Virus record (IMG/VR): IMGVR_UViG_3300034072_000926
Coordinates: 291,621-355,620 of that record
Length of the DNA stretch: 64,000 nucleotides
From: a virus
Strand: one strand, 5' to 3'
Below are positions 1-64,000 of the stretch, one piece after another (within the stretch, counting starts at the first letter, position 1; every line of letters begins with the position of its first letter). The notes beneath the pieces are model-generated. The model was not told the origin of the DNA, did no database searches, and saw only the letters and a program-made list of their open reading frames with translations. A program made the position numbers and the translations under genes.

Positions 1-310
1 TCTGACGATCTTCAGCACATGCGGTGATCGCTACAAACTTGAAGCCTTCATCATGTAGCTTCAGAACATTCTCGACCACACCAGGCAGTGGCTTGAAGTG
101 ATTCCAATACTTTGGATCGCCGTTGAAGATGCGAATCATTTCACGCGACTCTTCGAGGGTCGTGCCAAGCCATGCTTCAACATGCCAGTAGTCGGTTAGA
201 TTACCCAGTGCATCGCGATGTTCTGGATAGGTTTCACGAACCCATGCTTCGAAGGGCGATGCCCAGTCGAAGAGCACTTCATCGCAGTCAGTCAGGATTA
301 CTTTGGTCAT
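1..310 (-). CDS. HAD-family 5'-nucleotidase-like hydrolase, C-terminus cut by window edge
   Basis: The first 103 residues are visible, from an ATG at 310 to the window edge. Residues 8-12 read D-C-D-E-V, the HAD nucleophile motif DxD followed by a hydrophobic turn, and a later V-A-I-T-A segment matches HAD motif II with its Thr. The arrangement resembles phage and bacterial deoxyribonucleotidases (NT5C type), which dephosphorylate dNMPs in the cytoplasm; substrate is inferred from family only. The start overlaps the stop of the upstream gene by 23 bp, so it is probably translated with the nucleotide-metabolism genes that follow in the same direction. Confidence 0.7.
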   Translation of the reverse strand, partial: MTKVILTDCDEVLFDWASPFEAWVRETYPEHRDALGNLTDYWHVEAWLGTTLEESREMIRIFNGDPKYWNHFKPLPGVVENVLKLHDEGFKFVAITACAEDRQ

Positions 311-581
311 CTAGTTCCTCTGGCTTCTTGGGACCAATCATAAGATTGTAGATGCTGAACTCTTCAGTCCCAGTTTCCCTAATCCTAACATCTACCCTCA
401 GTTCGAAGGCAGCAATAGACTCAGGCGTATTGTTGTTCTCGTCACAACGAACAGCATATTCCTTTACTGAGATATCCTGATTGAGGAACTCGTAGAAAGC
501 ATCAACTACTTTGCTACGAGTTGCCTCATCATTCAACTCAAATCGGAACTGGTTCAGAACCCCGTAGAGCTTACTCTCCAT
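288..581 (-). CDS. hypothetical protein, 97 aa
   Basis: I do not recognise this small acidic protein. It has alternating hydrophobic strands (FELRVDVRI, IYNLMIGP) and an acidic C-terminal tail, with no membrane segment or cysteine motif. It overlaps its upstream neighbour by 11 bp and the HAD gene by 23 bp, so it belongs to a compact operon with the clamp loader and dCMP deaminase. That context suggests replication or nucleotide metabolism, but nothing in the sequence shows a function. Confidence 0.75.
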   Translation of the reverse strand: MESKLYGVLNQFRFELNDEATRSKVVDAFYEFLNQDISVKEYAVRCDENNNTPESIAAFELRVDVRIRETGTEEFSIYNLMIGPKKPEELDDQSNPD

Positions 582-966
582 CGGTGACCTCAGGAGCAGC
601 TTCCTTCTTCGTGGAGAAGCGGTCGATGAATACCTGAACCTTCTTGAGGTTCATAGGATCCTTCTGAATCCAAGTAGTCAGCGCAGCCTTGACATCATCG
701 AAGTGACGAGACACAAACATATTGATCAGCTTCTCATGTTCCAGTTCTTGATCCCGGCACATTACAACCTTGTTTTCAAACAAGTCGATAATCAGTTCGG
801 CAGCTCGCATCTGCTTGTTCGAGACACGATCAACGATGACCATGTTCTCAATGGGTTCCCACTGAGCAGTTTCGCCAAATCCCTTGACCTGGCTCTTCTG
901 ACCAGCAGCCAAGACGTAGGTGTAGCTGATGATCATGAATGGACGATTGCGTAGATAGTTAGACAT
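571..966 (-). CDS. hypothetical protein next to clamp loader, 131 aa
   Basis: A mixed alpha/beta protein with an N-terminal beta segment (FMIISYTYVLAAG), a central VENM-like segment (PIENMVIVDRV) and a charged helical second half. In T4 the small clamp-loader subunit gp62 lies next to gp44, and this gene is two positions downstream of the gp44 homologue. I see no sequence motif that proves it is gp62, and the length is shorter than T4 gp62. It overlaps the dCMP deaminase gene by 8 bp. Confidence 0.75.
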   Translation of the reverse strand: MSNYLRNRPFMIISYTYVLAAGQKSQVKGFGETAQWEPIENMVIVDRVSNKQMRAAELIIDLFENKVVMCRDQELEHEKLINMFVSRHFDDVKAALTTWIQKDPMNLKKVQVFIDRFSTKKEAAPEVTDGE

Positions 967-1465
967 TCTTTACCTCAAAAATTTCGTAGGGGAGTTCAAC
1001 CCATTCTACGCCTGCTTCCTCGAAGCGCCTCTTGCTCTCCGAGAGGATTGGTGCCCAACGGTCAGCCTTATCAGGCGGACAAGTAGGGGCGACTACTCGT
1101 GTAATACCGGCCTGGATCATATGGACCGCGCAGCGATCACAAGACAAAAAGGGCCATGTGTAAAGGGTGTTACCACGCACATTATCATGTGCGCTTAACA
1201 CCGCGTTCATTTCACAATGCACGATGAAGCTGTATTTGACCTCACGATCCTCATAGCGTTCAGGGGTGTCCTCAATACCACGAGGGAAGCCATTATAGCC
1301 GATGCTCGCTACCGAATTGTCAGGTCGAACAATGACAGCACCAGTCTGAGTGCTAGGATCTTTGGACCAGCTCGCAACTAGGCGAGCTAGTTCAACATAA
1401 CGGATATCCCACTTGACCTTGCTATTTTGAGCGTCTAGGACTTTCTGGATATCTACATCAATCAT
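959..1465 (-). CDS. dCMP deaminase
   Basis: A 168-residue zinc-dependent deaminase converting dCMP to dUMP for thymidylate synthesis. Zinc and catalytic residues are visible: H83-C-E85 (variant of the usual H-A-E, with E85 as proton shuttle) and C109-x-x-C112. The N-terminal WSKDPSTQTGAVIV and SIGYNGFPRG segments are typical of the phage dCMP deaminase family. It overlaps the clamp-loader gene by 4 bp (ATGA), so the two are probably translationally coupled. The HCE and SCxxC substitutions are unusual but keep all ligands. Confidence 0.92.
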   Translation of the reverse strand: MIDVDIQKVLDAQNSKVKWDIRYVELARLVASWSKDPSTQTGAVIVRPDNSVASIGYNGFPRGIEDTPERYEDREVKYSFIVHCEMNAVLSAHDNVRGNTLYTWPFLSCDRCAVHMIQAGITRVVAPTCPPDKADRWAPILSESKRRFEEAGVEWVELPYEIFEVKNV

Positions 1466-2400
1466 AGTTGACTCAGTTCCACAAGAGTGGCAGCCAAGTT
1501 GATTTCAGCATCGGCCGAGATAGCGTGATTGCGAAGACCAGCAGCGATGATGATAATTGCCTGACTCTGAGTTACTTCATCAGCGCCGAAGAGATGCAGG
1601 TTCTTATACATGAAGCGGAAGATATCTTCGTAGTCGTTAATGTCAGCCTTGCTGACAATCAGCTTACGAGCTTCAGTGAAGTGACGAGCCTTAAACAGTT
1701 CAACAGCTTCTTCCATATAGTTGAGGCTAGTTGCGCTGGCTTCCTTCAGAGGAGAAAGAACACCACCAGTAGTGTGCTGGTCAAGCAGGTTGATGCACTT
1801 GCGAAGATCAGGATAGGTGTTTGTGACATAGAGCTCAAGGTCATTTATGTCGTAGGTCACATTTTCCATAGTCAGGATCTCAAGCGCACGACCGAAGAAG
1901 CCTTCCATGTCCAGTGCGTCGAAGTGAATACCTTGCATCCTCGAGTGCAATGCGCCCATGATCTTATGAGGCAGGTTGCAGGTAATGATGAAGCGAACGC
2001 TATCGGCGAACTTCTCCATTTCGTTACGGAGGATTGCCTGTGCGTTCTGAGACAGGTAGTCGCCTTCGTCGATTAGAACGACCTTGTAGTCGCCATTCGG
2101 GAAGGTAGAACAGAAGCCGAGAACCTTATCCTTCAGAATATCAACGCCGTTTTCACGCGAACCGTTGAGCTCAAGGATGTCATACTTGTTCACGCCAAGC
2201 TCGTTGAGCATCAACTTCGCAAGCGTGGTCTTGCCCACCCCTGGCGATCCGCTGAGGAGCAAGTGAGGGAAAGGAATGATTTTACCCTCAGGGTTCTTAA
2301 CCCAGTTTTCAATTTGTGCGCGGATGTGATCATTCTTGAACACATATCCGTCCAGCGTATTAGGGCGATACCGCTCAACCCAAAGATCTGGTGTGGCCAT
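1462..2400 (-). CDS. 44: Clamp-loader ATPase subunit, gp44-like
   Basis: A 312-residue AAA+ protein of the T4 gp44/RFC type, which uses ATP to load the sliding clamp on primer-template DNA. The N-terminus WVERYRP is the RFC box. Walker A is GSPGVGKTT (51-59), Walker B LIDEGD ends at 114, and the SRM at 153-155 sits at the arginine-finger position (SRC/SRF box). The length equals the usual gp44 length of about 320. It is the first gene of its operon with a promoter-like sequence about 30-60 bp upstream. Confidence 0.95.
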   Translation of the reverse strand: MATPDLWVERYRPNTLDGYVFKNDHIRAQIENWVKNPEGKIIPFPHLLLSGSPGVGKTTLAKLMLNELGVNKYDILELNGSRENGVDILKDKVLGFCSTFPNGDYKVVLIDEGDYLSQNAQAILRNEMEKFADSVRFIITCNLPHKIMGALHSRMQGIHFDALDMEGFFGRALEILTMENVTYDINDLELYVTNTYPDLRKCINLLDQHTTGGVLSPLKEASATSLNYMEEAVELFKARHFTEARKLIVSKADINDYEDIFRFMYKNLHLFGADEVTQSQAIIIIAAGLRNHAISADAEINLAATLVELSQL

Positions 2401-2570
2401 GTTTGGCTTCTCCTTAATTTGTATCGCTACAATAGGTGAAAACAGGCCAAAACGTCAATTTATCTTTGAGCTAAATGGAAGCCCGCACAAGCCCTCATGG
2501 GAGCCTATGCGGGCGCATTAGTGTTTGATTAAACTGGGCTTTTATAGACAGCCGCAGGGTATCTCAGATG
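2401..2570. other. 170-bp intergenic region with hairpin
   Basis: It holds the gp44 promoter candidate and a 7-bp stem GCCCGCA/TGCGGGC at 2481-2514 enclosing a 20-nt loop. No U-tract follows directly, so I do not call it a terminator. The part near 2530-2560 (TTATAGAC then AGCCGCAGGGTATCT) resembles the 26.4-kb intergenic sequence. Confidence 0.5.
2429..2458 (-). promoter_or_regulatory. candidate sigma70-like promoter for the gp44 operon
   Basis: On the minus strand TTGACG (2458-2453) is followed by an 18-nt spacer and TATTGT (2434-2429), 28 bp before the gp44 start codon. The spacer is longer than the 16 nt seen in the other promoters of this window, so this is less certain. Confidence 0.4.
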
Positions 2571-2816
2571 TTATTCGCCACCCCAGGATAGTTTGAACAA
2601 CATTGCATCTTTCTTATTCTTAAAATAGAAAGCTAGACCGCCATAGCCTGCCCACTGACCGGCTGCGAAACGACCGTGGATCATTTCGCCCTCGCACCAT
2701 TCAATGGCCTCATTCACGCGAACGCGATAAGCCTTGGTATCAGTATATCCATACTGATCTTCATTGAAGTCAGAGGCCTTCAAAGGCATAAAGATACTAT
2801 GCCACCGATTAACCAT
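2571..2816 (-). CDS. W-FKLW family small protein
   Basis: An 81-residue member with both family motifs: helix motif EAIEWCEGE in the middle and KKDAMLFKLSWGGE at the very C-terminus. I chose the ATG at 2816 (MVNRWHS), which overlaps the upstream stop by 8 bp; a longer version starting at 2846 is open but has no ribosome site. The Gly-Gly end is kept although no gene follows directly, so here it is not needed as a ribosome site for a neighbour. Confidence 0.8.
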   Translation of the reverse strand: MVNRWHSIFMPLKASDFNEDQYGYTDTKAYRVRVNEAIEWCEGEMIHGRFAAGQWAGYGGLAFYFKNKKDAMLFKLSWGGE

Positions 2817-3156
2817 CAACGGATTGAATTCTCTCTTGATTCCCATCTGACCAACGAAGCCTGTAAGCTTCTTCTCCCTGTTCAGTCTTAAATTCCAATT
2901 GCAAGCGATACGCTCTTGGATGGTCTTCTGTCAAGTTATCCAGATAAGTGTAGGAAACTCGAAAGGCTATCTTTGATTCCTTTAACCAAGTCATACGCTC
3001 ATTCACTAATGTGTGGAACCTTTCATCCTCCCAGATGAAATTATGAAGGTCATGCCAACTACAAGGTGTGAACACTTGATAGACAGCGCATGGATAGAGA
3101 TATCTAGTGATCAACCCGCGTTCTCGGGTATCAACCTCTATTGCATCGATTTTCAT
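2809..3156 (-). CDS. W-FKLW family small protein, divergent
   Basis: A 115-residue divergent member. The helix motif is NERMTWLKESK and the C-terminal motif is degraded to EQGEEAYRLRW, followed by an 11-residue tail. The N-terminal 45 residues (with YPCAVYQVFTPCSW) are longer than in most relatives. It starts 4 bp after the stop of the upstream paralog. Confidence 0.75.
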   Translation of the reverse strand: MKIDAIEVDTRERGLITRYLYPCAVYQVFTPCSWHDLHNFIWEDERFHTLVNERMTWLKESKIAFRVSYTYLDNLTEDHPRAYRLQLEFKTEQGEEAYRLRWSDGNQERIQSVDG

Positions 3157-3160
3157 TGGA

Positions 3161-3373
3161 TTATCCGTGGCTCAACTTAAACAGGAGCGCATCAATCCTA
3201 TTATGGAATGAGACAGTTAGGGTGCTGCAATCATCACAGTCTAGTCCGCGATGATACCATTCATAGGATTTGATCTTAGGTCTATTGAATGCAACAAAGT
3301 CATTCAGAGACTCAAAGTGGTTGTGATCACGAACAATCACAACCACTTCGGGTGGATTAGAGTGGGCATTCAT
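3161..3373 (-). CDS. W-FKLW family small protein
   Basis: A 70-residue member ending in NRIDALLFKLSHG, with Ser-His-Gly in place of Trp-Gly-Gly. The usual W-L helix motif is weak (LNDFVAFNRP). The ATG at 3373 is preferred because CAGG precedes it; a GTG lies three codons upstream. It overlaps the end of the GroES-like gene by 17 bp. Confidence 0.75.
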   Translation of the reverse strand: MNAHSNPPEVVVIVRDHNHFESLNDFVAFNRPKIKSYEWYHRGLDCDDCSTLTVSFHNRIDALLFKLSHG

Positions 3374-3701
3374 CCTGAACACCCAAAATACCCTTGACGT
3401 CTACGCGCTGAACGTAGAATACATCTTCGTCGCTGCCTTCTGGAATAGCAGTCTCGATGCCATAGGTCCAGCGACCATGTTCAACGAGAATCCACTGACC
3501 TTGTTCGAGATCAGTATTCTCAGAACCGACCTTCCAGACTTGACACCAACGAGGACGGATGCCTCGATCCTTGCCGTTATCGTCAAGGATGATGACTCCG
3601 CCTTTGGAAACCTTGTCGCCTTGTTCCATATTGATCACAAGAACGTGATCCTTGATGGGACGAAGATCTCCACTGATCTTGTTATAAACTGTGCTTGGCA
3701 T
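3357..3701 (-). CDS. GroES-like head-assembly cochaperone (gp31-like)
   Basis: A 114-residue protein with the GroES signature order: LRPIKDHVLV near residue 13, a mobile-loop region with GGVIILDD, then RPRWCQVWKVG and a WILVEHGRWT segment. T4 gp31 and related phage proteins replace host GroES on GroEL so that the major capsid protein can fold. The length is close to GroES (about 97) plus a C-terminal extension. It lies among conserved T4-like genes. Identification as a functional gp31 equivalent is by family inference. Confidence 0.85.
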   Translation of the reverse strand: MPSTVYNKISGDLRPIKDHVLVINMEQGDKVSKGGVIILDDNGKDRGIRPRWCQVWKVGSENTDLEQGQWILVEHGRWTYGIETAIPEGSDEDVFYVQRVDVKGILGVQDECPL

Positions 3702-3727
3702 AACTTCTCCGGTTGTAACCGAAGTCC

Positions 3728-4105
3728 TTAGTCATCGCTGTCTTTGATTAGCCTGCGACCCTTCTTCGACATCAGACCATCTGGCTCATCGTTCTCCGGA
3801 TACGCTGGAGCAGGCTTTGCTGCACCGGTGATCCTTGACATTGCCTGTTCTGGTGTCTCGAAGACATCTGGCACAGCTGGCTTCAACGAAACCTGTTGTG
3901 CTGCACCTGGGTTGCGGTTATAATAATCGCGAGCGATTTGTTCCCTACGGACTTCGATCTGGCCATTACGACCCATAATGTCCCCGCGGGCATTCATCCT
4001 TGCGTTACCAAGAGCCTTCATTTCCTCGTTAGCAGAACGCATTGCGTCCATATCAACAACCCTGCCACGCATGGAAACGGCTGGTTTTCTAAAGTTGCGA
4101 GCCAT
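3728..4105 (-). CDS. conserved T4-like hypothetical protein, 125 aa
   Basis: A basic, Arg/Met-rich N-terminal half (ARNFRKPAVSMRGRVVDMD, GNARMNARGDIMGRNGQ) followed by a Pro-rich acidic C-terminus. I recall similar small proteins in marine T4-like phages but cannot assign a role; a minor virion protein is a guess supported by the late-promoter box 30 bp upstream. Its ribosome site is AGGAGGAGCAAC before ATG 4105. Confidence 0.8.
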   Translation of the reverse strand: MARNFRKPAVSMRGRVVDMDAMRSANEEMKALGNARMNARGDIMGRNGQIEVRREQIARDYYNRNPGAAQQVSLKPAVPDVFETPEQAMSRITGAAKPAPAYPENDEPDGLMSKKGRRLIKDSDD

Positions 4106-4134
4106 GTTGCTCCTCCTAATACGACCTATGCTCT

Positions 4135-4142
4135 TATTTATG
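4135..4142 (-). promoter_or_regulatory. T4-type late promoter box CATAAATA
   Basis: CATAAATA on the minus strand, 29 nt before the ATG at 4105 with a good AGGAGG ribosome site in between. It differs from the T4 late consensus TATAAATA in the first base only. Confidence 0.65.
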
Positions 4143-4157
4143 CGTAGTTTTCTGTGC

Positions 4158-4694
4158 TTACTTTAAGAACTCTCTCACATCGAGATCGAACTTGAGGCTG
4201 TCAACTTTATGAACGCCAATGAGGTATAGGATATAGCTCGCAACACTCGAACCACGACCCACACCCCATACGATGCCACGTTCCCTAAAGCTGGCGATCA
4301 GATAGATCAAAACCTTGAGAACTTGTGTCATTTCACGCTCCTCAAATAGCAGCCATTCTTCTGCCACCCGAGTCATCTGAACTTCTGTCTCACAACGTTC
4401 AATCAGCCATTCCAACACGTCAATGCTCTTGAAGGGTTCGGGAACAAACCATTCACTCTGGAATGAGGCATCCCATTCCTCAACTGAAACACTTGGTTCC
4501 TGATAGATAGGAATCTGATCCTGTGGATGATCAAGTTCCTTGCAAAGTTTGTTGAAACGATGAATGTCAGGGTTGTCGATGGCTTGAAGCTCTCCCGACA
4601 ACTCTTGACCTTTCATCAACAGGTCAATGAGGCCATTCTTATCGAAAGCCACATTGCCCCATTGATCTAGCTGACGACCGTCAAGCTCTTTCAT
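4158..4694 (-). CDS. DNA polymerase III alpha (DnaE)-like small protein
   Basis: A 178-residue protein whose C-terminal third matches the start of the palm domain of bacterial DnaE: RGIVWGVGRGSSVASYILYL (the G-x-GRGS box), then LIGVHKVDSLKFDLDVREFL, which parallels DnaE IT-x-DPL-x-F-x-LLFERFLN. It ends exactly before the DnaE catalytic D-x-D-x-D, so it cannot polymerise DNA by that mechanism. The N-terminal two thirds are helical and unlike full DnaE. I recall similarly short proteins in marine T4-like phages, so it is probably a real conserved gene rather than debris. It overlaps its upstream neighbour by 4 bp. Confidence 0.8.
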   Translation of the reverse strand: MKELDGRQLDQWGNVAFDKNGLIDLLMKGQELSGELQAIDNPDIHRFNKLCKELDHPQDQIPIYQEPSVSVEEWDASFQSEWFVPEPFKSIDVLEWLIERCETEVQMTRVAEEWLLFEEREMTQVLKVLIYLIASFRERGIVWGVGRGSSVASYILYLIGVHKVDSLKFDLDVREFLK

Positions 4695-5392
4695 TCCGTC
4701 TTGCCTCCGTCAATCACCTTGGGACGGAACTCAGGACGAACAACCACATTACTGGTCGTTTGCGGCAAAGCCATCTGTTCAGCAATAAAGCTCAGACTAT
4801 ACGCCCACATCGGCGGTGTGCTAATGTCATCTTCCTCGTCTGGACTGATATCCAGGGTTGATGCATCATTTCGATTCCACCAGGACTTGCTGAAATAGTT
4901 TCTCTCGCCGAGCCATTCTTCATCCGTCGGGAAGGTCTCGCCAGGAGTCCCGCCAACAAACATGAATGACAACCCGCGTCCATCGGACGATTCAATTTCA
5001 CAGCTATGAAAATCAAAGGCGCCGTTAGACAATGCCTTGAACTTACAAAGGAAGAGTTCACACAAGAGCGCGTCTGTTGGAACTTCCGGAGTGAGGATGA
5101 TCATATTAGTGGTCTCCGGTCGGGTTTCTCCCATGAAACAACTAATAGCCCATTCATTATCGGCATCGATGATAATGGACTTGTCTATAACCTTCTTAAC
5201 CCAATAGTCCATCTTGGCGAGAGCTATTTCCATTTTGGCGGAATAGTCATCAGTGTCTTCTCCCAAGGTGCTAACATCGACCTTGAGTTTGATGGTTGCT
5301 GGGGAGAGTTTCTGTCCGATGATACGGGTAGCCTGGAACTCATGGCGCAGGCTTACGAACAGATGATTAGGTAGAATGTCTTCTTCGTCCAT
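4691..5392 (-). CDS. hypothetical protein, 233 aa
   Basis: An unrecognised soluble acidic protein with alternating strand/helix pattern and three cysteines in the middle (LLCELFLCKF, HSCEIES). It is translationally coupled to the DnaE-like gene (ATGA overlap) and may be its partner. A long structured leader and a late-type box (5516-5523) lie upstream. Confidence 0.8.
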   Translation of the reverse strand: MDEEDILPNHLFVSLRHEFQATRIIGQKLSPATIKLKVDVSTLGEDTDDYSAKMEIALAKMDYWVKKVIDKSIIIDADNEWAISCFMGETRPETTNMIILTPEVPTDALLCELFLCKFKALSNGAFDFHSCEIESSDGRGLSFMFVGGTPGETFPTDEEWLGERNYFSKSWWNRNDASTLDISPDEEDDISTPPMWAYSLSFIAEQMALPQTTSNVVVRPEFRPKVIDGGKTE

Positions 5393-5610
5393 TTTAGTCC
5401 CATTGAGGACGCAGGACTCTAGGCGCGGAAAGCGCGATATGAGGTAATTGCTGGGCCCAGCAACACAACTACAAGATTTGAGCAGCCCTGTTGAGCATCC
5501 TGTTGTCGTTCGTTGTATTTAGTGCCTTGCAGTTAAGCCTCACCTAGTAGCCTGCGTCGTAATCAAAGCTATCTTAGCAAATAGGATAGACAGGAGTCAT
5601 TATGTGAATA
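5393..5610 (-). other. 218-bp non-coding region with strong palindromes; possible leader or small RNA
   Basis: No ORF over about 10 codons is open here. It contains a perfect 16-nt palindrome TTGCTGGGCCCAGCAA (5448-5463), a CGCG-GAAAG-CGCG hairpin (5424-5436) and, on the minus strand, a late-type box ACTAAATA (5523-5516) about 120 nt before the gene at 5392. The arrangement fits a structured 5' leader or a small RNA transcribed leftwards. I could not fold it into a tRNA. Confidence 0.4.
5516..5523 (-). promoter_or_regulatory. late-type promoter box ACTAAATA
   Basis: ACTAAATA on the minus strand within the 5.4-5.6 kb non-coding region. It would give the gene at 5392 a leader of over 100 nt, unlike the other late boxes, so the assignment is tentative. 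Confidence 0.35.
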
Positions 5611-5976
5611 TCACTTCTTGCTAGGCTCGAGGTATTCTTTGTTGAATGTCGGCGTTGGCAAGGTCACATTCTTAGTAACAGCGGGCTTGACAACCTTAGT
5701 GTTGGTGTCTTCAACCTCACTCTTACTCTTTACGAAATCAGGATCCGATTCAGTAGTTTCAGGGAACATGGCTTGCATGGCCTCGAACTGCTGCTTCTTC
5801 ATGCGCTCCATTTTCTCTTCCTCAATCATCTCCAACATCCAATGAAGTTGGTTGATGATCTCAGTGCTTGAACCCCACATATGCGCCTTTGACAGGCGCT
5901 TGTGTAGAGCTGAAGTCTTTTCGAGCAACTCGTCGTCGCTCATATCCTTAAAAGAGAGAAATGGATGATCAATCAA
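5611..5976 (-). CDS. conserved T4-like hypothetical protein, 121 aa
   Basis: The first 70 residues are helical and Met/Glu rich (DMSDDELLEKTSALHKRLSK, then MLEMIEEEKMERMKKQQ), probably a coiled coil; the rest is a low-complexity Thr/Val/Pro tail. It overlaps the MazG gene by 4 bp. I recall short coiled-coil proteins of this type in marine T4-like phages; role unknown. Confidence 0.78.
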   Translation of the reverse strand: MIDHPFLSFKDMSDDELLEKTSALHKRLSKAHMWGSSTEIINQLHWMLEMIEEEKMERMKKQQFEAMQAMFPETTESDPDFVKSKSEVEDTNTKVVKPAVTKNVTLPTPTFNKEYLEPSKK

Positions 5977-6377
5977 AGGTCGCCTTCTTTCCTGTTCTCG
6001 CTGCGCGAGATTTCGAACTTGCCGCCTGGATAACGAGCTTCCAGCTTACGGACGTTCTCTTCAATAATATCGTATGGATTGAGGTTCAGAGCCATACAAG
6101 CATTTGCCCAATACCACATCACGTCACCAAGTTCACGCTTCATGTGAAAGATGTTGTCTGCGTCATATGGCTTGCCCTGGAACGTGATCTTCTTCACGAT
6201 TTCCATAAACTCGCCAGCTTCTGCCGACAGACCATCAGCCGCAGTATGGAGGCGTTCCACGTTGCAACCCTGCTCATACAGTTCTTCGATACGAGCTAGG
6301 AACGCAGCCTTATCCTTAGAGGGCTGGCTAGTCACACCGTCGACGAAAGTCAGGTATTGCTCGAGAAAGTTTTCCAT
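5973..6377 (-). CDS. mazG: MazG-like nucleotide pyrophosphohydrolase
   Basis: A 134-residue MazG-type protein, the family that hydrolyses (d)NTPs to NMP and pyrophosphate. The metal-binding pattern is visible: SAEAGEFMEIVKK (E-x-x-E) and, about 30 residues later, KRELGDVMWYWANAC (E-x-x-D). The fold is all-helical. Phage MazG proteins are thought to adjust nucleotide or ppGpp pools during infection. A late-type box lies 18 bp upstream. A second, unrelated MazG-like protein lies at 62997-63323. Confidence 0.88.
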   Translation of the reverse strand: MENFLEQYLTFVDGVTSQPSKDKAAFLARIEELYEQGCNVERLHTAADGLSAEAGEFMEIVKKITFQGKPYDADNIFHMKRELGDVMWYWANACMALNLNPYDIIEENVRKLEARYPGGKFEISRSENRKEGDL

Positions 6378-6394
6378 TAGGTTCTCCTATTTCT

Positions 6395-6402
6395 TATTTA
6401 GG
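6395..6402 (-). promoter_or_regulatory. late-type promoter box CCTAAATA
   Basis: CCTAAATA on the minus strand, 17 nt before the mazG ATG at 6377, with an AGGAGA ribosome site between them. Confidence 0.5.
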
Positions 6403-6433
6403 ATGACCATAGCAAACCTGGTGATAGAAGTCA

Positions 6434-6799
6434 CTAATTGGCAACCACATTCATGGGCGGCCTACGACGCTTTCCTTCAATGGATCGCAACACCTCAACT
6501 GACATTGTATCAACCCTGGCAGGTGTGGTAGCTTTTGGTATCGCGACCAAACACTCGATCGAAATCGTATGAGCACGAACTGGCCCAGGAGGCATACCCT
6601 GTAGGGATTCGACCTGTAGAGCATGTCCGCGAACCGAGCCAGGAGGCATATCGAGAAGAGACTCGACCTGAACCGAATGAGCTTTCACTGGAGGATTAGG
6701 TTCAGAGCCAACGACATTTACATCAGCGTGAATGGCAACCACAGGAGAATTCATCTCCTGTAGCGTTTCAATCTGAACTCCAGTTACATTCTGGGTCAT
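6434..6799 (-). CDS. repetitive small tail-fibre-associated protein
   Basis: A 121-residue protein built of about five 22-24-residue repeats, each with a core like VQVESLLDMPPGSVRGHA or VQVESLQGMPPGPVRAHT. The repeats look like short beta strands linked by Pro-Gly turns. It is the last gene of the first structural block and starts at the stop codon of the lectin-like gene upstream (TGA/ATG overlap), so it is probably a virion or fibre-tip accessory protein. Confidence 0.78.
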   Translation of the reverse strand: MTQNVTGVQIETLQEMNSPVVAIHADVNVVGSEPNPPVKAHSVQVESLLDMPPGSVRGHALQVESLQGMPPGPVRAHTISIECLVAIPKATTPARVDTMSVEVLRSIEGKRRRPPMNVVAN

Positions 6800-7824
6800 T
6801 ACTTCTTAATCTCGTAGCCTGCCTGAATTGCATTGACACTTGTAATATCCCAAGCAGTTCCAGTTGCTGGATTCAAATTCTCAATACGATTCATGTTGAG
6901 GTGATTCGTAGGCAGATTGTAATTGGCACTGGTTGTCTCAGTTGAACCGCTCTTCACAATTGTTGCTAGTTCACGAGTTTCTGCATCAGTCTTTGCAGCC
7001 CAGACATTGAGCTGGATTGCATCAATCTTGTCCGGATTAGTGGTTAGATTGCTGAAATTATACATGTCCTTTGCACCGAGAGCAGTTGCACTCACATAGT
7101 TATTTGCGCTTACAAGTGTCTCATTCAACATGGCATAATTAGAACCGGGGGTGCTTGGAGTGAATGCAACCGTAACATCTCCATTTGGACGCAGAGTTTC
7201 AATGCGGCGCTCGCCGATACGAGTCGCTTCATTGATGACGTAGAGGTCGTCGATGATATATCCCGATTCGTTACCTGCGTTGAACTGAATACCATTTACG
7301 CCATATGCTGCGGCGTTCTGGGTGTTGCCATTAAAGTTCAGAACTTCGACACCGTCAATGAATAGAGTTGCTCGACCGGCAGAAGTATGTCCAACATATT
7401 CTAGTTCGAAGAAATGCCAGTCATGTGTGTGAATGATGTTTGGTTCACTCTCGGCTACCATTGTGTTACCACGCCATAAACGAAGCTGACCAATGTTGCT
7501 GACACTAACTGCAAACTGAGAAGTCTGATTATGCAGAACACTGAACATTTGACCTTGTCCTTCAGCACGAGCAACAAAGTCAGTCTTGTAAGCAAATGCA
7601 AAAGTCGCTGATTGCTGGAAGACATTTCCGTTGAAAAATCCACGGATCTGACAACCAAATGCCGTGTTACCCAGGTTCATACCCTGACCGCCATAACGAC
7701 CTTCAGAGAAGAAGATGTTGCTCGGATTGACGATTACCCACTTACTGTGAACACCTGGACGAACTGATTGGTTGTTTGCGGAATCGTAGGAATCGAAACC
7801 GTCCATGAAAATTACGTCAGCCAT
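6799..7824 (-). CDS. lectin-like (LamG-type) phage structural protein
   Basis: A 341-residue beta-rich protein. Residues 1-200 have the concanavalin/LamG jelly-roll pattern: FDSYDS near the N-terminus, WHFFELEYVG, ATLFIDGVEV, and a YIIDDLYVIN strand, as in phage tail proteins that bind glycans. The C-terminal third repeats strand-turn units ending ITSVNAIQAGYEIKK. It starts at the stop of its upstream neighbour. Likely a tail-tip or fibre component; no enzymatic residues seen. Confidence 0.78.
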   Translation of the reverse strand: MADVIFMDGFDSYDSANNQSVRPGVHSKWVIVNPSNIFFSEGRYGGQGMNLGNTAFGCQIRGFFNGNVFQQSATFAFAYKTDFVARAEGQGQMFSVLHNQTSQFAVSVSNIGQLRLWRGNTMVAESEPNIIHTHDWHFFELEYVGHTSAGRATLFIDGVEVLNFNGNTQNAAAYGVNGIQFNAGNESGYIIDDLYVINEATRIGERRIETLRPNGDVTVAFTPSTPGSNYAMLNETLVSANNYVSATALGAKDMYNFSNLTTNPDKIDAIQLNVWAAKTDAETRELATIVKSGSTETTSANYNLPTNHLNMNRIENLNPATGTAWDITSVNAIQAGYEIKK

Positions 7825-9026
7825 TAGTAACGATCTCCCTTGAAGCTGATTACGAGGTCTGCAATCGTCCCATCAGCTTGAGCTGGACCAACGATCTTAA
7901 TCTCTTGATTTGCGGGAACATCAATCTCCCCGATCACACTACTTACCATGGTTGCCGCACCTACGGTATTGATAGTCCAGATACCTACCTGCTGTCCATT
8001 GATCCAAACTGTGCAGGCAAAATCCTCAGTTGGATTCACTCCACAGGTGAACAAGCATCCATCGAAGTCAGCACTGAGCTTGTGAGCCCTTGGTGCCCTC
8101 CAGCGATAGATTGTCTCGCCATCAAGTGGCTGTCCATCAAAATAAGCACCATAGTCATAGGCAAACTGATCTTGAACTGTCGACGCAGGCTCACTTGCGC
8201 CGCTTTCTACCCACTGACCCCCGTCGGTGTCCTCATAGAACAGATAGAAACTCCCATCGGTCGTATTCCACCAACCGTCTCCCTCTTGCGGGGCGGGGCT
8301 TGTAGGGGGAGTCTCAGCAAAGGTAATCTTGTTACCGCTCTCAGGAATCACAACATTCGAGAATTCGATCTTACCAGTTGTCGCATTAACGGTTAGGAAC
8401 TTGCCGTTCGATCCCACGTAGGTATCTGGCGTATCAGTGAGGCTTAGGAAGTCCTGAACGCTAACTGGGACATTGGCAAATTCAACTCGACCTGAGATTG
8501 CATTGACTCGAAGAAACTTTCCATCATGACCAAAATACGAGTCAGGAGTGTCAGTGAGTTCAAGGAAGGAATAGTCTGTTTCTGAGATATCTTGGAAGAC
8601 TAGGCGGCTATTTGCTTCATCAACAACAGGGACTTTGCCATTCTGACCAACATAGGTCGACGGGGCATCAAGGAGATTTACGAAGCGATTAACACCGCCC
8701 GTGCCAGTAATGAGGATAGAGTCATTCTGTTCAAGAACCGCAACACCGTCGCCGCCGAGGATTCGTCTGAAGCTGTAGGTCAGTCCGTCACGTTCTTTAC
8801 GTGCGAAACTTCCTGCTCCTGCACCAATGTTCTGAATCTTGATGTCTAGGTTGACAGGAACATTGCTCACGTAGCTATTGTCTACCACGGTGCTGCTTCC
8901 ACTAAGGAAGTCACCTGTGCCAGGTTGAATCCTAACAGTGTCTGTGCCGCCCGTTCCAAAGGAGGAGCCGTCAAGATTACCAATGCTACGTCTAGAAGCG
9001 TTCCTAGACGGTTCCTTATAAGCCAT
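7824..9026 (-). CDS. tail fibre protein with LTDTP repeats
   Basis: A 400-residue structural protein. The middle carries three tandem copies of a roughly 40-residue repeat with the core FLSLTDTPDTYVGSNGKFL (others: FLELTDTPDSYFGHDGKFL, FVNLLDAPSTYVGQNGKVP), a module common in T4-like marine phage fibres. A following segment (EGDGWWNTTDGSFYLFYED) resembles a fibre-hinge motif, and the C-terminus is beta-rich. It begins the lower transcription unit of this block, behind an AATAAATA late box and a GGAGGG ribosome site. Confidence 0.85.
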   Translation of the reverse strand: MAYKEPSRNASRRSIGNLDGSSFGTGGTDTVRIQPGTGDFLSGSSTVVDNSYVSNVPVNLDIKIQNIGAGAGSFARKERDGLTYSFRRILGGDGVAVLEQNDSILITGTGGVNRFVNLLDAPSTYVGQNGKVPVVDEANSRLVFQDISETDYSFLELTDTPDSYFGHDGKFLRVNAISGRVEFANVPVSVQDFLSLTDTPDTYVGSNGKFLTVNATTGKIEFSNVVIPESGNKITFAETPPTSPAPQEGDGWWNTTDGSFYLFYEDTDGGQWVESGASEPASTVQDQFAYDYGAYFDGQPLDGETIYRWRAPRAHKLSADFDGCLFTCGVNPTEDFACTVWINGQQVGIWTINTVGAATMVSSVIGEIDVPANQEIKIVGPAQADGTIADLVISFKGDRY

Positions 9027-9050
9027 AGAAACCCTCCGATCTAACTTGAA

Positions 9051-9058
9051 TATTTATT
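9051..9058 (-). promoter_or_regulatory. T4-type late promoter box AATAAATA
   Basis: AATAAATA on the minus strand, 24 nt before ATG 9026. Confidence 0.65.
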
Positions 9059-9074
9059 GGGAGGGTAGGCTTTA

Positions 9075-10121
9075 TTAAACCGACTTAGCCTGCATTGTGA
9101 TATTCACAGGCTCACCAGGTGCGGGTTCTGCTAGAGTCTGGCTATTGTCAGTCTGCCAAACAACCGTTGTCTTGGTGTTTGCAACCGAGATCGAGAAGTT
9201 GCCAGTAATCGAGAGATCTGTTGAGTCCGTGACCTTGACTGTGAAGCTGTAAATGGTATCTTCGGTAACTTCAGCGAGTCGACCAGAGATAACACCAGTT
9301 GTCATATTGAGAACTGCACCACCCGGTAGAGCACCGGCGATGACTTCATACTTCACGATATTGTTGTCAGGATCTTCGGCAGTGATTGGGATACTGATAT
9401 CAGTATCTTCTGCGAATGCACCCAAGTTACCGGTCTGGGTCGTCCATGTGGGTGGATTGGTTCCTACGACAGGTGGCTCTTCGATGGTCTCAATCAGTGG
9501 GAAAACTGTGATATTGCGAAGACGACCATTGAAACAACGAATCTTCGAACCATTAAGACTACTCGTGCTAGTATAAGTCCAGTCTGCACCGAAACTCATG
9601 CCGTTTGAGGTGTTGTATGGCTGTGTTGCTGTTACATCAAATGCAGTAGTTCCATTCACATACCCGCGACAGCGAAGTTGGCCAGTCAGGACATAGAACA
9701 TGAAGCCAATGCGATACCAACGCTTGGTCATGTAGTTTGAGATTAGCGTCTGATTAAATTGGTAGCCGTTATTATCGTAGGAACATTGGAGTGTGACGTT
9801 GGTGGCCTCCTGCAGAATCAACCATTCGCCCCATCCCCCGCCAAAACCGTCGCCGTTAGTGGCAATAACCTTACCACTACCAGCTTCCATGAATACATCC
9901 ATTTCGACCGAATAAGGAGCAACAGTCTGTAAGAGATCCTGGTGACTATAACGAATTGTCTTTGTTCCATCGAACAACATATAGTCGTCAACAGTTGTTG
10001 GCTTTGGCGCACTAGCGATTGCAGTAAAACCAGACGAGGACAGATTGGTATTGCTGTTAGTCATACGAATTCGTTCGTTAGACCTGTTGTAAAGATCGTA
10101 TGGAACGAATTGAGGAATCAT
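9075..10121 (-). CDS. structural protein: lectin-like plus cadherin-like domain
   Basis: A 348-residue protein. Residues 30-215 form a LamG-like sandwich (FDGTKTIRYSHQDLL to LRNITVFPLI). After a Pro linker, residues 225-345 form a dystroglycan-type cadherin-like domain (PPTWTTQTGNLGAFAEDTDI, then GALPGGAVLNMTTGVISGRL). This domain is strikingly similar to the C-terminus of the plus-strand gene at 41869-42843, including the shared ending L-A-E-P-A-P-G-E-P-V. Such domains are common stalk units of phage adhesins. Confidence 0.8.
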   Translation of the reverse strand: MIPQFVPYDLYNRSNERIRMTNSNTNLSSSGFTAIASAPKPTTVDDYMLFDGTKTIRYSHQDLLQTVAPYSVEMDVFMEAGSGKVIATNGDGFGGGWGEWLILQEATNVTLQCSYDNNGYQFNQTLISNYMTKRWYRIGFMFYVLTGQLRCRGYVNGTTAFDVTATQPYNTSNGMSFGADWTYTSTSSLNGSKIRCFNGRLRNITVFPLIETIEEPPVVGTNPPTWTTQTGNLGAFAEDTDISIPITAEDPDNNIVKYEVIAGALPGGAVLNMTTGVISGRLAEVTEDTIYSFTVKVTDSTDLSITGNFSISVANTKTTVVWQTDNSQTLAEPAPGEPVNITMQAKSV

Positions 10122-10124
10122 CTG

Positions 10125-10847
10125 TTATTCTCCGGTGTCTTCTTCTGGTGTCCAGTCTGGATGCTCTGCAAGCCAATCTGGATCTTCGCTATTCTTGATA
10201 CCATCTTCGTCATCATCGCCCTCAGGGTCAAGTTCTGGTGGGTTAGGATCGAATATATTGATATTTACACACTTTGGTTCAGCGATCTGTCCACGGTCAG
10301 TTATCACAGTATAGGAGAATGCATCGTCCCCGATGAAATTGTAACCTGGAATGTATAGGATACTCTTGCGATCAGGAGTCAACATTGCCTCGCCATATAG
10401 AGGCTCGGTAAGGATAATAGGTTCACAGTTATAGGCAACCTTGGCCTGGCCAGGTGTCGTGTTCTTGGTCTTTGCACCTTGTTCGTTAGAGACCCTGACG
10501 AAATAGCTTTCGTCCATATTATAATAAAATTCCTGTTCTGCTACCACCTTAATGAAACCCTCAATAGGTTCCATGAATGTGATAATATGGTCTTCTACTT
10601 TATAGACTCGGGTCTCACCAAAATCCAAAGTTTGATTAACGACACGAAAACCATCCTGCCAGATCTCTACCCATTCAGGACTGCTAGGAATCCAGGGGAG
10701 TTCGATTTCGGTTGTTGGTCCATCTAGTGTCACGCTGAACACTTGCGCATTACGCTTCAAATCTTGATCGGTGATCATTTCCACCTTCAAGGTTTTAACA
10801 TCCACAAATGGCTGAACAAAGCGACAATTAACCTGCGATGCTTGCAT
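10125..10847 (-). CDS. structural protein with cadherin-like and calcium-binding-like C-terminus
   Basis: A 240-residue protein. I chose the ATG at 10847, which overlaps the upstream TAA stop and has GGAGGT 5 nt before it; a start 7 codons earlier lacks this. Residues 120-205 resemble a bacterial cadherin-like domain (GDDAFSYTVITDRG). The C-terminal DPEGDDDEDGIKNSEDPDW is a thrombospondin type-3-like Asp-rich calcium motif. Probably part of the fibre assembly with its neighbours. Confidence 0.78.
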   Translation of the reverse strand: MQASQVNCRFVQPFVDVKTLKVEMITDQDLKRNAQVFSVTLDGPTTEIELPWIPSSPEWVEIWQDGFRVVNQTLDFGETRVYKVEDHIITFMEPIEGFIKVVAEQEFYYNMDESYFVRVSNEQGAKTKNTTPGQAKVAYNCEPIILTEPLYGEAMLTPDRKSILYIPGYNFIGDDAFSYTVITDRGQIAEPKCVNINIFDPNPPELDPEGDDDEDGIKNSEDPDWLAEHPDWTPEEDTGE

Positions 10848-13800
10848 TAGCCACCTCCAATTAGCCAAGCCACAACAGTGAATCCTGCATTCTTGACCTC
10901 ACAAACAAGTCCAGTGTCGCGCTTAACAATGAAGCTGAACGAACCCTCCGGCTGCTGATAAACCTCATATGGCTTATCCTGACTGTAAAGGATTGCTGCC
11001 TCTTCTGCTGCGTCTTCAGTTTCAAAACCACCAGCTGTTGACACGTTTGAACTTGCACTGTAGAGCTCAGGGGTTGCCTTTGCCTTCACTTCCTTAGATG
11101 CAACCGAAACTCCAGCATACATTACAGATGGGCTATAAACAGCCGCCACCGAAGCAGTAGGAACAGGTTTCGATTCAATGATCACTTCTATTTCGTTATC
11201 GACAGTATCGGCGGTTCCGAAGATATCCTGATATTCGAGATGCTTGTAGGAACGCACCCAGCCGGCATTATAGCCAAGATGTTGAGCAGCGAGTGGCTTG
11301 AACCAAATACTATCTGCTGTCCAATATGGATTCTCTTCGTTTACATACAACCATTCAGGCTCGTAGATACGATCAGATGGGTCATTGAGATATGCGTAGA
11401 ACGGAGTCACACGAGTAGGCAATACTGAAGCTTCAAAGTCGAAGACTGGAATGAAGATCTGATACGAAGCCGCCTTACCGAACGACATTTCGTGACTGTA
11501 GACTGGGATTACTTCAATATCAGTATTCTCAAAGTTCTGGAACCCATATACTGGATCCTTCTCGTCTTCACTAGCAATCAGCTTTTGATTCTCGAAGAGA
11601 TGCTTAGGAGACTTAGTCTGTGTCTCGATTGACCTGAAGGTAGAAAGCCTTGCAGTTCTTTTGGTCTGTGTATCAATAGACCTACTAGGACGCATCTTTT
11701 CAGTAGCGATGATTCGACCATCAGTGGCCGAGGTAGCACCAAACGCCAAAGTGCTAATCGCAGAGCGAATGTTAGCATAAATGATCGTGCGATCGACCTT
11801 AGCAATTGGAACAGAGGCGGTGTTATAGGCACCCTTCGATGCGTCCGCTTCTGCACGAGTTCCTATCATCAATAGTGGATTCTTAACAGGTCCAAATCCA
11901 GTTTGGTGACGAGAGAAGTAACCACCTGAAGAATTAGTCTCCTTCTGAGTCGTAACTAGAGGGATGATATTTCGTTCGGCCGATTCACTTGGATGCTCCC
12001 ATACCTGTAGCCAATCAGTGTCAACGGGATGAACATCAGACAACGGAGGCATGAATTGTCCAAGGGTAGGATCAATGTTTAGGAAGCCAAATTCATATTC
12101 CGTTTCACCGTCGGACAGAAGAGTCTTTGCCCACTGGGTTTCGAAGAAATTCTTAACATTGTATCGAGCCTGAACAGTATCACCATTCTTCACAGTTGGA
12201 CGCACTTCGAAAGGACCACCATTGACACTGAATGTCATACGTGGATGGAAGATTTCAATGGAATAGCCTTCAGTCAAGCCGAGGACTTCTGGGAACAAGT
12301 CACCGTCATATTCGAAGTCTGGAATACCATTGTGAACGATGCCGAAGTCCATTTCGTCGGGAACATCGTCAACATAAGAGAAGCTGCGAACAATGTAATT
12401 TGTTCCAATTCCGATCAGAACAGTGTCACGGCGGTCATACCAGACTCCGGATGCCCTAACGTGACGAATCGTAATCTCATCGCCTTCGGTCAATTCAACA
12501 GGGAAGCTGAGTTCTTCATCATTCCTTGTTACCTTGACATTCGTATAATTGGGGAGATCAAACGTATCAGTTGAATCGACCGTGATAGTGGAATAGGTTT
12601 CTAGATCACCAAAGTCCCTATAACGCTGTGTATCCTTGATAGTCTCAGCCGCAGTATTCACTACGAGAGCATATTGGGCATCAGCAAAACTCAGCATTCC
12701 GTAATAGCTATTCAGGCCGGTTGGGACATCGATCGTGATTGCCAAAACATCGCCAGCATTGACACGCGTCAAACCGTCGTGAGTAACCCCGTTGACAGTC
12801 ATAGAACCATGGCTAATAGCAATGGGTGCATTGTCCACTTCCTCAGGAACAACCACGTTAAAGACGGCCTGTGCAGTCATGAAGATATTTGGAATATCAA
12901 CATAACGGCTTACAAACTCGCCTGGGATTGCATTCACTTTCATGTCATAGGCAAAATAGCCGACGATCATGACAAGATTGGTACGTCCTTCAGTGGATCG
13001 ACCATACATTGCAATCTTAGAACCCGCGTTCACAATACCATCAGTGACCTTCAAGCCATTTAGCAACAATTGTGCATTTGGCGAGACATAGACTGGTAGG
13101 TTTTCACCAAGTGTCGAGACAGTGAATTCACCCGAACCTACATCGACTTCGGTCGGGGTATTCTTAGGTGTTGGATTGACATTATAGACTGGTGGATTCG
13201 CGGGGATGACCATTTCGTAATCATCGAAACGAGTCGACGAGAACAAATTATCCCCGCCTGGGACTGAGAAGGTCGAATCCCTAGAGAATGTCCTGTATGC
13301 TGGGTCTTCGTCAACACTTGTGAAGATTGCCGCATCATGAGAAGATGCAAAGGAAACTGAGAAGGAGTTCCTTCCCGCTCTTGCATACATTGGAATCCTG
13401 TCACCAGTGTCGATGGTCTTGACTAGATCAAAATTAGCATCATAGACCCTAATAGCCCATTCGGTAGGAACGGGAACGATATACTGGTTCTTGAACTTGG
13501 TTGGCCTCCCAACCATCTGAGCATGATAGAGGACTTCAATGCCAGTCGGAGTGGATTTGTAGACATTACCCTTGTTGGTTGTGAGAATGAAGCCATTACC
13601 AATAGCTTCGCCACCGTAGACAGTTTCATCTACGAGTGCGATCGTCCTACCAATTGCGTTGATGTCAGACATGATGTTCAGGAAGTTTACGCCACCGACG
13701 AATAGCGTCACGGTATCAGAGAAGATACATTTCGCATTGGTCATTACGGCTGTTCCGTTTGTCTTTCCATAACTCTTATCGATACGACAAATTACGCCAT

Positions 13801-14386
13801 TTTCCATAAGCCAGAACTGTTCCCAATTCTGCGATCCGTTATTCCACACGATGGTGCCATCTAGCGCACCATTAGGTTCTGATCCTTCACTGATCTGGTT
13901 ACCATTGAGTGCATAATAGTTAACCTTTTTAGTGCCATTGTAGAATGGACCTTCGAAGAACACCACGAGATCCTGATTAATCTGAGTGCTACCCCAGCTG
14001 GAAGAATTGATAGGAGTCTCGGTGCCGTTCGGGCTAACCATCTGGTGATAACCAGAGTTATTGGTTCGTGGCAAATCAGTTGGAAGGAAATTGATAAACC
14101 GACTCTTCAACGACAAGCGAGTATCGCCAGAATTGGCCACAACTGCAAAGCAAGACGGAGAATCATTATAGGTATAGTCAATGAATCGGTGACTCTTAGC
14201 AGCAGGAGCCACTACGTCGATCTGGATAGTATCACCGGAGACTAGATTGATTGGGCGAGCAGAAGTTGCTGTTCCGTTTACACGAACAGGAAATGAAGAC
14301 GCGACATCAATGACACAGGTTTCATCTGCGACAAACGAAGACGTTACTGTAGAATTGGGTGTTGCGATTGAAATGGAATTGAACAT
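10847..14386 (-). CDS. large beta-rich adhesin/tail fibre protein, 1179 aa
   Basis: The second longest visible structural gene... its 1179 residues are almost entirely beta strands and short turns rich in Thr, Ser, Val and Asn. Residues 400-780 contain several similar about 90-residue units with cores like INAGDVLAITIDVP-type strands and V-N-G-V-x-x-x-D-G-L, suggesting tandem Ig-like folds. A duplicated motif RSIDTQTK/RSIETQTK lies near residue 930. No catalytic motif was recognised. Its stop overlaps the next gene. A terminator for the gene upstream of it lies at 14407-14434, so it probably has its own start of transcription or depends on read-through. Confidence 0.82.
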   Translation of the reverse strand: MFNSISIATPNSTVTSSFVADETCVIDVASSFPVRVNGTATSARPINLVSGDTIQIDVVAPAAKSHRFIDYTYNDSPSCFAVVANSGDTRLSLKSRFINFLPTDLPRTNNSGYHQMVSPNGTETPINSSSWGSTQINQDLVVFFEGPFYNGTKKVNYYALNGNQISEGSEPNGALDGTIVWNNGSQNWEQFWLMENGVICRIDKSYGKTNGTAVMTNAKCIFSDTVTLFVGGVNFLNIMSDINAIGRTIALVDETVYGGEAIGNGFILTTNKGNVYKSTPTGIEVLYHAQMVGRPTKFKNQYIVPVPTEWAIRVYDANFDLVKTIDTGDRIPMYARAGRNSFSVSFASSHDAAIFTSVDEDPAYRTFSRDSTFSVPGGDNLFSSTRFDDYEMVIPANPPVYNVNPTPKNTPTEVDVGSGEFTVSTLGENLPVYVSPNAQLLLNGLKVTDGIVNAGSKIAMYGRSTEGRTNLVMIVGYFAYDMKVNAIPGEFVSRYVDIPNIFMTAQAVFNVVVPEEVDNAPIAISHGSMTVNGVTHDGLTRVNAGDVLAITIDVPTGLNSYYGMLSFADAQYALVVNTAAETIKDTQRYRDFGDLETYSTITVDSTDTFDLPNYTNVKVTRNDEELSFPVELTEGDEITIRHVRASGVWYDRRDTVLIGIGTNYIVRSFSYVDDVPDEMDFGIVHNGIPDFEYDGDLFPEVLGLTEGYSIEIFHPRMTFSVNGGPFEVRPTVKNGDTVQARYNVKNFFETQWAKTLLSDGETEYEFGFLNIDPTLGQFMPPLSDVHPVDTDWLQVWEHPSESAERNIIPLVTTQKETNSSGGYFSRHQTGFGPVKNPLLMIGTRAEADASKGAYNTASVPIAKVDRTIIYANIRSAISTLAFGATSATDGRIIATEKMRPSRSIDTQTKRTARLSTFRSIETQTKSPKHLFENQKLIASEDEKDPVYGFQNFENTDIEVIPVYSHEMSFGKAASYQIFIPVFDFEASVLPTRVTPFYAYLNDPSDRIYEPEWLYVNEENPYWTADSIWFKPLAAQHLGYNAGWVRSYKHLEYQDIFGTADTVDNEIEVIIESKPVPTASVAAVYSPSVMYAGVSVASKEVKAKATPELYSASSNVSTAGGFETEDAAEEAAILYSQDKPYEVYQQPEGSFSFIVKRDTGLVCEVKNAGFTVVAWLIGGG

Positions 14387-14406
14387 CTATATCACCCAAA
14401 GAAATA

Positions 14407-14434
14407 ATCTGGGGAGGATTAGCCCTCCCCAGAT
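14407..14434 (-). terminator. rho-independent terminator after the 14442-15749 gene
   Basis: An 11-bp perfect stem ATCTGGGGAGG/CCTCCCCAGAT with a 6-nt loop, followed on the minus strand by TATTTCTTT. It lies 8 bp beyond the stop of the gene at 14442. Confidence 0.8.
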
Positions 14435-14441
14435 ACTTAGC

Positions 14442-15749
14442 TTAGTCGATGCCGCCGCCCTGTTCCAGGATCATGACGCGCATACCGGTGTTAGCTGGAC
14501 CGTTTGCGTGAAGTGCCCTGTAGGTTCGAGCAGCCGATTCGCCGTAAACAGTTAGTTCAACCGAAGTATTCTGCGAGACAACGTCTGCTGAAGTGGTTGC
14601 CATCATGTCTAGTTCGTGCGGGTAACGATAGCGTGAGGAATTCAAACGGGATGGGAAAGTAATGATATATTTGCCATCTTCCGAAAGAGAAACCTGGTTC
14701 TCAATGTTCAGAATTGCTTCTGCGTCTTCTGAGTCTACTGAAGCGTCGATTCGCGAGCTTGGACGCATGATGTCCGATTCACGAACCACAAACCTCCAGA
14801 ACTTGTTACCGACTGCATTAACACAGAACACTGGTGCCTTACCGTCAATAACGGTTTCACCAGTGGTGCGATCAACTGGACGCTGAACTAGAACCCAATT
14901 GAAATACATCGAACCTTCCTGGGTGGTCGATTCTTCCCAAACACCAAGCCAGAAGCCGCGGTTAGTAATAACCAGGCGGTAGGACATTGGATATCCGAAT
15001 GGGTTAGCAGAACCAATACGCTTGGTGCGGTTGATGAAGCACTTTAGGACGTTATCCTTCGAGTTATCATCGGTAACAGTAGCACCGGTAATGGAAACAG
15101 TAGCATCAGGTACCCACCTGAGGTTTTCGTTATCCAGGAAGTCTTCCTGCATGTATCCGCCTGCATTAGGGTTTTCGTCACCAGCAACCCTATAACCAGT
15201 TACAATGCCCTTTGGAATGTAGGTGCCATCCTCTTCAAGACCTTCGTTAGCCTCGTAACCAGCAATGGTTGCACCCTTAGAAACAGTAGGCGAGGGCTTT
15301 GTTGTTGGATCGGTTGATGGCTTAGTGATTGGATCCAACGTAGCGTTGGTCAACTTTGCACCGGTGGTTCCGATGACATCGACTGGCTTCCAACCTGCAC
15401 CCTTGGTAGGATCACCTGCAGCAAGTTCCTTATAGATAGGAAGCTTTTCAACATCATAAAGAGTTGTTGGCGAACCAGTGTGAATCAGAACCTGATGAGC
15501 ACCCTGAATATCAACACAAACTCGCCAAGGCTGCTTTGTTGTGATCGCGCTACCATTGAGAGGATCGACCGTTGGACCTGCTTCCATGATAACACAGAAG
15601 TTTTCACCGGCCGATGCCTTATTGAAAGTTGGTTGACCATTAGACTGGTCAACCAGTGTGAAACCATTTGCCAACATATCGACAATAACTTCTGCAGCTA
15701 GTTCAGCGCCAGTAGCATAACCGTGGCGCTCAATTACAAAACCTGCCAT
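14442..15749 (-). CDS. structural protein, paralog A
   Basis: A 435-residue protein closely related to the next gene upstream (15770-16771). Shared blocks include the N-terminus (GFVIERHGY, VDMLANGF), the middle (YRLVITNRGFWLGVWEE, WVLVQRPVDR, KAPVFCVNAVGNKFWRF) and the C-terminus (SRLNSSRYRYPHELDMM, MRVMILEQGGG). It differs by an insertion of about 90 residues containing a Thr/Pro/Lys-rich linker (DPITKPSTDPTTKPSPT). Function is unknown; its place among fibre genes, followed by a strong terminator, suggests an abundant virion protein. Confidence 0.82.
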   Translation of the reverse strand: MAGFVIERHGYATGAELAAEVIVDMLANGFTLVDQSNGQPTFNKASAGENFCVIMEAGPTVDPLNGSAITTKQPWRVCVDIQGAHQVLIHTGSPTTLYDVEKLPIYKELAAGDPTKGAGWKPVDVIGTTGAKLTNATLDPITKPSTDPTTKPSPTVSKGATIAGYEANEGLEEDGTYIPKGIVTGYRVAGDENPNAGGYMQEDFLDNENLRWVPDATVSITGATVTDDNSKDNVLKCFINRTKRIGSANPFGYPMSYRLVITNRGFWLGVWEESTTQEGSMYFNWVLVQRPVDRTTGETVIDGKAPVFCVNAVGNKFWRFVVRESDIMRPSSRIDASVDSEDAEAILNIENQVSLSEDGKYIITFPSRLNSSRYRYPHELDMMATTSADVVSQNTSVELTVYGESAARTYRALHANGPANTGMRVMILEQGGGID

Positions 15750-15769
15750 TTTATTCTCCTATTGAGCTA

Positions 15770-16771
15770 TTAGATGCCACCGCCGGACTTGAGGATAAGA
15801 ACCCTCATGCCGATGTTATTGCCACCGTTTGCGTGAAGTGCCATATAGACACGATCTGAAGTCTCACCGTAGAAACGAAGTGGAACGTCACTATACTGAG
15901 AAACAACGTCTGCCGAAGTGATACCCATGATATCTAGTTCGTGTGGGTAACGATAGCGAGAAGTGTTCAGACGACTTGGGAAAGTAACGATGTATTTTCC
16001 ATCCTCAGACAGAGACACCTGGTTCTTCGTATTGATCACCTGTTCCGAGTCATTGGTGTTAGAGTCAGCGGGACGACGCTTACCTGGACGAGTAATGTCC
16101 GATTCACGAACAGTGAACTGCCAATACTTGTTACCAACAGCGTTGACGCAGAATACAGGAGCCTTACCAGTGGACAAAACAGTTCCAGTGATACGGTCAA
16201 CTGGTCGCTGAACTAGCATCCAGTTGAAGTTGGTTGCGCTTTCAGTGGTGATTGCTTCTTCCCACACGCCAAGCCAGAAACCACGAGGAGTGATAACCAA
16301 ACGATAAGAAAGTGGATAGCTGGCACCCTTGTCCGCAACACGGGTAACACGGTTGATAAAACCTTTAGTAGCATCGTCGGCGGTTGGAGAGTAGACACCT
16401 TCGACGGTCAAACCGGTCGAACCAAGAGCATCACCAACACCTCCGATGATATCAGTAGCAACTGTAGCACTCGAACCGAGTTCAGTAGCAACCTTACCTT
16501 CATTAGTAAGCTGAGTTGGGGTAGCGACATATACCATCAAACGCTGTTCGTGCAATAGATCAAAAGTCACACGCCAAGGTTGAGTAGCGTTGAGTGGATC
16601 AACATTTGGACCTGCTTCGAGGGTTGCTCGAAATAGTTCAGTTCCGGTGGAAGGAATTTCGCCAGTGGGGAACTTCTTGACGAAGCCATTTGCAATCATA
16701 TCTGCGATCACTGCCCTAACGAGAGCGCCGGCGGTCGTATAACCGTTACGCTCGACAACAAAACCAGGCAT
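15770..16771 (-). CDS. structural protein, paralog B
   Basis: A 333-residue paralog of the downstream gene, without its central linker insertion. Conserved features are the N-terminal MPGFVVERNGY and helix ADMIANGF, the aromatic GFWLGVWEEA, and the C-terminal RYRYPHELDIMG. The two copies are separated by 20 bp. A late box and an AGGAGA-type ribosome site precede it, so both copies are probably made from one late transcript. Confidence 0.82.
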   Translation of the reverse strand: MPGFVVERNGYTTAGALVRAVIADMIANGFVKKFPTGEIPSTGTELFRATLEAGPNVDPLNATQPWRVTFDLLHEQRLMVYVATPTQLTNEGKVATELGSSATVATDIIGGVGDALGSTGLTVEGVYSPTADDATKGFINRVTRVADKGASYPLSYRLVITPRGFWLGVWEEAITTESATNFNWMLVQRPVDRITGTVLSTGKAPVFCVNAVGNKYWQFTVRESDITRPGKRRPADSNTNDSEQVINTKNQVSLSEDGKYIVTFPSRLNTSRYRYPHELDIMGITSADVVSQYSDVPLRFYGETSDRVYMALHANGGNNIGMRVLILKSGGGI

Positions 16772-16801
16772 CTCTTTCTCCTTTATAGGAATTTCGTAAC
16801 C

Positions 16802-16809
16802 TATTTACC
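16802..16809 (-). promoter_or_regulatory. late-type promoter box GGTAAATA
   Basis: GGTAAATA on the minus strand, 30 nt before ATG 16771. Confidence 0.5.
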
Positions 16810-16819
16810 GCTCTACCAT

Positions 16820-17527
16820 TTATGGTGTAACAGTATTTTCTTCCTCATCTTCGGCTGCTGTCTCTAGTGGAACATAGGTCAAAGTTAGAGTCACTGGACC
16901 TTCATCCTCTCCAACATTTGAAACTGTGAAGTAAATGTCATTCTTCGCAGGATCTTCGAAGTTAGCAAGAATAGAATAGTTGCGAGTGCGGAAGATAGTC
17001 CCATCGGCAAGTTTCTGGCTACCATCGTCGGTCAAATGATCCTCAGTAGCTAGGAATTCGTATGGATTTGGATCGTCCTTTGCAGCGGTGCTGAATGCCT
17101 TAACTCTTACTGGTCGGCTAACAGTAAGCCTTAGAACGATCACAGAAGTGCCTAGCGAAAGAGGAAATTCTACTTCGCTATCAACAGCAAGAGTTTCAAT
17201 AGTATGGATAACTACTGCTCGCCTCTGGACATCTCCAGGAGTGCCCGTGCCGTCATCGCCCCCGCCAAGCTTGAGCTCTTCCCAAGTTGCTGATTCAGTA
17301 ACATCTGGAGTCTCAGGAGTAATCTGAACCAGGGTTGTGACTTTCCAAATCTTTCCATCATCGACCGTAAGGCAAAGCGCACCTAGTTTAAGGTTCGAGA
17401 TTGGAATAGAATCTCGATCCGTAATATCATTACGAACTTGGAGACCACCTTTTAGGTAGATGTCCTCCATCATATAATAAGTCTGGCCATTTTTTGGAGC
17501 AATATTACTGGCTAGCTGAACTGCCAT
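16820..17527 (-). CDS. structural protein, 235 aa
   Basis: A beta-rich protein with an N-terminal segment typical of fibre-associated proteins (KNGQTYYMMEDIYLKGGLQV, then LGALCLTVDDGKIWKVT) and a C-terminal domain ending in acidic residues (ETAAEDEEENTVTP). I do not recognise a named family. It lies 11 bp downstream of the collagen-like fibre gene and is probably transcribed with it. Confidence 0.78.
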   Translation of the reverse strand: MAVQLASNIAPKNGQTYYMMEDIYLKGGLQVRNDITDRDSIPISNLKLGALCLTVDDGKIWKVTTLVQITPETPDVTESATWEELKLGGGDDGTGTPGDVQRRAVVIHTIETLAVDSEVEFPLSLGTSVIVLRLTVSRPVRVKAFSTAAKDDPNPYEFLATEDHLTDDGSQKLADGTIFRTRNYSILANFEDPAKNDIYFTVSNVGEDEGPVTLTLTYVPLETAAEDEEENTVTP

Positions 17528-17538
17528 AGCTGATCTCC

Positions 17539-18864
17539 TTAGTTAATCTGCCAGTGTGTAGAACCGAGGTTGTTATAATCGGTTCTGAAAAGGTTATATT
17601 GGACCGAAGATCCGTTGATGGTCAGTGTTACAACTCGAGGAACTGATCCAGTGTAGGCACCGTTGTTTGCCCACATTGCACCGCCCCATCCGCCACCGAG
17701 CAACCCGGAGTCCCTATCGAGGAACTGCTGGTCGCTAGTAATACCGAAGCTCACCGGTGCTGCATACCAACCATACTGACCAGAACCGATATTAACATCA
17801 AACTGGGTCGCCCTTGCAGTGGCTCCGACGGTTAGAGTTTGAACAAATGCTGCCCAATCAATTGCACTGTAGGTACCCGACGGGATAGCAGCAGCACCAT
17901 AGAATGCAGTTAGTGCGGGGGCCACGATGGTCACATTTCGAGTTGCAGTAACGGTCTGACCCTTGAAGGTGTAGCTTGCACCAATGACACCAGAGGCGTT
18001 CGAACCTACAGTAGACGCAGTCAATACGTTAGCATTCAAGGTTCCGATTGAACCGCTCTGAATTGCAAAAGTAGTTGACGACGTCACAACTTGAGTTGAA
18101 CCATCGTTGAAAGTAGCGGTAGCGGCATAGGTTCCGGAACCTGCACTGTTGATGCTGGTAGGACCGCTTATTGACAAGCTAACAACTCTGAATGCGCGAA
18201 TCTGCACGTCAGTTGATGCCGTGAAGTTCTTACCTGCACTGTCAGTATAGTTGGCGGTAACAGTTACAGTGGTGTCTTCAGCAACATCTGCTGCGGTCAA
18301 TAGACCTGCGTTAGTAATTGTGCCAACACCCTGGAGACCAAGAGTATAATTGGCCTGAACAATCGCCGAGGTCTGAAGAAGTAGATCCAAGTATTCAACT
18401 GGAAGGCTGACTGACTTTGTTCCGTAGACGTATGTTGCAGGAGGCTGAACGAAACGGAAGTCCTTGAGGTTCAGCATTTCTTCAATCATTGCGCGAACAA
18501 GATCATAGTCTACTACACCAGCAGGACCCTGCGGGCCAGCTGGTCCAGCTGGACCCTGTGGTCCAGTATCGCCGCGATCGCCCTTAGGACCCTGTTCGCC
18601 AACGGTTACTGGAATTTCTTTGATGATAGTAGCAGCCGGAACGCTAGTTACTGACTTACCTGCACCAGTATAGAGTTTACCATCGTTGGCTGTTGGATTA
18701 ACAACAATCTCATTCGAGGTTGCTGCTGCCTGGCTCTGCGAGGTATTCTTCGTGGTGATCTTGGTAGAATTTTCCGCATCCTTGTTGGAAGGATCGGTAT
18801 TTGTAGGTTGACCTGGAACGGGAAGATACGTTCCTGGATTGCTCGGAGTTGGGGTGTCAGCCAT
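17539..18864 (-). CDS. collagen-like tail fibre protein
   Basis: A 441-residue fibre protein. A Ser/Thr/Asn-rich N-terminus is followed near residues 90-118 by nine Gly-X-Y triplets (GEQGPKGDRGDTGPQGPAG and on), a short collagen-like trimeric stalk. Then come two Ig-like (Big_2 type) domains, with VVSLSISGPTSINSAGSGTY and FNDGSTQVVTSSTTFAI, and a C-terminal Gly/Trp-rich tip (LLGGGWGGAMWANNG). It is first in the left structural unit behind a late box. Confidence 0.87.
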   Translation of the reverse strand: MADTPTPSNPGTYLPVPGQPTNTDPSNKDAENSTKITTKNTSQSQAAATSNEIVVNPTANDGKLYTGAGKSVTSVPAATIIKEIPVTVGEQGPKGDRGDTGPQGPAGPAGPQGPAGVVDYDLVRAMIEEMLNLKDFRFVQPPATYVYGTKSVSLPVEYLDLLLQTSAIVQANYTLGLQGVGTITNAGLLTAADVAEDTTVTVTANYTDSAGKNFTASTDVQIRAFRVVSLSISGPTSINSAGSGTYAATATFNDGSTQVVTSSTTFAIQSGSIGTLNANVLTASTVGSNASGVIGASYTFKGQTVTATRNVTIVAPALTAFYGAAAIPSGTYSAIDWAAFVQTLTVGATARATQFDVNIGSGQYGWYAAPVSFGITSDQQFLDRDSGLLGGGWGGAMWANNGAYTGSVPRVVTLTINGSSVQYNLFRTDYNNLGSTHWQIN

Positions 18865-18891
18865 ATCGATCTCCTGGATGAGGATTTCTGA

Positions 18892-18899
18892 TATTTAGC
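18892..18899 (-). promoter_or_regulatory. late-type promoter box GCTAAATA
   Basis: GCTAAATA on the minus strand, 27 nt before ATG 18864. Confidence 0.55.
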
Positions 18900-18903
18900 T
18901 GTC

Positions 18904-19167
18904 TTACTTCTTTGGGGTCACGCTCGAGAATGCGGGATTGGTTACCTTGTGCATTGCCCCACAAGTCGCGCAATAAAACTCCACCTGTCGGAAAATCATG
19001 TTCTCAGACTCGAATGAGGTCTTTGTATTGCACTTCTGGCATGTGAAAACCCAAGGCCCTAAAAGCATCTGCGGATTGTTTTTGACCGTCGAAACGGCGG
19101 GCTTCATGGCTAAATCGCCCCTTGATGCTTGAACAGCATTAGGAAAATGGATAATATTGTTGTCCAT
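18904..19167 (-). CDS. zinc-ribbon protein, 87 aa
   Basis: A small protein with two CxxC knuckles (FTCQKCNTK and FYCATCGAMH) about 20 residues apart, a zinc-ribbon arrangement used for nucleic-acid or protein contacts. The N-terminal 40 residues are unstructured. A late-type box lies 39 bp upstream, so it may be a late regulator or a minor virion protein. Function is not determined by the fold alone. Confidence 0.8.
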   Translation of the reverse strand: MDNNIIHFPNAVQASRGDLAMKPAVSTVKNNPQMLLGPWVFTCQKCNTKTSFESENMIFRQVEFYCATCGAMHKVTNPAFSSVTPKK

Positions 19168-19206
19168 AGCCTAAATCACTCTTTACTCCTACTGGCTGCT
19201 CCCAGA

Positions 19207-19214
19207 TATTTAGT
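19207..19214 (-). promoter_or_regulatory. late-type promoter box ACTAAATA
   Basis: ACTAAATA on the minus strand, 39 nt before ATG 19167. Confidence 0.5.
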
Positions 19215-19321
19215 GAGTGATTTCCAAAAGATTTCCATACACTTTTATTCCCAATCTAGGTGCTATAGGAATATTGCAATCCTGAGATACGCTCGCTAAC
19301 AAGGTATCGGAAAGGATGTTT

Positions 19322-19567
19322 ATGGAAGTCTTTATCAAACTCGGAGTGCTCTTCGGTTGCCTATTCACTTCGGCACTCTTTGTCGTTATGGTAGGCTGCA
19401 TTCTGGTCCTAATTCTACTCCAGTGGCCTATATGGCGAGACAAAGCATCGCCGCTTTGGGCACGCTGTCTGATCTCCGTTGGTCTATTGGCTTCAACGTC
19501 AATGGGCGGCTTTTTGACCTACAAGACAGCACTCGTGATCTGGGATATGATGCAATATCTCCGATAG
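19322..19567 (+). CDS. small membrane protein, 81 aa
   Basis: Two hydrophobic segments: residues 5-32 (LGVLFGCLFTSALFVVMVGC onwards) and about 48-70 (CLISVGLLASTSMGGFLTY), so a two-helix inner-membrane protein. The ATG at 19322 is preferred because GGAAAGG ends 6 nt before it; the ATG at 19316 overlaps that site. It is the first plus-strand gene, divergent from the zinc-ribbon gene. A lysis or superinfection role is possible but unsupported. Confidence 0.7.
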   Translation: MEVFIKLGVLFGCLFTSALFVVMVGCILVLILLQWPIWRDKASPLWARCLISVGLLASTSMGGFLTYKTALVIWDMMQYLR

Positions 19568-19573
19568 TCTGAC

Positions 19574-19601
19574 TTGACAACAGGTCATTAGGCTTTATAG
19601 T
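19574..19601 (+). promoter_or_regulatory. sigma70-like early promoter
   Basis: TTGACA (19574-19579), 16-nt spacer, TATAGT (19596-19601). It drives the 411-residue gene whose GTG start is 19 nt further on. Confidence 0.75.
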
Positions 19602-19619
19602 CGATTGAACACTTAACAG

Positions 19620-20855
19620 GTGAGATCGACTTTGGACCTTTTGAACCTTATATGGCGTGATCTTCATAACGCCCGTATCTGGAAAGATGCTCCGGTTCTC
19701 GCCCGAGATATCTATAAGGATCATTACGCTAACTATCGGCGCATCTTCCATCGTGCTCGTCCTTTTAACCTCGATTCTAAGGCGCTTCGGGTCGCCATCG
19801 AATTGTCGATGGAAGGCCCGGAGAAGATGGCGGATCGTCTCCTTCTTGCACGACTACCCTTTCCCGAAATGTGGATCGAATTTGATCTACACGACAAGCT
19901 ATTCATCGGCAACGAACTAGGCATCAGTCCCGGTCCGGCCGAAGACACCCCAAGTCGTATTGGCTACCTCTTGCAGGAAGATCCTGGTGATCATCTTCGC
20001 TGGACTGCAACCACATGGGTGAGTGTAGATAGCATCCGTCAACCGGTCCATAAAGCGCATCGTGATGAAATGCTCACAAGTGTGGCCATGAATGCGTGGA
20101 TGATCGACACTGAGAAGCGAGCAATCCCTGAACGAATTGGCGCGATCAATGGTGTAACTCGCCAAGAGATCGAGAGCGCAATCAGTCTCAATATCAAGAA
20201 CGGCGACTATACCAAGGATGATGCTTGGAGGGCTTTTGCTCATCTGGGATGGGGTTATGGCTCCACAATGGATGATGTTAAGGAAGCCTATGATGGTATT
20301 GATCCTATGCGCGTTTTGGGACAGGTCCCTCTGCTTCAGAACTCGATCAACGTCGGATGGGAGCCACTGAGCTATCAGATTCGTCCTATCTCAACCGGAC
20401 GTATCAACGAGCAGTTCGCTAATTCGTGTGTGGAAAGCCGTGGTGATATGCGGACACTGGTTTCCATCCTCGCTCTCATCAATGAAGTGCCAATTATCGA
20501 GACTCCTGTGGAACGCAAAGGCAGTTTCATCGGGGCAGGTGGCGTGATCAAGAAATACCTGACCAACAAAACCGTCACGATCAACATTCCAAGCCGCAAG
20601 CCCTTGAAGCAAATTCAGAGATTGCTGGCAAAGAAAGTGAAAAGCCACAAGGCTCGACATGAGGTTCGCGGTCACTGGCGCACGATTATTCACAAGAATG
20701 ATCACTGGCGTAAGGACAATATGCCAGATGGAACGATCGTCAGGACTTTCATTGCGGCTGGGCAATTGGAGCGAGTCTGGGTTGAAAGCCACGAACGCGG
20801 GGATGCTTCTTATGGCTACGTGAAGCACGATTACAAGATTGAGAAGCGTAAATGA
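19620..20855 (+). CDS. phage hypothetical protein, 411 aa
   Basis: The start is the GTG at 19620, because an in-frame TAA lies two codons upstream and the next Met is over 60 residues in. Residues 1-120 are helical and contain a P-F-P-E-M-W-I-E-F-D-type motif. The C-terminal 100 residues have a distinctive GHWRTIIHKNDHWRKDN, then RVWVESHERGDASYGYVKHDY, which I recall from hypothetical proteins of alphaproteobacterial phages and prophages. No function is known to me. It heads the plus-strand paralog cassette and overlaps the first paralog by 4 bp. Confidence 0.82.
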   Translation: MRSTLDLLNLIWRDLHNARIWKDAPVLARDIYKDHYANYRRIFHRARPFNLDSKALRVAIELSMEGPEKMADRLLLARLPFPEMWIEFDLHDKLFIGNELGISPGPAEDTPSRIGYLLQEDPGDHLRWTATTWVSVDSIRQPVHKAHRDEMLTSVAMNAWMIDTEKRAIPERIGAINGVTRQEIESAISLNIKNGDYTKDDAWRAFAHLGWGYGSTMDDVKEAYDGIDPMRVLGQVPLLQNSINVGWEPLSYQIRPISTGRINEQFANSCVESRGDMRTLVSILALINEVPIIETPVERKGSFIGAGGVIKKYLTNKTVTINIPSRKPLKQIQRLLAKKVKSHKARHEVRGHWRTIIHKNDHWRKDNMPDGTIVRTFIAAGQLERVWVESHERGDASYGYVKHDYKIEKRK

Positions 20856-21055
20856 GCCTTCCAACTTTCTCAAAGATTTGGCCTCATGTCGTCAGGGTTC
20901 AGACTGAATTGAAGGACGATGCTTGGCTGTGGATCCAGCAATATTGCTGGGATAGTGATATTCCAGGCTATGACATCTTCACCTCATTCAGCAATACTGA
21001 ATTTGGCTTCAAAGACCCCAAACTAGCAATGGAATTCAAGCTCAGGTTTGGCTAA
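20852..21055 (+). CDS. W-FKLW family small protein
   Basis: A 67-residue member, among the shortest: helix motif DAWLWIQQYC and ending DPKLAMEFKLRFG. Phe replaces the second Trp. It overlaps the 411-residue gene by ATGA. Confidence 0.82.
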   Translation: MSLPTFSKIWPHVVRVQTELKDDAWLWIQQYCWDSDIPGYDIFTSFSNTEFGFKDPKLAMEFKLRFG

Positions 21056-21058
21056 ATA
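21051..21058 (+). promoter_or_regulatory. late-type promoter box GCTAAATA
   Basis: GCTAAATA lies over the stop codon of the preceding gene, 18 nt before ATG 21077 with an AGGAGG ribosome site between. Confidence 0.55.
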
Positions 21059-21076
21059 CCTCTAGGAGGTATTCAT

Positions 21077-21349
21077 ATGTCCAAACAATTGAATCTCAAG
21101 AAGCAGCTAATCGACCAGGGTTCTCACGCTGGTGCAGCGATGGTTGCGCTTTCCCCACTTATTGCAAGTCCTTCGGTGTTTACCGCAGCAATTGCTGGCT
21201 TTGGTCTAGGCTTGGTTCGCGAAGTCACATCGCGAGGAACTCCTACCAAGTTGAGCAATTTTGTTGATACATTTAAGTCTCCATGGTCTTGCCTGGATAT
21301 GTCTTTCTGGACACTAGGCGCTGTTTTGGCCTGGAGCATCTTCAACTAA
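21077..21349 (+). CDS. small membrane protein, 90 aa
   Basis: Two hydrophobic segments, residues 17-45 (HAGAAMVALSPLIASPSVFT onwards) and 72-88 (DMSFWTLGAVLAWSIF), with a charged N-terminus (KQLNLKKQLIDQ). Late promoter box and strong ribosome site suggest late expression, which would fit a holin-like or virion-membrane role, but I recognise no family. Confidence 0.78.
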   Translation: MSKQLNLKKQLIDQGSHAGAAMVALSPLIASPSVFTAAIAGFGLGLVREVTSRGTPTKLSNFVDTFKSPWSCLDMSFWTLGAVLAWSIFN

Positions 21350-21350
21350 C

Positions 21351-21665
21351 GTGGATCGTCACGTTAGGCACTTAGAACCATATTATCTGCAAAAGCAGAG
21401 TCTGCTTTTGCAATATCCACTTGTTTTGACTTTAGAGCAAGTGGATAGCATTACAGCCATATCCAATTGGATTGCCGGCGTTCACATTGATTGTAGGTGG
21501 CACGCCTTCCTCTTCAGGAACTTCGGCTTCGAAATTGGATATGACTTCTTCTTTCGTCAGCCTGGAGATGCCTCCCTATTCAAACTCGCTTGGGGAGGAA
21601 TCATAGACGATAACATGCCTCCTATCCGTTCTGGATTCTTCCTCGGAGAGCAATGGACTCCTTGA
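21351..21665 (+). CDS. W-FKLW family small protein with C-terminal tail
   Basis: A 104-residue member starting at GTG 21351. The helix motif is ITAISNWIAG and the FKL motif is GDASLFKLAWGG, followed by a 21-residue extension ending FFLGEQWTP. Gly-Gly is retained internally here. Confidence 0.75.
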   Translation: MDRHVRHLEPYYLQKQSLLLQYPLVLTLEQVDSITAISNWIAGVHIDCRWHAFLFRNFGFEIGYDFFFRQPGDASLFKLAWGGIIDDNMPPIRSGFFLGEQWTP

Positions 21666-21689
21666 CAAAAGGTTACTTTCTGCTACATT
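21662..21689 (+). promoter_or_regulatory. sigma70-like early promoter, leaderless
   Basis: TTGACA (21662-21667), 16-nt spacer ending TTTCTGC, TACATT (21684-21689). Only 6 nt separate the -10 from ATG 21696, so the predicted start of transcription is the start codon. Confidence 0.75.
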
Positions 21690-21695
21690 GCGGTT

Positions 21696-21965
21696 ATGAA
21701 ACCGATCGAGTCAAAATATAGAAAATTTCCTTTTGCCTTGGTATTACCCGACCTTATGCCTGTAGGACATGAGTCTCGTCACATCGCAATCAAGGAATGG
21801 ACCGATGCTCTCGATCTGGCTTTCAACACCCATTACGTCTGCTTTGAAGTTCAGAAGAGAGTTCAGTATCGGATAATCTCTCTCCACTGTTGGGCTTTTA
21901 GCGAAAAATGGATGTCACTCCAATTTAAGTTGAAGTTCGGTGGATGGTCGGATACAAATTCATAA
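21696..21965 (+). CDS. W-FKLW family small protein
   Basis: An 89-residue member with helix motif AIKEWTDALDL and FKL motif KWMSLQFKLKFGG plus an 8-residue tail. It is predicted to be translated from a leaderless mRNA; no Shine-Dalgarno site is present. Confidence 0.8.
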   Translation: MKPIESKYRKFPFALVLPDLMPVGHESRHIAIKEWTDALDLAFNTHYVCFEVQKRVQYRIISLHCWAFSEKWMSLQFKLKFGGWSDTNS

Positions 21966-22435
21966 TTGATGGTCGCCCTCATGCGACTTTCAACTGGTTC
22001 GATGGCGAAGTCAAGATGCAAAGCGCCCTACAGGACTGGTTGAATAGACATCGTTGCTGGGATGGAGCAGATCGAGGCTGGATGGGATGGACTGATCCAT
22101 TGCAACTCCGTCCTCTCTGTAACTATAGCCAGATCGATAATACCTGGTTGGTTTTTGATTGGAATCATATCCATATCGGAAAAGCCTTTCGTGAGCGTTT
22201 CTCAAAATGGCGGGAAAGCATGGCTCATGAAGTTCGCTCTCATATTCCCTCTACGAGAACCGGCGAGCAAATTCTCGATCATCATAGCAACTGGCTTCTT
22301 GCATTGTGTCAAATCGAAGGCCATGACTGGTCCAGGGCCCCATGTGAAAAATCATTTACGGATGATGACAATTGGGTGTATAGCTTTGCTTCGAAGAAAG
22401 TCGCAGCGGCTTTCAAGATTGTCTTTGGAGTCTAG
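21944..22435 (+). CDS. W-FKLW family protein, probable two-domain member
   Basis: At 163 residues this is about twice the usual length. The first half has LQDWLNRHRCWD and ends in a degenerate IHIGKAFRERFSKWR; the second half ends SKKVAAAFKIVFGV. I read it as two fused or internally duplicated domains. It overlaps the previous member by 22 bp. Confidence 0.75.
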   Translation: MVGYKFIIDGRPHATFNWFDGEVKMQSALQDWLNRHRCWDGADRGWMGWTDPLQLRPLCNYSQIDNTWLVFDWNHIHIGKAFRERFSKWRESMAHEVRSHIPSTRTGEQILDHHSNWLLALCQIEGHDWSRAPCEKSFTDDDNWVYSFASKKVAAAFKIVFGV

Positions 22436-22729
22436 ATGTTCAAGTCCCTGAAAGGCTTTGCCGATGATACTAAGCTTGGAATGGGACTCCACGTGGATCT
22501 ATTGCCTGCTGAATATCTCGCAATTGCCAAACGTGAGGATATAGGTCAGACTCCTTTTGCCGATACCCCTGCTTTGATTCGCGACCATCTGAAAAATTGG
22601 TGCGCAGATAATTCTCGCGGTCGATGGAAGTATTCTGACATCAACGTCGATAATCATTTGGCATTCCGCTTTGTCTTCCAGAAGAAGAGCGAAGCTGTTC
22701 GCTTCAAGCTCATATGGGGTGGCAAATGA
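22436..22729 (+). CDS. W-FKLW family small protein
   Basis: A 97-residue member: HLKNWCADNSRGRW helix motif and C-terminus KSEAVRFKLIWGGK. The codons for Trp-Gly-Gly (TGGGGTGGC) lie 4 nt before the next start and can serve as its ribosome site. Confidence 0.82.
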   Translation: MFKSLKGFADDTKLGMGLHVDLLPAEYLAIAKREDIGQTPFADTPALIRDHLKNWCADNSRGRWKYSDINVDNHLAFRFVFQKKSEAVRFKLIWGGK

Positions 22730-22926
22730 TCTTCCCTTATATGGTTAGAGTTCCTGATGAACGTGATCCCCGCAATGGTCATGATACCATCGAATGGCTA
22801 AAAGAGCGCGGTAAGAATCCCGGTAAACATTATGACTTCCATATGCACGGCGGTCAATCGGGATATACGAGCTTCTGGTTTAAGAGCCGAACGATTGCTC
22901 GCTGGGTCGCGTTAGTCTGGACCTGA
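22726..22926 (+). CDS. W-FKLW family small protein
   Basis: A 66-residue member from ATG 22726 (ATGA overlap). Helix motif TIEWLKERGK and an end SRTIARWVALVWT in which FKL is replaced by VAL. Confidence 0.75.
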   Translation: MIFPYMVRVPDERDPRNGHDTIEWLKERGKNPGKHYDFHMHGGQSGYTSFWFKSRTIARWVALVWT

Positions 22927-22956
22927 TTTCTATTTTGCAAATTCTACCCTAACTCT

Positions 22957-22976
22957 GTTAATCCTTTTGGGTTAAC
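22957..22976 (+). repeat. GTTAAyCC hairpin before a paralog gene
   Basis: GTTAATCC-TTTT-GGGTTAAC forms an 8-bp stem (one G-T pair) 10 nt before GTG 22987. A related hairpin, GTTAACCC/GGGTTAAC, lies at 33642-33666 upstream of the other paralog cassette. Confidence 0.6.
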
Positions 22977-22986
22977 GGAGGTCCTA

Positions 22987-23175
22987 GTGTTTGATCATTC
23001 AGTGTTTGTTACTAGCAATTCTCACAATATCAAACTCTTGAAGCAAATGAATTTGAAATTGGGTCGAGATTTCCGTTCCGAAAAAGGAGCGGTAGCTGCT
23101 GGTCGTCCCAATCAATTGCGTCTGCTATTCAAAGACAAAGATCAGGCAATGATCTTCAAGCTAAAGAGCAAATGA
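22987..23175 (+). CDS. W-FKLW family small protein
   Basis: A 62-residue member, the smallest complete one, starting at GTG 22987 behind ACGGAGG. The helix motif is reduced (LLKQMNLKLGRDF), and it ends DKDQAMIFKLKSK. Confidence 0.75.
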   Translation: MFDHSVFVTSNSHNIKLLKQMNLKLGRDFRSEKGAVAAGRPNQLRLLFKDKDQAMIFKLKSK

Positions 23176-23417
23176 CCCATTACGTTTGGTTTGAAATGCC
23201 TGATGGGGTATTTGGTCCCAAGACCCTAGTTGTCAGGGGAGACATAGATGAATGGATTCTTATAAATGATCCACTCAACACTATACAATTCAACTTCTTC
23301 TCAAAAGATAAGAGAACGCCAGTATTCTATACTAAGGATCTGTCAGACCTTAAATTCATGCGGTTCAAATTCGATTGCCTGAAAATGGCTCGTAGATTTG
23401 CCATAACATTTGTCTGA
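23172..23417 (+). CDS. W-FKLW family small protein, divergent
   Basis: An 81-residue member overlapping its neighbour by ATGA. Helix motif DIDEWILIND; the end CLKMARRFAITFV keeps only the hydrophobic pattern of the FKL motif. Confidence 0.72.
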   Translation: MTHYVWFEMPDGVFGPKTLVVRGDIDEWILINDPLNTIQFNFFSKDKRTPVFYTKDLSDLKFMRFKFDCLKMARRFAITFV

Positions 23418-23428
23418 TAAATTAACGT

Positions 23429-23659
23429 ATGGAAGAGATTTTCGTACGCACTCGCAAGCTCAGTATGACACAGCTTCTTGAAGTGTCTGCATGGTTGAAA
23501 GAACACCTAACTGGTTCGGCATCTATCCGACATGCTGATCCTACGATCTATATTCAGCAATATTGCGCTGAAATGGATTCAGGCAAAAGGATCCATAGGA
23601 TCAAGGTCCGATTTTTCAACGAGACTGACGCTAGACGCTTCTTAATGGTTTGGGGTTGA
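23429..23659 (+). CDS. W-FKLW family small protein
   Basis: A 76-residue member: VSAWLKEHLTG and an end NETDARRFLMVWG. No ribosome site precedes ATG 23429. Confidence 0.75.
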   Translation: MEEIFVRTRKLSMTQLLEVSAWLKEHLTGSASIRHADPTIYIQQYCAEMDSGKRIHRIKVRFFNETDARRFLMVWG

Positions 23660-23683
23660 CAAATCACCACTTTATGCTAGACA
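23656..23683 (+). promoter_or_regulatory. sigma70-like early promoter
   Basis: TTGACA (23656-23661), 16-nt spacer ending ATGC, TAGACA (23678-23683). It overlaps the preceding stop; the downstream gene has a full AAGGAGG ribosome site. Confidence 0.65.
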
Positions 23684-23702
23684 GTAGCATAAGGAGGTGC
23701 AA

Positions 23703-23951
23703 ATGAATCAACTGCCAGATATTGAAGACCTGTTTCCCAACCTCGTTCGCGTCAAGCATAACGGGGATGCGTCCGGTGTTGCACTGAAGATTATGAAGTG
23801 GCTTGAAGGCCGTTCCATCATGATCCACAAGGACTTCTATCTGGATATGCAGACTGATTCAGAACGCATCGAGGTCCGCTTCCGCAAAAAGAAGCCCGCC
23901 AAGCTGTTCAAGGAAAACAAGAAAGCAATCCGCGATGAAGTCGAAGGTTGA
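23703..23951 (+). CDS. W-FKLW family small protein, highly basic C-terminus
   Basis: An 82-residue member starting at ATG 23703, 7 nt after AAGGAGG. Helix motif IMKWLEGRS; the C-terminal motif is replaced by a basic KKKPAKLFKENKKAIRDE, with only LFK left of FKL. Confidence 0.75.
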   Translation: MNQLPDIEDLFPNLVRVKHNGDASGVALKIMKWLEGRSIMIHKDFYLDMQTDSERIEVRFRKKKPAKLFKENKKAIRDEVEG

Positions 23952-24231
23952 TCCTCTCGTCGAGCATGGTTTCAAGATTTTCATTCCCTACTCGAATACC
24001 CGTGCGTTCGAGACTCGTAAACTCACGCACACTGGTGGCAAATACAGCGATCGGAAATATTCCTATGAGCGGGATAATGTGCCTTCCAAAGAGCTGTCGG
24101 CTTGGCTGAAGGAACAGTGCGGGACTCATGGTGTTCTGTGGCTTTGTAAGAAGACCAGTGAGGGCTTCAACATATACTTCGCGCGCAAAGATGTTGCTAT
24201 GTTTGCCAAGCTCACGTGGGGCGGGGTGTGA
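23935..24231 (+). CDS. W-FKLW family small protein
   Basis: A 98-residue member: LSAWLKEQCGTHG and an end RKDVAMFAKLTWGGV. It overlaps the preceding gene by 17 bp. Confidence 0.82.
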   Translation: MKSKVDPLVEHGFKIFIPYSNTRAFETRKLTHTGGKYSDRKYSYERDNVPSKELSAWLKEQCGTHGVLWLCKKTSEGFNIYFARKDVAMFAKLTWGGV

Positions 24232-24512
24232 CTCATATCTGCATAAAGGCAACCGACGACATCTATGACGGTTTCGGATTGCGCCTAGAGATCCACGACT
24301 GGCTGACAGAAAATGTCGGCTGGGCGGCAAGCGATATGACTGATTATACTTGGGGTAAGAAAGTCGGATATTATGTGCGCCCATCTGAGAGCGCACTTAA
24401 TCCGATGTATCAGTCCTCAGGGGATAGACAAACCGGTGGAAATTATCTACACTTCTTGTTCAAAGATCCCGCAAAAGCAATGTTGTTCAAACTTAGATGG
24501 GGTGGTAAATGA
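24228..24512 (+). CDS. W-FKLW family small protein
   Basis: A 94-residue member. The GTG at 24228 gives a GTGA overlap and uses the preceding Trp-Gly-Gly codons as ribosome site; another GTG lies 4 codons upstream. Motifs: EIHDWLTENVGW and DPAKAMLFKLRWGGK. Confidence 0.82.
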   Translation: MTHICIKATDDIYDGFGLRLEIHDWLTENVGWAASDMTDYTWGKKVGYYVRPSESALNPMYQSSGDRQTGGNYLHFLFKDPAKAMLFKLRWGGK

Positions 24513-24763
24513 CCAATAAGGAAAAGGCCCTCGCCGCTCTGCTCTATGTAAGCCTGATCAAATGGGCCGAGTCGACCATTGATGTCCTGGAGCGAGTTCG
24601 TGCAACTGGCGTCCATGACGATATGATCGATGATCTGATCCACAACGTCAATGACCTCATTGATAAGAAGCTGGCCGAGCATCATGACTCTGATGATGTC
24701 ATGGACGAGATCGAAAAGGTCAATGCCCATATAGTGAAGATGAAAGCTGTCTATGGCGTTTGA
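24509..24763 (+). CDS. helical hypothetical protein, 84 aa
   Basis: This gene sits inside the paralog cassette but lacks both motifs. It is all-helical with two amphipathic stretches (AALLYVSLIKWAESTIDVLE, DDMIDDLIHNVNDLIDKKL), probably a coiled-coil hairpin. ATGA overlap with the upstream paralog shows co-translation. Role unknown. Confidence 0.78.
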   Translation: MTNKEKALAALLYVSLIKWAESTIDVLERVRATGVHDDMIDDLIHNVNDLIDKKLAEHHDSDDVMDEIEKVNAHIVKMKAVYGV

Positions 24764-25094
24764 GTGTATCTGGAATGATGATGGCACGGTGACTATCCTT
24801 GAGGCATTCTCGGATAATCGCTATGCGGGTTCTCCACCTCAAACTGAGGACGAACGTCATGCAGCTCGTGAGAAGAGAAATCGTCAAACTGGCTTCGAGA
24901 ACCTTCGTGACCTCATGAAGGAAATGCAAGACAAGAAGTGGCAAGCATCTCCTCTCTATCACTGGTTCGAAGACCACTGCCCTGGCTATAAAGTCTTCCT
25001 CTCGCATCCCGCAAACTCGATGCCAAAGGAAGCAGCAAAGATCACATTCGCTGATCCTAAACATGCGATGCATTTCAAGCTAGTCTGGGCGTGA
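24753..25094 (+). CDS. W-FKLW family small protein
   Basis: A 113-residue member with a long charged N-terminal insertion (TEDERHAAREKRNRQ). Motifs: PLYHWFEDHCPGY and DPKHAMHFKLVWA. Confidence 0.82.
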   Translation: MAFECIWNDDGTVTILEAFSDNRYAGSPPQTEDERHAAREKRNRQTGFENLRDLMKEMQDKKWQASPLYHWFEDHCPGYKVFLSHPANSMPKEAAKITFADPKHAMHFKLVWA

Positions 25095-25354
25095 TCAAGA
25101 TCACCAATAATGATTATATCGTAATTGTCGATCGCAGTCTTGCGATTATTCAAACCCCTAGTGCAACCTGTCTTAACAATGACATGCTCGATTGGCTAAC
25201 AGTAAACATTGGTCAGCAATCTATGATGGCATTATCTACATCAAACGATGCTGCATGGTTTATGCGGATATGGGATTTTGCTGGTGATATGAAACAGGGC
25301 TTTTTCTTTAAGACGAGGAAGCATGCCTTGTTATTTGCTGCGCGGTGGCTATGA
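25091..25354 (+). CDS. W-FKLW family small protein
   Basis: An 87-residue member from GTG 25091 (GTGA overlap). Motifs: MLDWLTVNIG and TRKHALLFAARWL, with FAA in place of FKL. Confidence 0.78.
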   Translation: MIKITNNDYIVIVDRSLAIIQTPSATCLNNDMLDWLTVNIGQQSMMALSTSNDAAWFMRIWDFAGDMKQGFFFKTRKHALLFAARWL

Positions 25355-25575
25355 CTGAGATCATGGTCCAGTTCGATATAGTGGCTACGAACAATCTCTG
25401 GCGAACTCCTAAGATCCTCCTGAATCCTGATGTCAAGGAATTCCTTGATCGCTATAGAGCAACCTTTGAATACCTACTTGCCGGAGTCTATACGCCACAT
25501 ACCGAGCAATGGCAAGTTCTCTTCACATTCAGAAACAGAGCAGATGCAATCGCATTCAAATTGACATTCTGCTAA
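25351..25575 (+). CDS. W-FKLW family small protein
   Basis: A 74-residue member from ATG 25351 (ATGA overlap). Motifs: VKEFLDRYRATF (Phe for Trp) and NRADAIAFKLTFC. Confidence 0.8.
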   Translation: MTEIMVQFDIVATNNLWRTPKILLNPDVKEFLDRYRATFEYLLAGVYTPHTEQWQVLFTFRNRADAIAFKLTFC

Positions 25576-25596
25576 CCTATCCCACATAACGTGGGA

Positions 25597-26019
25597 ATGA
25601 AGATCATCACACCCACCGTCGTTTCCATTTCTGGCACGGGCGAAATCCATACTAATCACACCTTTTGGATTGAAAACGACGATGGTAGTCGTTTTTCTGT
25701 GGATATTCCAAATCACCCTGCAATCATAGAGCAATTTGTATGGCTGAGTGACAATGACTGTCTTCGTCATCTGAAATCAGTATCGCCTGTTCTTCAAACC
25801 AATAACTATGAAATTCAACATGCGATAGATCATAATACTATGATTGATGAGCATTTTTATCTAGCAAAATCATATAAATCCAAGACTAGTCCTTTTGATC
25901 TACTCAGCCCATATGGTAATAGGGTGGAAATCCCTTCCCCGACTTGGGAAGTCCTTTGGTCATTCTGGTCTAAGGAACATGCAATCCTATTCAAGATTGC
26001 AGTCGGTGGTTCGATTTGA
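25597..26019 (+). CDS. W-FKLW family protein, long member
   Basis: A 140-residue member. The ATG at 25597 is chosen; a GTG two codons earlier lies in a CCCAC/GTGGG inverted repeat. A first half with FVWLSDND is followed by an Ile/His-rich middle (IQHAIDHNTMIDEHFYL) and the end SKEHAILFKIAVGGSI. Confidence 0.75.
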   Translation: MKIITPTVVSISGTGEIHTNHTFWIENDDGSRFSVDIPNHPAIIEQFVWLSDNDCLRHLKSVSPVLQTNNYEIQHAIDHNTMIDEHFYLAKSYKSKTSPFDLLSPYGNRVEIPSPTWEVLWSFWSKEHAILFKIAVGGSI

Positions 26020-26408
26020 AAATCTTTCAATACAACACCATGTGGGTCCTTATAGGAGATAAGTCTTCTATCTGGCAACATGAAGGATCAGTTTCTCGAA
26101 AGCCTGAGCTTAAACCTGTCCTGGCCGAGTGGCTTCGTCTAGCATACCCTGATCAGTGGACGACTGTTAACACCTCTAAACGAGGTAAATTAATCTCTAG
26201 GAACATGAGAGTTCTGAGGGCTTTTAAGCTTCGCTGGGAAGACACGCCAGAGACGACTTTCAGAGCTATAGACACAAGTGCATTCTATGCACCATATATT
26301 CCCTTGCAGATGGTGTCTGCAAATCATCTTCCACCGCCCAAGTTCTTGACAAGATACGACTATTCCTATACCAGTCCTACAAGCCCGCTAAAGCCCGACA
26401 ATTCCTGA
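26016..26408 (+). CDS. W-FKLW family protein with C-terminal extension
   Basis: A 130-residue member from TTG 26016 (TTGA overlap). Motifs VLAEWLRLAYPDQW and MRVLRAFKLRWE end at residue 75; a 55-residue Pro/Tyr/Ser-rich tail follows (FYAPYIPL, PPPKFLTRYDYSY). The tail is unlike other members. Confidence 0.72.
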   Translation: MKIFQYNTMWVLIGDKSSIWQHEGSVSRKPELKPVLAEWLRLAYPDQWTTVNTSKRGKLISRNMRVLRAFKLRWEDTPETTFRAIDTSAFYAPYIPLQMVSANHLPPPKFLTRYDYSYTSPTSPLKPDNS

Positions 26409-26484
26409 GGGTGTCTGCGGTGCTAACAGGACTTATAGACGCTCATAGGGAGCCGTAGGGCATCTGAGGGTATAGGAAAGAGTT
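26409..26484 (+). other. 76-bp intergenic region resembling 2.5-kb intergenic DNA
   Basis: It contains TTATAGAC followed by AGCCGTAGGGCATCT, matching TTATAGAC and AGCCGCAGGGTATCT at about 2533-2560 in the same orientation. No ORF or clear promoter is visible. Confidence 0.4.
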
Positions 26485-26709
26485 ATGGCACTAGGTGATC
26501 GTTATTATAGCGTTGAAGTGCCAAGAGACAATGTCTTGGACGTTGACGGCGACTATTATCGTCCACAATATACTCTTCACCGCAAGGTAAAAGACTGGGC
26601 CGATGATTATGATATTGATCTCGACTGGTCCTTCGATGATCTCGGCAATGTCTGGTTCGAATTCGATAACCGCGGGGTAGCGGCTATCTTCCTCCTAAAC
26701 TGGGCTTGA
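26485..26709 (+). CDS. W-FKLW family small protein, acidic
   Basis: A 74-residue member, very Asp-rich (DVDGDYY, DDYDIDLDWSFDD). Motifs: VKDWADDYDID and NRGVAAIFLLNWA. An AGGAAAG ribosome site precedes ATG. Confidence 0.8.
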   Translation: MALGDRYYSVEVPRDNVLDVDGDYYRPQYTLHRKVKDWADDYDIDLDWSFDDLGNVWFEFDNRGVAAIFLLNWA

Positions 26710-26733
26710 CATCTAGGCATAATGCCTTAGTCT
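26706..26733 (+). promoter_or_regulatory. sigma70-like early promoter, leaderless
   Basis: TTGACA (26706-26711), 16-nt spacer, TAGTCT (26728-26733), then exactly 6 nt to ATG 26740. No ribosome site is present. Confidence 0.7.
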
Positions 26734-26739
26734 GCTGAT

Positions 26740-27069
26740 ATGAAATCCGCAGGCACTTATTTTGGATCACATCTACTGGTTCCCGGTCCGCCCCTAGCTG
26801 ATTGGGCTGCATCCACGTATGCCTTGATGCAGGATGACTTCGTTGAATGGCTGCGAGAAAACGTAGGCAATGGAGTTGCGGCTCCCCGAAAGAGCATGGA
26901 CGACTTCTCTGACTGGTTCTGGCTCGATAATCGGCGTTCAACTCTTGATACGGCTAAATGGCAGAAAAACGGCTTCGTGCTAGTCTTTCGAGACTCACGC
27001 AAAGCCGTTTTCACTAAGATGATATGGGGTGGACGAGACCACCCGTTCTTACTTGACGAGACCGGGTAG
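26740..27069 (+). CDS. W-FKLW family small protein with tail
   Basis: A 109-residue member: FVEWLRENVGNG and DSRKAVFTKMIWGG, followed by RDHPFLLDETG. The last 21 bp overlap the 3' end of the convergent peptidase gene. Confidence 0.78.
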   Translation: MKSAGTYFGSHLLVPGPPLADWAASTYALMQDDFVEWLRENVGNGVAAPRKSMDDFSDWFWLDNRRSTLDTAKWQKNGFVLVFRDSRKAVFTKMIWGGRDHPFLLDETG

Positions 27070-27489
27070 GTAACGTCCACCCTGCGGTGGCAAGGTCAGA
27101 ACCTGCTGGCGATTCGAGATGCCGGTCCTTAGGCCGAAACCAATGTGAACCCAACGACGTTTCTCATGAATGAGTTGGTCAAACTTCATACCAGCAGCAA
27201 TGAGCTTGGCGCAGATTTCGTATGGAGTGCCGAACTTAGGCGACACAAAGTCAACAGCAAAGCCGTATGAGTGAGCCGAAGTCGTTACACCACCGACTGC
27301 ACGATTAACAGCATCGCTCCTGTAGGCCGAGTTGATCTGAATTGGGGTGCCAAGAATCTGACGAACCTTCTCCATCTGTTGAGCAGTATAGTTTAAGTTC
27401 TGTAGAAGCTGACCAGTTGGGATATTGGGAATACCAGTCGAAGTGGTAGTCATTTCTGCAAGGGAGAAATGTGGTGTTAGCTGAGTCAT
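27049..27489 (-). CDS. M15-type D-Ala-D-Ala peptidase (endolysin-like)
   Basis: A 146-residue metallopeptidase of the Peptidase_M15_3 type. Zinc-site residues are visible: SAHSYGFAVD with H73 and D80, and WVHIG with H115; the upstream AYRSD is the usual substrate-side motif. These enzymes cut peptide crosslinks of peptidoglycan in the periplasm. There is no signal peptide or cell-wall-binding domain, so export would need a holin or it could be a virion-associated enzyme. It is the only minus-strand gene inside the plus-strand cassette. Ribosome site: AGGAGG 7 nt before ATG 27489. Confidence 0.9.
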   Translation of the reverse strand: MTQLTPHFSLAEMTTTSTGIPNIPTGQLLQNLNYTAQQMEKVRQILGTPIQINSAYRSDAVNRAVGGVTTSAHSYGFAVDFVSPKFGTPYEICAKLIAAGMKFDQLIHEKRRWVHIGFGLRTGISNRQQVLTLPPQGGRYLPGLVK

Positions 27490-27540
27490 AGTCGATCCTC
27501 CTTCACCCTACTTATCAGTAAATAGGAGGTGGAAAGTGAT

Positions 27541-27765
27541 TTGTTTTCTCCTTTATTCGATGAGCGTCCTTATCGAGTAACTTTGCCTCAGGTCATCCAC
27601 GCTCATCAGCATTATCAGGTTCGACTTTTTCTACTCGATCTCAAGTGGGAAGAATATCAGGACTGGATGATCTGTCCCTATACCTATACGGTTGCAGGAC
27701 AATATGAGGTGTGGTTTAAAGATATTGGCAAAGCCACCTACTTTAAGCTATCCTTTGTCCTATGA
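27541..27765 (+). CDS. W-FKLW family small protein
   Basis: A 74-residue member, probably from TTG 27541, 11 nt after AGGAGG; a GTG at 27529 is in frame but overlaps that site. Motifs: KWEEYQDWMICPY and IGKATYFKLSFVL. Confidence 0.72.
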   Translation: MFSPLFDERPYRVTLPQVIHAHQHYQVRLFLLDLKWEEYQDWMICPYTYTVAGQYEVWFKDIGKATYFKLSFVL

Positions 27766-27989
27766 CACACATGATAAGCTATCCTTTGATCTGTGATAAT
27801 GACATGGACTTCTGTGTCGAGTCATATAATCTCAAGAACGAAATAGCAGCCCACTTCGAAGTGCCTGCTCGTTTTGAGACTGAGCATTATGTGATCAAGT
27901 GCGGAAGGGAATATGACAAGTTCTACTTCGACGTTTATTTCCCAGATAAGGAAAAGGCTCTCATGTTCAAATTGGCATTTATCCGATGA
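27762..27989 (+). CDS. W-FKLW family small protein
   Basis: A 75-residue member (ATGA overlap) ending DKEKALMFKLAFIR. Trp of the helix motif is absent (LKNEIAAHFEVP). Confidence 0.8.
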   Translation: MTHMISYPLICDNDMDFCVESYNLKNEIAAHFEVPARFETEHYVIKCGREYDKFYFDVYFPDKEKALMFKLAFIR

Positions 27990-28231
27990 AGACCGTTCGC
28001 ATCTCTTATAACTATGAACCGCCTGAACATGACGATTTATTCGTCAGGGCACATCTTGTTGAACAAGCAGACAAGAAGATCAGGATCATTACGAGGACGT
28101 TCGAGACGTTCACGGAAATGAAGCTAGACCCCGATAGTTACGAGGTCAGACTCGGGGACGAGTGTTTGGAGATTACCTTCACCAAGCTCTCTGATGCACT
28201 CTTGTTCAAGCTCACGTTTCGATCTGTGTAA
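27986..28231 (+). CDS. W-FKLW family small protein, last of plus cassette
   Basis: An 81-residue member ending KLSDALLFKLTFRSV; helix motif weak (FETFTEMKLDPD). Its last 108 bp overlap the 3' end of the convergent minus-strand paralog. Confidence 0.78.
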   Translation: MKTVRISYNYEPPEHDDLFVRAHLVEQADKKIRIITRTFETFTEMKLDPDSYEVRLGDECLEITFTKLSDALLFKLTFRSV

Positions 28232-28513
28232 CATCCAATATCGAGATTCATATTGGGCAACGAGTTCTTCTCGTTCAAGCGTGTCGAAGGCACGAATCAA
28301 GAGATCATGAAAGCAAGCCTTGAAATGAAGGGCGTATCGTCTTGGTAAGACGACGGTGTAGAACTCCTGCCCCTTACGCTCCGATTGGCTGACATGATAA
28401 TCCCAACCTTGCTCCAAGCCATACATGTCAAAAATCTTCTTAATCACGACATGAAAGGTTACCCCGCGTTTCGTGAAGTTCAGGAATGATTCGTTGACTT
28501 CTATGCCGATCAA
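28124..28513 (-). CDS. W-FKLW family protein with antisense-overlapping tail
   Basis: A 129-residue member, probably from TTG 28513 (TTGA overlap; preceding Gly-Gly codons as ribosome site). The domain ends at PRRYALHFKACFHDLL near residue 80, and a 49-residue helical tail (REELVAQYESRYWML) follows. About 35 codons of this tail are antisense to the plus-strand paralog. Confidence 0.7.
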   Translation of the reverse strand: MIGIEVNESFLNFTKRGVTFHVVIKKIFDMYGLEQGWDYHVSQSERKGQEFYTVVLPRRYALHFKACFHDLLIRAFDTLEREELVAQYESRYWMLHRSKRELEQECIRELGEGNLQTLVPESDLVTIGV

Positions 28514-28806
28514 TTGCCACCCCACAAGGTCTTGAAATAGACGGCGTGCTTTGGATCTCTGAACCAGAGCGTTAATGGATATTCATCCTCTTTGAGCATT
28601 TTGTCAAAGTCAATGGCCCAACCCCATGGATCTCCACTCTCGATGAAATCCTCATGGGTATTGTCAGACGACCACCAACGACATTCATCATCCTCGGGCA
28701 ATATGCCAGCGATCTTGATAAGATGTTCTCGAGCGTCTGGACGAAGCTCTATGACTGAACCCCAGATTGCCACCTTACCGGGTCGGAGTGAGAAACTATA
28801 GATCAT
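28510..28806 (-). CDS. W-FKLW family small protein
   Basis: A 98-residue member from ATG 28806 (TGATG overlap; an ATG two codons earlier is also open). Helix motif REHLIKIAGI, an Asp/Trp-rich middle (CRWWSSDNTHEDF), and the end DPKHAVYFKTLWGGN. Confidence 0.78.
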   Translation of the reverse strand: MIYSFSLRPGKVAIWGSVIELRPDAREHLIKIAGILPEDDECRWWSSDNTHEDFIESGDPWGWAIDFDKMLKEDEYPLTLWFRDPKHAVYFKTLWGGN

Positions 28807-29183
28807 CACCATGTCAATTTGAAATGAACTGCCTCCATCTTGTTCAGGAAACCAACGAACCAGCCAAGCTCGTCATTCTGTTGATCACGATAGAACGCAT
28901 ACTGGTAGCCGTTTGCTGTAATCCAGTCGTGGATTGGACGAATCAGGCGATAGTTCAATCCACCCGCTTTGAAGGTAACATAGTCCTTTTCTACTACCTG
29001 TGATAATCCATCTTTGATCCAAGGAACCATTTCGATATTCAGAGGTTCAGGTGGCATACTGCTACGTCGAATAAGACTGATATGGTCGTCAAAATTGGCA
29101 ACTTTTACCCAATAGATCACAGGGAAACGACAGCCGATCCCGTCTTTTGTCTTATAGGTAATTGGAGCCGTGATATCTTTCAT
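28806..29183 (-). CDS. W-FKLW family small protein
   Basis: A 125-residue member. ATG 29183 is chosen because a promoter lies exactly 6 nt upstream of it, making the TTG at 29210 unlikely to be transcribed. Motifs: PIHDWITANGYQY and NKMEAVHFKLTW. Confidence 0.78.
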   Translation of the reverse strand: MKDITAPITYKTKDGIGCRFPVIYWVKVANFDDHISLIRRSSMPPEPLNIEMVPWIKDGLSQVVEKDYVTFKAGGLNYRLIRPIHDWITANGYQYAFYRDQQNDELGWFVGFLNKMEAVHFKLTW

Positions 29184-29189
29184 ACCACA

Positions 29190-29217
29190 TTCATACGACC
29201 TTTTACCCAAATGTCAA
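29190..29217 (-). promoter_or_regulatory. sigma70-like early promoter, leaderless
   Basis: On the minus strand TTGACA (29217-29212), 16-nt spacer, TATGAA (29195-29190), then 6 nt to ATG 29183. Confidence 0.65.
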
Positions 29218-29235
29218 CTTGAATAGCATCCCATT

Positions 29236-29481
29236 CTAGAGCCATGCTAGGACAAACCGCATAGAATCAATCCTGTTATGGATCCTAAGAAAGGTGTATT
29301 GACCACATCGTTCACTTAATTGGTATTGGACGCCATTTTCCTCAAACCAATGTTGTAGAGGCGGAGACAATAATATCTCATCTGGACCGAAGGCATTGAA
29401 GGGATGATTTCTAGGCCGTCTCATAAGTTCTGGGGCACCAAAGCCCCAGATGGGCAATTTTACACTAACACCTAGAGCCAT
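29236..29481 (-). CDS. W-FKLW family small protein
   Basis: An 81-residue member: LQHWFEENGVQY and NRIDSMRFVLAWL. It overlaps its upstream neighbour by 10 bp. Confidence 0.8.
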   Translation of the reverse strand: MALGVSVKLPIWGFGAPELMRRPRNHPFNAFGPDEILLSPPLQHWFEENGVQYQLSERCGQYTFLRIHNRIDSMRFVLAWL

Positions 29482-29753
29482 GATAGTTTGAACAACATAG
29501 CGGCATTTGCATCATCCTTATGGAATGCAATACCTGGAACAATACTGTAGCGATTAGGACGATAGTCCAAAATCTCGACGAAACTAGGTTCAGGTTCGAA
29601 GTTGCTCATTCGCAATTGGTTTTGATCGAACCATTCGACTCCCTCTGCGGAAATCCACATAGGCTGGGATGGATCCCAAAACGCATGACCCCATGGCAGA
29701 GGTATGAAATATGTCTGCATACGTTCTATATAGTAGATTCGGTAGTCAGCCAT
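29472..29753 (-). CDS. W-FKLW family small protein
   Basis: A 93-residue member: GVEWFDQNQLRM and DDANAAMLFKLSWL. It overlaps its upstream neighbour by 8 bp. Confidence 0.82.
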   Translation of the reverse strand: MADYRIYYIERMQTYFIPLPWGHAFWDPSQPMWISAEGVEWFDQNQLRMSNFEPEPSFVEILDYRPNRYSIVPGIAFHKDDANAAMLFKLSWL

Positions 29754-30051
29754 ATTTCAACTTCAAGAGAGTGGCTTCTGAATGATCCGAGAAGAAGAAA
29801 GCCAATCCACTTACCCTACTAGGTTTGCCATCGCCCCATACCCAATCATAGTAGGGTTCAATGCGAATCAGACTCTTGTAGGCTATGATCTCTTTGGAGA
29901 ACTCATCATTGGGCCATACCTCACCAATATGTCGTCCACCTGTTATAATAGATTCGAATCCCATTCTCGATTTCTGGACGATTTGCTTTGGCCGAAGATA
30001 GAGGTGTTCAAAGACCTCGCTACTTCGAGGTATCTTGACTTCGTATTCCAT
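29746..30051 (-). CDS. W-FKLW family small protein
   Basis: A 101-residue member from ATG 30051 (TGATG overlap). The end is DHSEATLLKLKYG; the helix motif lacks Trp (EIIAYKSLIRIEP), and a WVWGDGKP loop is present. Confidence 0.78.
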   Translation of the reverse strand: MEYEVKIPRSSEVFEHLYLRPKQIVQKSRMGFESIITGGRHIGEVWPNDEFSKEIIAYKSLIRIEPYYDWVWGDGKPSRVSGLAFFFSDHSEATLLKLKYG

Positions 30052-30413
30052 CACTTCCACGCGAGCTTGAACCGGAGAGCATCATCCATGTCAGTGAAGC
30101 GGAACTGAACACCTAGGGCACGATAGGGTTTCAGTTCTTCCGGATTCTCTAGAGTGAGATTACCAGGAATGAAAGCCTTCTCATCGCGATACTTGGGCCA
30201 GAGAAAATCGAAGCCATATTTGCCACGACAGTTATCAACTAGCCAAGAGGCCATCTCTGGGGAGATTGCCCAGAGCGCTTCGCCCCTAATACGGAAGAGA
30301 ATACTTTCTGCACCTTTACCAGCATCCCGACGAGTAAAGGGACCATCCTTGAATTCAAGGTTCACTCGAATCAAGCTAGGCGCAACCTCTTCCTTTTTCT
30401 TTCGCCACCACAT
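30051..30413 (-). CDS. W-FKLW family small protein
   Basis: A 120-residue member with a basic N-terminus (WWRKKKEE). Motifs: MASWLVDNCRGKY and DMDDALRFKLAWK. It has its own promoter and an AGAGG ribosome site. Confidence 0.82.
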   Translation of the reverse strand: MWWRKKKEEVAPSLIRVNLEFKDGPFTRRDAGKGAESILFRIRGEALWAISPEMASWLVDNCRGKYGFDFLWPKYRDEKAFIPGNLTLENPEELKPYRALGVQFRFTDMDDALRFKLAWK

Positions 30414-30436
30414 ATTTGACCTCTTTTGTTACAAAA

Positions 30437-30465
30437 ATCATAACGCGGTTAACTCACAAGGTCAA
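30437..30465 (-). promoter_or_regulatory. sigma70-like promoter
   Basis: On the minus strand TTGACC (30465-30460), 17-nt spacer, TATGAT (30442-30437). It overlaps the stop of the upstream paralog and drives the gene starting at 30413. Confidence 0.7.
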
Positions 30466-30743
30466 GAATTACCGCCCCAAGTGAGCTTGAAAAGAACTGC
30501 GACCTTAGGATTCTTGATAGAAATCCTAACGATGCGCTTTGTCATGTATGTTCGAGGGATGCCCTCAACGAATGTGTCCACATAATAGTCACGACCTAGC
30601 TTCAATTCATGGTCTTTCAACCATGAACCAACAAACTTCTCCGCAAGAGCACGTCGCTCATTTGCGGTCAATTTGTCATACATCTGATTCATGCCATGGT
30701 CGAAGTCTCGATAAGCAACAACATCTGGTCGAACTTCTCTCAT
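30462..30743 (-). CDS. W-FKLW family small protein
   Basis: A 93-residue member from ATG 30743 (ATGA overlap): VGSWLKDHELKLG and NPKVAVLFKLTWGGNS. Gly-Gly is present although the next gene has its own promoter. Confidence 0.82.
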   Translation of the reverse strand: MREVRPDVVAYRDFDHGMNQMYDKLTANERRALAEKFVGSWLKDHELKLGRDYYVDTFVEGIPRTYMTKRIVRISIKNPKVAVLFKLTWGGNS

Positions 30744-30967
30744 GCCCACCTCATCTTAAACAACATCGCGGACTTTCGATCTAGGAAACGAAACGATATC
30801 TCCCACTCATCGACCGTCCGATTCAAAGTGCAGAAAGAGCGACTACAGGAGATGTTTGAATCACGCAACCAGGAAAAGATCTCCTTCCTGACTTGGATAC
30901 CGCGATTGCCTTTGTTGTCTTCCCACCAGCATCCAGCTTTAGAGAAAGGTATCATGATCTCAATCAT
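30740..30967 (-). CDS. W-FKLW family small protein
   Basis: A 75-residue member from ATG 30967: IFSWLRDSNISC and DRKSAMLFKMRWA. Confidence 0.82.
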   Translation of the reverse strand: MIEIMIPFSKAGCWWEDNKGNRGIQVRKEIFSWLRDSNISCSRSFCTLNRTVDEWEISFRFLDRKSAMLFKMRWA

Positions 30968-31257
30968 TCGCCGCCCCACGTGAGTTTGAACAACATAGCC
31001 TTATCCAAGTCCTCGATATCAACAGAGAACTTCTGAGTTTGTGGACTGTCATCCCACAGATACAAAAATCGATACTGGATATCATGGTCCGTCATCCATT
31101 GATGAACTTCGTCATTCAAGCCTACGATTGCGTTGATACTGTTCCATTCCTTAGACACCGGCTTGCCATTAAAGATCTGCGGGCCTCTAGGTAGAACAGG
31201 TTGATCACTGTTGAGAACAGTGAACTCGCAGATGGTATAACTGACATCGAAGATCAT
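30964..31257 (-). CDS. W-FKLW family small protein
   Basis: A 97-residue member: VHQWMTDHDIQY and DLDKAMLFKLTWGGE. TGGGGCGGC of its end sits just before the next ATGA. Confidence 0.85.
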   Translation of the reverse strand: MIFDVSYTICEFTVLNSDQPVLPRGPQIFNGKPVSKEWNSINAIVGLNDEVHQWMTDHDIQYRFLYLWDDSPQTQKFSVDIEDLDKAMLFKLTWGGE

Positions 31258-31505
31258 ACGCCACCCCAGACAAGCTTGAACATCATAGCTTCCTCTTTGG
31301 TCAAGAAAGCAACCCGAGAATGTTTGAAAGGCATGTTATCGTCTGACATTATGATCTGAGGCCCAGCAAACTGAAAACGAGCATGATCATCACCAAGCTT
31401 CTGACAGTTCTCTTTGATCCACTGCGATACCTCAGTCTTGATTGGAGATGTCGTGGTCCTTGGATATTCGCAAATGTTACGATATGGAACTTCAACCCAG
31501 ATCAT
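31254..31505 (-). CDS. W-FKLW family small protein
   Basis: An 83-residue member: VSQWIKENCQKLG and TKEEAMMFKLVWGGV, coupled to the next gene by ATGA. Confidence 0.85.
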   Translation of the reverse strand: MIWVEVPYRNICEYPRTTTSPIKTEVSQWIKENCQKLGDDHARFQFAGPQIIMSDDNMPFKHSRVAFLTKEEAMMFKLVWGGV

Positions 31506-31732
31506 TGTCCACCCCAGACAAGCTTGAACAATAGAGCGACTTTGGGATCAGAGAGCGTCACGACACAATCTCGTCCATTAGTATGGAAATCATGATCCCA
31601 TCCACTAGGAGTGGCATGGACATCGAGCCACTGATAGAGCGCACTGTTGAACACCTCAACATTTCCCCAAGGGGATTCGTTGCAGCGTTCTAGCCGATAA
31701 GCCAAACTAGCAGGGATAACCACATTGGACAT
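31502..31732 (-). CDS. W-FKLW family small protein
   Basis: A 76-residue member: LYQWLDVHATPSGW and DPKVALLFKLVWGGQ. Confidence 0.85.
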   Translation of the reverse strand: MSNVVIPASLAYRLERCNESPWGNVEVFNSALYQWLDVHATPSGWDHDFHTNGRDCVVTLSDPKVALLFKLVWGGQ

Positions 31733-31741
31733 CTGGTTTGC

Positions 31742-31975
31742 TTAACACCACTTTATCTTAAAGTAAATGGCTTCCTTGCGAGCCGTAGAAGGAAATTCCA
31801 CATAGAAGGAACCATAGACTTGACCACGCGGGAGAAGCTTTACCTTGTGGAGACCTCGACTCTTGAGCCACTCGGTGATTTCAGGAATGAAGACATACCC
31901 TTCATCTAGAAAGATGGAATGCTTCCTAAAGCTGAACATGCCAACGTCGTATGAATTAACATCAATCCTATACAT
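31742..31975 (-). CDS. W-FKLW family small protein
   Basis: A 77-residue member from ATG 31975; two in-frame GTG codons precede it. Motifs: ITEWLKSRGLHK and RKEAIYFKIKWC. Confidence 0.8.
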   Translation of the reverse strand: MYRIDVNSYDVGMFSFRKHSIFLDEGYVFIPEITEWLKSRGLHKVKLLPRGQVYGSFYVEFPSTARKEAIYFKIKWC

Positions 31976-32354
31976 CACCACACCATAAAAGTTTGAAGAT
32001 CAAAGCGTCATTCTTGTTCGTGAAGGCAATCTCACGAGTAGAGGTTGCACGACGTAGAACTTCTTGGTCAATATTGGGCTGATTGTTCGTTTTGGCGACC
32101 CGAACTTCTCTGAATAGATTCTTTGTCTCTGTGCTCATGAAGATATCCTCCATGGCATGTTTGCGATTGATGACTTCATACCATCGTCCAACACAATTAG
32201 AGTCTAACCATTCCATAAGCGACTCGGATAAAGGAAAACCGTAGACGTGTGGACGATCATTACTAGCATGCCAACGAAGCACAATCTTTGGAAGCATTGG
32301 AGTACGATCAAATGCCTTCCGTATCCATCGGAGATCCACAAAGAACATTTCCAT
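31968..32354 (-). CDS. W-FKLW family protein, long member
   Basis: A 128-residue member from ATG 32354, which overlaps the upstream TAA; a 21-codon upstream extension is open but antisense to nothing useful and lacks a ribosome site. Motifs: LMEWLDSNCVGRW and NKNDALIFKLLWCGDV, with an inserted segment of about 40 residues. Confidence 0.78.
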   Translation of the reverse strand: MEMFFVDLRWIRKAFDRTPMLPKIVLRWHASNDRPHVYGFPLSESLMEWLDSNCVGRWYEVINRKHAMEDIFMSTETKNLFREVRVAKTNNQPNIDQEVLRRATSTREIAFTNKNDALIFKLLWCGDV

Positions 32355-32602
32355 TAGTGTATCCAAGCAAGAACGAAATGAATGAGACGAATCCGAGTCT
32401 TGAAACTGACATAACACCCGCCAGAGAACGGCTCATAGGAGATCAATCCCTTGAAATCATCTAACCACTCATAAGCATAGATGGAGACCTGTTTGTCATT
32501 AAGCCAGATTCCATATGGTCGTCGGTTGATCTTATGGTCAGCCTCTATGCGACTCTTCCGCCTTACCTGCTCACGCTTGATACCCTCTAACAAAGACGTC
32601 AT
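32354..32602 (-). CDS. W-FKLW family small protein
   Basis: An 82-residue member from ATG 32602 (ATGA overlap), basic N-terminus (KREQVRRKSRIE). Motifs: AYEWLDDFKGL and TRIRLIHFVLAWIH. Confidence 0.78.
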   Translation of the reverse strand: MTSLLEGIKREQVRRKSRIEADHKINRRPYGIWLNDKQVSIYAYEWLDDFKGLISYEPFSGGCYVSFKTRIRLIHFVLAWIH

Positions 32603-32874
32603 TTCCACCTCAATGCAAACTTGATCGCATCAACCCGATTCTCGAACGTATATCGAAATGCAACCAATTCACTCTTAACTGAAACCATCTGACGCCCAGA
32701 TGGATGAGAACCAGCAGGAGTCTTGATTATGTTCTGATCAATACCACGAACAAAATCATAGATGTCCTCTTCCTCAAACCAATCCTGAAACATAGATATG
32801 ATTGTTCGCATATCTCCACGACCTACAACAGCACGTCGTATAGTAGGCGTATCAAGGACAACAGTGTAGGTCAT
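32599..32874 (-). CDS. W-FKLW family small protein
   Basis: A 91-residue member from ATG 32874 (TGATG overlap): MFQDWFEEEDIYDF and NRVDAIKFALRWK. Confidence 0.82.
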   Translation of the reverse strand: MTYTVVLDTPTIRRAVVGRGDMRTIISMFQDWFEEEDIYDFVRGIDQNIIKTPAGSHPSGRQMVSVKSELVAFRYTFENRVDAIKFALRWK

Positions 32875-33116
32875 CACCAATTCAACCTGAATAGTAGGGC
32901 ATCCTCACGATCATCAAAACAGAATCGAACACCCATATTGATAAAACGAGCACATTTCCTATCAAAGATGGTCCAACTATGAACAGAGTAGGCCGCCCGA
33001 CTATGGTCCACTAACCATATCTCAACCTCTTTCCTCAAATGAGGAATAGGAACACCGTGGAGGACGAGTTCCTCCATGACAGACGTATTGGTCCAGGGGA
33101 TCTTAACCTCTATCAT
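32874..33116 (-). CDS. W-FKLW family small protein
   Basis: An 80-residue member. ATG 33116 (MIEVKIP) is chosen; the open frame extends 39 codons further but that part overlaps the upstream paralog. Motifs: VEIWLVDHSRAAY and DREDALLFRLNW. Confidence 0.8.
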   Translation of the reverse strand: MIEVKIPWTNTSVMEELVLHGVPIPHLRKEVEIWLVDHSRAAYSVHSWTIFDRKCARFINMGVRFCFDDREDALLFRLNW

Positions 33117-33354
33117 ACGTCCCCCACAAAAGCTTGAACAACATTGCGTGATTCCGATCCTCAAAATGAAAGGTGGTCGATTCACGACGAACCCGCCCAT
33201 AAGCATTCTGCTTATGGCAATCAGTAACCTCATATGGAAACTGACTTTCCGCTAACCATTCCCGAAGGTCAGTCCACCACTCTCTATAGCGCATCATATA
33301 CTCAGCACGACCACCAAAAGGATAAGGATTCATGACTACAACCTGGTAACTCAT
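33103..33354 (-). CDS. W-FKLW family small protein
   Basis: An 83-residue member from ATG 33354 (ATGA overlap): LREWLAESQFPY and DRNHAMLFKLLWGTYDRG. Confidence 0.83.
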   Translation of the reverse strand: MSYQVVVMNPYPFGGRAEYMMRYREWWTDLREWLAESQFPYEVTDCHKQNAYGRVRRESTTFHFEDRNHAMLFKLLWGTYDRG

Positions 33355-33602
33355 AACCACTCCAGAGTGAACATCATTGCTTGACCACGAGACTCGAAAA
33401 CAAAGAACAACACATCCTCATTTGCAGACGTCCCACTCTCCCACTTGAACACAATCCCACGGTCGAGCAACCAATCCTTTATCGAACCCGTTCGCGCCGG
33501 ACAACCCATCCGACGCGCATAAGCAGCTAAGGCTTCCATAGGTCTGACTAAGGCAACTCTATACATCTCCCCTCTATAGCGAACCCTAGACCCATATGTC
33601 AC
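33351..33602 (-). CDS. W-FKLW family small protein, first of minus cassette
   Basis: An 83-residue member from GTG 33602: IKDWLLDRGIVFKW and SRGQAMMFTLEWL. The start codon lies inside an ACTATAG-type repeat, with AGGAGAG 12 nt upstream. Confidence 0.8.
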   Translation of the reverse strand: MTYGSRVRYRGEMYRVALVRPMEALAAYARRMGCPARTGSIKDWLLDRGIVFKWESGTSANEDVLFFVFESRGQAMMFTLEWL

Positions 33603-33610
33603 TATAGAGC
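33596..33610 (+). repeat. left copy of a 15-bp inverted repeat
   Basis: ATGTCACTATAGAGC; its exact reverse complement lies at 34155-34169. The two copies bound the non-coding region. Confidence 0.8.
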
Positions 33611-34131
33611 AAGACTCTCCTCTTTAGAGAGTAAACCTTTGGTTAACCCTTTCCGTTAGGGTTAACGGTTAACTATGTGGTAAACCAGGTGAAGACTAAC
33701 ACCTGAATAATAGGTGATATTATGACACATTTTTCACCTATTTTATGAGCAGAATAGGACACAAAGACACGCAGATTTGCTGGACTTTAGGGAGACCGGA
33801 GACAAGAGAATGGAAATAATAATTCAGACAATAGACGCCGAGATTTTGGCGTTTTTCGTGCCTTTATTATAAGAGCCACTATAGAGTTCTAGTATAGCTC
33901 TACTATATGGGTCACTATAGGAGTCTGAGTTATCTATAGTGTTCTACTCTCTTGTACGGGAGAGTGTCTTCTACTATGCTGTTGTATAGCTTTATACTGT
34001 ATGGGATACTATAGAGTCCATTATGTCCAGAGAAGCCCCGGCATGACGCGAGCGTTTATATTCTGCTACTATAATTGTCACTAAGGTCGGGGTGGTTCTC
34101 AAGCGGATTCCTCTTCGGATTATCTGGGCGA
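33603..34131. other. 529-bp non-coding repeat region
   Basis: No credible ORF. Copies of (C/T)ACTATAG(A/G) lie at 33600, 33877, 33913, 34007 (plus) and 33934, 34156 (minus), with one more at 34315 inside the next gene; several partial copies (CTAGTATAG, CTACTATA) occur too. Other structures are GTTAACCC/GGGTTAAC (33642-33666) and an inverted repeat AATAGGTGA/TCACCTATT around 33708-33755. It may be a regulatory or replication-origin region upstream of the 19-gene minus cassette. Confidence 0.6.
33642..33666. repeat. GTTAACCC hairpin
   Basis: GTTAACCC/GGGTTAAC perfect 8-bp stem with a 9-nt loop; related to the hairpin at 22957-22976. Confidence 0.65.
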
Positions 34132-34458
34132 TTACTTATGGGAAGTTGCAAGTTGCTCTATAGTGACATTCTGGGAGAAGTCTTGTTGTGCCATTTTGGC
34201 GCGGAGAGTTTGGCTCATAACTACCGATTGTGCGCGGAGGTCTTGGAGGGTTTTCTCAATAGTCTTGAGGTATTGCTGTCCAAATGCCAAGGGATTCTCG
34301 CGGAGGTAGTCTGCCACTATAGAGAGTTCCTGGACTGTAGGGCGCATAAGATCTGCCCAAGTCTCATGGCCCCTCTCGACTGTGTTGGCATAATGAAGGA
34401 CTCTGGATATTCTGAGGCGCGTCTGTGTCTCTTGATCTGCTTTTGCTTCCGGGGTCAT
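34132..34458 (-). CDS. helical hypothetical protein, 108 aa
   Basis: A fully helical, Gln/Glu/Thr-rich protein (TVQELSIVADYLRENPLAFG, IEKTLQDLRAQSVVMSQTL) that probably forms a coiled coil. AGAGGAGAACAG precedes ATG 34458. Its coding region contains two copies of the ACTATAG repeat, including the right arm of the 15-bp inverted repeat. Located directly downstream of the tail-fibre terminator; role unknown. Confidence 0.75.
   Translation of the reverse strand: MTPEAKADQETQTRLRISRVLHYANTVERGHETWADLMRPTVQELSIVADYLRENPLAFGQQYLKTIEKTLQDLRAQSVVMSQTLRAKMAQQDFSQNVTIEQLATSHK
34155..34169 (-). repeat. right copy of the 15-bp inverted repeat
   Basis: GCTCTATAGTGACAT, exact reverse complement of 33596-33610, inside the 3' end of the helical-protein gene. 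Confidence 0.8.
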
Positions 34459-34571
34459 AACTGTTCTCCTCTAGGATGCTTTACTTAGTGGGCGCTGTCG
34501 CGCATCAAATCGTGGAGGAGGCTTTTCGGGTTTCTTTATTCTTTGGCCATTTCTCGGTTGATCAGTTGAAC

Positions 34572-34600
34572 AAAAACCCGAAGCCTCTAGTGCCTCGGGT
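34572..34600 (-). terminator. rho-independent terminator for the fibre gene block
   Basis: On the minus strand an 8-bp stem CCCGAGGC/GCTTCGGG (one G-T pair) with a 7-nt loop, followed by TTTTTG. It lies about 30 bp after the fibre gene stop at 34629. The rest of 34459-34628 shows no feature. Confidence 0.82.
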
Positions 34601-34628
34601 CCCTGTTCTTTTAATTCTGAGGCGCGTT

Positions 34629-35846
34629 TTAGTTCCTCAGCACAAAGGCAATTCTTGCCAGTGTTGCGTCTGGACTTCCAGGGGCAACAAACTCCACTAC
34701 ATCGCCTAGCACAAAATTGCGGTCGCCTGCGTTACCAATGACAATCGTTCCAGTCACACTCGATGCCGCGAAAGTAACCGTGCCAATCGTTACATCGTTC
34801 TTCCTAATATTGAAGACCGTGCTGGCAGTTGCGGCCACGCCTGCTACCGCGATGGAGTTCGCGACCACTACAGTGAAGCTAGTATCCACTACATCAACCA
34901 CCCTCGAGTTCGCCTCAGGAGTTGCCTCGAATGCCCTAATGCTGTGGACCAATTGTGCGGCCAGTCCAGTGACATCAGAGATCGCATGAGTGTGACTTGC
35001 ATCAGCTTTAGTTGCCATCGCTGCCGCGTAGCCAGTCAGGGTAGTGATATCGTGGTTATGAGTGGTTGCCGACTTACCATCTAGTTCAGTCTGGAGACCC
35101 GTTACTTGACTGATAGTATGGGTGTGGTTAGTGGCTGCCTTGCCATTTAGTGCCGTCTGGGTTGCATCGCTCACAGGCTTATCGGCGTCACTGGTATTGT
35201 CCACATTATTCAGTGCCAACAGTGTCTTCACTTGCGTGGTCGTCAGTTCTAGTGCCGCGCCAGCACCTGTGGTATTCTTACCAAGTAAAACCTGGCCTGC
35301 TGCCAATGAAATATCTGCGGCCACATGAGTGTGGATAGTATTTGCCTTACCATCAAGGGCAGTCTGCTGAGCAGTCGAGACCGGCTTCGAGGCATCGCTA
35401 GTATTCGAGACGTTTGCGAGACCCACAGCACTCTTATCCAGTGTCTGCCAGCTCTTATCACCCCTCCAATACTGACCAGTCGTGCCAGCCGTAATGCTGT
35501 TCTCCTTGGCAGCAATTGCACTCGCCTGCGCGGTGGAAACTGGCTTATTGGCGTCCGAGGTATTATCCACGTTTCCAAGACCAACATCGCCCTTTGTGAG
35601 GGTGAGGAAAGTCTTAGCCGTCGAGGCATCAAGTAGAGTTAAGGCGCCGCCGCCTGAATCACGGCCAATAAAGCCCGCGCCAGTCTGCGTTAGTCCGCTA
35701 CCGATAATATTACCCTTAGCTACCTTCTCATCTAGTCCAGTATAGAGTTCGTCGAAGTTGCCCTTCGTCTTTTGGAACGCTGACCTGATAGTGTCGCCAG
35801 TGCCGTCATTGGCGGCGGTTCCAACATTGATTACTTGCTTTGCCAT
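34629..35846 (-). CDS. tail fibre protein with tandem repeats
   Basis: A 405-residue fibre protein. It begins with the T4-like fibre motif VINVGTAANDGTGDTIRSAF then NFDELY. The middle carries about six repeats of LGNVDNTSDANKPVSTAQ or related, and TNHTHTISQVTGL units with His-Thr-His, both typical of trimeric phage fibre shafts. The C-terminal 110 residues form a beta-rich tip (FTVVVANSIAVAG). Likely receptor-facing. It ends before a strong terminator. Confidence 0.88.
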   Translation of the reverse strand: MAKQVINVGTAANDGTGDTIRSAFQKTKGNFDELYTGLDEKVAKGNIIGSGLTQTGAGFIGRDSGGGALTLLDASTAKTFLTLTKGDVGLGNVDNTSDANKPVSTAQASAIAAKENSITAGTTGQYWRGDKSWQTLDKSAVGLANVSNTSDASKPVSTAQQTALDGKANTIHTHVAADISLAAGQVLLGKNTTGAGAALELTTTQVKTLLALNNVDNTSDADKPVSDATQTALNGKAATNHTHTISQVTGLQTELDGKSATTHNHDITTLTGYAAAMATKADASHTHAISDVTGLAAQLVHSIRAFEATPEANSRVVDVVDTSFTVVVANSIAVAGVAATASTVFNIRKNDVTIGTVTFAASSVTGTIVIGNAGDRNFVLGDVVEFVAPGSPDATLARIAFVLRN

Positions 35847-35857
35847 ATTGGTTCTCC

Positions 35858-38800
35858 TTAGCCGTTGTCGGCGGTCACATCATCGGAATCAACAGTGATA
35901 GAATCCGAGTCAATTGTTGTCGCACCACTTGGAGTATCTGTGACATCTAGGTCACCAGTTAAGTCCCAGGTGTTATTGGAAATCTTCGTCAAGAGAACTC
36001 GACTCATCTTTCCCCTTAGTTCAAAGCCGTAAGGCGTATTGATCGTTACACCTGCGGCCGGAAGGATTGAAGTCTTACCATTTCCTGCTTGGATGACTTG
36101 AATCTGTGTGCCAACCGCAAAACGAACACTTGATGCTGTGGGCACTGTGACAGTGTTGGCTGCATCATTATTTCGCCTCACATAGCTATTCGCATCATTG
36201 GCCGTTAGGATATAGTTCACGTTATTTGCAGTCGTGATCCTAACCACACTATCATCGACTTGCTTCCAAGCAATCCACTTCCTAGACTTTGAGAAGTAGC
36301 GGAAGAGGAAGAATGTTGATGCATCTGCGGTATTGTTGGCATCACTTGCACCAATCCAAGTGATCCCCTGTGACAAGTCGTCCTGGAACATCACATTGCG
36401 TCCGCCAGTGGCGTCCTGCTTGATAACAACCAAGACTTCAGCATACATTTCGCCACTTGTCAGTATTGGACCAGGTGAATACGCAGAAACCTCAGGTGTC
36501 TTAATCCTGATATTCGCACTACCAGTCAACTGAACATGGAAACACTTGCCTGCGTTAGGGTCAATTACACCACCATTAACCACACTATTGTCGTCTGCAT
36601 AACGTAGATTGTTACCGCTCGCAGTATAGTGGGCTAGGAACTGTCCCTCGTCGGGCTGAACGTCATATGCAATGCGAGGGCCAGCAATGAAGTCCTGGTC
36701 AGAACGCCTCTTAACTCGGTTGAACGACCATTTGCAACTTCCGCTCTTATACAACTTAGTGAATTCACCGTTATGGTAGAATATCACATTGTTGAGCTCA
36801 AGTAGAGTGTCCTCACCAGAGGTTTCGTCGGCGGTGCTATAAAGGCCCACGTCATAGGTGACTTCAGTATCAGGCTGACTCTGTAAGACCTGAACATAAT
36901 GAGTTGTTAGGATTTCGCCTTCATTGTCAGGGTCTTCAATGGTATCACCATTCTCGTCAAGAAGAGCGACTTCCTGAATATTACCATTTCCATCCATGTA
37001 GTCGATTGGATCGCCGTTTTCGTCTAGGACGAATACAGGTTCGCCATTCTCCCAAACAGGTAGGCTTGGGTTTTCCAAGTAGACTGTGTAGGTCTCCGAC
37101 ATGATTGCGCCGATATTCTCCATATTGAGAACACCACCGTCATGACGAATACCCTTCATCAATGGCGCACCACTAATAAAGGTGTTGGTTCGATTGGTTA
37201 CTTCGAGACCTAGCCAACCATTAGTTGGAAGACCGCAGTTCTGCAATACTAGGCGACCACCGTCGTCGCTATTCATGTTATTGACAATTCTACCTTGAAT
37301 AGTAGAGTTGTAGAAGGTTACATCTCCTACAATAATACCGGCCAGATTCATAACCGGCATGTTGGACTTGTCGCCCTGACCTCGCAGGAATTCACAGTCT
37401 CGGAACTCAGCCGATTCAAGACCTGCGAAGATTGCGAATGTAGGCTGGAAGTTATCAAGTTCGTCATCACTTGTATCAACCGAAATATTGCTCATCAGGA
37501 ATCGGTTAACATTGAACTGGACTTGGAAATGTCCCTTAATGATGCTCTTAGTTGACCCGAAGAAACCCTCGAATGCAATATTGCTGATGTTACTGATTGC
37601 GACTTCTTCAGTATAGGTTCCGCCCAATAGCATAACGGTATAGATGTTGTTCGTGTCATTTGTTGGAATGACACTTAGAGCTTTTGCAATGGTCTGGTAT
37701 GGATTATTGAGCGATCCGTTACCATCAGTATCATTGCCCGCTCCGCCTACAAAGATTGTATTTGGAATGATCTGGTAGAATTGCGCCGGAGTCGTCCAAA
37801 CCAGCGTTCCGCTTGGACCCTTGGTCAGATACTGACCATCCGTTCCAACAGTGGTTGGCCAAGAAAGACCATTGAGCGCGATAGAGGGTGCCGTGAGAAC
37901 AATAGGCGCGCCTGCGCTACCCGACAACGTGATGCCGTCTTCTTTAACGCTGACGGTGCTCTTAGGGGAGGCTAGAGCGCTCTGGAGTTTGACACCTGCT
38001 GCATTGCTGGAGTAGATGATGAAATTCTTGAGGTCTAGGTTGCCGCCGAGTTCTGGCGAAGTATCCTTGACGACCTCAATATCAGTTGCGAACATCGTCG
38101 ACAATGCACCTGCAGTAATCTTCTTGGGAAGATTATCAGTATTGTCGTGCCACACAAAGAAGTCGCCAGCTTCAATAGCGGAACTCGTCTGGGTGTTATT
38201 GATGTTCAGCTGAACAGTTGGTGCATTAGGATCGTTAATTACTTCAATACCGGCGCCCGCGACAATACCTGTCATAGTTCCAGTCGAGACCGCTGCCCAA
38301 TTTAGAGCACCGCCACTAAAGACTAGACTATAGGATCCGTTACCAGTCGGTGCAGCAAAGCTAGTCGACCTATTATTTGTTCCACCTACAAGCAGACTGC
38401 CAGTAGGAAGGGTCATATCAAAGAGACCGTAATTGATTGTCTGCTTACCAGTTGCTACCAACCTGCCCATGGCATTGAAGGTGAAGGTAGGAAGTTCAAT
38501 CGAACCAGTTCCCGAACCAATATTCAGTCCCTCGGGTGCAATTGGATTATTGATTGAGTGTCCAGTTGCAAAGTTGATAGAATGGTCGGTCAGAGTAGTG
38601 GAAATTACTCGTCCCTTAGAATCCAAAGTGATTTGGACGTCCTTCGACCTAGTATCAAGTGTCATTGTACCAGTATAGACTGATGCTAAAGTAACGCTGA
38701 CGTCTAGGACTGGGTTAGCGGAGCCAACGACTACGGCCTGTCCAATAACAGGAGAGGAACCAGCAGCATCCCCAGAGAAACGCAAGTAAGTCTTCTGGAT

Positions 38801-38947
38801 TTTATCCAGTTCGTCACTTGCCTGAAAGAGAGCCTGTTGGTTCAGGTTAGTAATATCCCTGAAACCTTGCGATGAATTATTGGCGCCAGGGAATGGCCAG
38901 CCCAGGTATGGGCTGAGATTATTGGCTTTATTGCGAACTTCGCTCAT
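35858..38947 (-). CDS. large tail protein with beta-helix region, 1029 aa
   Basis: The N-terminal 80 residues are a capping/attachment domain (LSPYLGWPFPGANNSSQG; helix DELDKIQKTYLRF). Residues 80-390 are fibre-like strands. From about 395 it looks like a parallel beta-helix of the pectate-lyase type: TIFVGGAGNDTDGNGSLNNP, QTIAKALSVI, then many short strand repeats. The C-terminal part ends in acidic SDSITVDSDD repeats. Such proteins often cleave or bind surface polysaccharide; I cannot identify catalytic residues. It overlaps nothing and has a late box upstream. Confidence 0.83.
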   Translation of the reverse strand: MSEVRNKANNLSPYLGWPFPGANNSSQGFRDITNLNQQALFQASDELDKIQKTYLRFSGDAAGSSPVIGQAVVVGSANPVLDVSVTLASVYTGTMTLDTRSKDVQITLDSKGRVISTTLTDHSINFATGHSINNPIAPEGLNIGSGTGSIELPTFTFNAMGRLVATGKQTINYGLFDMTLPTGSLLVGGTNNRSTSFAAPTGNGSYSLVFSGGALNWAAVSTGTMTGIVAGAGIEVINDPNAPTVQLNINNTQTSSAIEAGDFFVWHDNTDNLPKKITAGALSTMFATDIEVVKDTSPELGGNLDLKNFIIYSSNAAGVKLQSALASPKSTVSVKEDGITLSGSAGAPIVLTAPSIALNGLSWPTTVGTDGQYLTKGPSGTLVWTTPAQFYQIIPNTIFVGGAGNDTDGNGSLNNPYQTIAKALSVIPTNDTNNIYTVMLLGGTYTEEVAISNISNIAFEGFFGSTKSIIKGHFQVQFNVNRFLMSNISVDTSDDELDNFQPTFAIFAGLESAEFRDCEFLRGQGDKSNMPVMNLAGIIVGDVTFYNSTIQGRIVNNMNSDDGGRLVLQNCGLPTNGWLGLEVTNRTNTFISGAPLMKGIRHDGGVLNMENIGAIMSETYTVYLENPSLPVWENGEPVFVLDENGDPIDYMDGNGNIQEVALLDENGDTIEDPDNEGEILTTHYVQVLQSQPDTEVTYDVGLYSTADETSGEDTLLELNNVIFYHNGEFTKLYKSGSCKWSFNRVKRRSDQDFIAGPRIAYDVQPDEGQFLAHYTASGNNLRYADDNSVVNGGVIDPNAGKCFHVQLTGSANIRIKTPEVSAYSPGPILTSGEMYAEVLVVIKQDATGGRNVMFQDDLSQGITWIGASDANNTADASTFFLFRYFSKSRKWIAWKQVDDSVVRITTANNVNYILTANDANSYVRRNNDAANTVTVPTASSVRFAVGTQIQVIQAGNGKTSILPAAGVTINTPYGFELRGKMSRVLLTKISNNTWDLTGDLDVTDTPSGATTIDSDSITVDSDDVTADNG

Positions 38948-38955
38948 TCGATCCT

Positions 38956-41793
38956 TTACCTTTCCCCTGGTGGAAATTTGTAGTATTTAATCTCCGACTG
39001 AAGAGATCGGTCGAAAGTTGTTGGATTAGTTGTCGGCGTGTCTGGGTTCTCTGGACCATCAAAAGTGATAATATTGAGGAAGTCCATATCCATCGAATCG
39101 TCATCATTCCAAATGCCGTCAGTATCATCATAGAATGTTGTCGAAGAGAAGCCGTCACTCGACAGTAGATATCTATCTACTTCGATTGAACTACCCTGGA
39201 GGTCAGTATTCATACCCGAAGTTGAAAGAGTCCTCACAATAGCAGGACCACTACCCGCTCTCACATACGCAAGTTCAATCGCGCACTGATATCCAATAAC
39301 GGTCGATGGCTTACCAAGTTCTTGTTCGCACATCATCCACAATGGAAGACCTTCTCGTCCCAAAATGCCAATGCCTTGCTGACCCTGAAGTCGGTTGAAC
39401 TTGTTGATAAGGTCGAGACGCAGGTTATTCACACTGTTGGGGAAATATTGATCCATTTCCTTAGTGAGATTCCACTGTTCAATCGCCCTTGGGACTTGTC
39501 CCACCACATAGCGAGGTAGTCGTTCCTCAACGCCATTCGAGTCAAAACCACCTGCTCCCTCCATGGGATCATTCACAGTCAAGTAAATGACATCATAGAG
39601 GTGAGTTCCTTCTGGTGAACGCGCCCTTGCGCTCCTGACCTCACCTACCCTGAGAGTGGTAGGATGGTGATAGTCCTTAAGGAAATCTAGGAAGTTTCCA
39701 CCAGTGAAGTTCAATCCATTTGTAATCAAAATCCTGTATTCTCGCTTCTTACCAAAGTAAGAATCTGCGCGCCTGAATAGATTGTCCCAACCCAATACTG
39801 TGAGTTTATTTGAGGTCGCTCCTGGGGCCTGATTGATGTAGCGGATTACTTTGATCTGAACACCGTTTGGAGGCGCCAGATAAGTAGAAGCCACACCTGC
39901 GTAGGTAACACCACTTTGTGAATTATTGTAGAATCCAAATCGACCATCCGAAAAGGTTCCATTCACATCACACTGTAGAACGCCATCCACCCAAACCTTA
40001 AGATTTGTAGCAGTGAATTCAATGTCAAAGGTATAGGACTGGCCATGTTGCCAACCCACGCTGCCAAGTGTTGATCCACGCGCCAACTCAGTAACACCGC
40101 CAGAAGGAACATGGTTCCAACTTGCACTGGTGCTAGACAATCCCTTCTTTACTTGAGAAACGGCAAATCCTGGAGGAGTTGCATCCTGCTGACCTTTCTT
40201 CCAGTCAATCATTAGGAAGTCAGTCGTAGTGGACGCAATATCACCTGGTTTGAAACCGACCACAAATCCAATAAAGTCATCATCGCCGGCATTTGCAGCG
40301 ACTTGAATGGTTCCCGAGAGCTTCTTACCAAACGCCAAATAATCACTATAGAATACGGTCGCGGTGCCATTGATAGACTGGCGAACAGTAGAGTTGCCAG
40401 CTTGGACCGTCCAGTTACCGTTGCCTTCCGCAGTCCAACCAGTCAGGTCGGTATAGGTATTGTCAACACCTGTTACAAATTCCACATAATCTTTGTCACC
40501 CTCGTTGAGTTCATTGTAGGGACGATTAGTAACCTGGTCGTCAATGAGGACGACAATTGTGTCGTCAGTCTTACCAGTTACCCTAGACGGAGCAAGGAAC
40601 TTAGTCGTAACGCCATTACCAGTATAGATCAGAGAATTTTCAGTATAGTCGGGACGGACTTCTGCTTTGTTACCCCAAATCCAGCGCGCAATCTTTGACC
40701 TTACCTGTGGAGGAACATTGACATGCAGACTGGTTGTTGCATCGGAAGTGAAAATGTTCCTGATGGTGATACTAAAGGTGCGCTCACCAGCAATACTAGA
40801 TAGACGAACTGCACCAGTATCATTGTGAACAAAGACAACGCGAGCCTCAACAGTGAACTCGGAAGTCTTGTTGATAGTCACGTAGGGACAACGTCCAATA
40901 ATCATTCCGGACATAGGATCGAGAATCAAGCCGTCTGGAAGTGGTTTGCTCTTAGCGGTCAGACTATACTGAATGGACTGAGTCTCACTCGAAGTCACGC
41001 CATTCACTTCATACTGTGGCACCGCCTTGACTGCAAAGTGACTGGGATATGTCTCATAAGTCGACCCTAGACTTCCCGCTGGCGTCTCCCAACGCACCGC
41101 GTCTGATAGTCGGGCGTCAAGCACAATCTCCTCACCAATAGTTAGGCGATAGATCTTCTCAGAAGTCCTGGGCGCACCTTCTTTGCGTGGATTGCTGATT
41201 AGATCGTCAGGGTCTCGCGCATAGACTCGGAAATAATAGTCACCAGGACTGTTTCCAGTAATGGTGGGTGATCCTACCAGTCGTCCCTGTGTATCAACTT
41301 CAAGTCCAAGAGGGAGACCCTGAAATGTTCCAACTGGTCCCACATACCCGACTGCCTTATAGACAAGTGGATCCTGGTCAGGATTGACAATGTCTAGCTG
41401 AACGGTAAGACCTGACCCTCTATTGAACGTGCCGAGATACTGGATTCCGGTCGGAATGTTCCAGTGCTGTTCTTCATCAACAGGATCGACAATTAGATTA
41501 AAGGATCGGTCGTAAGTCCTAGTTGAGTTCTGGAAGTTAACACGGAAGACAACAGGGTATTCAGTCTGTCCCTTGGGAAGTTGTTCAATCGTTCCCATGA
41601 TCTTACGAGTTCCACCATTATAGTAGAGTCCCTGTGGTAAAATGCCACCAATCAAGTCGATTGAGTTGAAATCTCCATAGAGAGGATGAAGGGTATTGAG
41701 CTGCAAAGTAATGTTCGCAGTATCACCTCGTAGCCATGGGTTACCGTCATTTAGCAACGCTCCAGATGTGGGTGATGCCCAAATAGATGCCAT
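38956..41793 (-). CDS. large structural protein with cadherin-like and lectin-like domains, 945 aa
   Basis: ATG 41793 is the start: AGGAGG lies 7 nt upstream, and the open frame further upstream runs through the late promoters. Residues 1-400 hold three or four putative-Ig/cadherin-like units (GGILPQGLYYNGGTRKIMG; GLPLGLEVDTQGRLVGSP; PLPDGLILDPMSGMIIG). Residues 480-650 resemble a LamG-type sandwich (FGFYNNSQSGVTY). The C-terminal 200 residues carry a conserved-looking region with RREYRILITNGLNFTGGNFL-like strands. Probably a baseplate-proximal fibre component. Confidence 0.82.
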   Translation of the reverse strand: MASIWASPTSGALLNDGNPWLRGDTANITLQLNTLHPLYGDFNSIDLIGGILPQGLYYNGGTRKIMGTIEQLPKGQTEYPVVFRVNFQNSTRTYDRSFNLIVDPVDEEQHWNIPTGIQYLGTFNRGSGLTVQLDIVNPDQDPLVYKAVGYVGPVGTFQGLPLGLEVDTQGRLVGSPTITGNSPGDYYFRVYARDPDDLISNPRKEGAPRTSEKIYRLTIGEEIVLDARLSDAVRWETPAGSLGSTYETYPSHFAVKAVPQYEVNGVTSSETQSIQYSLTAKSKPLPDGLILDPMSGMIIGRCPYVTINKTSEFTVEARVVFVHNDTGAVRLSSIAGERTFSITIRNIFTSDATTSLHVNVPPQVRSKIARWIWGNKAEVRPDYTENSLIYTGNGVTTKFLAPSRVTGKTDDTIVVLIDDQVTNRPYNELNEGDKDYVEFVTGVDNTYTDLTGWTAEGNGNWTVQAGNSTVRQSINGTATVFYSDYLAFGKKLSGTIQVAANAGDDDFIGFVVGFKPGDIASTTTDFLMIDWKKGQQDATPPGFAVSQVKKGLSSTSASWNHVPSGGVTELARGSTLGSVGWQHGQSYTFDIEFTATNLKVWVDGVLQCDVNGTFSDGRFGFYNNSQSGVTYAGVASTYLAPPNGVQIKVIRYINQAPGATSNKLTVLGWDNLFRRADSYFGKKREYRILITNGLNFTGGNFLDFLKDYHHPTTLRVGEVRSARARSPEGTHLYDVIYLTVNDPMEGAGGFDSNGVEERLPRYVVGQVPRAIEQWNLTKEMDQYFPNSVNNLRLDLINKFNRLQGQQGIGILGREGLPLWMMCEQELGKPSTVIGYQCAIELAYVRAGSGPAIVRTLSTSGMNTDLQGSSIEVDRYLLSSDGFSSTTFYDDTDGIWNDDDSMDMDFLNIITFDGPENPDTPTTNPTTFDRSLQSEIKYYKFPPGER
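38984..38991 (-). promoter_or_regulatory. late-type promoter box ATTAAATA
   Basis: ATTAAATA on the minus strand, 36 nt before ATG 38947, inside the 3' end of the upstream gene. Confidence 0.45.
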
Positions 41794-41813
41794 GGTTTTC
41801 CTCCTACTCGCTA

Positions 41814-41821
41814 TATTTATT
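41814..41821 (-). promoter_or_regulatory. T4-type late promoter box AATAAATA
   Basis: AATAAATA on the minus strand, 20 nt before ATG 41793; divergent from the plus-strand box at 41836. Confidence 0.65.
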
Positions 41822-41835
41822 GGGTAGTCAAACCA

Positions 41836-41843
41836 TATAAATA
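41836..41843 (+). promoter_or_regulatory. T4-type late promoter box TATAAATA
   Basis: A perfect match to the T4 late consensus, 25 nt before ATG 41869 with an AAGGAGAG ribosome site between. Confidence 0.8.
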
Positions 41844-41868
41844 CGCTACAGAACAAGGAGAGAACACC

Positions 41869-42843
41869 ATGGGAATCAGAATTACAGGTCGATATATTCC
41901 TAGTGGCAAGTTGAGGTTTAGGCGCTCTCTTATCGCTCCTATCTTTGCTTCCCTGCCAAGCATCACTCATCCAGATCTACTTGCTACGAGCACCTTTACC
42001 GCAGTAACGGGAACGGTTCTTCCGGCCAATGCTGTGATTACTCGTCGCTGGCTACTTGACGGTCAAGTGATTGGAACAGGTGAGACTGTTGTGCCAAATG
42101 CAACCGGTTCTCTTGTACTTGAGGTTACTGCAACAAATGGTGCAGGCTCAGTCACCGAAACTACCGCTCCACTTGTTTTGACTTTCCCAGTTCCAACCTT
42201 CACTGTCAATCCAAGTATCAGTCCAAATGGTGGTCCGATGGATTCGCTCTTTACTGGTAATGACGGAACCTTTGCAAATGGAACGGTGACTTCGAGGTTG
42301 TGGTTGTTGAATGGCGAAGTAATCAACGGCGCAACCGAGAATACCTATATCCCAGATGGTATGGGTCCTCTGATCTACCGCGTGACCATCACTGGTCCAG
42401 GTGGCACTCTTACTCGTTCATCCTCTCCTGTCACAGTAACGGCAGTTCCTGAGAAGTTGAATCCACCTACTTGGAATATGCAGACTGGTAACTTGGGCAC
42501 CTTCGCAGAAGGCACCTCTATCAGTATTCCACTATTGGCAGTTGACTCGGAAAACAATATTCAGAAGTATGAAGTAACGAGCGGTGCTCTTCCAAACGGA
42601 ACGTCCTTGAACCTGATGACTGGTCTGATTACCGGTGAATTGGCAGAAGTTGTCGCCGACACCGTTTACACCTTTACTATCAGGGTTACTGACCGAACCA
42701 ATTTGACATTGACAGGAACGTTCTCGATCAACGTCGCAAACGTGAAGACCACTGTTTTGTGGGAAACTGATAATGAAACGACTCTTGCAGAACCTGCACC
42801 AGGTGAGCCTGTAAGTGTTACCTTGGAGGCATCAAGTAACTAA
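41869..42843 (+). CDS. Ig-like and cadherin-like structural protein, 324 aa
   Basis: Residues 30-200 contain two Ig-like/PKD-like units with matching cores (RRWLLDGQVIGTGETVVPN and SRLWLLNGEVINGATENTY). Residues 205-324 are a cadherin-like domain (PPTWNMQTGNLGTFAEGTSI) nearly parallel to the C-terminus of the minus-strand gene at 9075-10121. The stop overlaps the next start (TAATG). It opens a five-gene plus-strand fibre operon. Confidence 0.82.
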   Translation: MGIRITGRYIPSGKLRFRRSLIAPIFASLPSITHPDLLATSTFTAVTGTVLPANAVITRRWLLDGQVIGTGETVVPNATGSLVLEVTATNGAGSVTETTAPLVLTFPVPTFTVNPSISPNGGPMDSLFTGNDGTFANGTVTSRLWLLNGEVINGATENTYIPDGMGPLIYRVTITGPGGTLTRSSSPVTVTAVPEKLNPPTWNMQTGNLGTFAEGTSISIPLLAVDSENNIQKYEVTSGALPNGTSLNLMTGLITGELAEVVADTVYTFTIRVTDRTNLTLTGTFSINVANVKTTVLWETDNETTLAEPAPGEPVSVTLEASSN

Positions 42844-43994
42844 TGGCTAAAATACTTTCCATCCGTTACACTATTGTCGGCGGAAGCTTGCCTAATGGCA
42901 TGAAGCTGAATCCTGATACTGGTAATATCACAGGTTCTCCTGGTTTTGATGCTTTAGGACAAGGTCCTGCTTGGCAAGGACCAGCTAGTGGAAGTTTGGG
43001 TTCTTACAATGAGGGCGATGCGTTTAGTTCTGTCACGCTCTCTGCAAATACTGATAAGACTCCGGTAATATTCAGTCTTCCCACTACTAAGGATGTTCTT
43101 CCTTGGGGCATTCAGATCAATCCAACAACTGGCGTGATTAGTGGAACTTTCTCCCCTCTTCTATTACGAGTTAAAGAAGAAGGTAGCACAAGTGATGGTC
43201 CGGTCTGGAATACACCGTTTGGTAAACTTGCAGGATATGATGAGGACTTTGTTGCCAGCGTAAGTCTGTCAGCGACGCCGATCCTTAATAGGACTCTAAA
43301 GTATTACGAACTGGTATCGGGTTATCTTCCTTGGGGATTGAAACTGAATACACAGACTGGCGTAATTTCGGGATCTGTAGGTCGACTAAAGACTCCGGGT
43401 GTATTCGTAGACGTTCCCAAATTGCCAATCCCTGTTTGGGTTACTGCAACAAATATGGGAACCTTTCATGAAGGTGAGGCATTCAATACTTCACTTGTCG
43501 CAACACCTGATGCGGGCAGATCCCTTGTCAAATATACCGTGAGAGAAGGTTATTTGCCCTGGGGGTTGAAACTGAATACCCAGAATGGCAATATTGCAGG
43601 CACTCTTGTTGATATCTTCAAGCGAAATGAAGCCAACTATTATGATGCAACTAAGGATCCAGTATTCAGCAATACTGTGAGCTTGAATGGATCGAATACA
43701 ACAGTTGGTGAGGGCGGTAGTCTTGGATCCTATGCTAAGGGAGCCAGTATGACTGCTACCGTGACCGCAGCACCGACAAGTGGTAGAACAATAAGAAACT
43801 ATTCGGTGACTATTGGAGCGCTTCCATTCGGTCTAAAGCTGAATAAACTCACAGGTGAGGTTTCAGGAACCATTGTAAATACGACAATGGTTCAGAGTAA
43901 AAGTTACTCATTCACAATTACGGCATACGATCAGGGTGGTAGTTTTAATCTAGTCAACCACGCAAGCCGTTCCTATACAATTACGGTCCAATAA
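42843..43994 (+). CDS. tandem putative-Ig fibre protein, module copy 1
   Basis: A 383-residue protein made of about five repeats of the type LPWGIQINPTTGVISGTF, LPWGLKLNTQTGVISGSV, LPWGLKLNTQNGNIAGTL, LPFGLKLNKLTGEVSGTI, each preceded by a GSLGSYNEGD-like strand. This is the putative-Ig (dystroglycan cadherin-like) repeat of adhesins. It is a close paralog of 45181-46335 over its full length. Confidence 0.85.
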   Translation: MAKILSIRYTIVGGSLPNGMKLNPDTGNITGSPGFDALGQGPAWQGPASGSLGSYNEGDAFSSVTLSANTDKTPVIFSLPTTKDVLPWGIQINPTTGVISGTFSPLLLRVKEEGSTSDGPVWNTPFGKLAGYDEDFVASVSLSATPILNRTLKYYELVSGYLPWGLKLNTQTGVISGSVGRLKTPGVFVDVPKLPIPVWVTATNMGTFHEGEAFNTSLVATPDAGRSLVKYTVREGYLPWGLKLNTQNGNIAGTLVDIFKRNEANYYDATKDPVFSNTVSLNGSNTTVGEGGSLGSYAKGASMTATVTAAPTSGRTIRNYSVTIGALPFGLKLNKLTGEVSGTIVNTTMVQSKSYSFTITAYDQGGSFNLVNHASRSYTITVQ

Positions 43995-44005
43995 GGGGTA
44001 AAACA

Positions 44006-45181
44006 ATGGCAGTATTTCCTTTCACCGTCCGAGCAACCGACAGCGAAGGCTCTTACTCGGATCGTCAATTCAATATTACGGTTCGAAACAGTCGAGTAGA
44101 ACGTTTCATGGTTATTGACTCGTCCGACGCATGGACTAGTCCTGACGGCACTACCTGGACTCAGAGACTTGGCCAGGGCGGAGTCGCTTGTGCTTATGGC
44201 AACGGCTTTTGGCTAATTGTTAAGTCTGGAACTTTCAGTATTTCTAAGAGCTCCGATGGTATCAATTATAACTCTATTCTTTCAGCCAACATGACTTATT
44301 TGGATGAAGGCGGCGCCACAGTGACAGCACCAGTAACAACTGGTGTAACGCGCCTTAAGTTCTTCAATGGTAAGTTCTATATGGTTGCACCTATGTCAAC
44401 TTCCTATTTTTTATGGACAACAGTTGATGGTATTACTTGGAATCGAAAGACTCTATTTGCATCAGTGAATACTGATTTGGGATCGGCTATGGCCGCAGGT
44501 TCTAATTTTTCTCGTTTCGAGTTCTGCGAAGATGGAGACACTCTGATCATTCCTTTCAGTGTTCGAGGATCAACAAACGTGGCAAGCGGATATTCTACTT
44601 GCTTGGGTTGGACTACCACTGATGGTGTGACTTTTAATCAGATCAAGAATATTTCCAATACCACAGCTACGATTGCAGGATGTTCTTACTTGAGTCGAGT
44701 AAATGGCATGTATATTGCTCAAGGCGGTAGCCATAACAATACGGTTCAAGCGGCTAATAACTATATCTATAGTTCAGATGGTATCAACTGGACAGTAGGT
44801 ACCTATCCAGGTAATGCTGGCACAACGTCAGCGACTGCAAATACTAGGATTTTCTATTCTAATGGTCAGCTATACTTGTTCACAGGTAAAGGAACAACAG
44901 CAGGACCAGGGTATTATTACACCAGTCTTGATGGTATTACTTGGACAGAGAATAGCTACAAGAAGTTCCAGACCTCGAATAGTGCTCAATATACCTATGC
45001 GTTGTATAAGAATGGTATCTATCTTGTAACCGCAAGTCTTGCTAGTGGTGTAGACACCACTACTGACTTTTCTGCTCCAAATAACGGTTTTCGACTTTCA
45101 GTCGACGGTGTAAACTGGACATACGTGAATACAAGAGCTGTTGGCACAACCTATTCCTATAATGATATTGCAGCAATGTAA
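44006..45181 (+). CDS. beta-propeller-like fibre-tip protein, module copy 1
   Basis: A 391-residue protein. The first 30 residues are a linker domain (VRATDSEGSYSDRQFNITVR). The rest has repeated strands W-T-S-x-D-G-x-x-W (DAWTSPDGTTW, KSSDGINYNSI, WTTVDGITWNRK, WTTTDGVTFNQI, YSSDGINWTV, YTSLDGITWT, LSVDGVNWTYV), about seven units as in a sialidase/BNR-type beta-propeller. Asp-box-like S-x-D-G-x-x-W is present, but no catalytic sialidase residues were identified. Likely a receptor-binding head. Confidence 0.83.
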   Translation: MAVFPFTVRATDSEGSYSDRQFNITVRNSRVERFMVIDSSDAWTSPDGTTWTQRLGQGGVACAYGNGFWLIVKSGTFSISKSSDGINYNSILSANMTYLDEGGATVTAPVTTGVTRLKFFNGKFYMVAPMSTSYFLWTTVDGITWNRKTLFASVNTDLGSAMAAGSNFSRFEFCEDGDTLIIPFSVRGSTNVASGYSTCLGWTTTDGVTFNQIKNISNTTATIAGCSYLSRVNGMYIAQGGSHNNTVQAANNYIYSSDGINWTVGTYPGNAGTTSATANTRIFYSNGQLYLFTGKGTTAGPGYYYTSLDGITWTENSYKKFQTSNSAQYTYALYKNGIYLVTASLASGVDTTTDFSAPNNGFRLSVDGVNWTYVNTRAVGTTYSYNDIAAM

Positions 45182-46335
45182 TGGCAACTAAAAAGATCCT
45201 CTCAATCCGCTATACCTTGGTAGCAGGACAGCTACCAAATGGTATAACTCTAAACCCTGATACTGGGGCGCTTTCGGGCTCTCCAGGCTCGGATGCTCTT
45301 GGTCTTGGTCCAACCTGGAACACCACTGCTGGTAGCATCGGAACATATGATGAAGGTAATACCATTACCACCGTGACCTTTAATACTACCTCAAATAAAG
45401 GACCAGTATCCTATGGTCTAGCGAGCGATGACGACAAACTTCCTTGGGGACTTGAACTTAATCCGGTGTCTGGAACAATATCGGGAACCATTGCACCACT
45501 TCTACTTCGTGTCGCCGAAGCAGGAGTTACCTTTGATGGCCCGACCTGGACGACACCTTTTGGTCGTCTAGCAGCTTACGATGAGGATTTTGTTTCAAGT
45601 ATCAGCCTGACTGCCGCACCGCGCGGAAGCAGAACAATCAAGCATTACCAAGTGATTGACGGAGCTCTTCCTTGGGGTCTTGAATTGAATGGACCGACTG
45701 GTGTCATTTCGGGCAAGGTTGGACGACTAAAGAATCCAGGTGCGTTCGTTGACGTTCCTAAGTTGCCGATTCCAGTTTGGACTAATAGTGCGGCTCTTGG
45801 AACTATTTGCGAATATGAAAGTGCCACCTATACTTTGATTGCGACTCCTGATACTGGTCGTTCGATGGCTAAGTATTCGATTCGTGAAGGTGCCTTACCA
45901 TTCGGCCTAACAATCAATTCTCAGACCGGTGTTATTTCCGGATCAGCCGTCGAGCTGAAGAAGCGAAACGAACCAGTGTATTATGATGCGACAAATGATC
46001 CAACCTTCTCAAATACTGTGAAGATCAATAATGTTGATACCACAGTTCAGGACGGTGGTTCTATTGGATCGTATGCCAAGGGAGCGACCGTTTCTGCAAT
46101 TTTCTCGGCGACTGCGGTTTCCGGAAGAGCTATCAGGAATTATGCGATAACTAATGGTGTTCTACCGTTTGGCTTATCACTTAATAGTATGACTGGTGAG
46201 ATCTCAGGAACCATTCTTAATACTGTTCGTGTTCAATCAAAGACTTATACTTTCACAGTAACGGCTATTGATAAGAATGCGAATTACTTCTTACAAAATA
46301 AGACCAGTAGGTCTTTCACTCTAACTGTTCAGTAA
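45181..46335 (+). CDS. tandem putative-Ig fibre protein, module copy 2
   Basis: A 384-residue paralog of 42843-43994 with the same order of repeats (LPWGLELNPVSGTISGTI, LPWGLELNGPTGVISGKV, LPFGLTINSQTGVISGSA, LPFGLSLNSMTGEISGTI). Its start overlaps the stop of the previous gene. Confidence 0.85.
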   Translation: MATKKILSIRYTLVAGQLPNGITLNPDTGALSGSPGSDALGLGPTWNTTAGSIGTYDEGNTITTVTFNTTSNKGPVSYGLASDDDKLPWGLELNPVSGTISGTIAPLLLRVAEAGVTFDGPTWTTPFGRLAAYDEDFVSSISLTAAPRGSRTIKHYQVIDGALPWGLELNGPTGVISGKVGRLKNPGAFVDVPKLPIPVWTNSAALGTICEYESATYTLIATPDTGRSMAKYSIREGALPFGLTINSQTGVISGSAVELKKRNEPVYYDATNDPTFSNTVKINNVDTTVQDGGSIGSYAKGATVSAIFSATAVSGRAIRNYAITNGVLPFGLSLNSMTGEISGTILNTVRVQSKTYTFTVTAIDKNANYFLQNKTSRSFTLTVQ

Positions 46336-46347
46336 AGGACTCAAAAG

Positions 46348-47526
46348 ATGGCAGTATTCAATTTTACAGTTCGCGCAACGGATAGTGAGGGTTCCTACGC
46401 GGATCGTCAATTCAATATCACTGTTCGCAATAGTCGTGTCGAGCGCTTCATGATCGTCGATAATAATGACGCCTGGACTTCGCCAGATGGAACCACTTGG
46501 ACCCAACGAGTAGGTCAGGGCGGAGTTACTTGTGAATATGGTAACGGTTTCTGGTTGATTAAGGCCGGTGCCGCTTACAATGCTGGTTTTCGTAAAAGCA
46601 CAGATGGTATCAACTACAATTTCATCCCTTACTCTTCTTTGATTTGTTTAGAAGCAGACGGATCTACTGCTACAAGCAATCCTCTTTCGTCAGTAGGCAC
46701 ATCACAAGCGAGACTGAAGTTTTGGAATGGAATGTTTTGGCTTGTCGCATTAAGCCCTAGCTACTATCATATTTGGGCTTCCGTTGATGGTATCACTTGG
46801 GTAAGGAAATTTTCTCAAACATGGACTACAACTTCCGCAAGCTTGACGACTGCAACTGTACCAAGTATTGAACCAACTGTGGATGGTGATACTATGTTCT
46901 TTCCATCATTTTATGGTAACATTACGATTAGTGGAGCAAATGCTCCAGCTGGATGGTCGACGACTGATGGAACTACATTCAATGTCATCCGAGATATTGC
47001 GATCACTACTGCGGCTGCCGGCGGTGCGCAGCAACTAATGCGAGTCAATGGTCTTTATATTGGTCGAGGAATGTCCTCGACCACAACGGTAACTGCCGAT
47101 TACAAATACTCGACTGATGGTGTGAACTGGACGACGGTAGCTAATCCAGGATCAATATTTGGTTCCGGTATCACAGCGGCGTCGTCGTTGATCTATGCTA
47201 ATGGTAAATTGTATTGGTTTAACAGAAAGTCGGCCTCTAATGCCTACTCTGGTGAACAGTATTGGACATCAGTCGATGGTATAAATTGGACGCTCAAATA
47301 CATGAAATTGTTCAACTCAACCACATCCGAACGCTACACCAAAGTTATCTTTAAGAACGGTTTGTTCATTGCAATCGGTAGTGTAGGTCAGGCAGCAGGA
47401 ACTGACGAATCATCGGATTTGACGGCTATCAATAATGGTTTCCGAGTATCACTCGATGGAGAAACATGGACCTGGGTCAACGCGCGAGCAATCGTCACTT
47501 TATATAACGATGTCGCAGCAATGTGA
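46348..47526 (+). CDS. beta-propeller-like fibre-tip protein, module copy 2
   Basis: A 392-residue paralog of 44006-45181. The N-terminal 60 residues are almost identical between the copies, while the propeller blades diverge, the pattern expected if the tip is under diversifying selection. The gene ends in front of a strong terminator. Confidence 0.84.
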   Translation: MAVFNFTVRATDSEGSYADRQFNITVRNSRVERFMIVDNNDAWTSPDGTTWTQRVGQGGVTCEYGNGFWLIKAGAAYNAGFRKSTDGINYNFIPYSSLICLEADGSTATSNPLSSVGTSQARLKFWNGMFWLVALSPSYYHIWASVDGITWVRKFSQTWTTTSASLTTATVPSIEPTVDGDTMFFPSFYGNITISGANAPAGWSTTDGTTFNVIRDIAITTAAAGGAQQLMRVNGLYIGRGMSSTTTVTADYKYSTDGVNWTTVANPGSIFGSGITAASSLIYANGKLYWFNRKSASNAYSGEQYWTSVDGINWTLKYMKLFNSTTSERYTKVIFKNGLFIAIGSVGQAAGTDESSDLTAINNGFRVSLDGETWTWVNARAIVTLYNDVAAM

Positions 47527-47531
47527 TACAA

Positions 47532-47562
47532 AAATGGACCGGGAAGTTCTCCCGGTCCATTT
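47532..47562 (+). terminator. rho-independent terminator after the plus-strand fibre operon
   Basis: A 13-bp perfect stem AAATGGACCGGGA/TCCCGGTCCATTT with a 5-nt loop, 6 bp after the stop at 47526. The A/T-flanked stem may work in both directions. Confidence 0.85.
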
Positions 47563-47621
47563 ACCGCTCTGCTAGAGCTTCTTAGAACTTTTCCGACCTC
47601 TGAGCAGTCCGACTACCCAAT

Positions 47622-47660
47622 GCCCGCACGACCTAGTTCATTGGTCGTCTGCGGGCTTTT
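47622..47660 (+). terminator. second terminator-like hairpin
   Basis: GCCCGCA-CGACC and GGTCG-TC-TGCGGGC form a 12-bp stem with a 2-nt bulge, followed by TTTTCT on the plus strand. It overlaps the 3' end of the convergent minus-strand gene, and would block plus-strand read-through into it. Confidence 0.7.
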
Positions 47661-48273
47661 CTATCTCGTCAATGAGAGTTATCCGTTCAGTGACATGGAT
47701 CTCATCATGCGACAATTTGAACATCATCACATCTTTGGGATCGTTGAAGAAGTAGGTCGCGTTGAAATGAACATTGGCCGAGTAATCGTTGGGACGATCC
47801 TTAAAATAATCCCTGCACCATTCTGACATCTCACGAATATGTTCAGTAGAATAGGATCCATTCCTGAGCCTGGCCTTAACTCGCACCGCATAACGGAACT
47901 TGTCGAAGAATAGCTTCTTGCGAATGATTACCTTCTCGGAGTCGAGAACTTTCGCATGGTTGCTGTTCAGGGGTTTCTCATATTCGACAAAGTTCTCCTC
48001 ACCGATAACAGACTTGAGGTATTCAAAGACTTGCTCGTCTTTGAAGAACACAGTGAAGTGAATCGAGTTAGTCTTCCAGCTGAAATGGGTGTGCCATTGT
48101 CCGCTCGAAGTCTGAATACCGCGCCAATCAGCTTTGCTATACTTTCTATTCATCAGCCAAGTAATGACTTCCTGAGTTGGAAGTTTCTTGTCCTTTTCTG
48201 TGATTTGGCAGTTGACAACTAGGCGTCGGTCGAATACTTTATAGTAGAGTTTCTTTGTAGCCAGTTCTTTCAT
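47638..48273 (-). CDS. W-FKLW family protein, two-domain, 211 aa
   Basis: The longest member. The first half has VITWLMNRKYSK and ends FFKDEQVFEYLKSVIGE; the second half has MSEWCRDYFKDR and ends NDPKDVMMFKLSHDE, followed by a 20-residue charged tail. Both halves fit the family pattern, so this is a fused or duplicated pair. It is last in the operon led by the TPM gene. Confidence 0.78.
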   Translation of the reverse strand: MKELATKKLYYKVFDRRLVVNCQITEKDKKLPTQEVITWLMNRKYSKADWRGIQTSSGQWHTHFSWKTNSIHFTVFFKDEQVFEYLKSVIGEENFVEYEKPLNSNHAKVLDSEKVIIRKKLFFDKFRYAVRVKARLRNGSYSTEHIREMSEWCRDYFKDRPNDYSANVHFNATYFFNDPKDVMMFKLSHDEIHVTERITLIDEIEKPADDQ

Positions 48274-48281
48274 AATACTTC

Positions 48282-48521
48282 CTAAAAGCGAAGCCTAATC
48301 ATCATTGCATCGCGATCTGAATATGCAGTGATTACGATTGACAGCCTGGAAGTGTTTACAGTTGGACCGGGAACGACTGACGGATGAGCAGATACGACTC
48401 CGTGCCATTCTACTTCGTTAACCCATTCCTTAAACCCTTTATAGTCCATATCTCCCAAGAGGATTTGGAAGCGATGCCGACCGTCCTCAAAGAAATAGGT
48501 TAGGATTCGAGCGTCATTCAC
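48282..48521 (-). CDS. W-FKLW family small protein, divergent
   Basis: A 79-residue member: FKEWVNEVEWHG and SDRDAMMIRLRF, with IRL in place of FKL. Confidence 0.77.
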   Translation of the reverse strand: MNDARILTYFFEDGRHRFQILLGDMDYKGFKEWVNEVEWHGVVSAHPSVVPGPTVNTSRLSIVITAYSDRDAMMIRLRF

Positions 48522-48823
48522 CAGAACCTCGCTTTGAAAAGCCTTGCCTTTTTCTTTTCAAAAATTCGGATAGTGACGAAGTAAAATGTATTACCACACA
48601 TTGTGAATGATTTATCAAATTCTGGTTTACTGCGACGCTCAGGGACTTTTGCAAACTCGTAAGAACCTGCAAAAGCATCGAGCCAATCCTTCATCAGATC
48701 AACATCGTTTACAAGGATTTCAAATACATAAGCATGTGGTCGAACGAGCGGATCGCCTTGGTAAGAAGACACCCAAGCGTCTTCTTCTCCAAAATATTCT
48801 GCGAATGAGATAAGGTCTTCCAT
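48518..48823 (-). CDS. W-FKLW family small protein
   Basis: A 101-residue member: MKDWLDAFAGSYEF and EKKKARLFKARFW. Overlaps the next gene by ATGA-type 4 bp. Confidence 0.78.
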   Translation of the reverse strand: MEDLISFAEYFGEEDAWVSSYQGDPLVRPHAYVFEILVNDVDLMKDWLDAFAGSYEFAKVPERRSKPEFDKSFTMCGNTFYFVTIRIFEKKKARLFKARFW

Positions 48824-48861
48824 TGCCCTACAATAAAGGCAAGGTCACGCGGAAGTCATTA

Positions 48862-49098
48862 TTAGTGTGACATGCGACACCAAAGAGCGCTTGACTTCTC
48901 GATGAAATGGAAACTGCACGACCAGTTCTGGTCATCGACCTGCATGACTTCACCGGCGGTCCAGGTCTTGTCCTCTAGGTGATCCATGCACCAATGTTTG
49001 ACATATGCCAGTTCAAGCAAAGTGCCGCGATACACAAGCACGAATGGGAGAGGGTATTCCTCTTTCCCTGTAAAGTCGTGGTAATACTTGAGTTTCAT
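48862..49098 (-). CDS. W-FKLW family small protein, divergent
   Basis: A 78-residue member: VKHWCMDHLEDKTW and an end IEKSSALWCRMSH that keeps only A-L of the FKL motif. Confidence 0.75.
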   Translation of the reverse strand: MKLKYYHDFTGKEEYPLPFVLVYRGTLLELAYVKHWCMDHLEDKTWTAGEVMQVDDQNWSCSFHFIEKSSALWCRMSH

Positions 49099-49367
49099 AT
49101 CGCGCTCAGCTTGAACCTGAGGGCATCTGAGGGCGACTTGAATGCGAACTTTGTCTGCACTTCAGCAGTCGTAAGACCTTTTGCGAAATTAACCCTGTTC
49201 TGAATACCGAGTGGGGTTCCAGCATTGGTGGGTTCATTCGCGCTGTAGATGACCCACATGGTTTTGTTTTTGTCGCACCATTGCCGTGCCCGTTCCACTT
49301 CGTCGACAGTGCCGGTGAAGTAGATCCAGGTCAGGCCGTTAACGACTAGGGTTTTATCAAATCTCAT
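49095..49367 (-). CDS. W-FKLW family small protein
   Basis: A 90-residue member: ARQWCDKNKTMWV and SPSDALRFKLSAI. Confidence 0.8.
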   Translation of the reverse strand: MRFDKTLVVNGLTWIYFTGTVDEVERARQWCDKNKTMWVIYSANEPTNAGTPLGIQNRVNFAKGLTTAEVQTKFAFKSPSDALRFKLSAI

Positions 49368-49606
49368 GTCACACTCAACTTGAACATCATTGCGTCATTT
49401 TTGGATTGAAAGGTCACGACCATGTAATGGGCATCTTTCAATCCACTATCCGGGAGGACACAGATCGGACCAATCGATACATCTTTGCCATATCGCTCGA
49501 AGGTTTCAAGAGATATTAGGCGTAGACTTTGCGGAGTGGCAGATACCCAAACGGATACCTGTCCACTACTTGGCCAATTGTCAAGTGATCGGAGGTGTTT
49601 CGTCAT
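49364..49606 (-). CDS. W-FKLW family small protein
   Basis: An 80-residue member ending SKNDAMMFKLSVT; the Trp helix motif is replaced (LETFERYGKDV). It starts 12 bp after the TPM gene. Confidence 0.78.
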   Translation of the reverse strand: MTKHLRSLDNWPSSGQVSVWVSATPQSLRLISLETFERYGKDVSIGPICVLPDSGLKDAHYMVVTFQSKNDAMMFKLSVT

Positions 49607-49618
49607 AGTGGATAGGGC

Positions 49619-50581
49619 TTACCAATCGGAGCCACCGCCTCCGCCACCGCCCGAGCCACCATCGCCGGAGAATGAATCCGAAGAGGAGGAACCAGAGGAT
49701 GAACCCCAGTCATAAGAGGGCGGGCTAGGAGGGGGAGAAGACCGCATCCAAGAATCGTCATAGGACGGAGCAGGTGGAGGTGGCGGAGGTGAATAGGTCG
49801 ACTTTGGTGCCGGGATGGTCGGGACAGGTTTGATCGGGACAGTGGGTCGATACGTCGTATGCTGACGCACGATTTCCTCAGCCTTTGGGCGATCCTTTGC
49901 GACTGCCTTTCTTGCTTCTTCGTATTGAGCCTCGCGTTCCGCGGCTTCCTTCCTTTCATTTCGTATTGAAAAGATTAGGACAAGGATACTGCCTCCTGCA
50001 AGGGCACCAAGGAACAAGAGCAGAACAAAGCCCGCCGAATCACTGCCGTTTTGTTCTGCTGCGCGGCGTTTGTCCGAAGTGGCAACCTGTTGAGCGGTCA
50101 CAACTTCCTTTGTGATTTGCTTTTCGATGCCGGAGATACCCGTGAGGATTGCCGTCCCAGGGTATCCGTTCCGCATATAGGACTTCATTGACTCGGTGAT
50201 TTCCACGCTCTTCGCGTCGGTGAGTTCACCTTCCAGGCCATAACCAACAGCGATTTGGAGACGCCGAGGGTTGCTCATGCTGACGATGAGTAGAACGCCG
50301 TCATTGCGTTCCTTGCTGCCCAGCTTATAGTGGCGCAGAGCTTTCACGCCATAGTCCGCAGGGTCCTGACCACCCATATCTTTCAGGGTCAGAACTGCGA
50401 CTTGGTGATGAGTCTCTTTGTAGATACGGCGGAGTTCACCGTCGATCGTTGCCTTCTGGATCGGCCCGAGAATATCTGCCTGGTCGATCACAGGACTTCC
50501 GTTCATCGCCGGAAAGTTATCAGCGGCCAATGCTGGGACTGAACAGGTCAGCGCAGCCAAGGCCAGGATCAGCCGTTTCAT
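49619..50581 (-). CDS. secreted/membrane TPM-domain protein (YgcG-like)
   Basis: A 320-residue exported protein. Residues 1-19 form a signal peptide (MKRLILALAALTCSVPALA, cleavage before ADN). Residues 25-165 are a TPM domain (DQADILGPIQKATIDGELR; DGVLLIVSMSNPRRLQIAVG; YGLEGELTD), known from YgcG/Psb32 proteins. A membrane helix follows near 185-207 (FVLLLFLGALAGGSILVLIF), then a charged linker, Pro-rich stretch and a poly-Gly end SGGGGGGGSDW. This is the bacterial YgcG architecture almost intact, implying acquisition from a host. Envelope location is likely; its role in infection is unknown. Confidence 0.88.
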   Translation of the reverse strand: MKRLILALAALTCSVPALAADNFPAMNGSPVIDQADILGPIQKATIDGELRRIYKETHHQVAVLTLKDMGGQDPADYGVKALRHYKLGSKERNDGVLLIVSMSNPRRLQIAVGYGLEGELTDAKSVEITESMKSYMRNGYPGTAILTGISGIEKQITKEVVTAQQVATSDKRRAAEQNGSDSAGFVLLLFLGALAGGSILVLIFSIRNERKEAAEREAQYEEARKAVAKDRPKAEEIVRQHTTYRPTVPIKPVPTIPAPKSTYSPPPPPPAPSYDDSWMRSSPPPSPPSYDWGSSSGSSSSDSFSGDGGSGGGGGGGSDW

Positions 50582-50607
50582 TGTGATCTCCCTATTGAGT
50601 TACCACC

Positions 50608-50635
50608 TTAATAGCTGATCCTAGCCCATTGTCAA
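50608..50635 (-). promoter_or_regulatory. sigma70-like promoter for the TPM operon
   Basis: On the minus strand TTGACA (50635-50630), 16-nt spacer, TATTAA (50613-50608), followed by an AGGGAGA ribosome site and ATG 50581. Confidence 0.8.
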
Positions 50636-50643
50636 CAGAAAGG

Positions 50644-51057
50644 TTAGATGGAGGTTGGAAAGCTATGAGCGTAGAATACTGCGCCCGTGCCGTAGACTTC
50701 GCCATCCTCGAGGATCTTGAACTTCCCGTGTGGGAGAGTGGTCACGACTTGGAAGCCATCCTCAAAGTCAGTTTCGATGAATGGCGTGCCCCTCAGAAGT
50801 TTTTGGAAGTAGGGACATTCGCTTCCCTCTTCACAATCGCTAGTCGCGAGACCAGCTTGTGTGACGTAGATGCGACCGTTTTCCACTTCATCACTGAAGA
50901 TGCCGCGGAACTCAGTCATATCATCACTGTAACCGAAGACGACCAGGAGGTTATTTGCCTTGAGAACCTCCTCGAAACCCTCAGGCAATTCGTCACCATA
51001 TTCACGACCATTCAGTTGAGCGGCCGCCTCGGTGATTGTCATTCCAATCTCAATCAT
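50644..51057 (-). CDS. hypothetical protein, 137 aa
   Basis: A soluble acidic protein with a helical N-terminus (MTITEAAAQLNGREYGDELP) and beta-rich remainder, including two cysteines in DCEEGSECPYF. I do not recognise a family. It ends just upstream of the TPM promoter. Confidence 0.75.
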   Translation of the reverse strand: MIEIGMTITEAAAQLNGREYGDELPEGFEEVLKANNLLVVFGYSDDMTEFRGIFSDEVENGRIYVTQAGLATSDCEEGSECPYFQKLLRGTPFIETDFEDGFQVVTTLPHGKFKILEDGEVYGTGAVFYAHSFPTSI

Positions 51058-51064
51058 AAAGACC

Positions 51065-51352
51065 TCAGATATTGAACATGAGAGCAGTGAACCACAGTGG
51101 CAGATAGTCGACCACGCTGTAGCCCAAGTTCTGACCGAGCCAAATAGGCCAGATCAGACTAATGAAGATCATGCCGAAAGCAGAAGTCGCTGCAAGAGCG
51201 GCCTTGAGCGGAACAGCGAGACAAAACCAGCCCGCGAAGAAGTAGGATAGGAACGCCAGTCCATACTTCTTCTTCACAATAGAATAGATCATCGAGGCAG
51301 ACATTACGGCAGCAACCGCAAGACTGGTATAAAGGATAGGAGCAGTCAGCAT
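51065..51352 (-). CDS. membrane protein, 95 aa
   Basis: Three hydrophobic segments, roughly residues 4-26, 30-53 and 57-92, with basic residues (KKKYG) between the first two. A small inner-membrane protein of unknown role; it directly abuts the 68-residue gene upstream. Confidence 0.75.
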   Translation of the reverse strand: MLTAPILYTSLAVAAVMSASMIYSIVKKKYGLAFLSYFFAGWFCLAVPLKAALAATSAFGMIFISLIWPIWLGQNLGYSVVDYLPLWFTALMFNI

Positions 51353-51559
51353 TTATATTCCTCCGAAGAGCCTCGCAAAGAAGCCCTGGTTGTTTCGTTT
51401 CTCATATTCCCGCTGATGATCACTCGCGTAACAATTGCAGGATTGCGTATTGTGACTTAGCCATCCCACACAGGGAGGCACAGGTCGTCTCAGGGGATAA
51501 CCTCGTTCGCCGGTGACCGGCTTAGAGGTTTTCTGACCAGGGTATTCGTAACCGGGCAT
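51353..51559 (-). CDS. small cysteine-containing hypothetical protein, 68 aa
   Basis: Pro/Gly/Arg-rich with three cysteines (PPCVGWL and SCNCYASD) and a C-terminal FFARLFGGI. It overlaps its upstream neighbour by one base and abuts the membrane-protein gene. Not recognised. Confidence 0.68.
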   Translation of the reverse strand: MPGYEYPGQKTSKPVTGERGYPLRRPVPPCVGWLSHNTQSCNCYASDHQREYEKRNNQGFFARLFGGI

Positions 51560-51873
51560 CAGTGTTCCTCGTCAGGATAACAGAATGGACAGCGATATTC
51601 TGGCTTCCAACCAGACGATGGATCTTTGTTGGAGAACACAACCGGAGGACCGCTCTTCAGTTTCCATTCAGTCGTGTAGGGTCCATCGGCCACTCGACCC
51701 TCGTCTAATAGTTTACATTCAAAATCCATGTATTCGCCAAAGTGAACATATGGTTCACTCCATGCGTCATAGTAGACATTGCGAGTGGCATAGATCATCG
51801 GAGTAGCATGACGTCGAATTTCAACAATAGTCTTCTGCGGAAGGCCGAAGACTTTGCGTATGAACGTGAACAT
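51559..51873 (-). CDS. hypothetical protein with C-terminal CxxC, 104 aa
   Basis: A beta-rich small protein ending YRCPFCYPDEEH, half of a zinc-knuckle; one further cysteine (FECKLL) precedes it. Basic N-terminus (FIRKVFGLPQK). It lies 9 bp downstream of the 696-residue repeat protein. Confidence 0.72.
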   Translation of the reverse strand: MFTFIRKVFGLPQKTIVEIRRHATPMIYATRNVYYDAWSEPYVHFGEYMDFECKLLDEGRVADGPYTTEWKLKSGPPVVFSNKDPSSGWKPEYRCPFCYPDEEH

Positions 51874-51882
51874 GACTGTCCT

Positions 51883-53973
51883 TTACTTGGCCGGGAACCA
51901 GCCCTTGCTCTTCAGCAAAGGTTCGATTTCGGCCCAGAGATTCTGCGACGAATAGCTGAATCCAGTCTCAGGATCCTCGCCCTTCCTCTTATTGATCATC
52001 TGGACATTCTCGTCATCATTCCAGTCGCCGCCGAAGTCAACGAACAGTTCGTCAAATACTGCGCCGGGAAGGTCGATGTCGTTGATGATCTCGAACTTGT
52101 CATTGAGGTAGCCCATCTGGACAAGAATACCAGTGAACTCGACGCGCTTGAACTTGTATCCAAGTCCAATGATGCGCGCATGACGAAGACGGAAACGATC
52201 CGACCAAGAGATTGCACCTGCGCCATTCTGCGAATAGTTGTCCCATACTTCGCCACAGAACTCCGGCCACTGATCGCCGGCGTCGTGACGAATATAGGTT
52301 GCATCGACAGGAGTATCGTCGACGTCAGCCTTTGCAACAGGGCCGCTCGATACTGGAGCAAAGCTTCCGCTACCAGTCACTGGACCCTTGAAGGACGGAC
52401 GAGGGGCGTTTGCGGGCTGGCTTTTCGGCGGAACCTTGCTGGTCTGGATGGCCGGTGGGATGACCTGCACTGGAGGCGGAACATAGGCCGGAACTGGCAG
52501 ATCATAGGGGGCAGGATAGGACTGATGATCGTCAATGATCACAATCGGATGCTCTGCCCCGTCGCTATAATCCTCTTCCCATTCTCCATCACCAAGATCA
52601 AGGTCCATGATCTTGAAGAGCTCAGAGGCGACACGAATGTTATCCATGCCGAAGAAGTTAGGCCAAGCAAGTCCCGAACCATTGTCATAATGTTCGTAGA
52701 GCAACCAGAGCGCATGACTACGTTCCAGTTCAATGAAACCATCATAGTTATTCAGGTAGTAGGACTTCTCCCACTTTTCCTCAATCTCTTCCTGATCGTC
52801 CCACTTGCCCTCTTGTTCCAGACCTTTGACGCCCAGCGCGCGAGCAGCTTCGAGGGCGGTCTGAACAGCCGGCTCCTGTCCGGTTAGTTCGATGAAGTTG
52901 GCATTTTGTGGACCAACCGGAATGGGATTGTGATGATGCTGGACAGCGACTGTCTGAGGATTGGCGATTGCAGCCAAGTTTGCTTGGTGCTGGGCCAGTG
53001 TCACATCGTAGACGTCGATGTGATTAGCAGCTTCGCGCTTATATTCGGGCCAATCGACTTGGAAACCGGCCTTGAGGAGGTAGTCGAACGCTTCGACCAT
53101 CGAGAGCGATCCGACCTCGAAAGTCTGTTCCGAAGCTTCCTGCCATTCAGCCGGGAGAAGATGATCGACCAGTCCACCGACATGCGAATCGAACGGATCT
53201 TTTCGCGCATAGGCCATCATCGGCGTGATCCAGACCTGAACCTCGCCGTCATCTTCGCCCACGACCGCGAGGAAGTCGCTGGCCTTCGCAGAGCCATCCT
53301 CTTCCAGCCCGGTGCCATAGTAACCTCCGAGCGGACCATTGTTCTGAGGAGGAGCCTGAGGGGTTGGAGCAGCAGGTGCAGGGGTGGAATTGCTCGTCGG
53401 ACTCGCTCCGAAGATCGTTGGCTGCGGAGGATTGGACGGTGAGGTCGGAGGCAGTGGAGCACCTGGATTGCCCGTCCGATTGAGGAAGTCCGTGATCTCC
53501 TGGCTGTGGACAAAGCCGGCCTTTTTCAGCGCCATGTGGATCGTCATGCTATTGTAGGCGGAAATCTCATAGGAGAAAGAGTTCTCCATGTCTTCGCCGA
53601 TTGCTGGGAAGTTGGCGAAGAAAGCCTCGAGGAGGTGCTGCTGATGCTGGTCGTAGATGTGCTTGTTCCGGTTCCAGCGATCCTGAGGCTCGAACGAGAA
53701 CATCAAATCGCCGATGACACCGGGGAACATTTCCTCACCGGGCTGGACGTTGTAGACGCCGTAGAGCCAGACATCCTTCTCCAGAATGTAAGTGGTCTCT
53801 TCCTCATCGCCAAGGCAATAGACAGTCCGATCCACTACCGCGTTGTAGAATTCTCGGTAGGTTTCACCGTTCGGGAGACGAGCCTTTTTAACTCGTTTCC
53901 AGTCATTTGCGTTGGTCTTGATGTTATAGTGGAAATAATCCACGATCGCATCTTTCCAGTCAGCACTTGCCAT
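51883..53973 (-). CDS. multidomain repeat protein with Pro-rich linkers, 696 aa
   Basis: A large non-virion-looking protein. It has at least three similar modules of 70-100 residues, each ending in a hydrophobic helix of the type MTIHMALKKAGFVHS, MVEAFDYLLKAGFQVDW, ILVQMGYL, separated by linkers rich in Pro/Ala/Ser (PLPPTSPSNPPQPTIFG; YVPPPVQVIPPAI). The modules are acidic and Trp/Tyr-rich. I recognise no family. An early-type promoter candidate precedes it. The modular bait-like design suggests binding of several partners. Confidence 0.78.
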   Translation of the reverse strand: MASADWKDAIVDYFHYNIKTNANDWKRVKKARLPNGETYREFYNAVVDRTVYCLGDEEETTYILEKDVWLYGVYNVQPGEEMFPGVIGDLMFSFEPQDRWNRNKHIYDQHQQHLLEAFFANFPAIGEDMENSFSYEISAYNSMTIHMALKKAGFVHSQEITDFLNRTGNPGAPLPPTSPSNPPQPTIFGASPTSNSTPAPAAPTPQAPPQNNGPLGGYYGTGLEEDGSAKASDFLAVVGEDDGEVQVWITPMMAYARKDPFDSHVGGLVDHLLPAEWQEASEQTFEVGSLSMVEAFDYLLKAGFQVDWPEYKREAANHIDVYDVTLAQHQANLAAIANPQTVAVQHHHNPIPVGPQNANFIELTGQEPAVQTALEAARALGVKGLEQEGKWDDQEEIEEKWEKSYYLNNYDGFIELERSHALWLLYEHYDNGSGLAWPNFFGMDNIRVASELFKIMDLDLGDGEWEEDYSDGAEHPIVIIDDHQSYPAPYDLPVPAYVPPPVQVIPPAIQTSKVPPKSQPANAPRPSFKGPVTGSGSFAPVSSGPVAKADVDDTPVDATYIRHDAGDQWPEFCGEVWDNYSQNGAGAISWSDRFRLRHARIIGLGYKFKRVEFTGILVQMGYLNDKFEIINDIDLPGAVFDELFVDFGGDWNDDENVQMINKRKGEDPETGFSYSSQNLWAEIEPLLKSKGWFPAK

Positions 53974-53992
53974 AAAATTCTCCTTCCACGCA

Positions 53993-54020
53993 CCTTTAAC
54001 ATGGTTACAGGAAAGAGCAA
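53993..54020 (-). promoter_or_regulatory. candidate sigma70-like promoter
   Basis: On the minus strand TTGCTC (54020-54015), 16-nt spacer ending CATGT, TAAAGG (53998-53993), followed by a GGAAGGAG ribosome site before ATG 53973. Confidence 0.5.
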
Positions 54021-54024
54021 GAGC

Positions 54025-54294
54025 TTAGGAAGAATATCGTATCTGAATCTGTATTGCGGCTTTTCTATCAGTAAAGATGGAAAGGGCCCACCTTACTGCC
54101 CCGTTAATGTCCCAGCCAACTTCCTGAATGGTAGTCGTGCAAGAGAATTGCTTCTCTATTTCATTACGGATGAATATAAGTTCAGGAAGAATACCATGTA
54201 AAAGAATGAAGTAGTCGAAACCAGGATCTTCTAAGAGTCCGAAGTCGCGTTGGTTTAATTGTCCGCAAGCAACAAAGTCGAGGGGAGGCTTCAT
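54025..54294 (-). CDS. hypothetical protein, possibly a distant W-FKLW relative
   Basis: An 89-residue protein whose end FTDRKAAIQIQIRYSS resembles the family pattern F-x-D-x-x-x-A-x-x-x-K-L-x-W, but the Trp helix motif is missing. Last gene of the ATGA-coupled operon that begins with gltX. Confidence 0.68.
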   Translation of the reverse strand: MKPPLDFVACGQLNQRDFGLLEDPGFDYFILLHGILPELIFIRNEIEKQFSCTTTIQEVGWDINGAVRWALSIFTDRKAAIQIQIRYSS

Positions 54295-54656
54295 ACTCTG
54301 ATTTCCAACTTACCAGGTTCATGGAAACAGAGCTTTAACGGTATAACAACTTCGGTCGGCATACGTATATTACAAATCGGTAACATCAAACCCACGTCTG
54401 CCATCAATACTGTCCGAATCTTCTCGTTAGTGGTATCAATGGACATACTATTCATAGAATAGTTCATAGCTATCCCAAAGTCAAACAAAGGTTGAACTAG
54501 ATATCCTACCAGTTCTAATCCCCAAATATACATCATAACTGATTCGGGTTTGCTATGATCCGGCTGCGGGAGTGCAGGCGCTGCTGCTCCTAGGACTAAT
54601 GAATTAGTCCATACTTCAAAATCGATATATTGATCGATTTTAGGAACAATGGTCAT
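54291..54656 (-). CDS. hypothetical protein, 121 aa
   Basis: Unrecognised. A Met-rich middle (FGIAMNYSMNSMSIDTTNE) and a beta C-terminus (VVIPLKLCFHEPGKLEIRV). ATGA overlaps on both sides. Confidence 0.7.
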   Translation of the reverse strand: MTIVPKIDQYIDFEVWTNSLVLGAAAPALPQPDHSKPESVMMYIWGLELVGYLVQPLFDFGIAMNYSMNSMSIDTTNEKIRTVLMADVGLMLPICNIRMPTEVVIPLKLCFHEPGKLEIRV

Positions 54657-55441
54657 TTGCTCTTATCCGTCTTCTTCCTGAACGACCATTGATCAAAGCC
54701 GTGTTTAGCGACCTTGATCTTATCGTCAGTGATTTCAACGGTGTTCGGCCCAGCACTCGAAAGAGTCCCACCAACCCACATTGAGAGTTCCTGGAAGGCT
54801 GTAACTGGATCGATTGCGCTCTGGAATCCAATATCTTTCAGACCATCGAAGTTCACACGATATCCAGAGTCAGCATCAGCATAACCGGGCTGACGATATT
54901 GCATCGCAGGTTGTTCACGCTGCATCACAATACTTGCCTGATACTTGACAAGGGCTTGAATGACAGCTTCGTTGACTTCAGTGACTCGGAAGCCATCTTC
55001 AACAGTTGAACCGGTGAATTGACTCTGCGCCCAGAGGTTATGTGTATCGCACCACTTGGCGAGCTTCTCCGCAGACCAGAAATGGGTGCGGTCGATTTCG
55101 ATATAGGTGCGAGCAGCGAGACGAACAATGGTCAGGCCGCGATAGATTTTCCCACAGAAAATCAAGGCATAAGGGTGGCATTGGAAGACCACATCGTCGA
55201 TGGAATCGTTCTTCCGCCAATAATCATCGGTATAGAAGCGACGACGATGACGATCCTTCCAATAGTCGTGTTCTTTCTGCTCGGCATCTTCCCAAAAGAT
55301 CAGACTGGGTCCCTTCCAATGCCCGATCTCATCAATCTGACTATTAGTTAGAGCACGATTGTCTCGCACGAAAGTAATACCAGGGTCAATGCCGTAAGCA
55401 GACGCGCTGTCATAGTAATCTTTCCCGCCGACGATCCTCAT
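54653..55441 (-). CDS. conserved phage hypothetical protein, 262 aa
   Basis: The N-terminus IVGGKDYYDSASAYGIDPGI is one I recall from hypothetical proteins of diverse phages and bacteria. The middle contains HDYWKDRHRRRFYTDDYW and FCGKIYRGLTI, then a helix FWSAEKLAKWC. Possibly a nucleotide- or nucleic-acid-binding protein, but this is a guess. Confidence 0.78.
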   Translation of the reverse strand: MRIVGGKDYYDSASAYGIDPGITFVRDNRALTNSQIDEIGHWKGPSLIFWEDAEQKEHDYWKDRHRRRFYTDDYWRKNDSIDDVVFQCHPYALIFCGKIYRGLTIVRLAARTYIEIDRTHFWSAEKLAKWCDTHNLWAQSQFTGSTVEDGFRVTEVNEAVIQALVKYQASIVMQREQPAMQYRQPGYADADSGYRVNFDGLKDIGFQSAIDPVTAFQELSMWVGGTLSSAGPNTVEITDDKIKVAKHGFDQWSFRKKTDKSK

Positions 55442-55590
55442 GGGGTTTCCTCTTTATTGATGTAGACGGGCTGCGAGACATACCCGTCCTTTTTGTTTTC
55501 TTCAGTCAACGGAGTGGTCGTGAACCGTTTGGAATTAGGATTCATCTTATTCCAGAACAGCCATCCAATCACTTCATAGGAATCACTCAT
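55438..55590 (-). CDS. small hypothetical protein, 50 aa
   Basis: Starts at ATG 55590 (MSDSYEVIGW) behind GGAGAAG; a 23-codon upstream extension overlaps the previous gene and lacks a ribosome site. Not recognised. Confidence 0.62.
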   Translation of the reverse strand: MSDSYEVIGWLFWNKMNPNSKRFTTTPLTEENKKDGYVSQPVYINKEETP

Positions 55591-55765
55591 AGCCGTCTTC
55601 TCCAAGATTCCAATCACATGGTCGCTCTTCGCCGCAGCGACTGCACTTCTCATAAGCAAACGAGACTGGTGCCTTTACCACATTGCTGGTAAAACCACCT
55701 ACGCGATATGACCATGTTCCTGGCCACTTATGACCGGACCACAAACATTTCAACCAGTTAATCAC
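55583..55765 (-). CDS. DUF1660-like small zinc protein
   Basis: A 60-residue protein with the pattern LKCLWSGHKW near the N-terminus and KCSRCGEERPC near the C-terminus, as in the prophage DUF1660 family (C-x-x-x-x-H, then C-x-x-C). Probably a zinc-binding fold; function unknown. Confidence 0.75.
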   Translation of the reverse strand: MINWLKCLWSGHKWPGTWSYRVGGFTSNVVKAPVSFAYEKCSRCGEERPCDWNLGEDGYE

Positions 55766-55962
55766 ATTCTTTCCTTTGAATCCCAGATTATAGACTCATT
55801 AACTACTCGAATGATATGACGTGAACTAGTTTCCAGGGTCAGTCGCTCAGCAGTTTCAATAGCTTTCTCTTTAGAGGATTCGGACAAAATATAGATCGGA
55901 ATCCCTACTTTCCGGTTCTCATCTACGACTGTCAGGATCCAATATTGAGCCGAAGACTTCAT
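55762..55962 (-). CDS. small hypothetical protein, 66 aa
   Basis: A beta-alpha-beta-like small protein (YWILTVVDENRKVGIPIYIL, helix KEKAIETAERL, strand HIIRVVNES). ATGA overlaps both neighbours. Confidence 0.7.
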   Translation of the reverse strand: MKSSAQYWILTVVDENRKVGIPIYILSESSKEKAIETAERLTLETSSRHIIRVVNESIIWDSKERM

Positions 55963-56510
55963 AAGCCCTCCGAGAGTTGTTCATATCGACTCTCGGAGAT
56001 GCCGAGGGCATTCAGCCAATACTTGAAATAGAAGTCCAGTTCAAGACTTCTCGCGTGACTGTCTTTATGGTAGCGAATGAAGTCCTTCCGATTCTGAACC
56101 TTATCAGCGACCAGCATCTCATTCACGGATTGAAGAGGACTGAGCTTAATCGTTTCTATCGGATAAGCTTCCCAATCACATTGATCTGAGGGATCTCCCC
56201 ATCCAGAAATGCGCTTCCGCTGGACCTTGCCAGATAGGAAGCTATTGGCAATGTTACGATATTCCATTGCGTAGAGCACGACAAGCGGATGCAAGTCATC
56301 ACAGAGATAGAAATTCTTTTCGAGGTCAGGATTGGCCTGGAAGAGTGGATGAACAGCATAGGCTTCCATCACAACTTCATCCGACCCGTAACGACGCAGA
56401 ATTTCAATACCCTGGTCGATATGGTCGATGAGCAGAACCTGAGAACGTTCAGCTCGCCGATCGCCGTAGAACCGCTCGATTGCTTGGTATCCGGGTGTTT
56501 CTTTGATCAT
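55959..56510 (-). CDS. helical HD-like conserved phage protein, 183 aa
   Basis: From ATG 56510 (ATGA overlap). An all-helical protein with RFYGDRRAERSQVLLIDHID near residue 15 and EAYAVHPLFQANPDL about 25 residues later. The spaced His residues (IDHID, VHPL, LHPL) recall HD-type phosphohydrolases such as MESH1/SpoT-like enzymes, but the exact HD pair is not proven. Functions could include alarmone or nucleotide hydrolysis. Confidence 0.6.
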   Translation of the reverse strand: MIKETPGYQAIERFYGDRRAERSQVLLIDHIDQGIEILRRYGSDEVVMEAYAVHPLFQANPDLEKNFYLCDDLHPLVVLYAMEYRNIANSFLSGKVQRKRISGWGDPSDQCDWEAYPIETIKLSPLQSVNEMLVADKVQNRKDFIRYHKDSHARSLELDFYFKYWLNALGISESRYEQLSEGL

Positions 56511-56815
56511 ATCTTTGAGCAATCCTCGGTGGAGTTGAAATCGGGAACCAATTCGATTGAAACGATATGGAGATCCTTGTAGGGAATAGGCCAGATCGAG
56601 CGAATATTGGATGTGGCGTTGAAGAGTTCCATGTGACTAGGGTAGCCACTTGTCTTATCGTATTTCTTCCATACCCGAAGAGCTTTCTTTATGTTATCCG
56701 GAGAGGCATAAAGAGTCGGATCAAATGACGCGGCATGAAATGAGCGATGGCCGATAGACGAACAGAAATATCTATCCTGTGTCTCGGGATCGATATAGGC
56801 GAGGGCATACATCAT
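56507..56815 (-). CDS. hypothetical protein, 102 aa
   Basis: Directly follows gltX with an ATGA overlap. Aromatic-rich beta/alpha protein (YALAYIDPETQDRYFCSSIG; HMELFNATSNIRSIWPIPY). Not recognised. Confidence 0.72.
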   Translation of the reverse strand: MMYALAYIDPETQDRYFCSSIGHRSFHAASFDPTLYASPDNIKKALRVWKKYDKTSGYPSHMELFNATSNIRSIWPIPYKDLHIVSIELVPDFNSTEDCSKI

Positions 56816-58089
56816 AGGACGTCTCGAATCCTCATAACGGTTTCTTTCATGCCCAGCAGCAACATGACATCAAAGATGGGAGGGCTGATTGTAGAACCCG
56901 TGAGGGCAGAGCGAAGGGCTCCTGCGACCACACCCAACTTCAAGCCTTCCTGTTCTGCATAAGCCTTGACCTGCAACTCGATGGACTCCTTGTCCCACAC
57001 AAGATAGGTCAGGATCTCTTCCAAATCCTTGAGGATTCGTTTGTCCAGTTTCGACTCGGCCTTTTCCTCAATCATGATGGGACGACTGCGCCAAAGAAAG
57101 AACGTTCCCTGTGCCAGCGCATTCAAGTCTGCGCTGCGCTCCATGAGAACAGGGATAGCACGCTCTAAGAGCTCCTTGTCGTAAGTGAAGCCCCAGCGGT
57201 CTAGTCGCGTAACGGATTCGTTTAAGAGAACGTCGACGGGACTCTGACGAATATAGTTGCCGTTGATATTGGCGAGCTTTTTCTTGTCGAGTCTTGCCGG
57301 ATTGCGATTGACATCCTTGATGTCGAACCACTCAATGGCCTGCTCGATTGTGAAGAACTCGTCGTCGCCATGACCCCAGCCCAGCTTCGCGAGATAGTTG
57401 ATCATCGCTTCGGGCAGGATACCAAGTTCATCCCGATAATCCTCGACCGCAGCCGCGCCAGTTCGCTTGCTGAGTTTCTTTCCATCCTCGCCGTGAATCA
57501 GAGGAATGTGACCGTAGGTTGGAAGGTCCCAGTCCATCGCTTTATAGATCGAGTTCTGACGGAAGGCATTGTTGAGGTGATCGTCACCCCGAATCACATG
57601 AGTGATTCCCATGTCATAGTCGTCCACAACGACAGCCAGCATATAGGTAGGAGTGCCGTCGCCGCGCAAGATCACAAAGTCGTCAATGTCTTGGGGCCAG
57701 GTTACAGAACCCTGGACAAGGTCCTCGATGGTCTGGGAGCCTTTGATCCCACGAACACGAAGCGGCTGAGGACTTCCATCCTCCTTAATATCACTGTCGG
57801 AGTAATAGGCAAAGCCTCGCTCAAGCATCGCGTAGGCAACCTCGCGATGGCGATCTGCTCGCTCACTCTGCAAGACGACCTGTCCATCATGTTGGAGGCC
57901 CAGCCATTCCATCCCACCATAGATTGCCTGAACGGCTTCTGGCGTATTGCGGGCTTTGTCAGTATCTTCGATGCGAAGGAGGAATTCTCCACCCATATGC
58001 TTCGCATAGAGATAGTTGAATAGAGCCGTGCGAGCGCCTCCAATATGGAGATAGCCTGTAGGCGATGGTGCAAATCTTGTCCTAATCAT
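56812..58089 (-). CDS. gltX: glutamyl-tRNA synthetase
   Basis: A 425-residue class I aminoacyl-tRNA synthetase charging tRNA-Glu with glutamate. The N-terminus IRTRFAPSPTGYLHIGGARTA carries the HIGH motif as H15-I-G-G18, and GKKLSKR at 203-209 is the KMSKS motif. RIEDTDKAR and VIRGDDHLNN are the conserved substrate-site segments. The protein is complete through the C-terminal anticodon-binding domain. Compared with bacterial GltX (about 470) it lacks most of the insertion near residues 95-115 that often holds the zinc ligands. ATG 58089 is chosen; a promoter lies exactly 6 nt upstream. It heads a nine-gene ATGA-linked operon. Confidence 0.95.
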   Translation of the reverse strand: MIRTRFAPSPTGYLHIGGARTALFNYLYAKHMGGEFLLRIEDTDKARNTPEAVQAIYGGMEWLGLQHDGQVVLQSERADRHREVAYAMLERGFAYYSDSDIKEDGSPQPLRVRGIKGSQTIEDLVQGSVTWPQDIDDFVILRGDGTPTYMLAVVVDDYDMGITHVIRGDDHLNNAFRQNSIYKAMDWDLPTYGHIPLIHGEDGKKLSKRTGAAAVEDYRDELGILPEAMINYLAKLGWGHGDDEFFTIEQAIEWFDIKDVNRNPARLDKKKLANINGNYIRQSPVDVLLNESVTRLDRWGFTYDKELLERAIPVLMERSADLNALAQGTFFLWRSRPIMIEEKAESKLDKRILKDLEEILTYLVWDKESIELQVKAYAEQEGLKLGVVAGALRSALTGSTISPPIFDVMLLLGMKETVMRIRDVL

Positions 58090-58095
58090 AGGCAC

Positions 58096-58124
58096 ATTAT
58101 TGCACCAAAGTGATTAGGTGTCTA
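58096..58124 (-). promoter_or_regulatory. candidate leaderless promoter of gltX
   Basis: On the minus strand TAGACA (58124-58119), 17-nt spacer ending GGTGC, AATAAT (58101-58096), then 6 nt to ATG 58089. No ribosome site lies before that ATG. Confidence 0.5.
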
Positions 58125-58130
58125 GTCCTT

Positions 58131-58304
58131 TTAATGAAAGACTGAAGCGATCGTAACTGCCATTATGAGAGTGAATAGAGCAGAAAAGATCGCAAGGCCG
58201 CCACAAAGGTCAAAGCGAGGATAGGGTGCGCCGATAATCATCATGGCGTTAACGACTGTGGAGGCAAAGCCGAGATATAATAGGATGAGACAGAATGTTT
58301 CCAT
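58131..58304 (-). CDS. small membrane protein, 57 aa
   Basis: Two hydrophobic helices (METFCLILLYLGFASTVVNA and GLAIFSALFTLIMAVTIASV) joined by APYPRFDLCG. It starts at ATG 58304, immediately after the stop of the upstream membrane-protein gene, so the pair may act together. Confidence 0.72.
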   Translation of the reverse strand: METFCLILLYLGFASTVVNAMMIIGAPYPRFDLCGGLAIFSALFTLIMAVTIASVFH

Positions 58305-58610
58305 TTACATTGCACTCTTTAGACGCCAAGCAATCCTACCATGATAATAGCCGGTGCCATCAGGTTCAAGTGTCACGGCACCAATCTTGCTCGTCGGATA
58401 ACGATATGCAATCCGCTTACCGTTAATTGGGGAGATTTCTACATAGCTGCACCAGGACTCGCCTCTCTCATCTTCGATGATGATAATGTCCTCACCGCAC
58501 ATCTCACGAACCCAGCAGTGAAACCTTTCTGAGGTCGAATAGACACCGAAGAAAACGACAGAGCCGACAACGGTGAAGAAGAAAGTGAAGAAGATAAGAA
58601 AGCCGAGCAT
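58305..58610 (-). CDS. membrane-anchored hypothetical protein, 101 aa
   Basis: A strongly hydrophobic N-terminus (LGFLIFFTFFFTVVGSVVFF) anchors a soluble domain of about 75 residues with three cysteines (FHCWVREMCGED, SWCSY). Start overlaps the thioesterase stop by one base. Confidence 0.75.
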   Translation of the reverse strand: MLGFLIFFTFFFTVVGSVVFFGVYSTSERFHCWVREMCGEDIIIIEDERGESWCSYVEISPINGKRIAYRYPTSKIGAVTLEPDGTGYYHGRIAWRLKSAM

Positions 58611-58993
58611 TATTCAGACACCTGGATTGCCTTGGGACGACCATCTTCGCCAATGTGGACAAAGATATACATCGCTTCACAGACCTTGGTTGCCTCGCCC
58701 GTGCAACCGGCCATCGCATAGGTGCAGACCATGACGTGCATCGAAGTCGTGCCTTGCTTCTTGATGTCTGCGTAGATCACGACTTCGTCACCGACATGAA
58801 CAGGAGCGAGAAACTTGAATCCCTCAACTGCAACTGTTACCGTGCGGCCGCCTGCTCGACGCTTAGAGACTGCGCCAGCGGCCAAGTCCATCTGGCTCAT
58901 TAGCCATCCACCGAAGATATCACCGTCAGGATTGGTATCACTGGGCATTGCGGTGAGGATGCGAACGGGCTTGCGGTCTGTGATTTGTGTCAT
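58610..58993 (-). CDS. yciA: YciA-type acyl-CoA thioesterase
   Basis: A 127-residue hotdog-fold thioesterase that hydrolyses acyl-CoA to free acid and CoA. The YciA/BFIT signature is clear: MPSDTNPDGDIFGGWLMSQM, with N21 and D36 region at the catalytic site, then VTVAVEGFKFLAPVHVGDEV. Length matches bacterial YciA (about 132). The gene is highly bacterial in appearance and is likely acquired; I know of no usual role for it in phage infection, but altering lipid or CoA pools is conceivable. Confidence 0.92.
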   Translation of the reverse strand: MTQITDRKPVRILTAMPSDTNPDGDIFGGWLMSQMDLAAGAVSKRRAGGRTVTVAVEGFKFLAPVHVGDEVVIYADIKKQGTTSMHVMVCTYAMAGCTGEATKVCEAMYIFVHIGEDGRPKAIQVSE

Positions 58994-58999
58994 AGAGCG

Positions 59000-59029
59000 A
59001 CAATGCGATGCCTAGCAGCACCGCGTCAA
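59000..59029 (-). promoter_or_regulatory. candidate leaderless promoter of the thioesterase operon
   Basis: On the minus strand TTGACG (59029-59024), 18-nt spacer, CATTGT (59005-59000), then 6 nt to ATG 58993. The -10 is weak. Confidence 0.35.
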
Positions 59030-59035
59030 TAAATA
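59028..59035 (+). promoter_or_regulatory. T4-type late promoter box AATAAATA
   Basis: AATAAATA on the plus strand, overlapping the -35 of the divergent thioesterase promoter. Transcription would start near 59041, the predicted ATG of the following gene. Confidence 0.5.
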
Positions 59036-59040
59036 TGGGC

Positions 59041-59361
59041 ATGGACAGGAAAGATAATCGCACCGCGCTTCGTGAATCTATGGACCAGCTCGATGAGCTC
59101 ATGGGATTCAAGTCACCACTCTCATTTGGTAAGAAGACAGAACCATCTGATACTGAAGTAGAAGTTGCAAAGGATCGTCGTCTTGCCGCGGCAACAAGTC
59201 GAGCAAACGATGAAAAGAAAAGCTACGGATTCCTCCGTAGCCTTAAGTCCAAGGTCTTTGGTAAGAAAGAAGTCGAGCAGGAACCAGAGTTCAAGCATGA
59301 ACCAAGGTCGTTCGATGATCGCCTAGCTGATCTTAAGAATAGGGCGAACAAGGGAGTATGA
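59041..59361 (+). CDS. hypothetical late protein, 106 aa
   Basis: The only plus-strand gene right of 47.6 kb. Highly charged, helical and low in hydrophobics (RESMDQLDELMG; DDRLADLKNRANKGV), with a basic middle (FLRSLKSKVFGKK). ATG 59041 is chosen because of the late box; in-frame ATGs at 59035 and 59008 exist. It resembles small prohead-core or internal head proteins in composition only. Confidence 0.68.
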   Translation: MDRKDNRTALRESMDQLDELMGFKSPLSFGKKTEPSDTEVEVAKDRRLAAATSRANDEKKSYGFLRSLKSKVFGKKEVEQEPEFKHEPRSFDDRLADLKNRANKGV

Positions 59362-59374
59362 TTCCCTTTAACCT

Positions 59375-59578
59375 TCACTCTTTCTTATTCTGGATCGCTT
59401 CCCGAATGTCATCCAGGTAACCCACAATAATCAGCAGGATGCCGACCATTAGCGACGGCGAGAATTCAAGGACAGCCTTGATGGACTGCTCAGTATTGAG
59501 TTGGTGAAGAACCAACGTGACGAGTATGATGTAAAGGAAGCCGAATACTCGACTGATTTGAGCCGCCCAACTAATCAT
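59375..59578 (-). CDS. small membrane protein, 67 aa
   Basis: Two hydrophobic segments (FGFLYIILVTLVLH and LMVGILLIIVGYL) and a charged C-terminus (DDIREAIQNKKE). Overlaps the next membrane-protein gene by 8 bp. Confidence 0.72.
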   Translation of the reverse strand: MISWAAQISRVFGFLYIILVTLVLHQLNTEQSIKAVLEFSPSLMVGILLIIVGYLDDIREAIQNKKE

Positions 59579-59915
59579 TATATTTCCTCTTCAGGACTTC
59601 GAGCAATGCTCGCTCACGCCGTTCGATTTCCTTCGGCGTCTTCATCGTTCGTTCCTGTGGGATTGCCATGAGGAACAGAAACAGCCAGAGAATGATCGCA
59701 ACAATAGGCATGGCATAAAATGCCGTGTCGTGTGCTGCCTGATAGTCCGCAATAGCCTGAGGTGTTGCCTTGGGCCCTGGTTCGATCAAGAGAACCTTGA
59801 CCATTGCCCAACTCATAAGCGGAGTAACAGGGACGATAAAGAGCAGCCATCGCCAGAACTTCCATGCCCTCTTGACGCATTCGCCCCAGCTTGGAACATC
59901 ATCGGGGCGGCTCAT
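59571..59915 (-). CDS. membrane protein, 114 aa
   Basis: Two membrane helices (WRWLLFIVPVTPLMSWAMV and FYAMPIVAIILWLFLFLMAI) flank a soluble 30-residue loop; the basic C-terminus (ERRERALLEVLKRKYND) is likely cytoplasmic. Coupled to both neighbours by overlaps. Confidence 0.75.
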   Translation of the reverse strand: MSRPDDVPSWGECVKRAWKFWRWLLFIVPVTPLMSWAMVKVLLIEPGPKATPQAIADYQAAHDTAFYAMPIVAIILWLFLFLMAIPQERTMKTPKEIERRERALLEVLKRKYND

Positions 59916-60127
59916 AGCTTGAATCCCATCCTTGCCATCACGGCCATTGGATTCTCGGCAGGGAACCAGTCGATTCCAGTGTTGCCGGCGGCTTTTTCCA
60001 CGGCATTGCGACGTTTTGCCTCGGCAACCGCTTCCTCTTCAGTCAAGTCGACCGCGTTGGAAGTGAAACTGGTGCCGTTATTCTTGGCAACATCGACGCC
60101 GGACATTACGATCCAGTCCTTGTTCAT
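59912..60127 (-). CDS. small hypothetical protein, 71 aa
   Basis: ATG 60127 (MNKDWIVMSGVD) overlaps the upstream TGA; the 17-codon extension before it is not supported. An alpha/beta protein with helix TEEEAVAEAKRRNAV. Not recognised. Confidence 0.68.
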   Translation of the reverse strand: MNKDWIVMSGVDVAKNNGTSFTSNAVDLTEEEAVAEAKRRNAVEKAAGNTGIDWFPAENPMAVMARMGFKL

Positions 60128-60309
60128 CAGTTCTTCTCCCTGATCTCTTCCTCGGTCAACGGTGCCTCGGCAAGACACTGAAGCGCACGATGCAGATCGC
60201 CTGCCATGCTCATCGGATTCTGCGCAGGGTCTCGTTTGAGCGCAGCGCGAATATAAGCCGCTGCGCTCTCGAGGCTATCCTGGCTAACGGTGATCTGCCG
60301 TTCAACCAT
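60127..60309 (-). CDS. small helical hypothetical protein, 60 aa
   Basis: A helical protein (LESAAAYIRAALKRD, MAGDLHRALQCLAEA), overlapping the WGR-like gene by 8 bp. Not recognised. Confidence 0.68.
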   Translation of the reverse strand: MVERQITVSQDSLESAAAYIRAALKRDPAQNPMSMAGDLHRALQCLAEAPLTEEEIREKN

Positions 60310-60670
60310 GACTGGGCATCACGGTGTCGGCGAGCTTGGCGAAGACCAGCTGCTTCTGGAAGCTCTTGGTGAAGTTGGGATAGATCTTTTCGATCTCGGG
60401 ATACTGGTCGTCCTGATGATCACAGGAAACACGAGCATATCCGCGCTTGCGGATCTTGTCGAGAGCCTTGTCGCTCAGTTCATCGTCAGCATACCGACCC
60501 TCGTGGATCTGGAATCGGAGGAACTTCTTCTCGTCCGATTCAGCACGTCGACCCCAGAAACTATAGAGTCGACCCTCGACCTCACCATAGCCCCAGATCT
60601 TGTCCGAGCCACGCTTGCCGGCTTTTTCGTCCTTGCACCAGAGGTAGGCGCGAATGGTAAACTTTGCCAT
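60302..60670 (-). CDS. WGR-like domain protein, 122 aa
   Basis: Residues 20-90 match the WGR fold, known from PARPs and bacterial MolR-like proteins: DKIWGYGEVEGRLYSFWGRR, a FLRFQIH strand, then KALDKIRKRGYARV, the K-x-x-K-x-G-Y end. WGR domains bind DNA or nucleotides. A single-domain WGR protein could act on host DNA-repair or NAD signalling, which is inference only. It has its own early promoter. Confidence 0.7.
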   Translation of the reverse strand: MAKFTIRAYLWCKDEKAGKRGSDKIWGYGEVEGRLYSFWGRRAESDEKKFLRFQIHEGRYADDELSDKALDKIRKRGYARVSCDHQDDQYPEIEKIYPNFTKSFQKQLVFAKLADTVMPSHG

Positions 60671-60693
60671 AAACGATCTCCTTTACCGCGCCA

Positions 60694-60721
60694 GTATAGC
60701 AGAATAAAGGAGACAGTCTAC
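60694..60721 (-). promoter_or_regulatory. sigma70-like early promoter
   Basis: On the minus strand TAGACT (60721-60716), 16-nt spacer ending TTCTGC, TATACT (60699-60694). Drives the WGR-like gene, which has a GGAGA ribosome site. Confidence 0.75.
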
Positions 60722-60727
60722 CACTTT

Positions 60728-61027
60728 TTAGGCATCTTTCAATTCTGCCTTTGCTGCGCGGATTGCAGAAACAATGTCGAGGCCAGCGGCTTTATGCTTC
60801 TTGACCAGTTCGGTCAACTTCTGCGCGGCTTCGGGATCGTGAGGTTCGAACTCCCGATACTCAACATTATGTTCATGTGCCCAGAGGCGACCGTGTTCCT
60901 CTGCATAGAGCAGCACAGAGAAGCTCGTATAGTAGGCTTCGCGGTCACCGCCGTCTGGGCCTGGGAAATACATGGTAGGGAGATAGCCGCCTGCAGTCTC
61001 TTCGATCTTCACAAATGCCTTGCACAT
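60728..61027 (-). CDS. hypothetical protein, 99 aa
   Basis: Small acidic protein with Gly/Pro-rich N-terminus (GGYLPTMYFPGPDGGDREAY) and a C-terminal helix (KHKAAGLDIVSAIRAAKAEL). Monocistronic behind its own promoter. Not recognised. Confidence 0.75.
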   Translation of the reverse strand: MCKAFVKIEETAGGYLPTMYFPGPDGGDREAYYTSFSVLLYAEEHGRLWAHEHNVEYREFEPHDPEAAQKLTELVKKHKAAGLDIVSAIRAAKAELKDA

Positions 61028-61054
61028 CTTTGATCTCCCGTTGTCTACCTACCC

Positions 61055-61082
61055 ACTTTAGCAGAATAGGTGACAACGTCAA
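61055..61082 (-). promoter_or_regulatory. sigma70-like early promoter
   Basis: On the minus strand TTGACG (61082-61077), 16-nt spacer ending TATTCTGC, TAAAGT (61060-61055). Confidence 0.78.
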
Positions 61083-61088
61083 CCACTT

Positions 61089-61277
61089 TTATTGCAAGTC
61101 ATTCATTTGCTGTTCGAGGGCAACGGCAGATGCTTCGAACTTGACTGCGAGTCGCTGGTCAGCGGCAATGCGCCAGTCACCGGGTTGATGGAGTTTCGCT
61201 TCCAGAATATGGAACGCAGCTTGGCGACGAAAGTTTGCGATGGCGGTTTCGAACTGTTCTCGAGTTGCGTGGGCCAT
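61089..61277 (-). CDS. small helical protein, 62 aa, nested in a longer overlapping gene
   Basis: A helical protein (REQFETAIANFRRQAAFHILE; KFEASAVALEQQMN). It has its own promoter and an AGGAGG site 7 nt before ATG 61277, so it is real. Almost all of it (61103-61277) also lies within the 3' part of the overlapping gene below, in another frame. Confidence 0.75.
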   Translation of the reverse strand: MAHATREQFETAIANFRRQAAFHILEAKLHQPGDWRIAADQRLAVKFEASAVALEQQMNDLQ

Positions 61278-61783
61278 ATCGTTTCCTCCTGCTGTTGTGC
61301 ATCCACTTTACAGGAAACTGGATCCGTGTCAACAGAATAGGTGAGATCCAGGGCGATAAGATCGTTGAGATCATAGAAGCAGAACGACTGACCCGGTTTA
61401 TCGGGGAAGGATACTTGGAAACAGGGCGTGTCATTCTTCCCCTGAGATCCAATCCAACGCTGACGTTCCTCCCATCCAAGTGTTGTGTGCTCATAGGGAA
61501 TTGGAAACTCGTCCTTAGGCGCACGATCAAAGAAGATGACGCTCTTGATCATCCCTACCTTACCCTTGTGTAGCCAAGACCAATGTTTGTGCTGCTCGCT
61601 TACAACGACATAGGCACCGACAACCAAACCCTCAAGGGCTGCTCGACCGCGATCATTGATCTCAACGTCGTAGAGATTGCGGGTCACGTGATTGCCAAGA
61701 CCCGCGACATCATTTGTGAAACGATGTTTGCCAGTCTTCTGAATCTGCATGAGAAGCGAGATTTGGTCCGGAGATAGTGTCAT
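61103..61783 (-). CDS. hypothetical protein, 226 aa, with read-through C-terminus
   Basis: Residues 1-155 look genuine: helical N-terminus (LSPDQISLLMQIQKTGKH), then a beta domain (LVVGAYVVVSEQHKHWSWLH; CFQVSFPDKPGQSFCFYDL). The remaining 70 residues read through the promoter, ribosome site and most of the 62-residue gene in another frame and are Ser/Pro/Gln-rich (QQQEETIWPTQLENSSKPPS). The original stop was probably near 61320 and has been lost. Coupled to the upstream gene by ATGA. Confidence 0.68.
   Translation of the reverse strand: MTLSPDQISLLMQIQKTGKHRFTNDVAGLGNHVTRNLYDVEINDRGRAALEGLVVGAYVVVSEQHKHWSWLHKGKVGMIKSVIFFDRAPKDEFPIPYEHTTLGWEERQRWIGSQGKNDTPCFQVSFPDKPGQSFCFYDLNDLIALDLTYSVDTDPVSCKVDAQQQEETIWPTQLENSSKPPSQTFVAKLRSIFWKRNSINPVTGALPLTSDSQSSSKHLPLPSNSK
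61305..61332 (-). promoter_or_regulatory. sigma70-like early promoter inside a coding frame
   Basis: On the minus strand TTGACA (61332-61327), 16-nt spacer, TAAAGT (61310-61305). It drives the 62-residue gene and lies within the open frame of 61103-61783. Confidence 0.78.
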
Positions 61784-62088
61784 GTCATATCACTCTTGCT
61801 GATCTTCTTGGGTTCGGCTTTCTTGTTCTGATACTGGAATTCTCCAGAGCCGTCAAGATGCTCAGTCTTCGAACCATCATCCCAGGTCGTGTAAACCATT
61901 CCAGTCGAGGCAACCTTTCGGCTCACCACAAAACGAATGTTCGTCCACTCGTTTGCAGTCAAGTGAGCCTTAGCTTCTTCCTTCGACTTGTAGGGAACGC
62001 CCTGTTTGTCCTGGACGCGACCCACAATCATATGTTCGCCGCCAGCTTTACTCTTAGCCAGAACCCTGATTATTTCTTTTTCTTCCAT
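61780..62088 (-). CDS. hypothetical protein, 102 aa
   Basis: A basic alpha/beta protein (IIRVLAKSKAGGEHMIVGRV; helix SKEEAKAHLTANEW; IRFVVSRKVAS) ending in Lys-rich KKAEPKKISKSD. Its start overlaps the upstream 55-residue gene by 19 bp. Confidence 0.73.
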   Translation of the reverse strand: MEEKEIIRVLAKSKAGGEHMIVGRVQDKQGVPYKSKEEAKAHLTANEWTNIRFVVSRKVASTGMVYTTWDDGSKTEHLDGSGEFQYQNKKAEPKKISKSDMT

Positions 62089-62237
62089 GCGTCACCGTGA
62101 ATTGGATGTTCCCACCAAGGGCCTTCGTGATACCAAGTGAAAGGCTTCTTGCTCTGCTCGAGAATCTCTTCTACTCGCTTGGAACGTCTCGGCCAAATGC
62201 CGAAGATACTCATGAAGCCTTCCCAGAATTCTTTCAC
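62070..62237 (-). CDS. small hypothetical protein, 55 aa
   Basis: A Trp-rich short protein (KEFWEGFMSIFGIWPRRSKR; FTWYHEGPWWEHPIHGD) ending in WKKKK. It begins at GTG 62237 with a GTGA overlap to the previous stop and fills what would otherwise be a gap, so I consider it real. Confidence 0.65.
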   Translation of the reverse strand: MKEFWEGFMSIFGIWPRRSKRVEEILEQSKKPFTWYHEGPWWEHPIHGDAWKKKK

Positions 62238-62458
62238 CTTGCGAGTTCCTGAGCCAGTTCCTCAGCGGTCATGCCGCTGTCATAGTCCAGACCAAGCTGA
62301 CGCAAAGTGCGATTGTGGAGACGCATCGCTGCATCATCCTGCCCCAGTCCGGTCAGCTCTGCGATTCGATCCATTGCGAGAACGCGCCACTTTGTGAACG
62401 TGGTCTCGGCTTTGCCTTGTCCGTAGGTATTGGATTCCTTGGATTCCCAGATGTTCAT
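62234..62458 (-). CDS. small helical hypothetical protein, 74 aa
   Basis: Helical (KWRVLAMDRIAELTGLG, LHNRTLRQLGLDYDSGM, AEELAQELAR). ATGA/GTGA overlaps on both sides. Possibly a small regulator; not recognised. Confidence 0.7.
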   Translation of the reverse strand: MNIWESKESNTYGQGKAETTFTKWRVLAMDRIAELTGLGQDDAAMRLHNRTLRQLGLDYDSGMTAEELAQELAR

Positions 62459-62727
62459 CGTTTCCTCCTCTTTCCGAATAGCTTGTCGAACGGTCCGTCC
62501 ATCCCAAAGGGGTTCTCGAACTTCTCCTCAAACTTTCCAAACGGATCGTTCTCGGCCTCTTCTTCGAGAATACGGATTCGTTCCTTCAAACGAGCATTGT
62601 CCTCTCGCACCCTCTGAACGTCAACGAGCGCATGATAGACTGCGGTAAGCCAAGCGCGCTTGACCTCGACTTTCTTGGCCTGATCGCCCGATATGGCTGC
62701 TCTCAGGGCGGTTAGGTCGACTTTCAT
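62455..62727 (-). CDS. coiled-coil hypothetical protein, 90 aa
   Basis: ATG 62727 (MKVDLTALRAAISG) overlaps the upstream stop. A helix with a strong heptad stretch (VQRVREDNARLKERIRILEEE) is followed by a Phe/Gly/Asp-rich tail ending in LFGKRRKR. Confidence 0.7.
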   Translation of the reverse strand: MKVDLTALRAAISGDQAKKVEVKRAWLTAVYHALVDVQRVREDNARLKERIRILEEEAENDPFGKFEEKFENPFGMDGPFDKLFGKRRKR

Positions 62728-62882
62728 TTGATCTTCCTTCCCATGAGGAACATATGGACCAACATAGCTATCATACAAGCAAGAATCGCAAATACAAAGA
62801 AGCCTTCCATCGGGCCGATTTCCTTGTCACGGCGACGATGATAAGGATTAGAAGAGATTGCGACTATGGAGACCGGATTCAT
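62724..62882 (-). CDS. small membrane protein, 52 aa
   Basis: A basic N-terminus (YHRRRDKEIG) and one membrane helix (MEGFFVFAILACMIAMLVHM) ending GRKIK. ATGA overlaps on both sides. Confidence 0.7.
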   Translation of the reverse strand: MNPVSIVAISSNPYHRRRDKEIGPMEGFFVFAILACMIAMLVHMFLMGRKIK

Positions 62883-63019
62883 TTGATCTTCGCTGCCTGA
62901 TATTCGGGAGACTTTGGACCAAAGGTCTCATAGGTGTATTGCACCCAATCGTCCATGAAATCCTGTTCATCAGTCTCGCACTCTGGCATGCGGTCGTCAG
63001 TCGATTGTTCGGTCGCCAT
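62879..63019 (-). CDS. small acidic protein, 46 aa
   Basis: From ATG 63019 (MATEQSTDDRMPECETDEQD), overlapping the MazG-like gene by 23 bp. The open frame upstream of 63019 is antisense-like and not part of the gene. Not recognised. Confidence 0.6.
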   Translation of the reverse strand: MATEQSTDDRMPECETDEQDFMDDWVQYTYETFGPKSPEYQAAKIK

Positions 63020-63323
63020 CAACGCTATCCTTATACCGGCGGGCCCACTTCTCACACTTGGCGAGCAGAATGCTGTTGATCTGTTCGTCCGTTGTCTCGG
63101 GCGCATGAAGGAAAATGATATCGAGAGCGCAAGCGATGACGTCAATGGCTTCACCCACGACACCATCCTTGCCTTCCTCGCCGCCTGCTCTAACGATTGC
63201 GATTTCCTCATTGAGTTCACGCAATTCATCCGAGGTGTGGCGACTTGCATCCTCGAGTTGGCGTCCATTCTCAATAAGAAATGAGAAGTGACGCACGATG
63301 TCGATGGGGTTCTGTGTATCCAT
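62997..63323 (-). CDS. second MazG-like nucleotide pyrophosphohydrolase
   Basis: A 108-residue helical protein with ELNEEIAIVRAGGEEG and, after a short loop, VVGEAIDVIACALDIIF; the paired E-x-x-E/E-x-x-D pattern matches short MazG-like NTP pyrophosphohydrolases. It shows little similarity to the mazG at 5973-6377 and belongs to a different subgroup. First gene of an eight-gene overlapping chain with a leaderless promoter. Confidence 0.72.
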   Translation of the reverse strand: MDTQNPIDIVRHFSFLIENGRQLEDASRHTSDELRELNEEIAIVRAGGEEGKDGVVGEAIDVIACALDIIFLHAPETTDEQINSILLAKCEKWARRYKDSVDGDRTID

Positions 63324-63329
63324 ATCCTA

Positions 63330-63357
63330 CCTTTAGCAGAATGTGGTTAGACGTCAA
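63330..63357 (-). promoter_or_regulatory. sigma70-like early promoter, leaderless
   Basis: On the minus strand TTGACG (63357-63352), 16-nt spacer ending ATTCTGC, TAAAGG (63335-63330), then 6 nt to ATG 63323. Confidence 0.75.
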
Positions 63358-63363
63358 CCAGTT

Positions 63364-63780
63364 TTATGCCTCGGTCTTGAACTGCGAATGGCGCTGCACA
63401 TCAGTGTAGGCCCAGGTGCGGGGAGGGATGCCGCCGTTCTCAGCGACCATGCCGGCGATCCAGGGGTGGACCAGACCGTTCATCCGACAACGGAGATACA
63501 TGAAGGGGAAGTATTCATCCCCGATGTTGACCTCGCGGGGATAGAAAGCACGGAGGGCCTGGGCAGCACCATAGTAGGTCTGCGCGATGTAGTGCATCCG
63601 GTGGTTAGCGCCGTGGACGACCTTCTCGCCGTCCTCATTCTCGTGAGGGAGATCGACCATGGAGTTCAGCGCATCAATGGCCTTCCAGACCAGATCCTCG
63701 AAGACCCGGTGCGAAGCCTGGCTATCGTCGAAGATCTTGATCTGTGCGTTGGTCGCGGGGTAGTTTCCGATCTTGGCCAT
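63364..63780 (-). CDS. hypothetical protein, 138 aa
   Basis: A mostly helical protein with several His (EKVVHGANHRMHYIAQTYYG) and a Pro/aromatic C-terminus (NGGIPPRTWAYTDVQRHSQF). Own promoter and AGGAGA ribosome site. Not recognised. Confidence 0.77.
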   Translation of the reverse strand: MAKIGNYPATNAQIKIFDDSQASHRVFEDLVWKAIDALNSMVDLPHENEDGEKVVHGANHRMHYIAQTYYGAAQALRAFYPREVNIGDEYFPFMYLRCRMNGLVHPWIAGMVAENGGIPPRTWAYTDVQRHSQFKTEA

Positions 63781-63806
63781 TTGCTGTCTCCTGTTCCGTT
63801 ATCGCT

Positions 63807-63834
63807 GTAATAACAGAACAGGAGAGCAAATCAA
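63807..63834 (-). promoter_or_regulatory. sigma70-like early promoter
   Basis: On the minus strand TTGATT (63834-63829), 16-nt spacer ending GTTCTGT, TATTAC (63812-63807). It overlaps the stop codon of the gene entering from the right edge. Confidence 0.7.
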
Positions 63835-64000
63835 CCAGAAATTGAAGAAAAACGCCCTGATTCGATGTCATTGAAAAGATTTTCAATGATCTGTTTGGCC
63901 GAAGTCAAATCGAGTGGTTGGATCGTTTGCACTTTTGCCGGAATGAGGCTCCGTGCAATGTTTAGCTGATTTCCGATATAGAGACCAACGATAAGCGAAT
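63831..64000 (-). CDS. C-terminal end of a gene cut by the window edge
   Basis: The last 55 codons are visible (LIVGLYIGNQLNIARSLIPA, then SAKQIIENLFNDIESGRFSS) and end at TGA 63831. Too little to identify. Confidence 0.6.
   Translation of the reverse strand, partial: SLIVGLYIGNQLNIARSLIPAKVQTIQPLDLTSAKQIIENLFNDIESGRFSSISG

Follow-up and report, generated by a model that had tools for sequence, protein, structure and literature searches.

Why would a phage fill more than 13 kb with small genes whose products share two short motifs and almost nothing else? We addressed this question for a 64,000-nt window, positions 291,621 to 355,620 of the IMG/VR virus record IMGVR_UViG_3300034072_000926, which is part of a 465-kb genome. 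A preliminary description, made from the letters alone, placed 41 genes between 20852 and 33602, three at 2571-3373 and six at 47638-49606 in one family of about 50 divergent paralogs of 62 to 211 residues, sharing a helix with a tryptophan and a C-terminal motif ending in FKL and an aromatic residue. Our analysis confirms that this family exists, and it is larger than could be seen from the window: 98 matches at E<=1 with one profile (A1), and 80 at E<=0.001 with another (A3), are spread over the whole genome.

Members of the family in the window

We first asked whether the shared motifs exceed what chance would give. A strict C-terminal motif pattern matched 31 window ORFs, against 0.6 on average in shuffled ORFs, and an iterated 22-column HMM of the C-terminus found 37 genes above 15 bits, with a best hit of 3.3 bits in the reversed window. 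We then built an HMM from 80 members of other phages, leaving out every sequence of this genome; it found 34 genes in 20852-33602 and 40 in the window above 12 bits, whereas the best control scored 10.3 bits. About nine weaker genes carry the motif. Seven more genes in the block (beginning at 21696, 21944, 23172, 25591, 26016, 28124 and 32354) and those at 2809, 48282 and 48518 score lower but carry the motif or have syntenic orthologs, such that 41 and about 50 are fair upper counts. Three genes inside the block are not members: 21077-21349 (membrane-type), 24509-24763, and 27049-27489, which matches Pfam Peptidase_M15_3 (endolysin). Over 462 members, the motif positions are A in 92%, F in 91%, K in 91%, L in 89% and a terminal W/F in 84%.

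Bit scores below are from the HMM without this genome unless stated otherwise, and percentages are identities to orthologs in another phage genome, G009. On the minus strand at the start of the window lie members at 2571..2846 (51.1 bits) and 3161..3382 (20.6), with a possible, weak member at 2809..3156 (4.5) that the preliminary description had listed. The main block begins with a plus-strand arm. A sigma70-type promoter-like site, TTGACA-16-TATAGT, lies at 19574..19601 (+), ahead of the gene that leads into this arm, and TTGACA is also present in G009; a second such site, TTGACA-16-TACATT, lies at 21662..21689 (+), with TTGACA conserved in G009. Plus-strand members are at 20852..21055 (36.9 bits; orthologs in 5 other phages), 21351..21665 (27.5; 76%), 22436..22729 (36.7), 22714..22926 (24.3), 22987..23175 (20.6), 23429..23659 (19.3; 83%, omega 0.07), 23697..23951 (18.3), 23935..24231 (37.6), 24216..24512 (54.7; with a conserved insert of its own in an ortholog alignment), 24753..25094 (28.6), 25091..25354 (28.5), 25345..25575 (33.4), 26485..26709 (23.4), 26740..27069 (31.4), 27529..27765 (21.5), 27762..27989 (23.4) and 27986..28231 (19.1). 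The gene at 21944..22435 (+) is a member, probably with two domains in tandem (17.4 bits with the C-terminal HMM; 69%), and that at 25591..26019 (+) is a member scoring 11.2 bits, and 22.0 with the C-terminal HMM. Membership is probable but the score weak for 21696..21965 (+; 8.3 bits, motif FKLKFGG, 51%), and is only possible for 23172..23417 (+; 7.1, weak) and 26016..26408 (+; 3.5, with an internal AFKLRW, syntenic in G009).

The minus-strand arm includes a possible, weak member at 28124..28525 (motif ALHFKACF in A1; 51%) and, also on the minus strand, members at 28510..28812 (32.3 bits), 28806..29210 (27.6), 29236..29481 (12.6), 29472..29753 (26.6), 29746..30060 (18.4), 30051..30413 (36.1), 30462..30749 (35.9), 30740..30979 (42.2), 30964..31257 (44.9), 31254..31505 (40.8), 31502..31732 (36.1), 31742..31981 (25.0), 31968..32417 (29.0), 32599..32880 (15.4), 32874..33233 (33.7), 33103..33360 (44.7) and 33351..33602 (28.1), with a probable, weak member at 32354..32608 (9.8). 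A cluster of nine CTATAG sites, mostly non-coding, spans 33284..34322 at the head of this arm, and similar clusters occur in G009 and in two further genomes, G003 and G001. The T4 late promoter TATAAATA was not informative (1 found, 1.2 expected). The third group, again on the minus strand, has members at 47638..48273 (25.9 bits), 48862..49098 (13.7), 49095..49367 (21.5) and 49364..49606 (21.2), with probable members at 48282..48521 (6.7, weak) and 48518..48823 (8.4; 15.3 with the C-terminal HMM).

Distribution, age and predicted fold

This genome holds about 80-98 copies. Related jumbo phages hold as many (97, 90 and 82), a 608-kb one holds 58, and the cultured Sinorhizobium phage Phosso holds about 68, whereas one to three copies occur in T4-like contigs and in two alphaproteobacterial (pro)phages. 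No stretch of the full alignment was conserved enough to locate related loci, but a degenerate DNA pattern for AMxFKLxWG was effective. In bacterial genomes we found 39 scattered pattern matches, two of them with pairs of real members (L185 and L196) and one marginal (L182). Searches by tblastn with single members or a consensus against named phages gave nothing useful. Seven jumbo phages with a related tail sheath have none of the family, so it does not follow the sheath. The preliminary description associated a similar FKLRW end with single small proteins of marine T4-like phages; single copies do occur in the uncultured T4-like contigs L064, L070 and L112, but this association does not hold for the three named marine T4-like phages we tested, P-SSM2, HTVC008M and S-PM2. 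We also followed a large multi-domain protein with the same C-terminal motif (about 25.9-27.7 kb in genome coordinates, 603 aa) as a possible anchor, but its homologs have no known function.

No Pfam, PHROG or PDB family matches: 49 members searched against PHROGs and 104 against Pfam gave only scattered single matches at E about 0.01. AlphaFold models of 30740..30979 from a paralog alignment (pLDDT 86) and of 27529..27765 from orthologs only (pLDDT 80), using alignments that share no row, give the same predicted beta-alpha-beta-beta-alpha core. Failure of the motifs to align, or unrelated predicted folds, had been named beforehand as grounds for rejecting the family; neither was found.

The copies are old. 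No two in this genome exceed 42% identity, yet orthologs in other phages reach 84%, in the same order. Between orthologs the part outside the motif is 57% identical, close to the 68% of the motif itself, while between paralogs it hardly aligns. Omega is about 0.07-0.3, indicating purifying selection, in all but one member pair where dS is measurable, the exception being 31254 (0.56, at 36% identity); two antisense ORFs give 1.3. The plus-strand arm is stable, whereas the minus-strand arm has few orthologs and turns over.

Possible roles of the family

What might so many copies of one small protein do? Our analysis shows one family with one predicted core, about 80-100 copies in the most expanded genomes, diversification before the phages split, and purifying selection on the measurable copies; what follows is inferred. 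We propose an ancient, lineage-specific expansion in a group of T4-related jumbo phages, in which the conserved W...F-A-F-K-L-W positions are the shared scaffold and the almost unalignable rest is a different binding surface in each copy. The set would then be a repertoire of intracellular binding modules, made during infection from host-type (sigma70) promoters, each touching a different host or invader macromolecule, probably for host takeover or counter-defence, with the plus arm a settled core set and the minus arm the part that keeps changing. Consistent with this, pI ranges from 4.4 to 9.9, such that there is no common charge, and the C-terminal columns hold no conserved catalytic-type set, only hydrophobic positions, an N-cap and one Lys. 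In the two alphaproteobacterial (pro)phages, pairs of members lie near tail-fibre genes, where accessory genes are usual. Nonetheless, this reading is tentative, since there is no target, expression data or phenotype for any member. Some plus-arm members are as conserved as the endolysin or sheath genes, which is unusual for counter-defence genes; there is no sign of positive selection, although saturated dS makes that test weak; and low-copy relatives lie in replication and translation neighbourhoods, which may point to another ancestral role.

The interpretation in the preliminary description is partly supported. One family, one predicted fold and exceptional amplification hold, but an active or recent arms-race amplification is not supported, given the lack of recent duplicates and the purifying selection on measurable pairs, although the minus arm does turn over. 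Its suggestions of inhibitors or decoys against varied host targets, or of a modular set assembling by the conserved C-terminus, remain conjecture.

An alternative, which we consider less likely, is that all members bind one shared partner, or each other, through the conserved hydrophobic C-terminal helix (A-M-L-F-K-L-x-W), with the variable parts adding specificity, as adaptors or as subunits of a mixed assembly. Indeed, the last helix is hydrophobic on nearly all sides except K and T and is the most conserved part in the 462 members, and we infer no obvious need for so conserved a K in a small core. However, packing of the two helices on the sheet can explain the same residues, and orthologs conserve the rest almost as well as the motif.

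Somewhat less likely still, the ancestor may have worked with replication, RNA repair or translation genes, and the copies become a battery of RNA- or DNA-binding regulators. Atu_ph07 gp255 and gp258 flank a gene that reads like peptidyl-tRNA hydrolase and a Nudix gene, near an RNA ligase; two members keep the first of these contexts in this genome (217-218.6 kb in genome coordinates), and BcepSauron_132 is beside a Nudix gene. Contig L064 has its member in a block with helicase and DNA polymerase-type genes, with UvsX and SSB nearby, and this genome has the same block with extra copies. Against this, the pI spread, with a median charge of -1.2, excludes uniformly basic nucleic-acid binders as well as uniformly acidic DNA mimics, and we found no significant RRM or KH match in sequence or fold (La RRM at E 0.65 with A1, absent with A3; KH fold at E about 0.8 or worse).

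It is very unlikely that these are small decoration or internal virion proteins, since, although the main array lies between tail and fibre genes, the copies are spread over the whole genome, also in replication clusters, and in Atu_ph07 the analogous array, though of another family, begins where the published virion-protein cluster CDS 284-329 ends (PMC6102473). Neutral proliferation of small duplicated genes kept by drift in a large genome is the least likely, since, despite minus-arm turnover, there is purifying selection and synteny over deep divergence and no recent copies are seen in this genome.

Comparison with known systems

The nearest individual proteins are small uncharacterised phage proteins such as BcepSauron QBQ74512 and Atu_ph07 gp255 and gp258, which match the A3 profile (8e-5 to 5e-6 per domain in a search scaled to 500) but occur in one to a few copies with a degenerate FKL motif; a BcepSauron protein, which may or may not be QBQ74512, was also a Foldseek hit (probability 0.97). 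The strand-helix order of the predicted core is similar to that of ACT/ferredoxin-like domains (TyrA, aspartate kinase): the TyrA ACT domain 5uyy matched the first model with probability 0.96 and TMq 0.59, but with E-values above 0.1 (best ACT E about 0.2), the last strand is not seen in the small members, there is no sequence match, and the second model does not single out ACT.

Atu_ph07 carries 19 tandem small divergent paralogs, with the motif SDlfPf, next to its tail genes. We tested this array as a homologous expansion and rejected it, since the profile-profile (hhalign) probability is 0.7%; the Atu_ph07 family is absent from Phosso, G001 and G009. The unrelated array suggests that such sets arise more than once. 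A more speculative and doubtful possibility is that the family is a phage analogue of a binding-protein library, one small scaffold having radiated into about 100 individually conserved specificities that together manage the host cell, and that other jumbo phages have independently filled a tail-gene-flanking region with a library on another scaffold.

A close precedent is the zinc-ribbon expansion of Bacillus phage G (about 35 copies; PMC7824862), likewise a lineage-specific expansion of a tiny domain in a jumbo phage, and described there as unprecedented. The domain here is different, with 1.3% Cys overall and none in the conserved columns, and phage G itself has none of this family. The present family is found in many phages and makes up roughly an eighth of the genes of several of them (80-98 of an estimated 700; Phosso has 735 annotated features for 469 kb), well above the copy number in phage G. 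It turns a large block of jumbo-phage dark matter into one question, namely what one scaffold with 100 surfaces binds, which can be tested in the laboratory because Phosso grows on Sinorhizobium meliloti.

Composition of the array and features of the family

The window lies at positions 291621-355620 of a 465,259-bp virus record. Three counts of family members in the window agree: a regular expression for the motif matched 31 ORFs, against 0.6 in shuffled sequences; an iterated HMM of the C-terminal region identified 37 genes above 15 bits, with scores of at most 3.3 in the reversed window; and an HMM made only from members in other phages identified 34 genes in 20852-33602 and 40 in the window above 12 bits, with controls scoring at most 10.3. 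Hence, the observation of a large family of small paralogs in the preliminary description held. The block consists of a plus-strand arm (20852-28231) and a minus-strand arm (28124-33602) that converge; three genes within the block are not members, among them an M15 endolysin. Across the whole genome (hereafter G000) there are 98 matches at E<=1, and 80 matches at E<=0.001 with another profile (A3), in clusters near 51-55, 62-65, 106-110, 177, 217-229, 242-254, 277-286, 312-325, 340 and 384 kb.

In 462 members, the last 22 columns of the alignment read F(82%)-x-D/N-x-x-x-A(92%)-M/L-L-F(91%)-K(91%)-L(89%)-T-W/F. Protein lengths in G000 run from 62 to 211 aa, with a median of 97, and the pI over all members runs from 4.4 to 9.9 (5-95% range). 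Searches of Pfam, PHROGs and PDB sequences gave no significant match. AlphaFold2 with an alignment of 40 paralogs predicts, at pLDDT 86, a beta hairpin and strand, a helix, two strands and the C-terminal helix. A second member, modelled from itself and six orthologs with none of the other paralogs, is predicted to be strand-helix-strand-strand-helix at pLDDT 80. Motifs that fail to align, or unrelated folds, had been named beforehand as grounds for rejecting a single family; this test was run, and the family passed it. Foldseek searches with the first model found ACT-like domains (probability up to 0.96) and small uncharacterised phage proteins, none with an E-value below 0.03, and the second model gave no consistent match; we call the predicted fold ACT- or ferredoxin-like in arrangement only. 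A large protein of unknown function (336-603 aa), encoded at about 25.9-27.7 kb of G000 (positions 1356-3167 of the extracted stretch L148) and in the stretches L149, L150 and L152, ends in a domain like the family, and has homologs in Phosso and in Xanthomonas phage XaC1.

Other genes and sequence elements in the window were also noted. CTATAG palindromes cluster at the head of the minus arm (33284-34322), where 9 of the 18 in the window fall within 1.1 kb; random placements never exceeded 6 in 20,000. Similar clusters, partly with GTTAACC repeats, occur in the related phage genomes G009 (17), G003 (8) and G001 (14) (stretches L136 15836-16919, L140 15463-16479 and L045 17995-18956). These may mark an origin or a regulatory region, and CACTATAG recalls promoters of single-subunit RNA polymerases. 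Five consecutive plus-strand genes of 324-392 aa lie at 41869-47526; the first two carry putative Ig domains (He_PIG), and two others that were scanned gave no Pfam match. This is possibly another fibre-like paralog set. A gene for a TPM-domain protein (49619-50581) lies beside a cluster of family members, and a phage-encoded class I (Glu/Gln-type) aminoacyl-tRNA synthetase with an anticodon domain is found at 56812-58095, in a window without tRNA genes.

Distribution and history

A search of IMG/VR with a degenerate DNA pattern found 75 stretches, and the profile then counted 80, 59, 61, 47, 89 and 49 copies in contigs of 436, 277, 183, 119, 462 and 608 kb, respectively, and fewer in others; profile A3 also gave counts of 97, 90, 82 and 58. 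Phosso, a cultured Sinorhizobium phage of 469 kb, has 61-68 copies, and Atu_ph07 has 6-7 weak ones. By contrast, no members were found in seven jumbo phages with a related sheath, nor in RaK2, CBB, XacN1, XaC1, phage G, P-SSM2, HTVC008M and S-PM2. Low copy numbers occur in three T4-like contigs (L064, L070 and L112), in a Rhizobium prophage (L185/L122) and in a Novosphingobium contig (L196).

Atu_ph07 gp255 and gp258 match the profile, and resemble two members of G000 in a shared block with a gene that, from our reading of its sequence, resembles peptidyl-tRNA hydrolase, although its PHROG (1866) has no function. The T4-like contig L064 carries one member in a block with helicase, UvsX and SSB genes, and G000 has the same block with extra members inserted. 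Thus, the family is older than the expansion. Within G000 no pair of members exceeds 42% identity, but orthologs in G009 reach 84% and are in the same order. Where dS is measurable, omega is mostly 0.07-0.3, with two spurious antisense ORFs at 1.3 serving as an internal control; since dS is often saturated, these values are approximate. Outside the motif, orthologs keep 57% identity, compared to 68% within it, and two ortholog alignments (A5 and A6) show features peculiar to each copy. The minus arm has few orthologs and turns over.

Possible roles of the family

Our analysis establishes a shared predicted core, old divergence, conservation of individual copies and genome-wide spread. From these, we tentatively infer a scaffold with many different binding surfaces, made in the infected cell, that would act in host takeover or counter-defence; binding, expression and function are all part of this inference. 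The interpretation in the preliminary description is partly supported. TTGACA-type promoter-like sites ahead of the plus arm are retained in G009, which fits transcription by the host polymerase but is not proof of it; the number of such sites in the region is not above chance (31 against 27). The strongest alternatives are common docking of members through the hydrophobic last helix, and a role as nucleic-acid- or translation-linked regulators, as the ancestral gene neighbourhoods suggest; we could not decide between them.

Comparison with other expansions of small phage proteins

Literature searches found no account of this family, and keyword checks of the papers on Atu_ph07 and AP-J-162 found no mention of paralogs. 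Among the papers at hand, the nearest precedent we found is the set of about 35 zinc ribbons in Bacillus phage G (PMC7824862). In addition, next to its tail genes Atu_ph07 has 19 tandem copies (26 matches in all) of a family of small proteins with an SDlfPf motif (about 261.7-268.7 kb; positions 920-7862 of the extracted stretch L031). This family is unrelated to the one described here, such that arrays of small paralogs have arisen at least twice. Lineage-specific expansion in a jumbo phage is already known; the family and the scale of its expansion are new.
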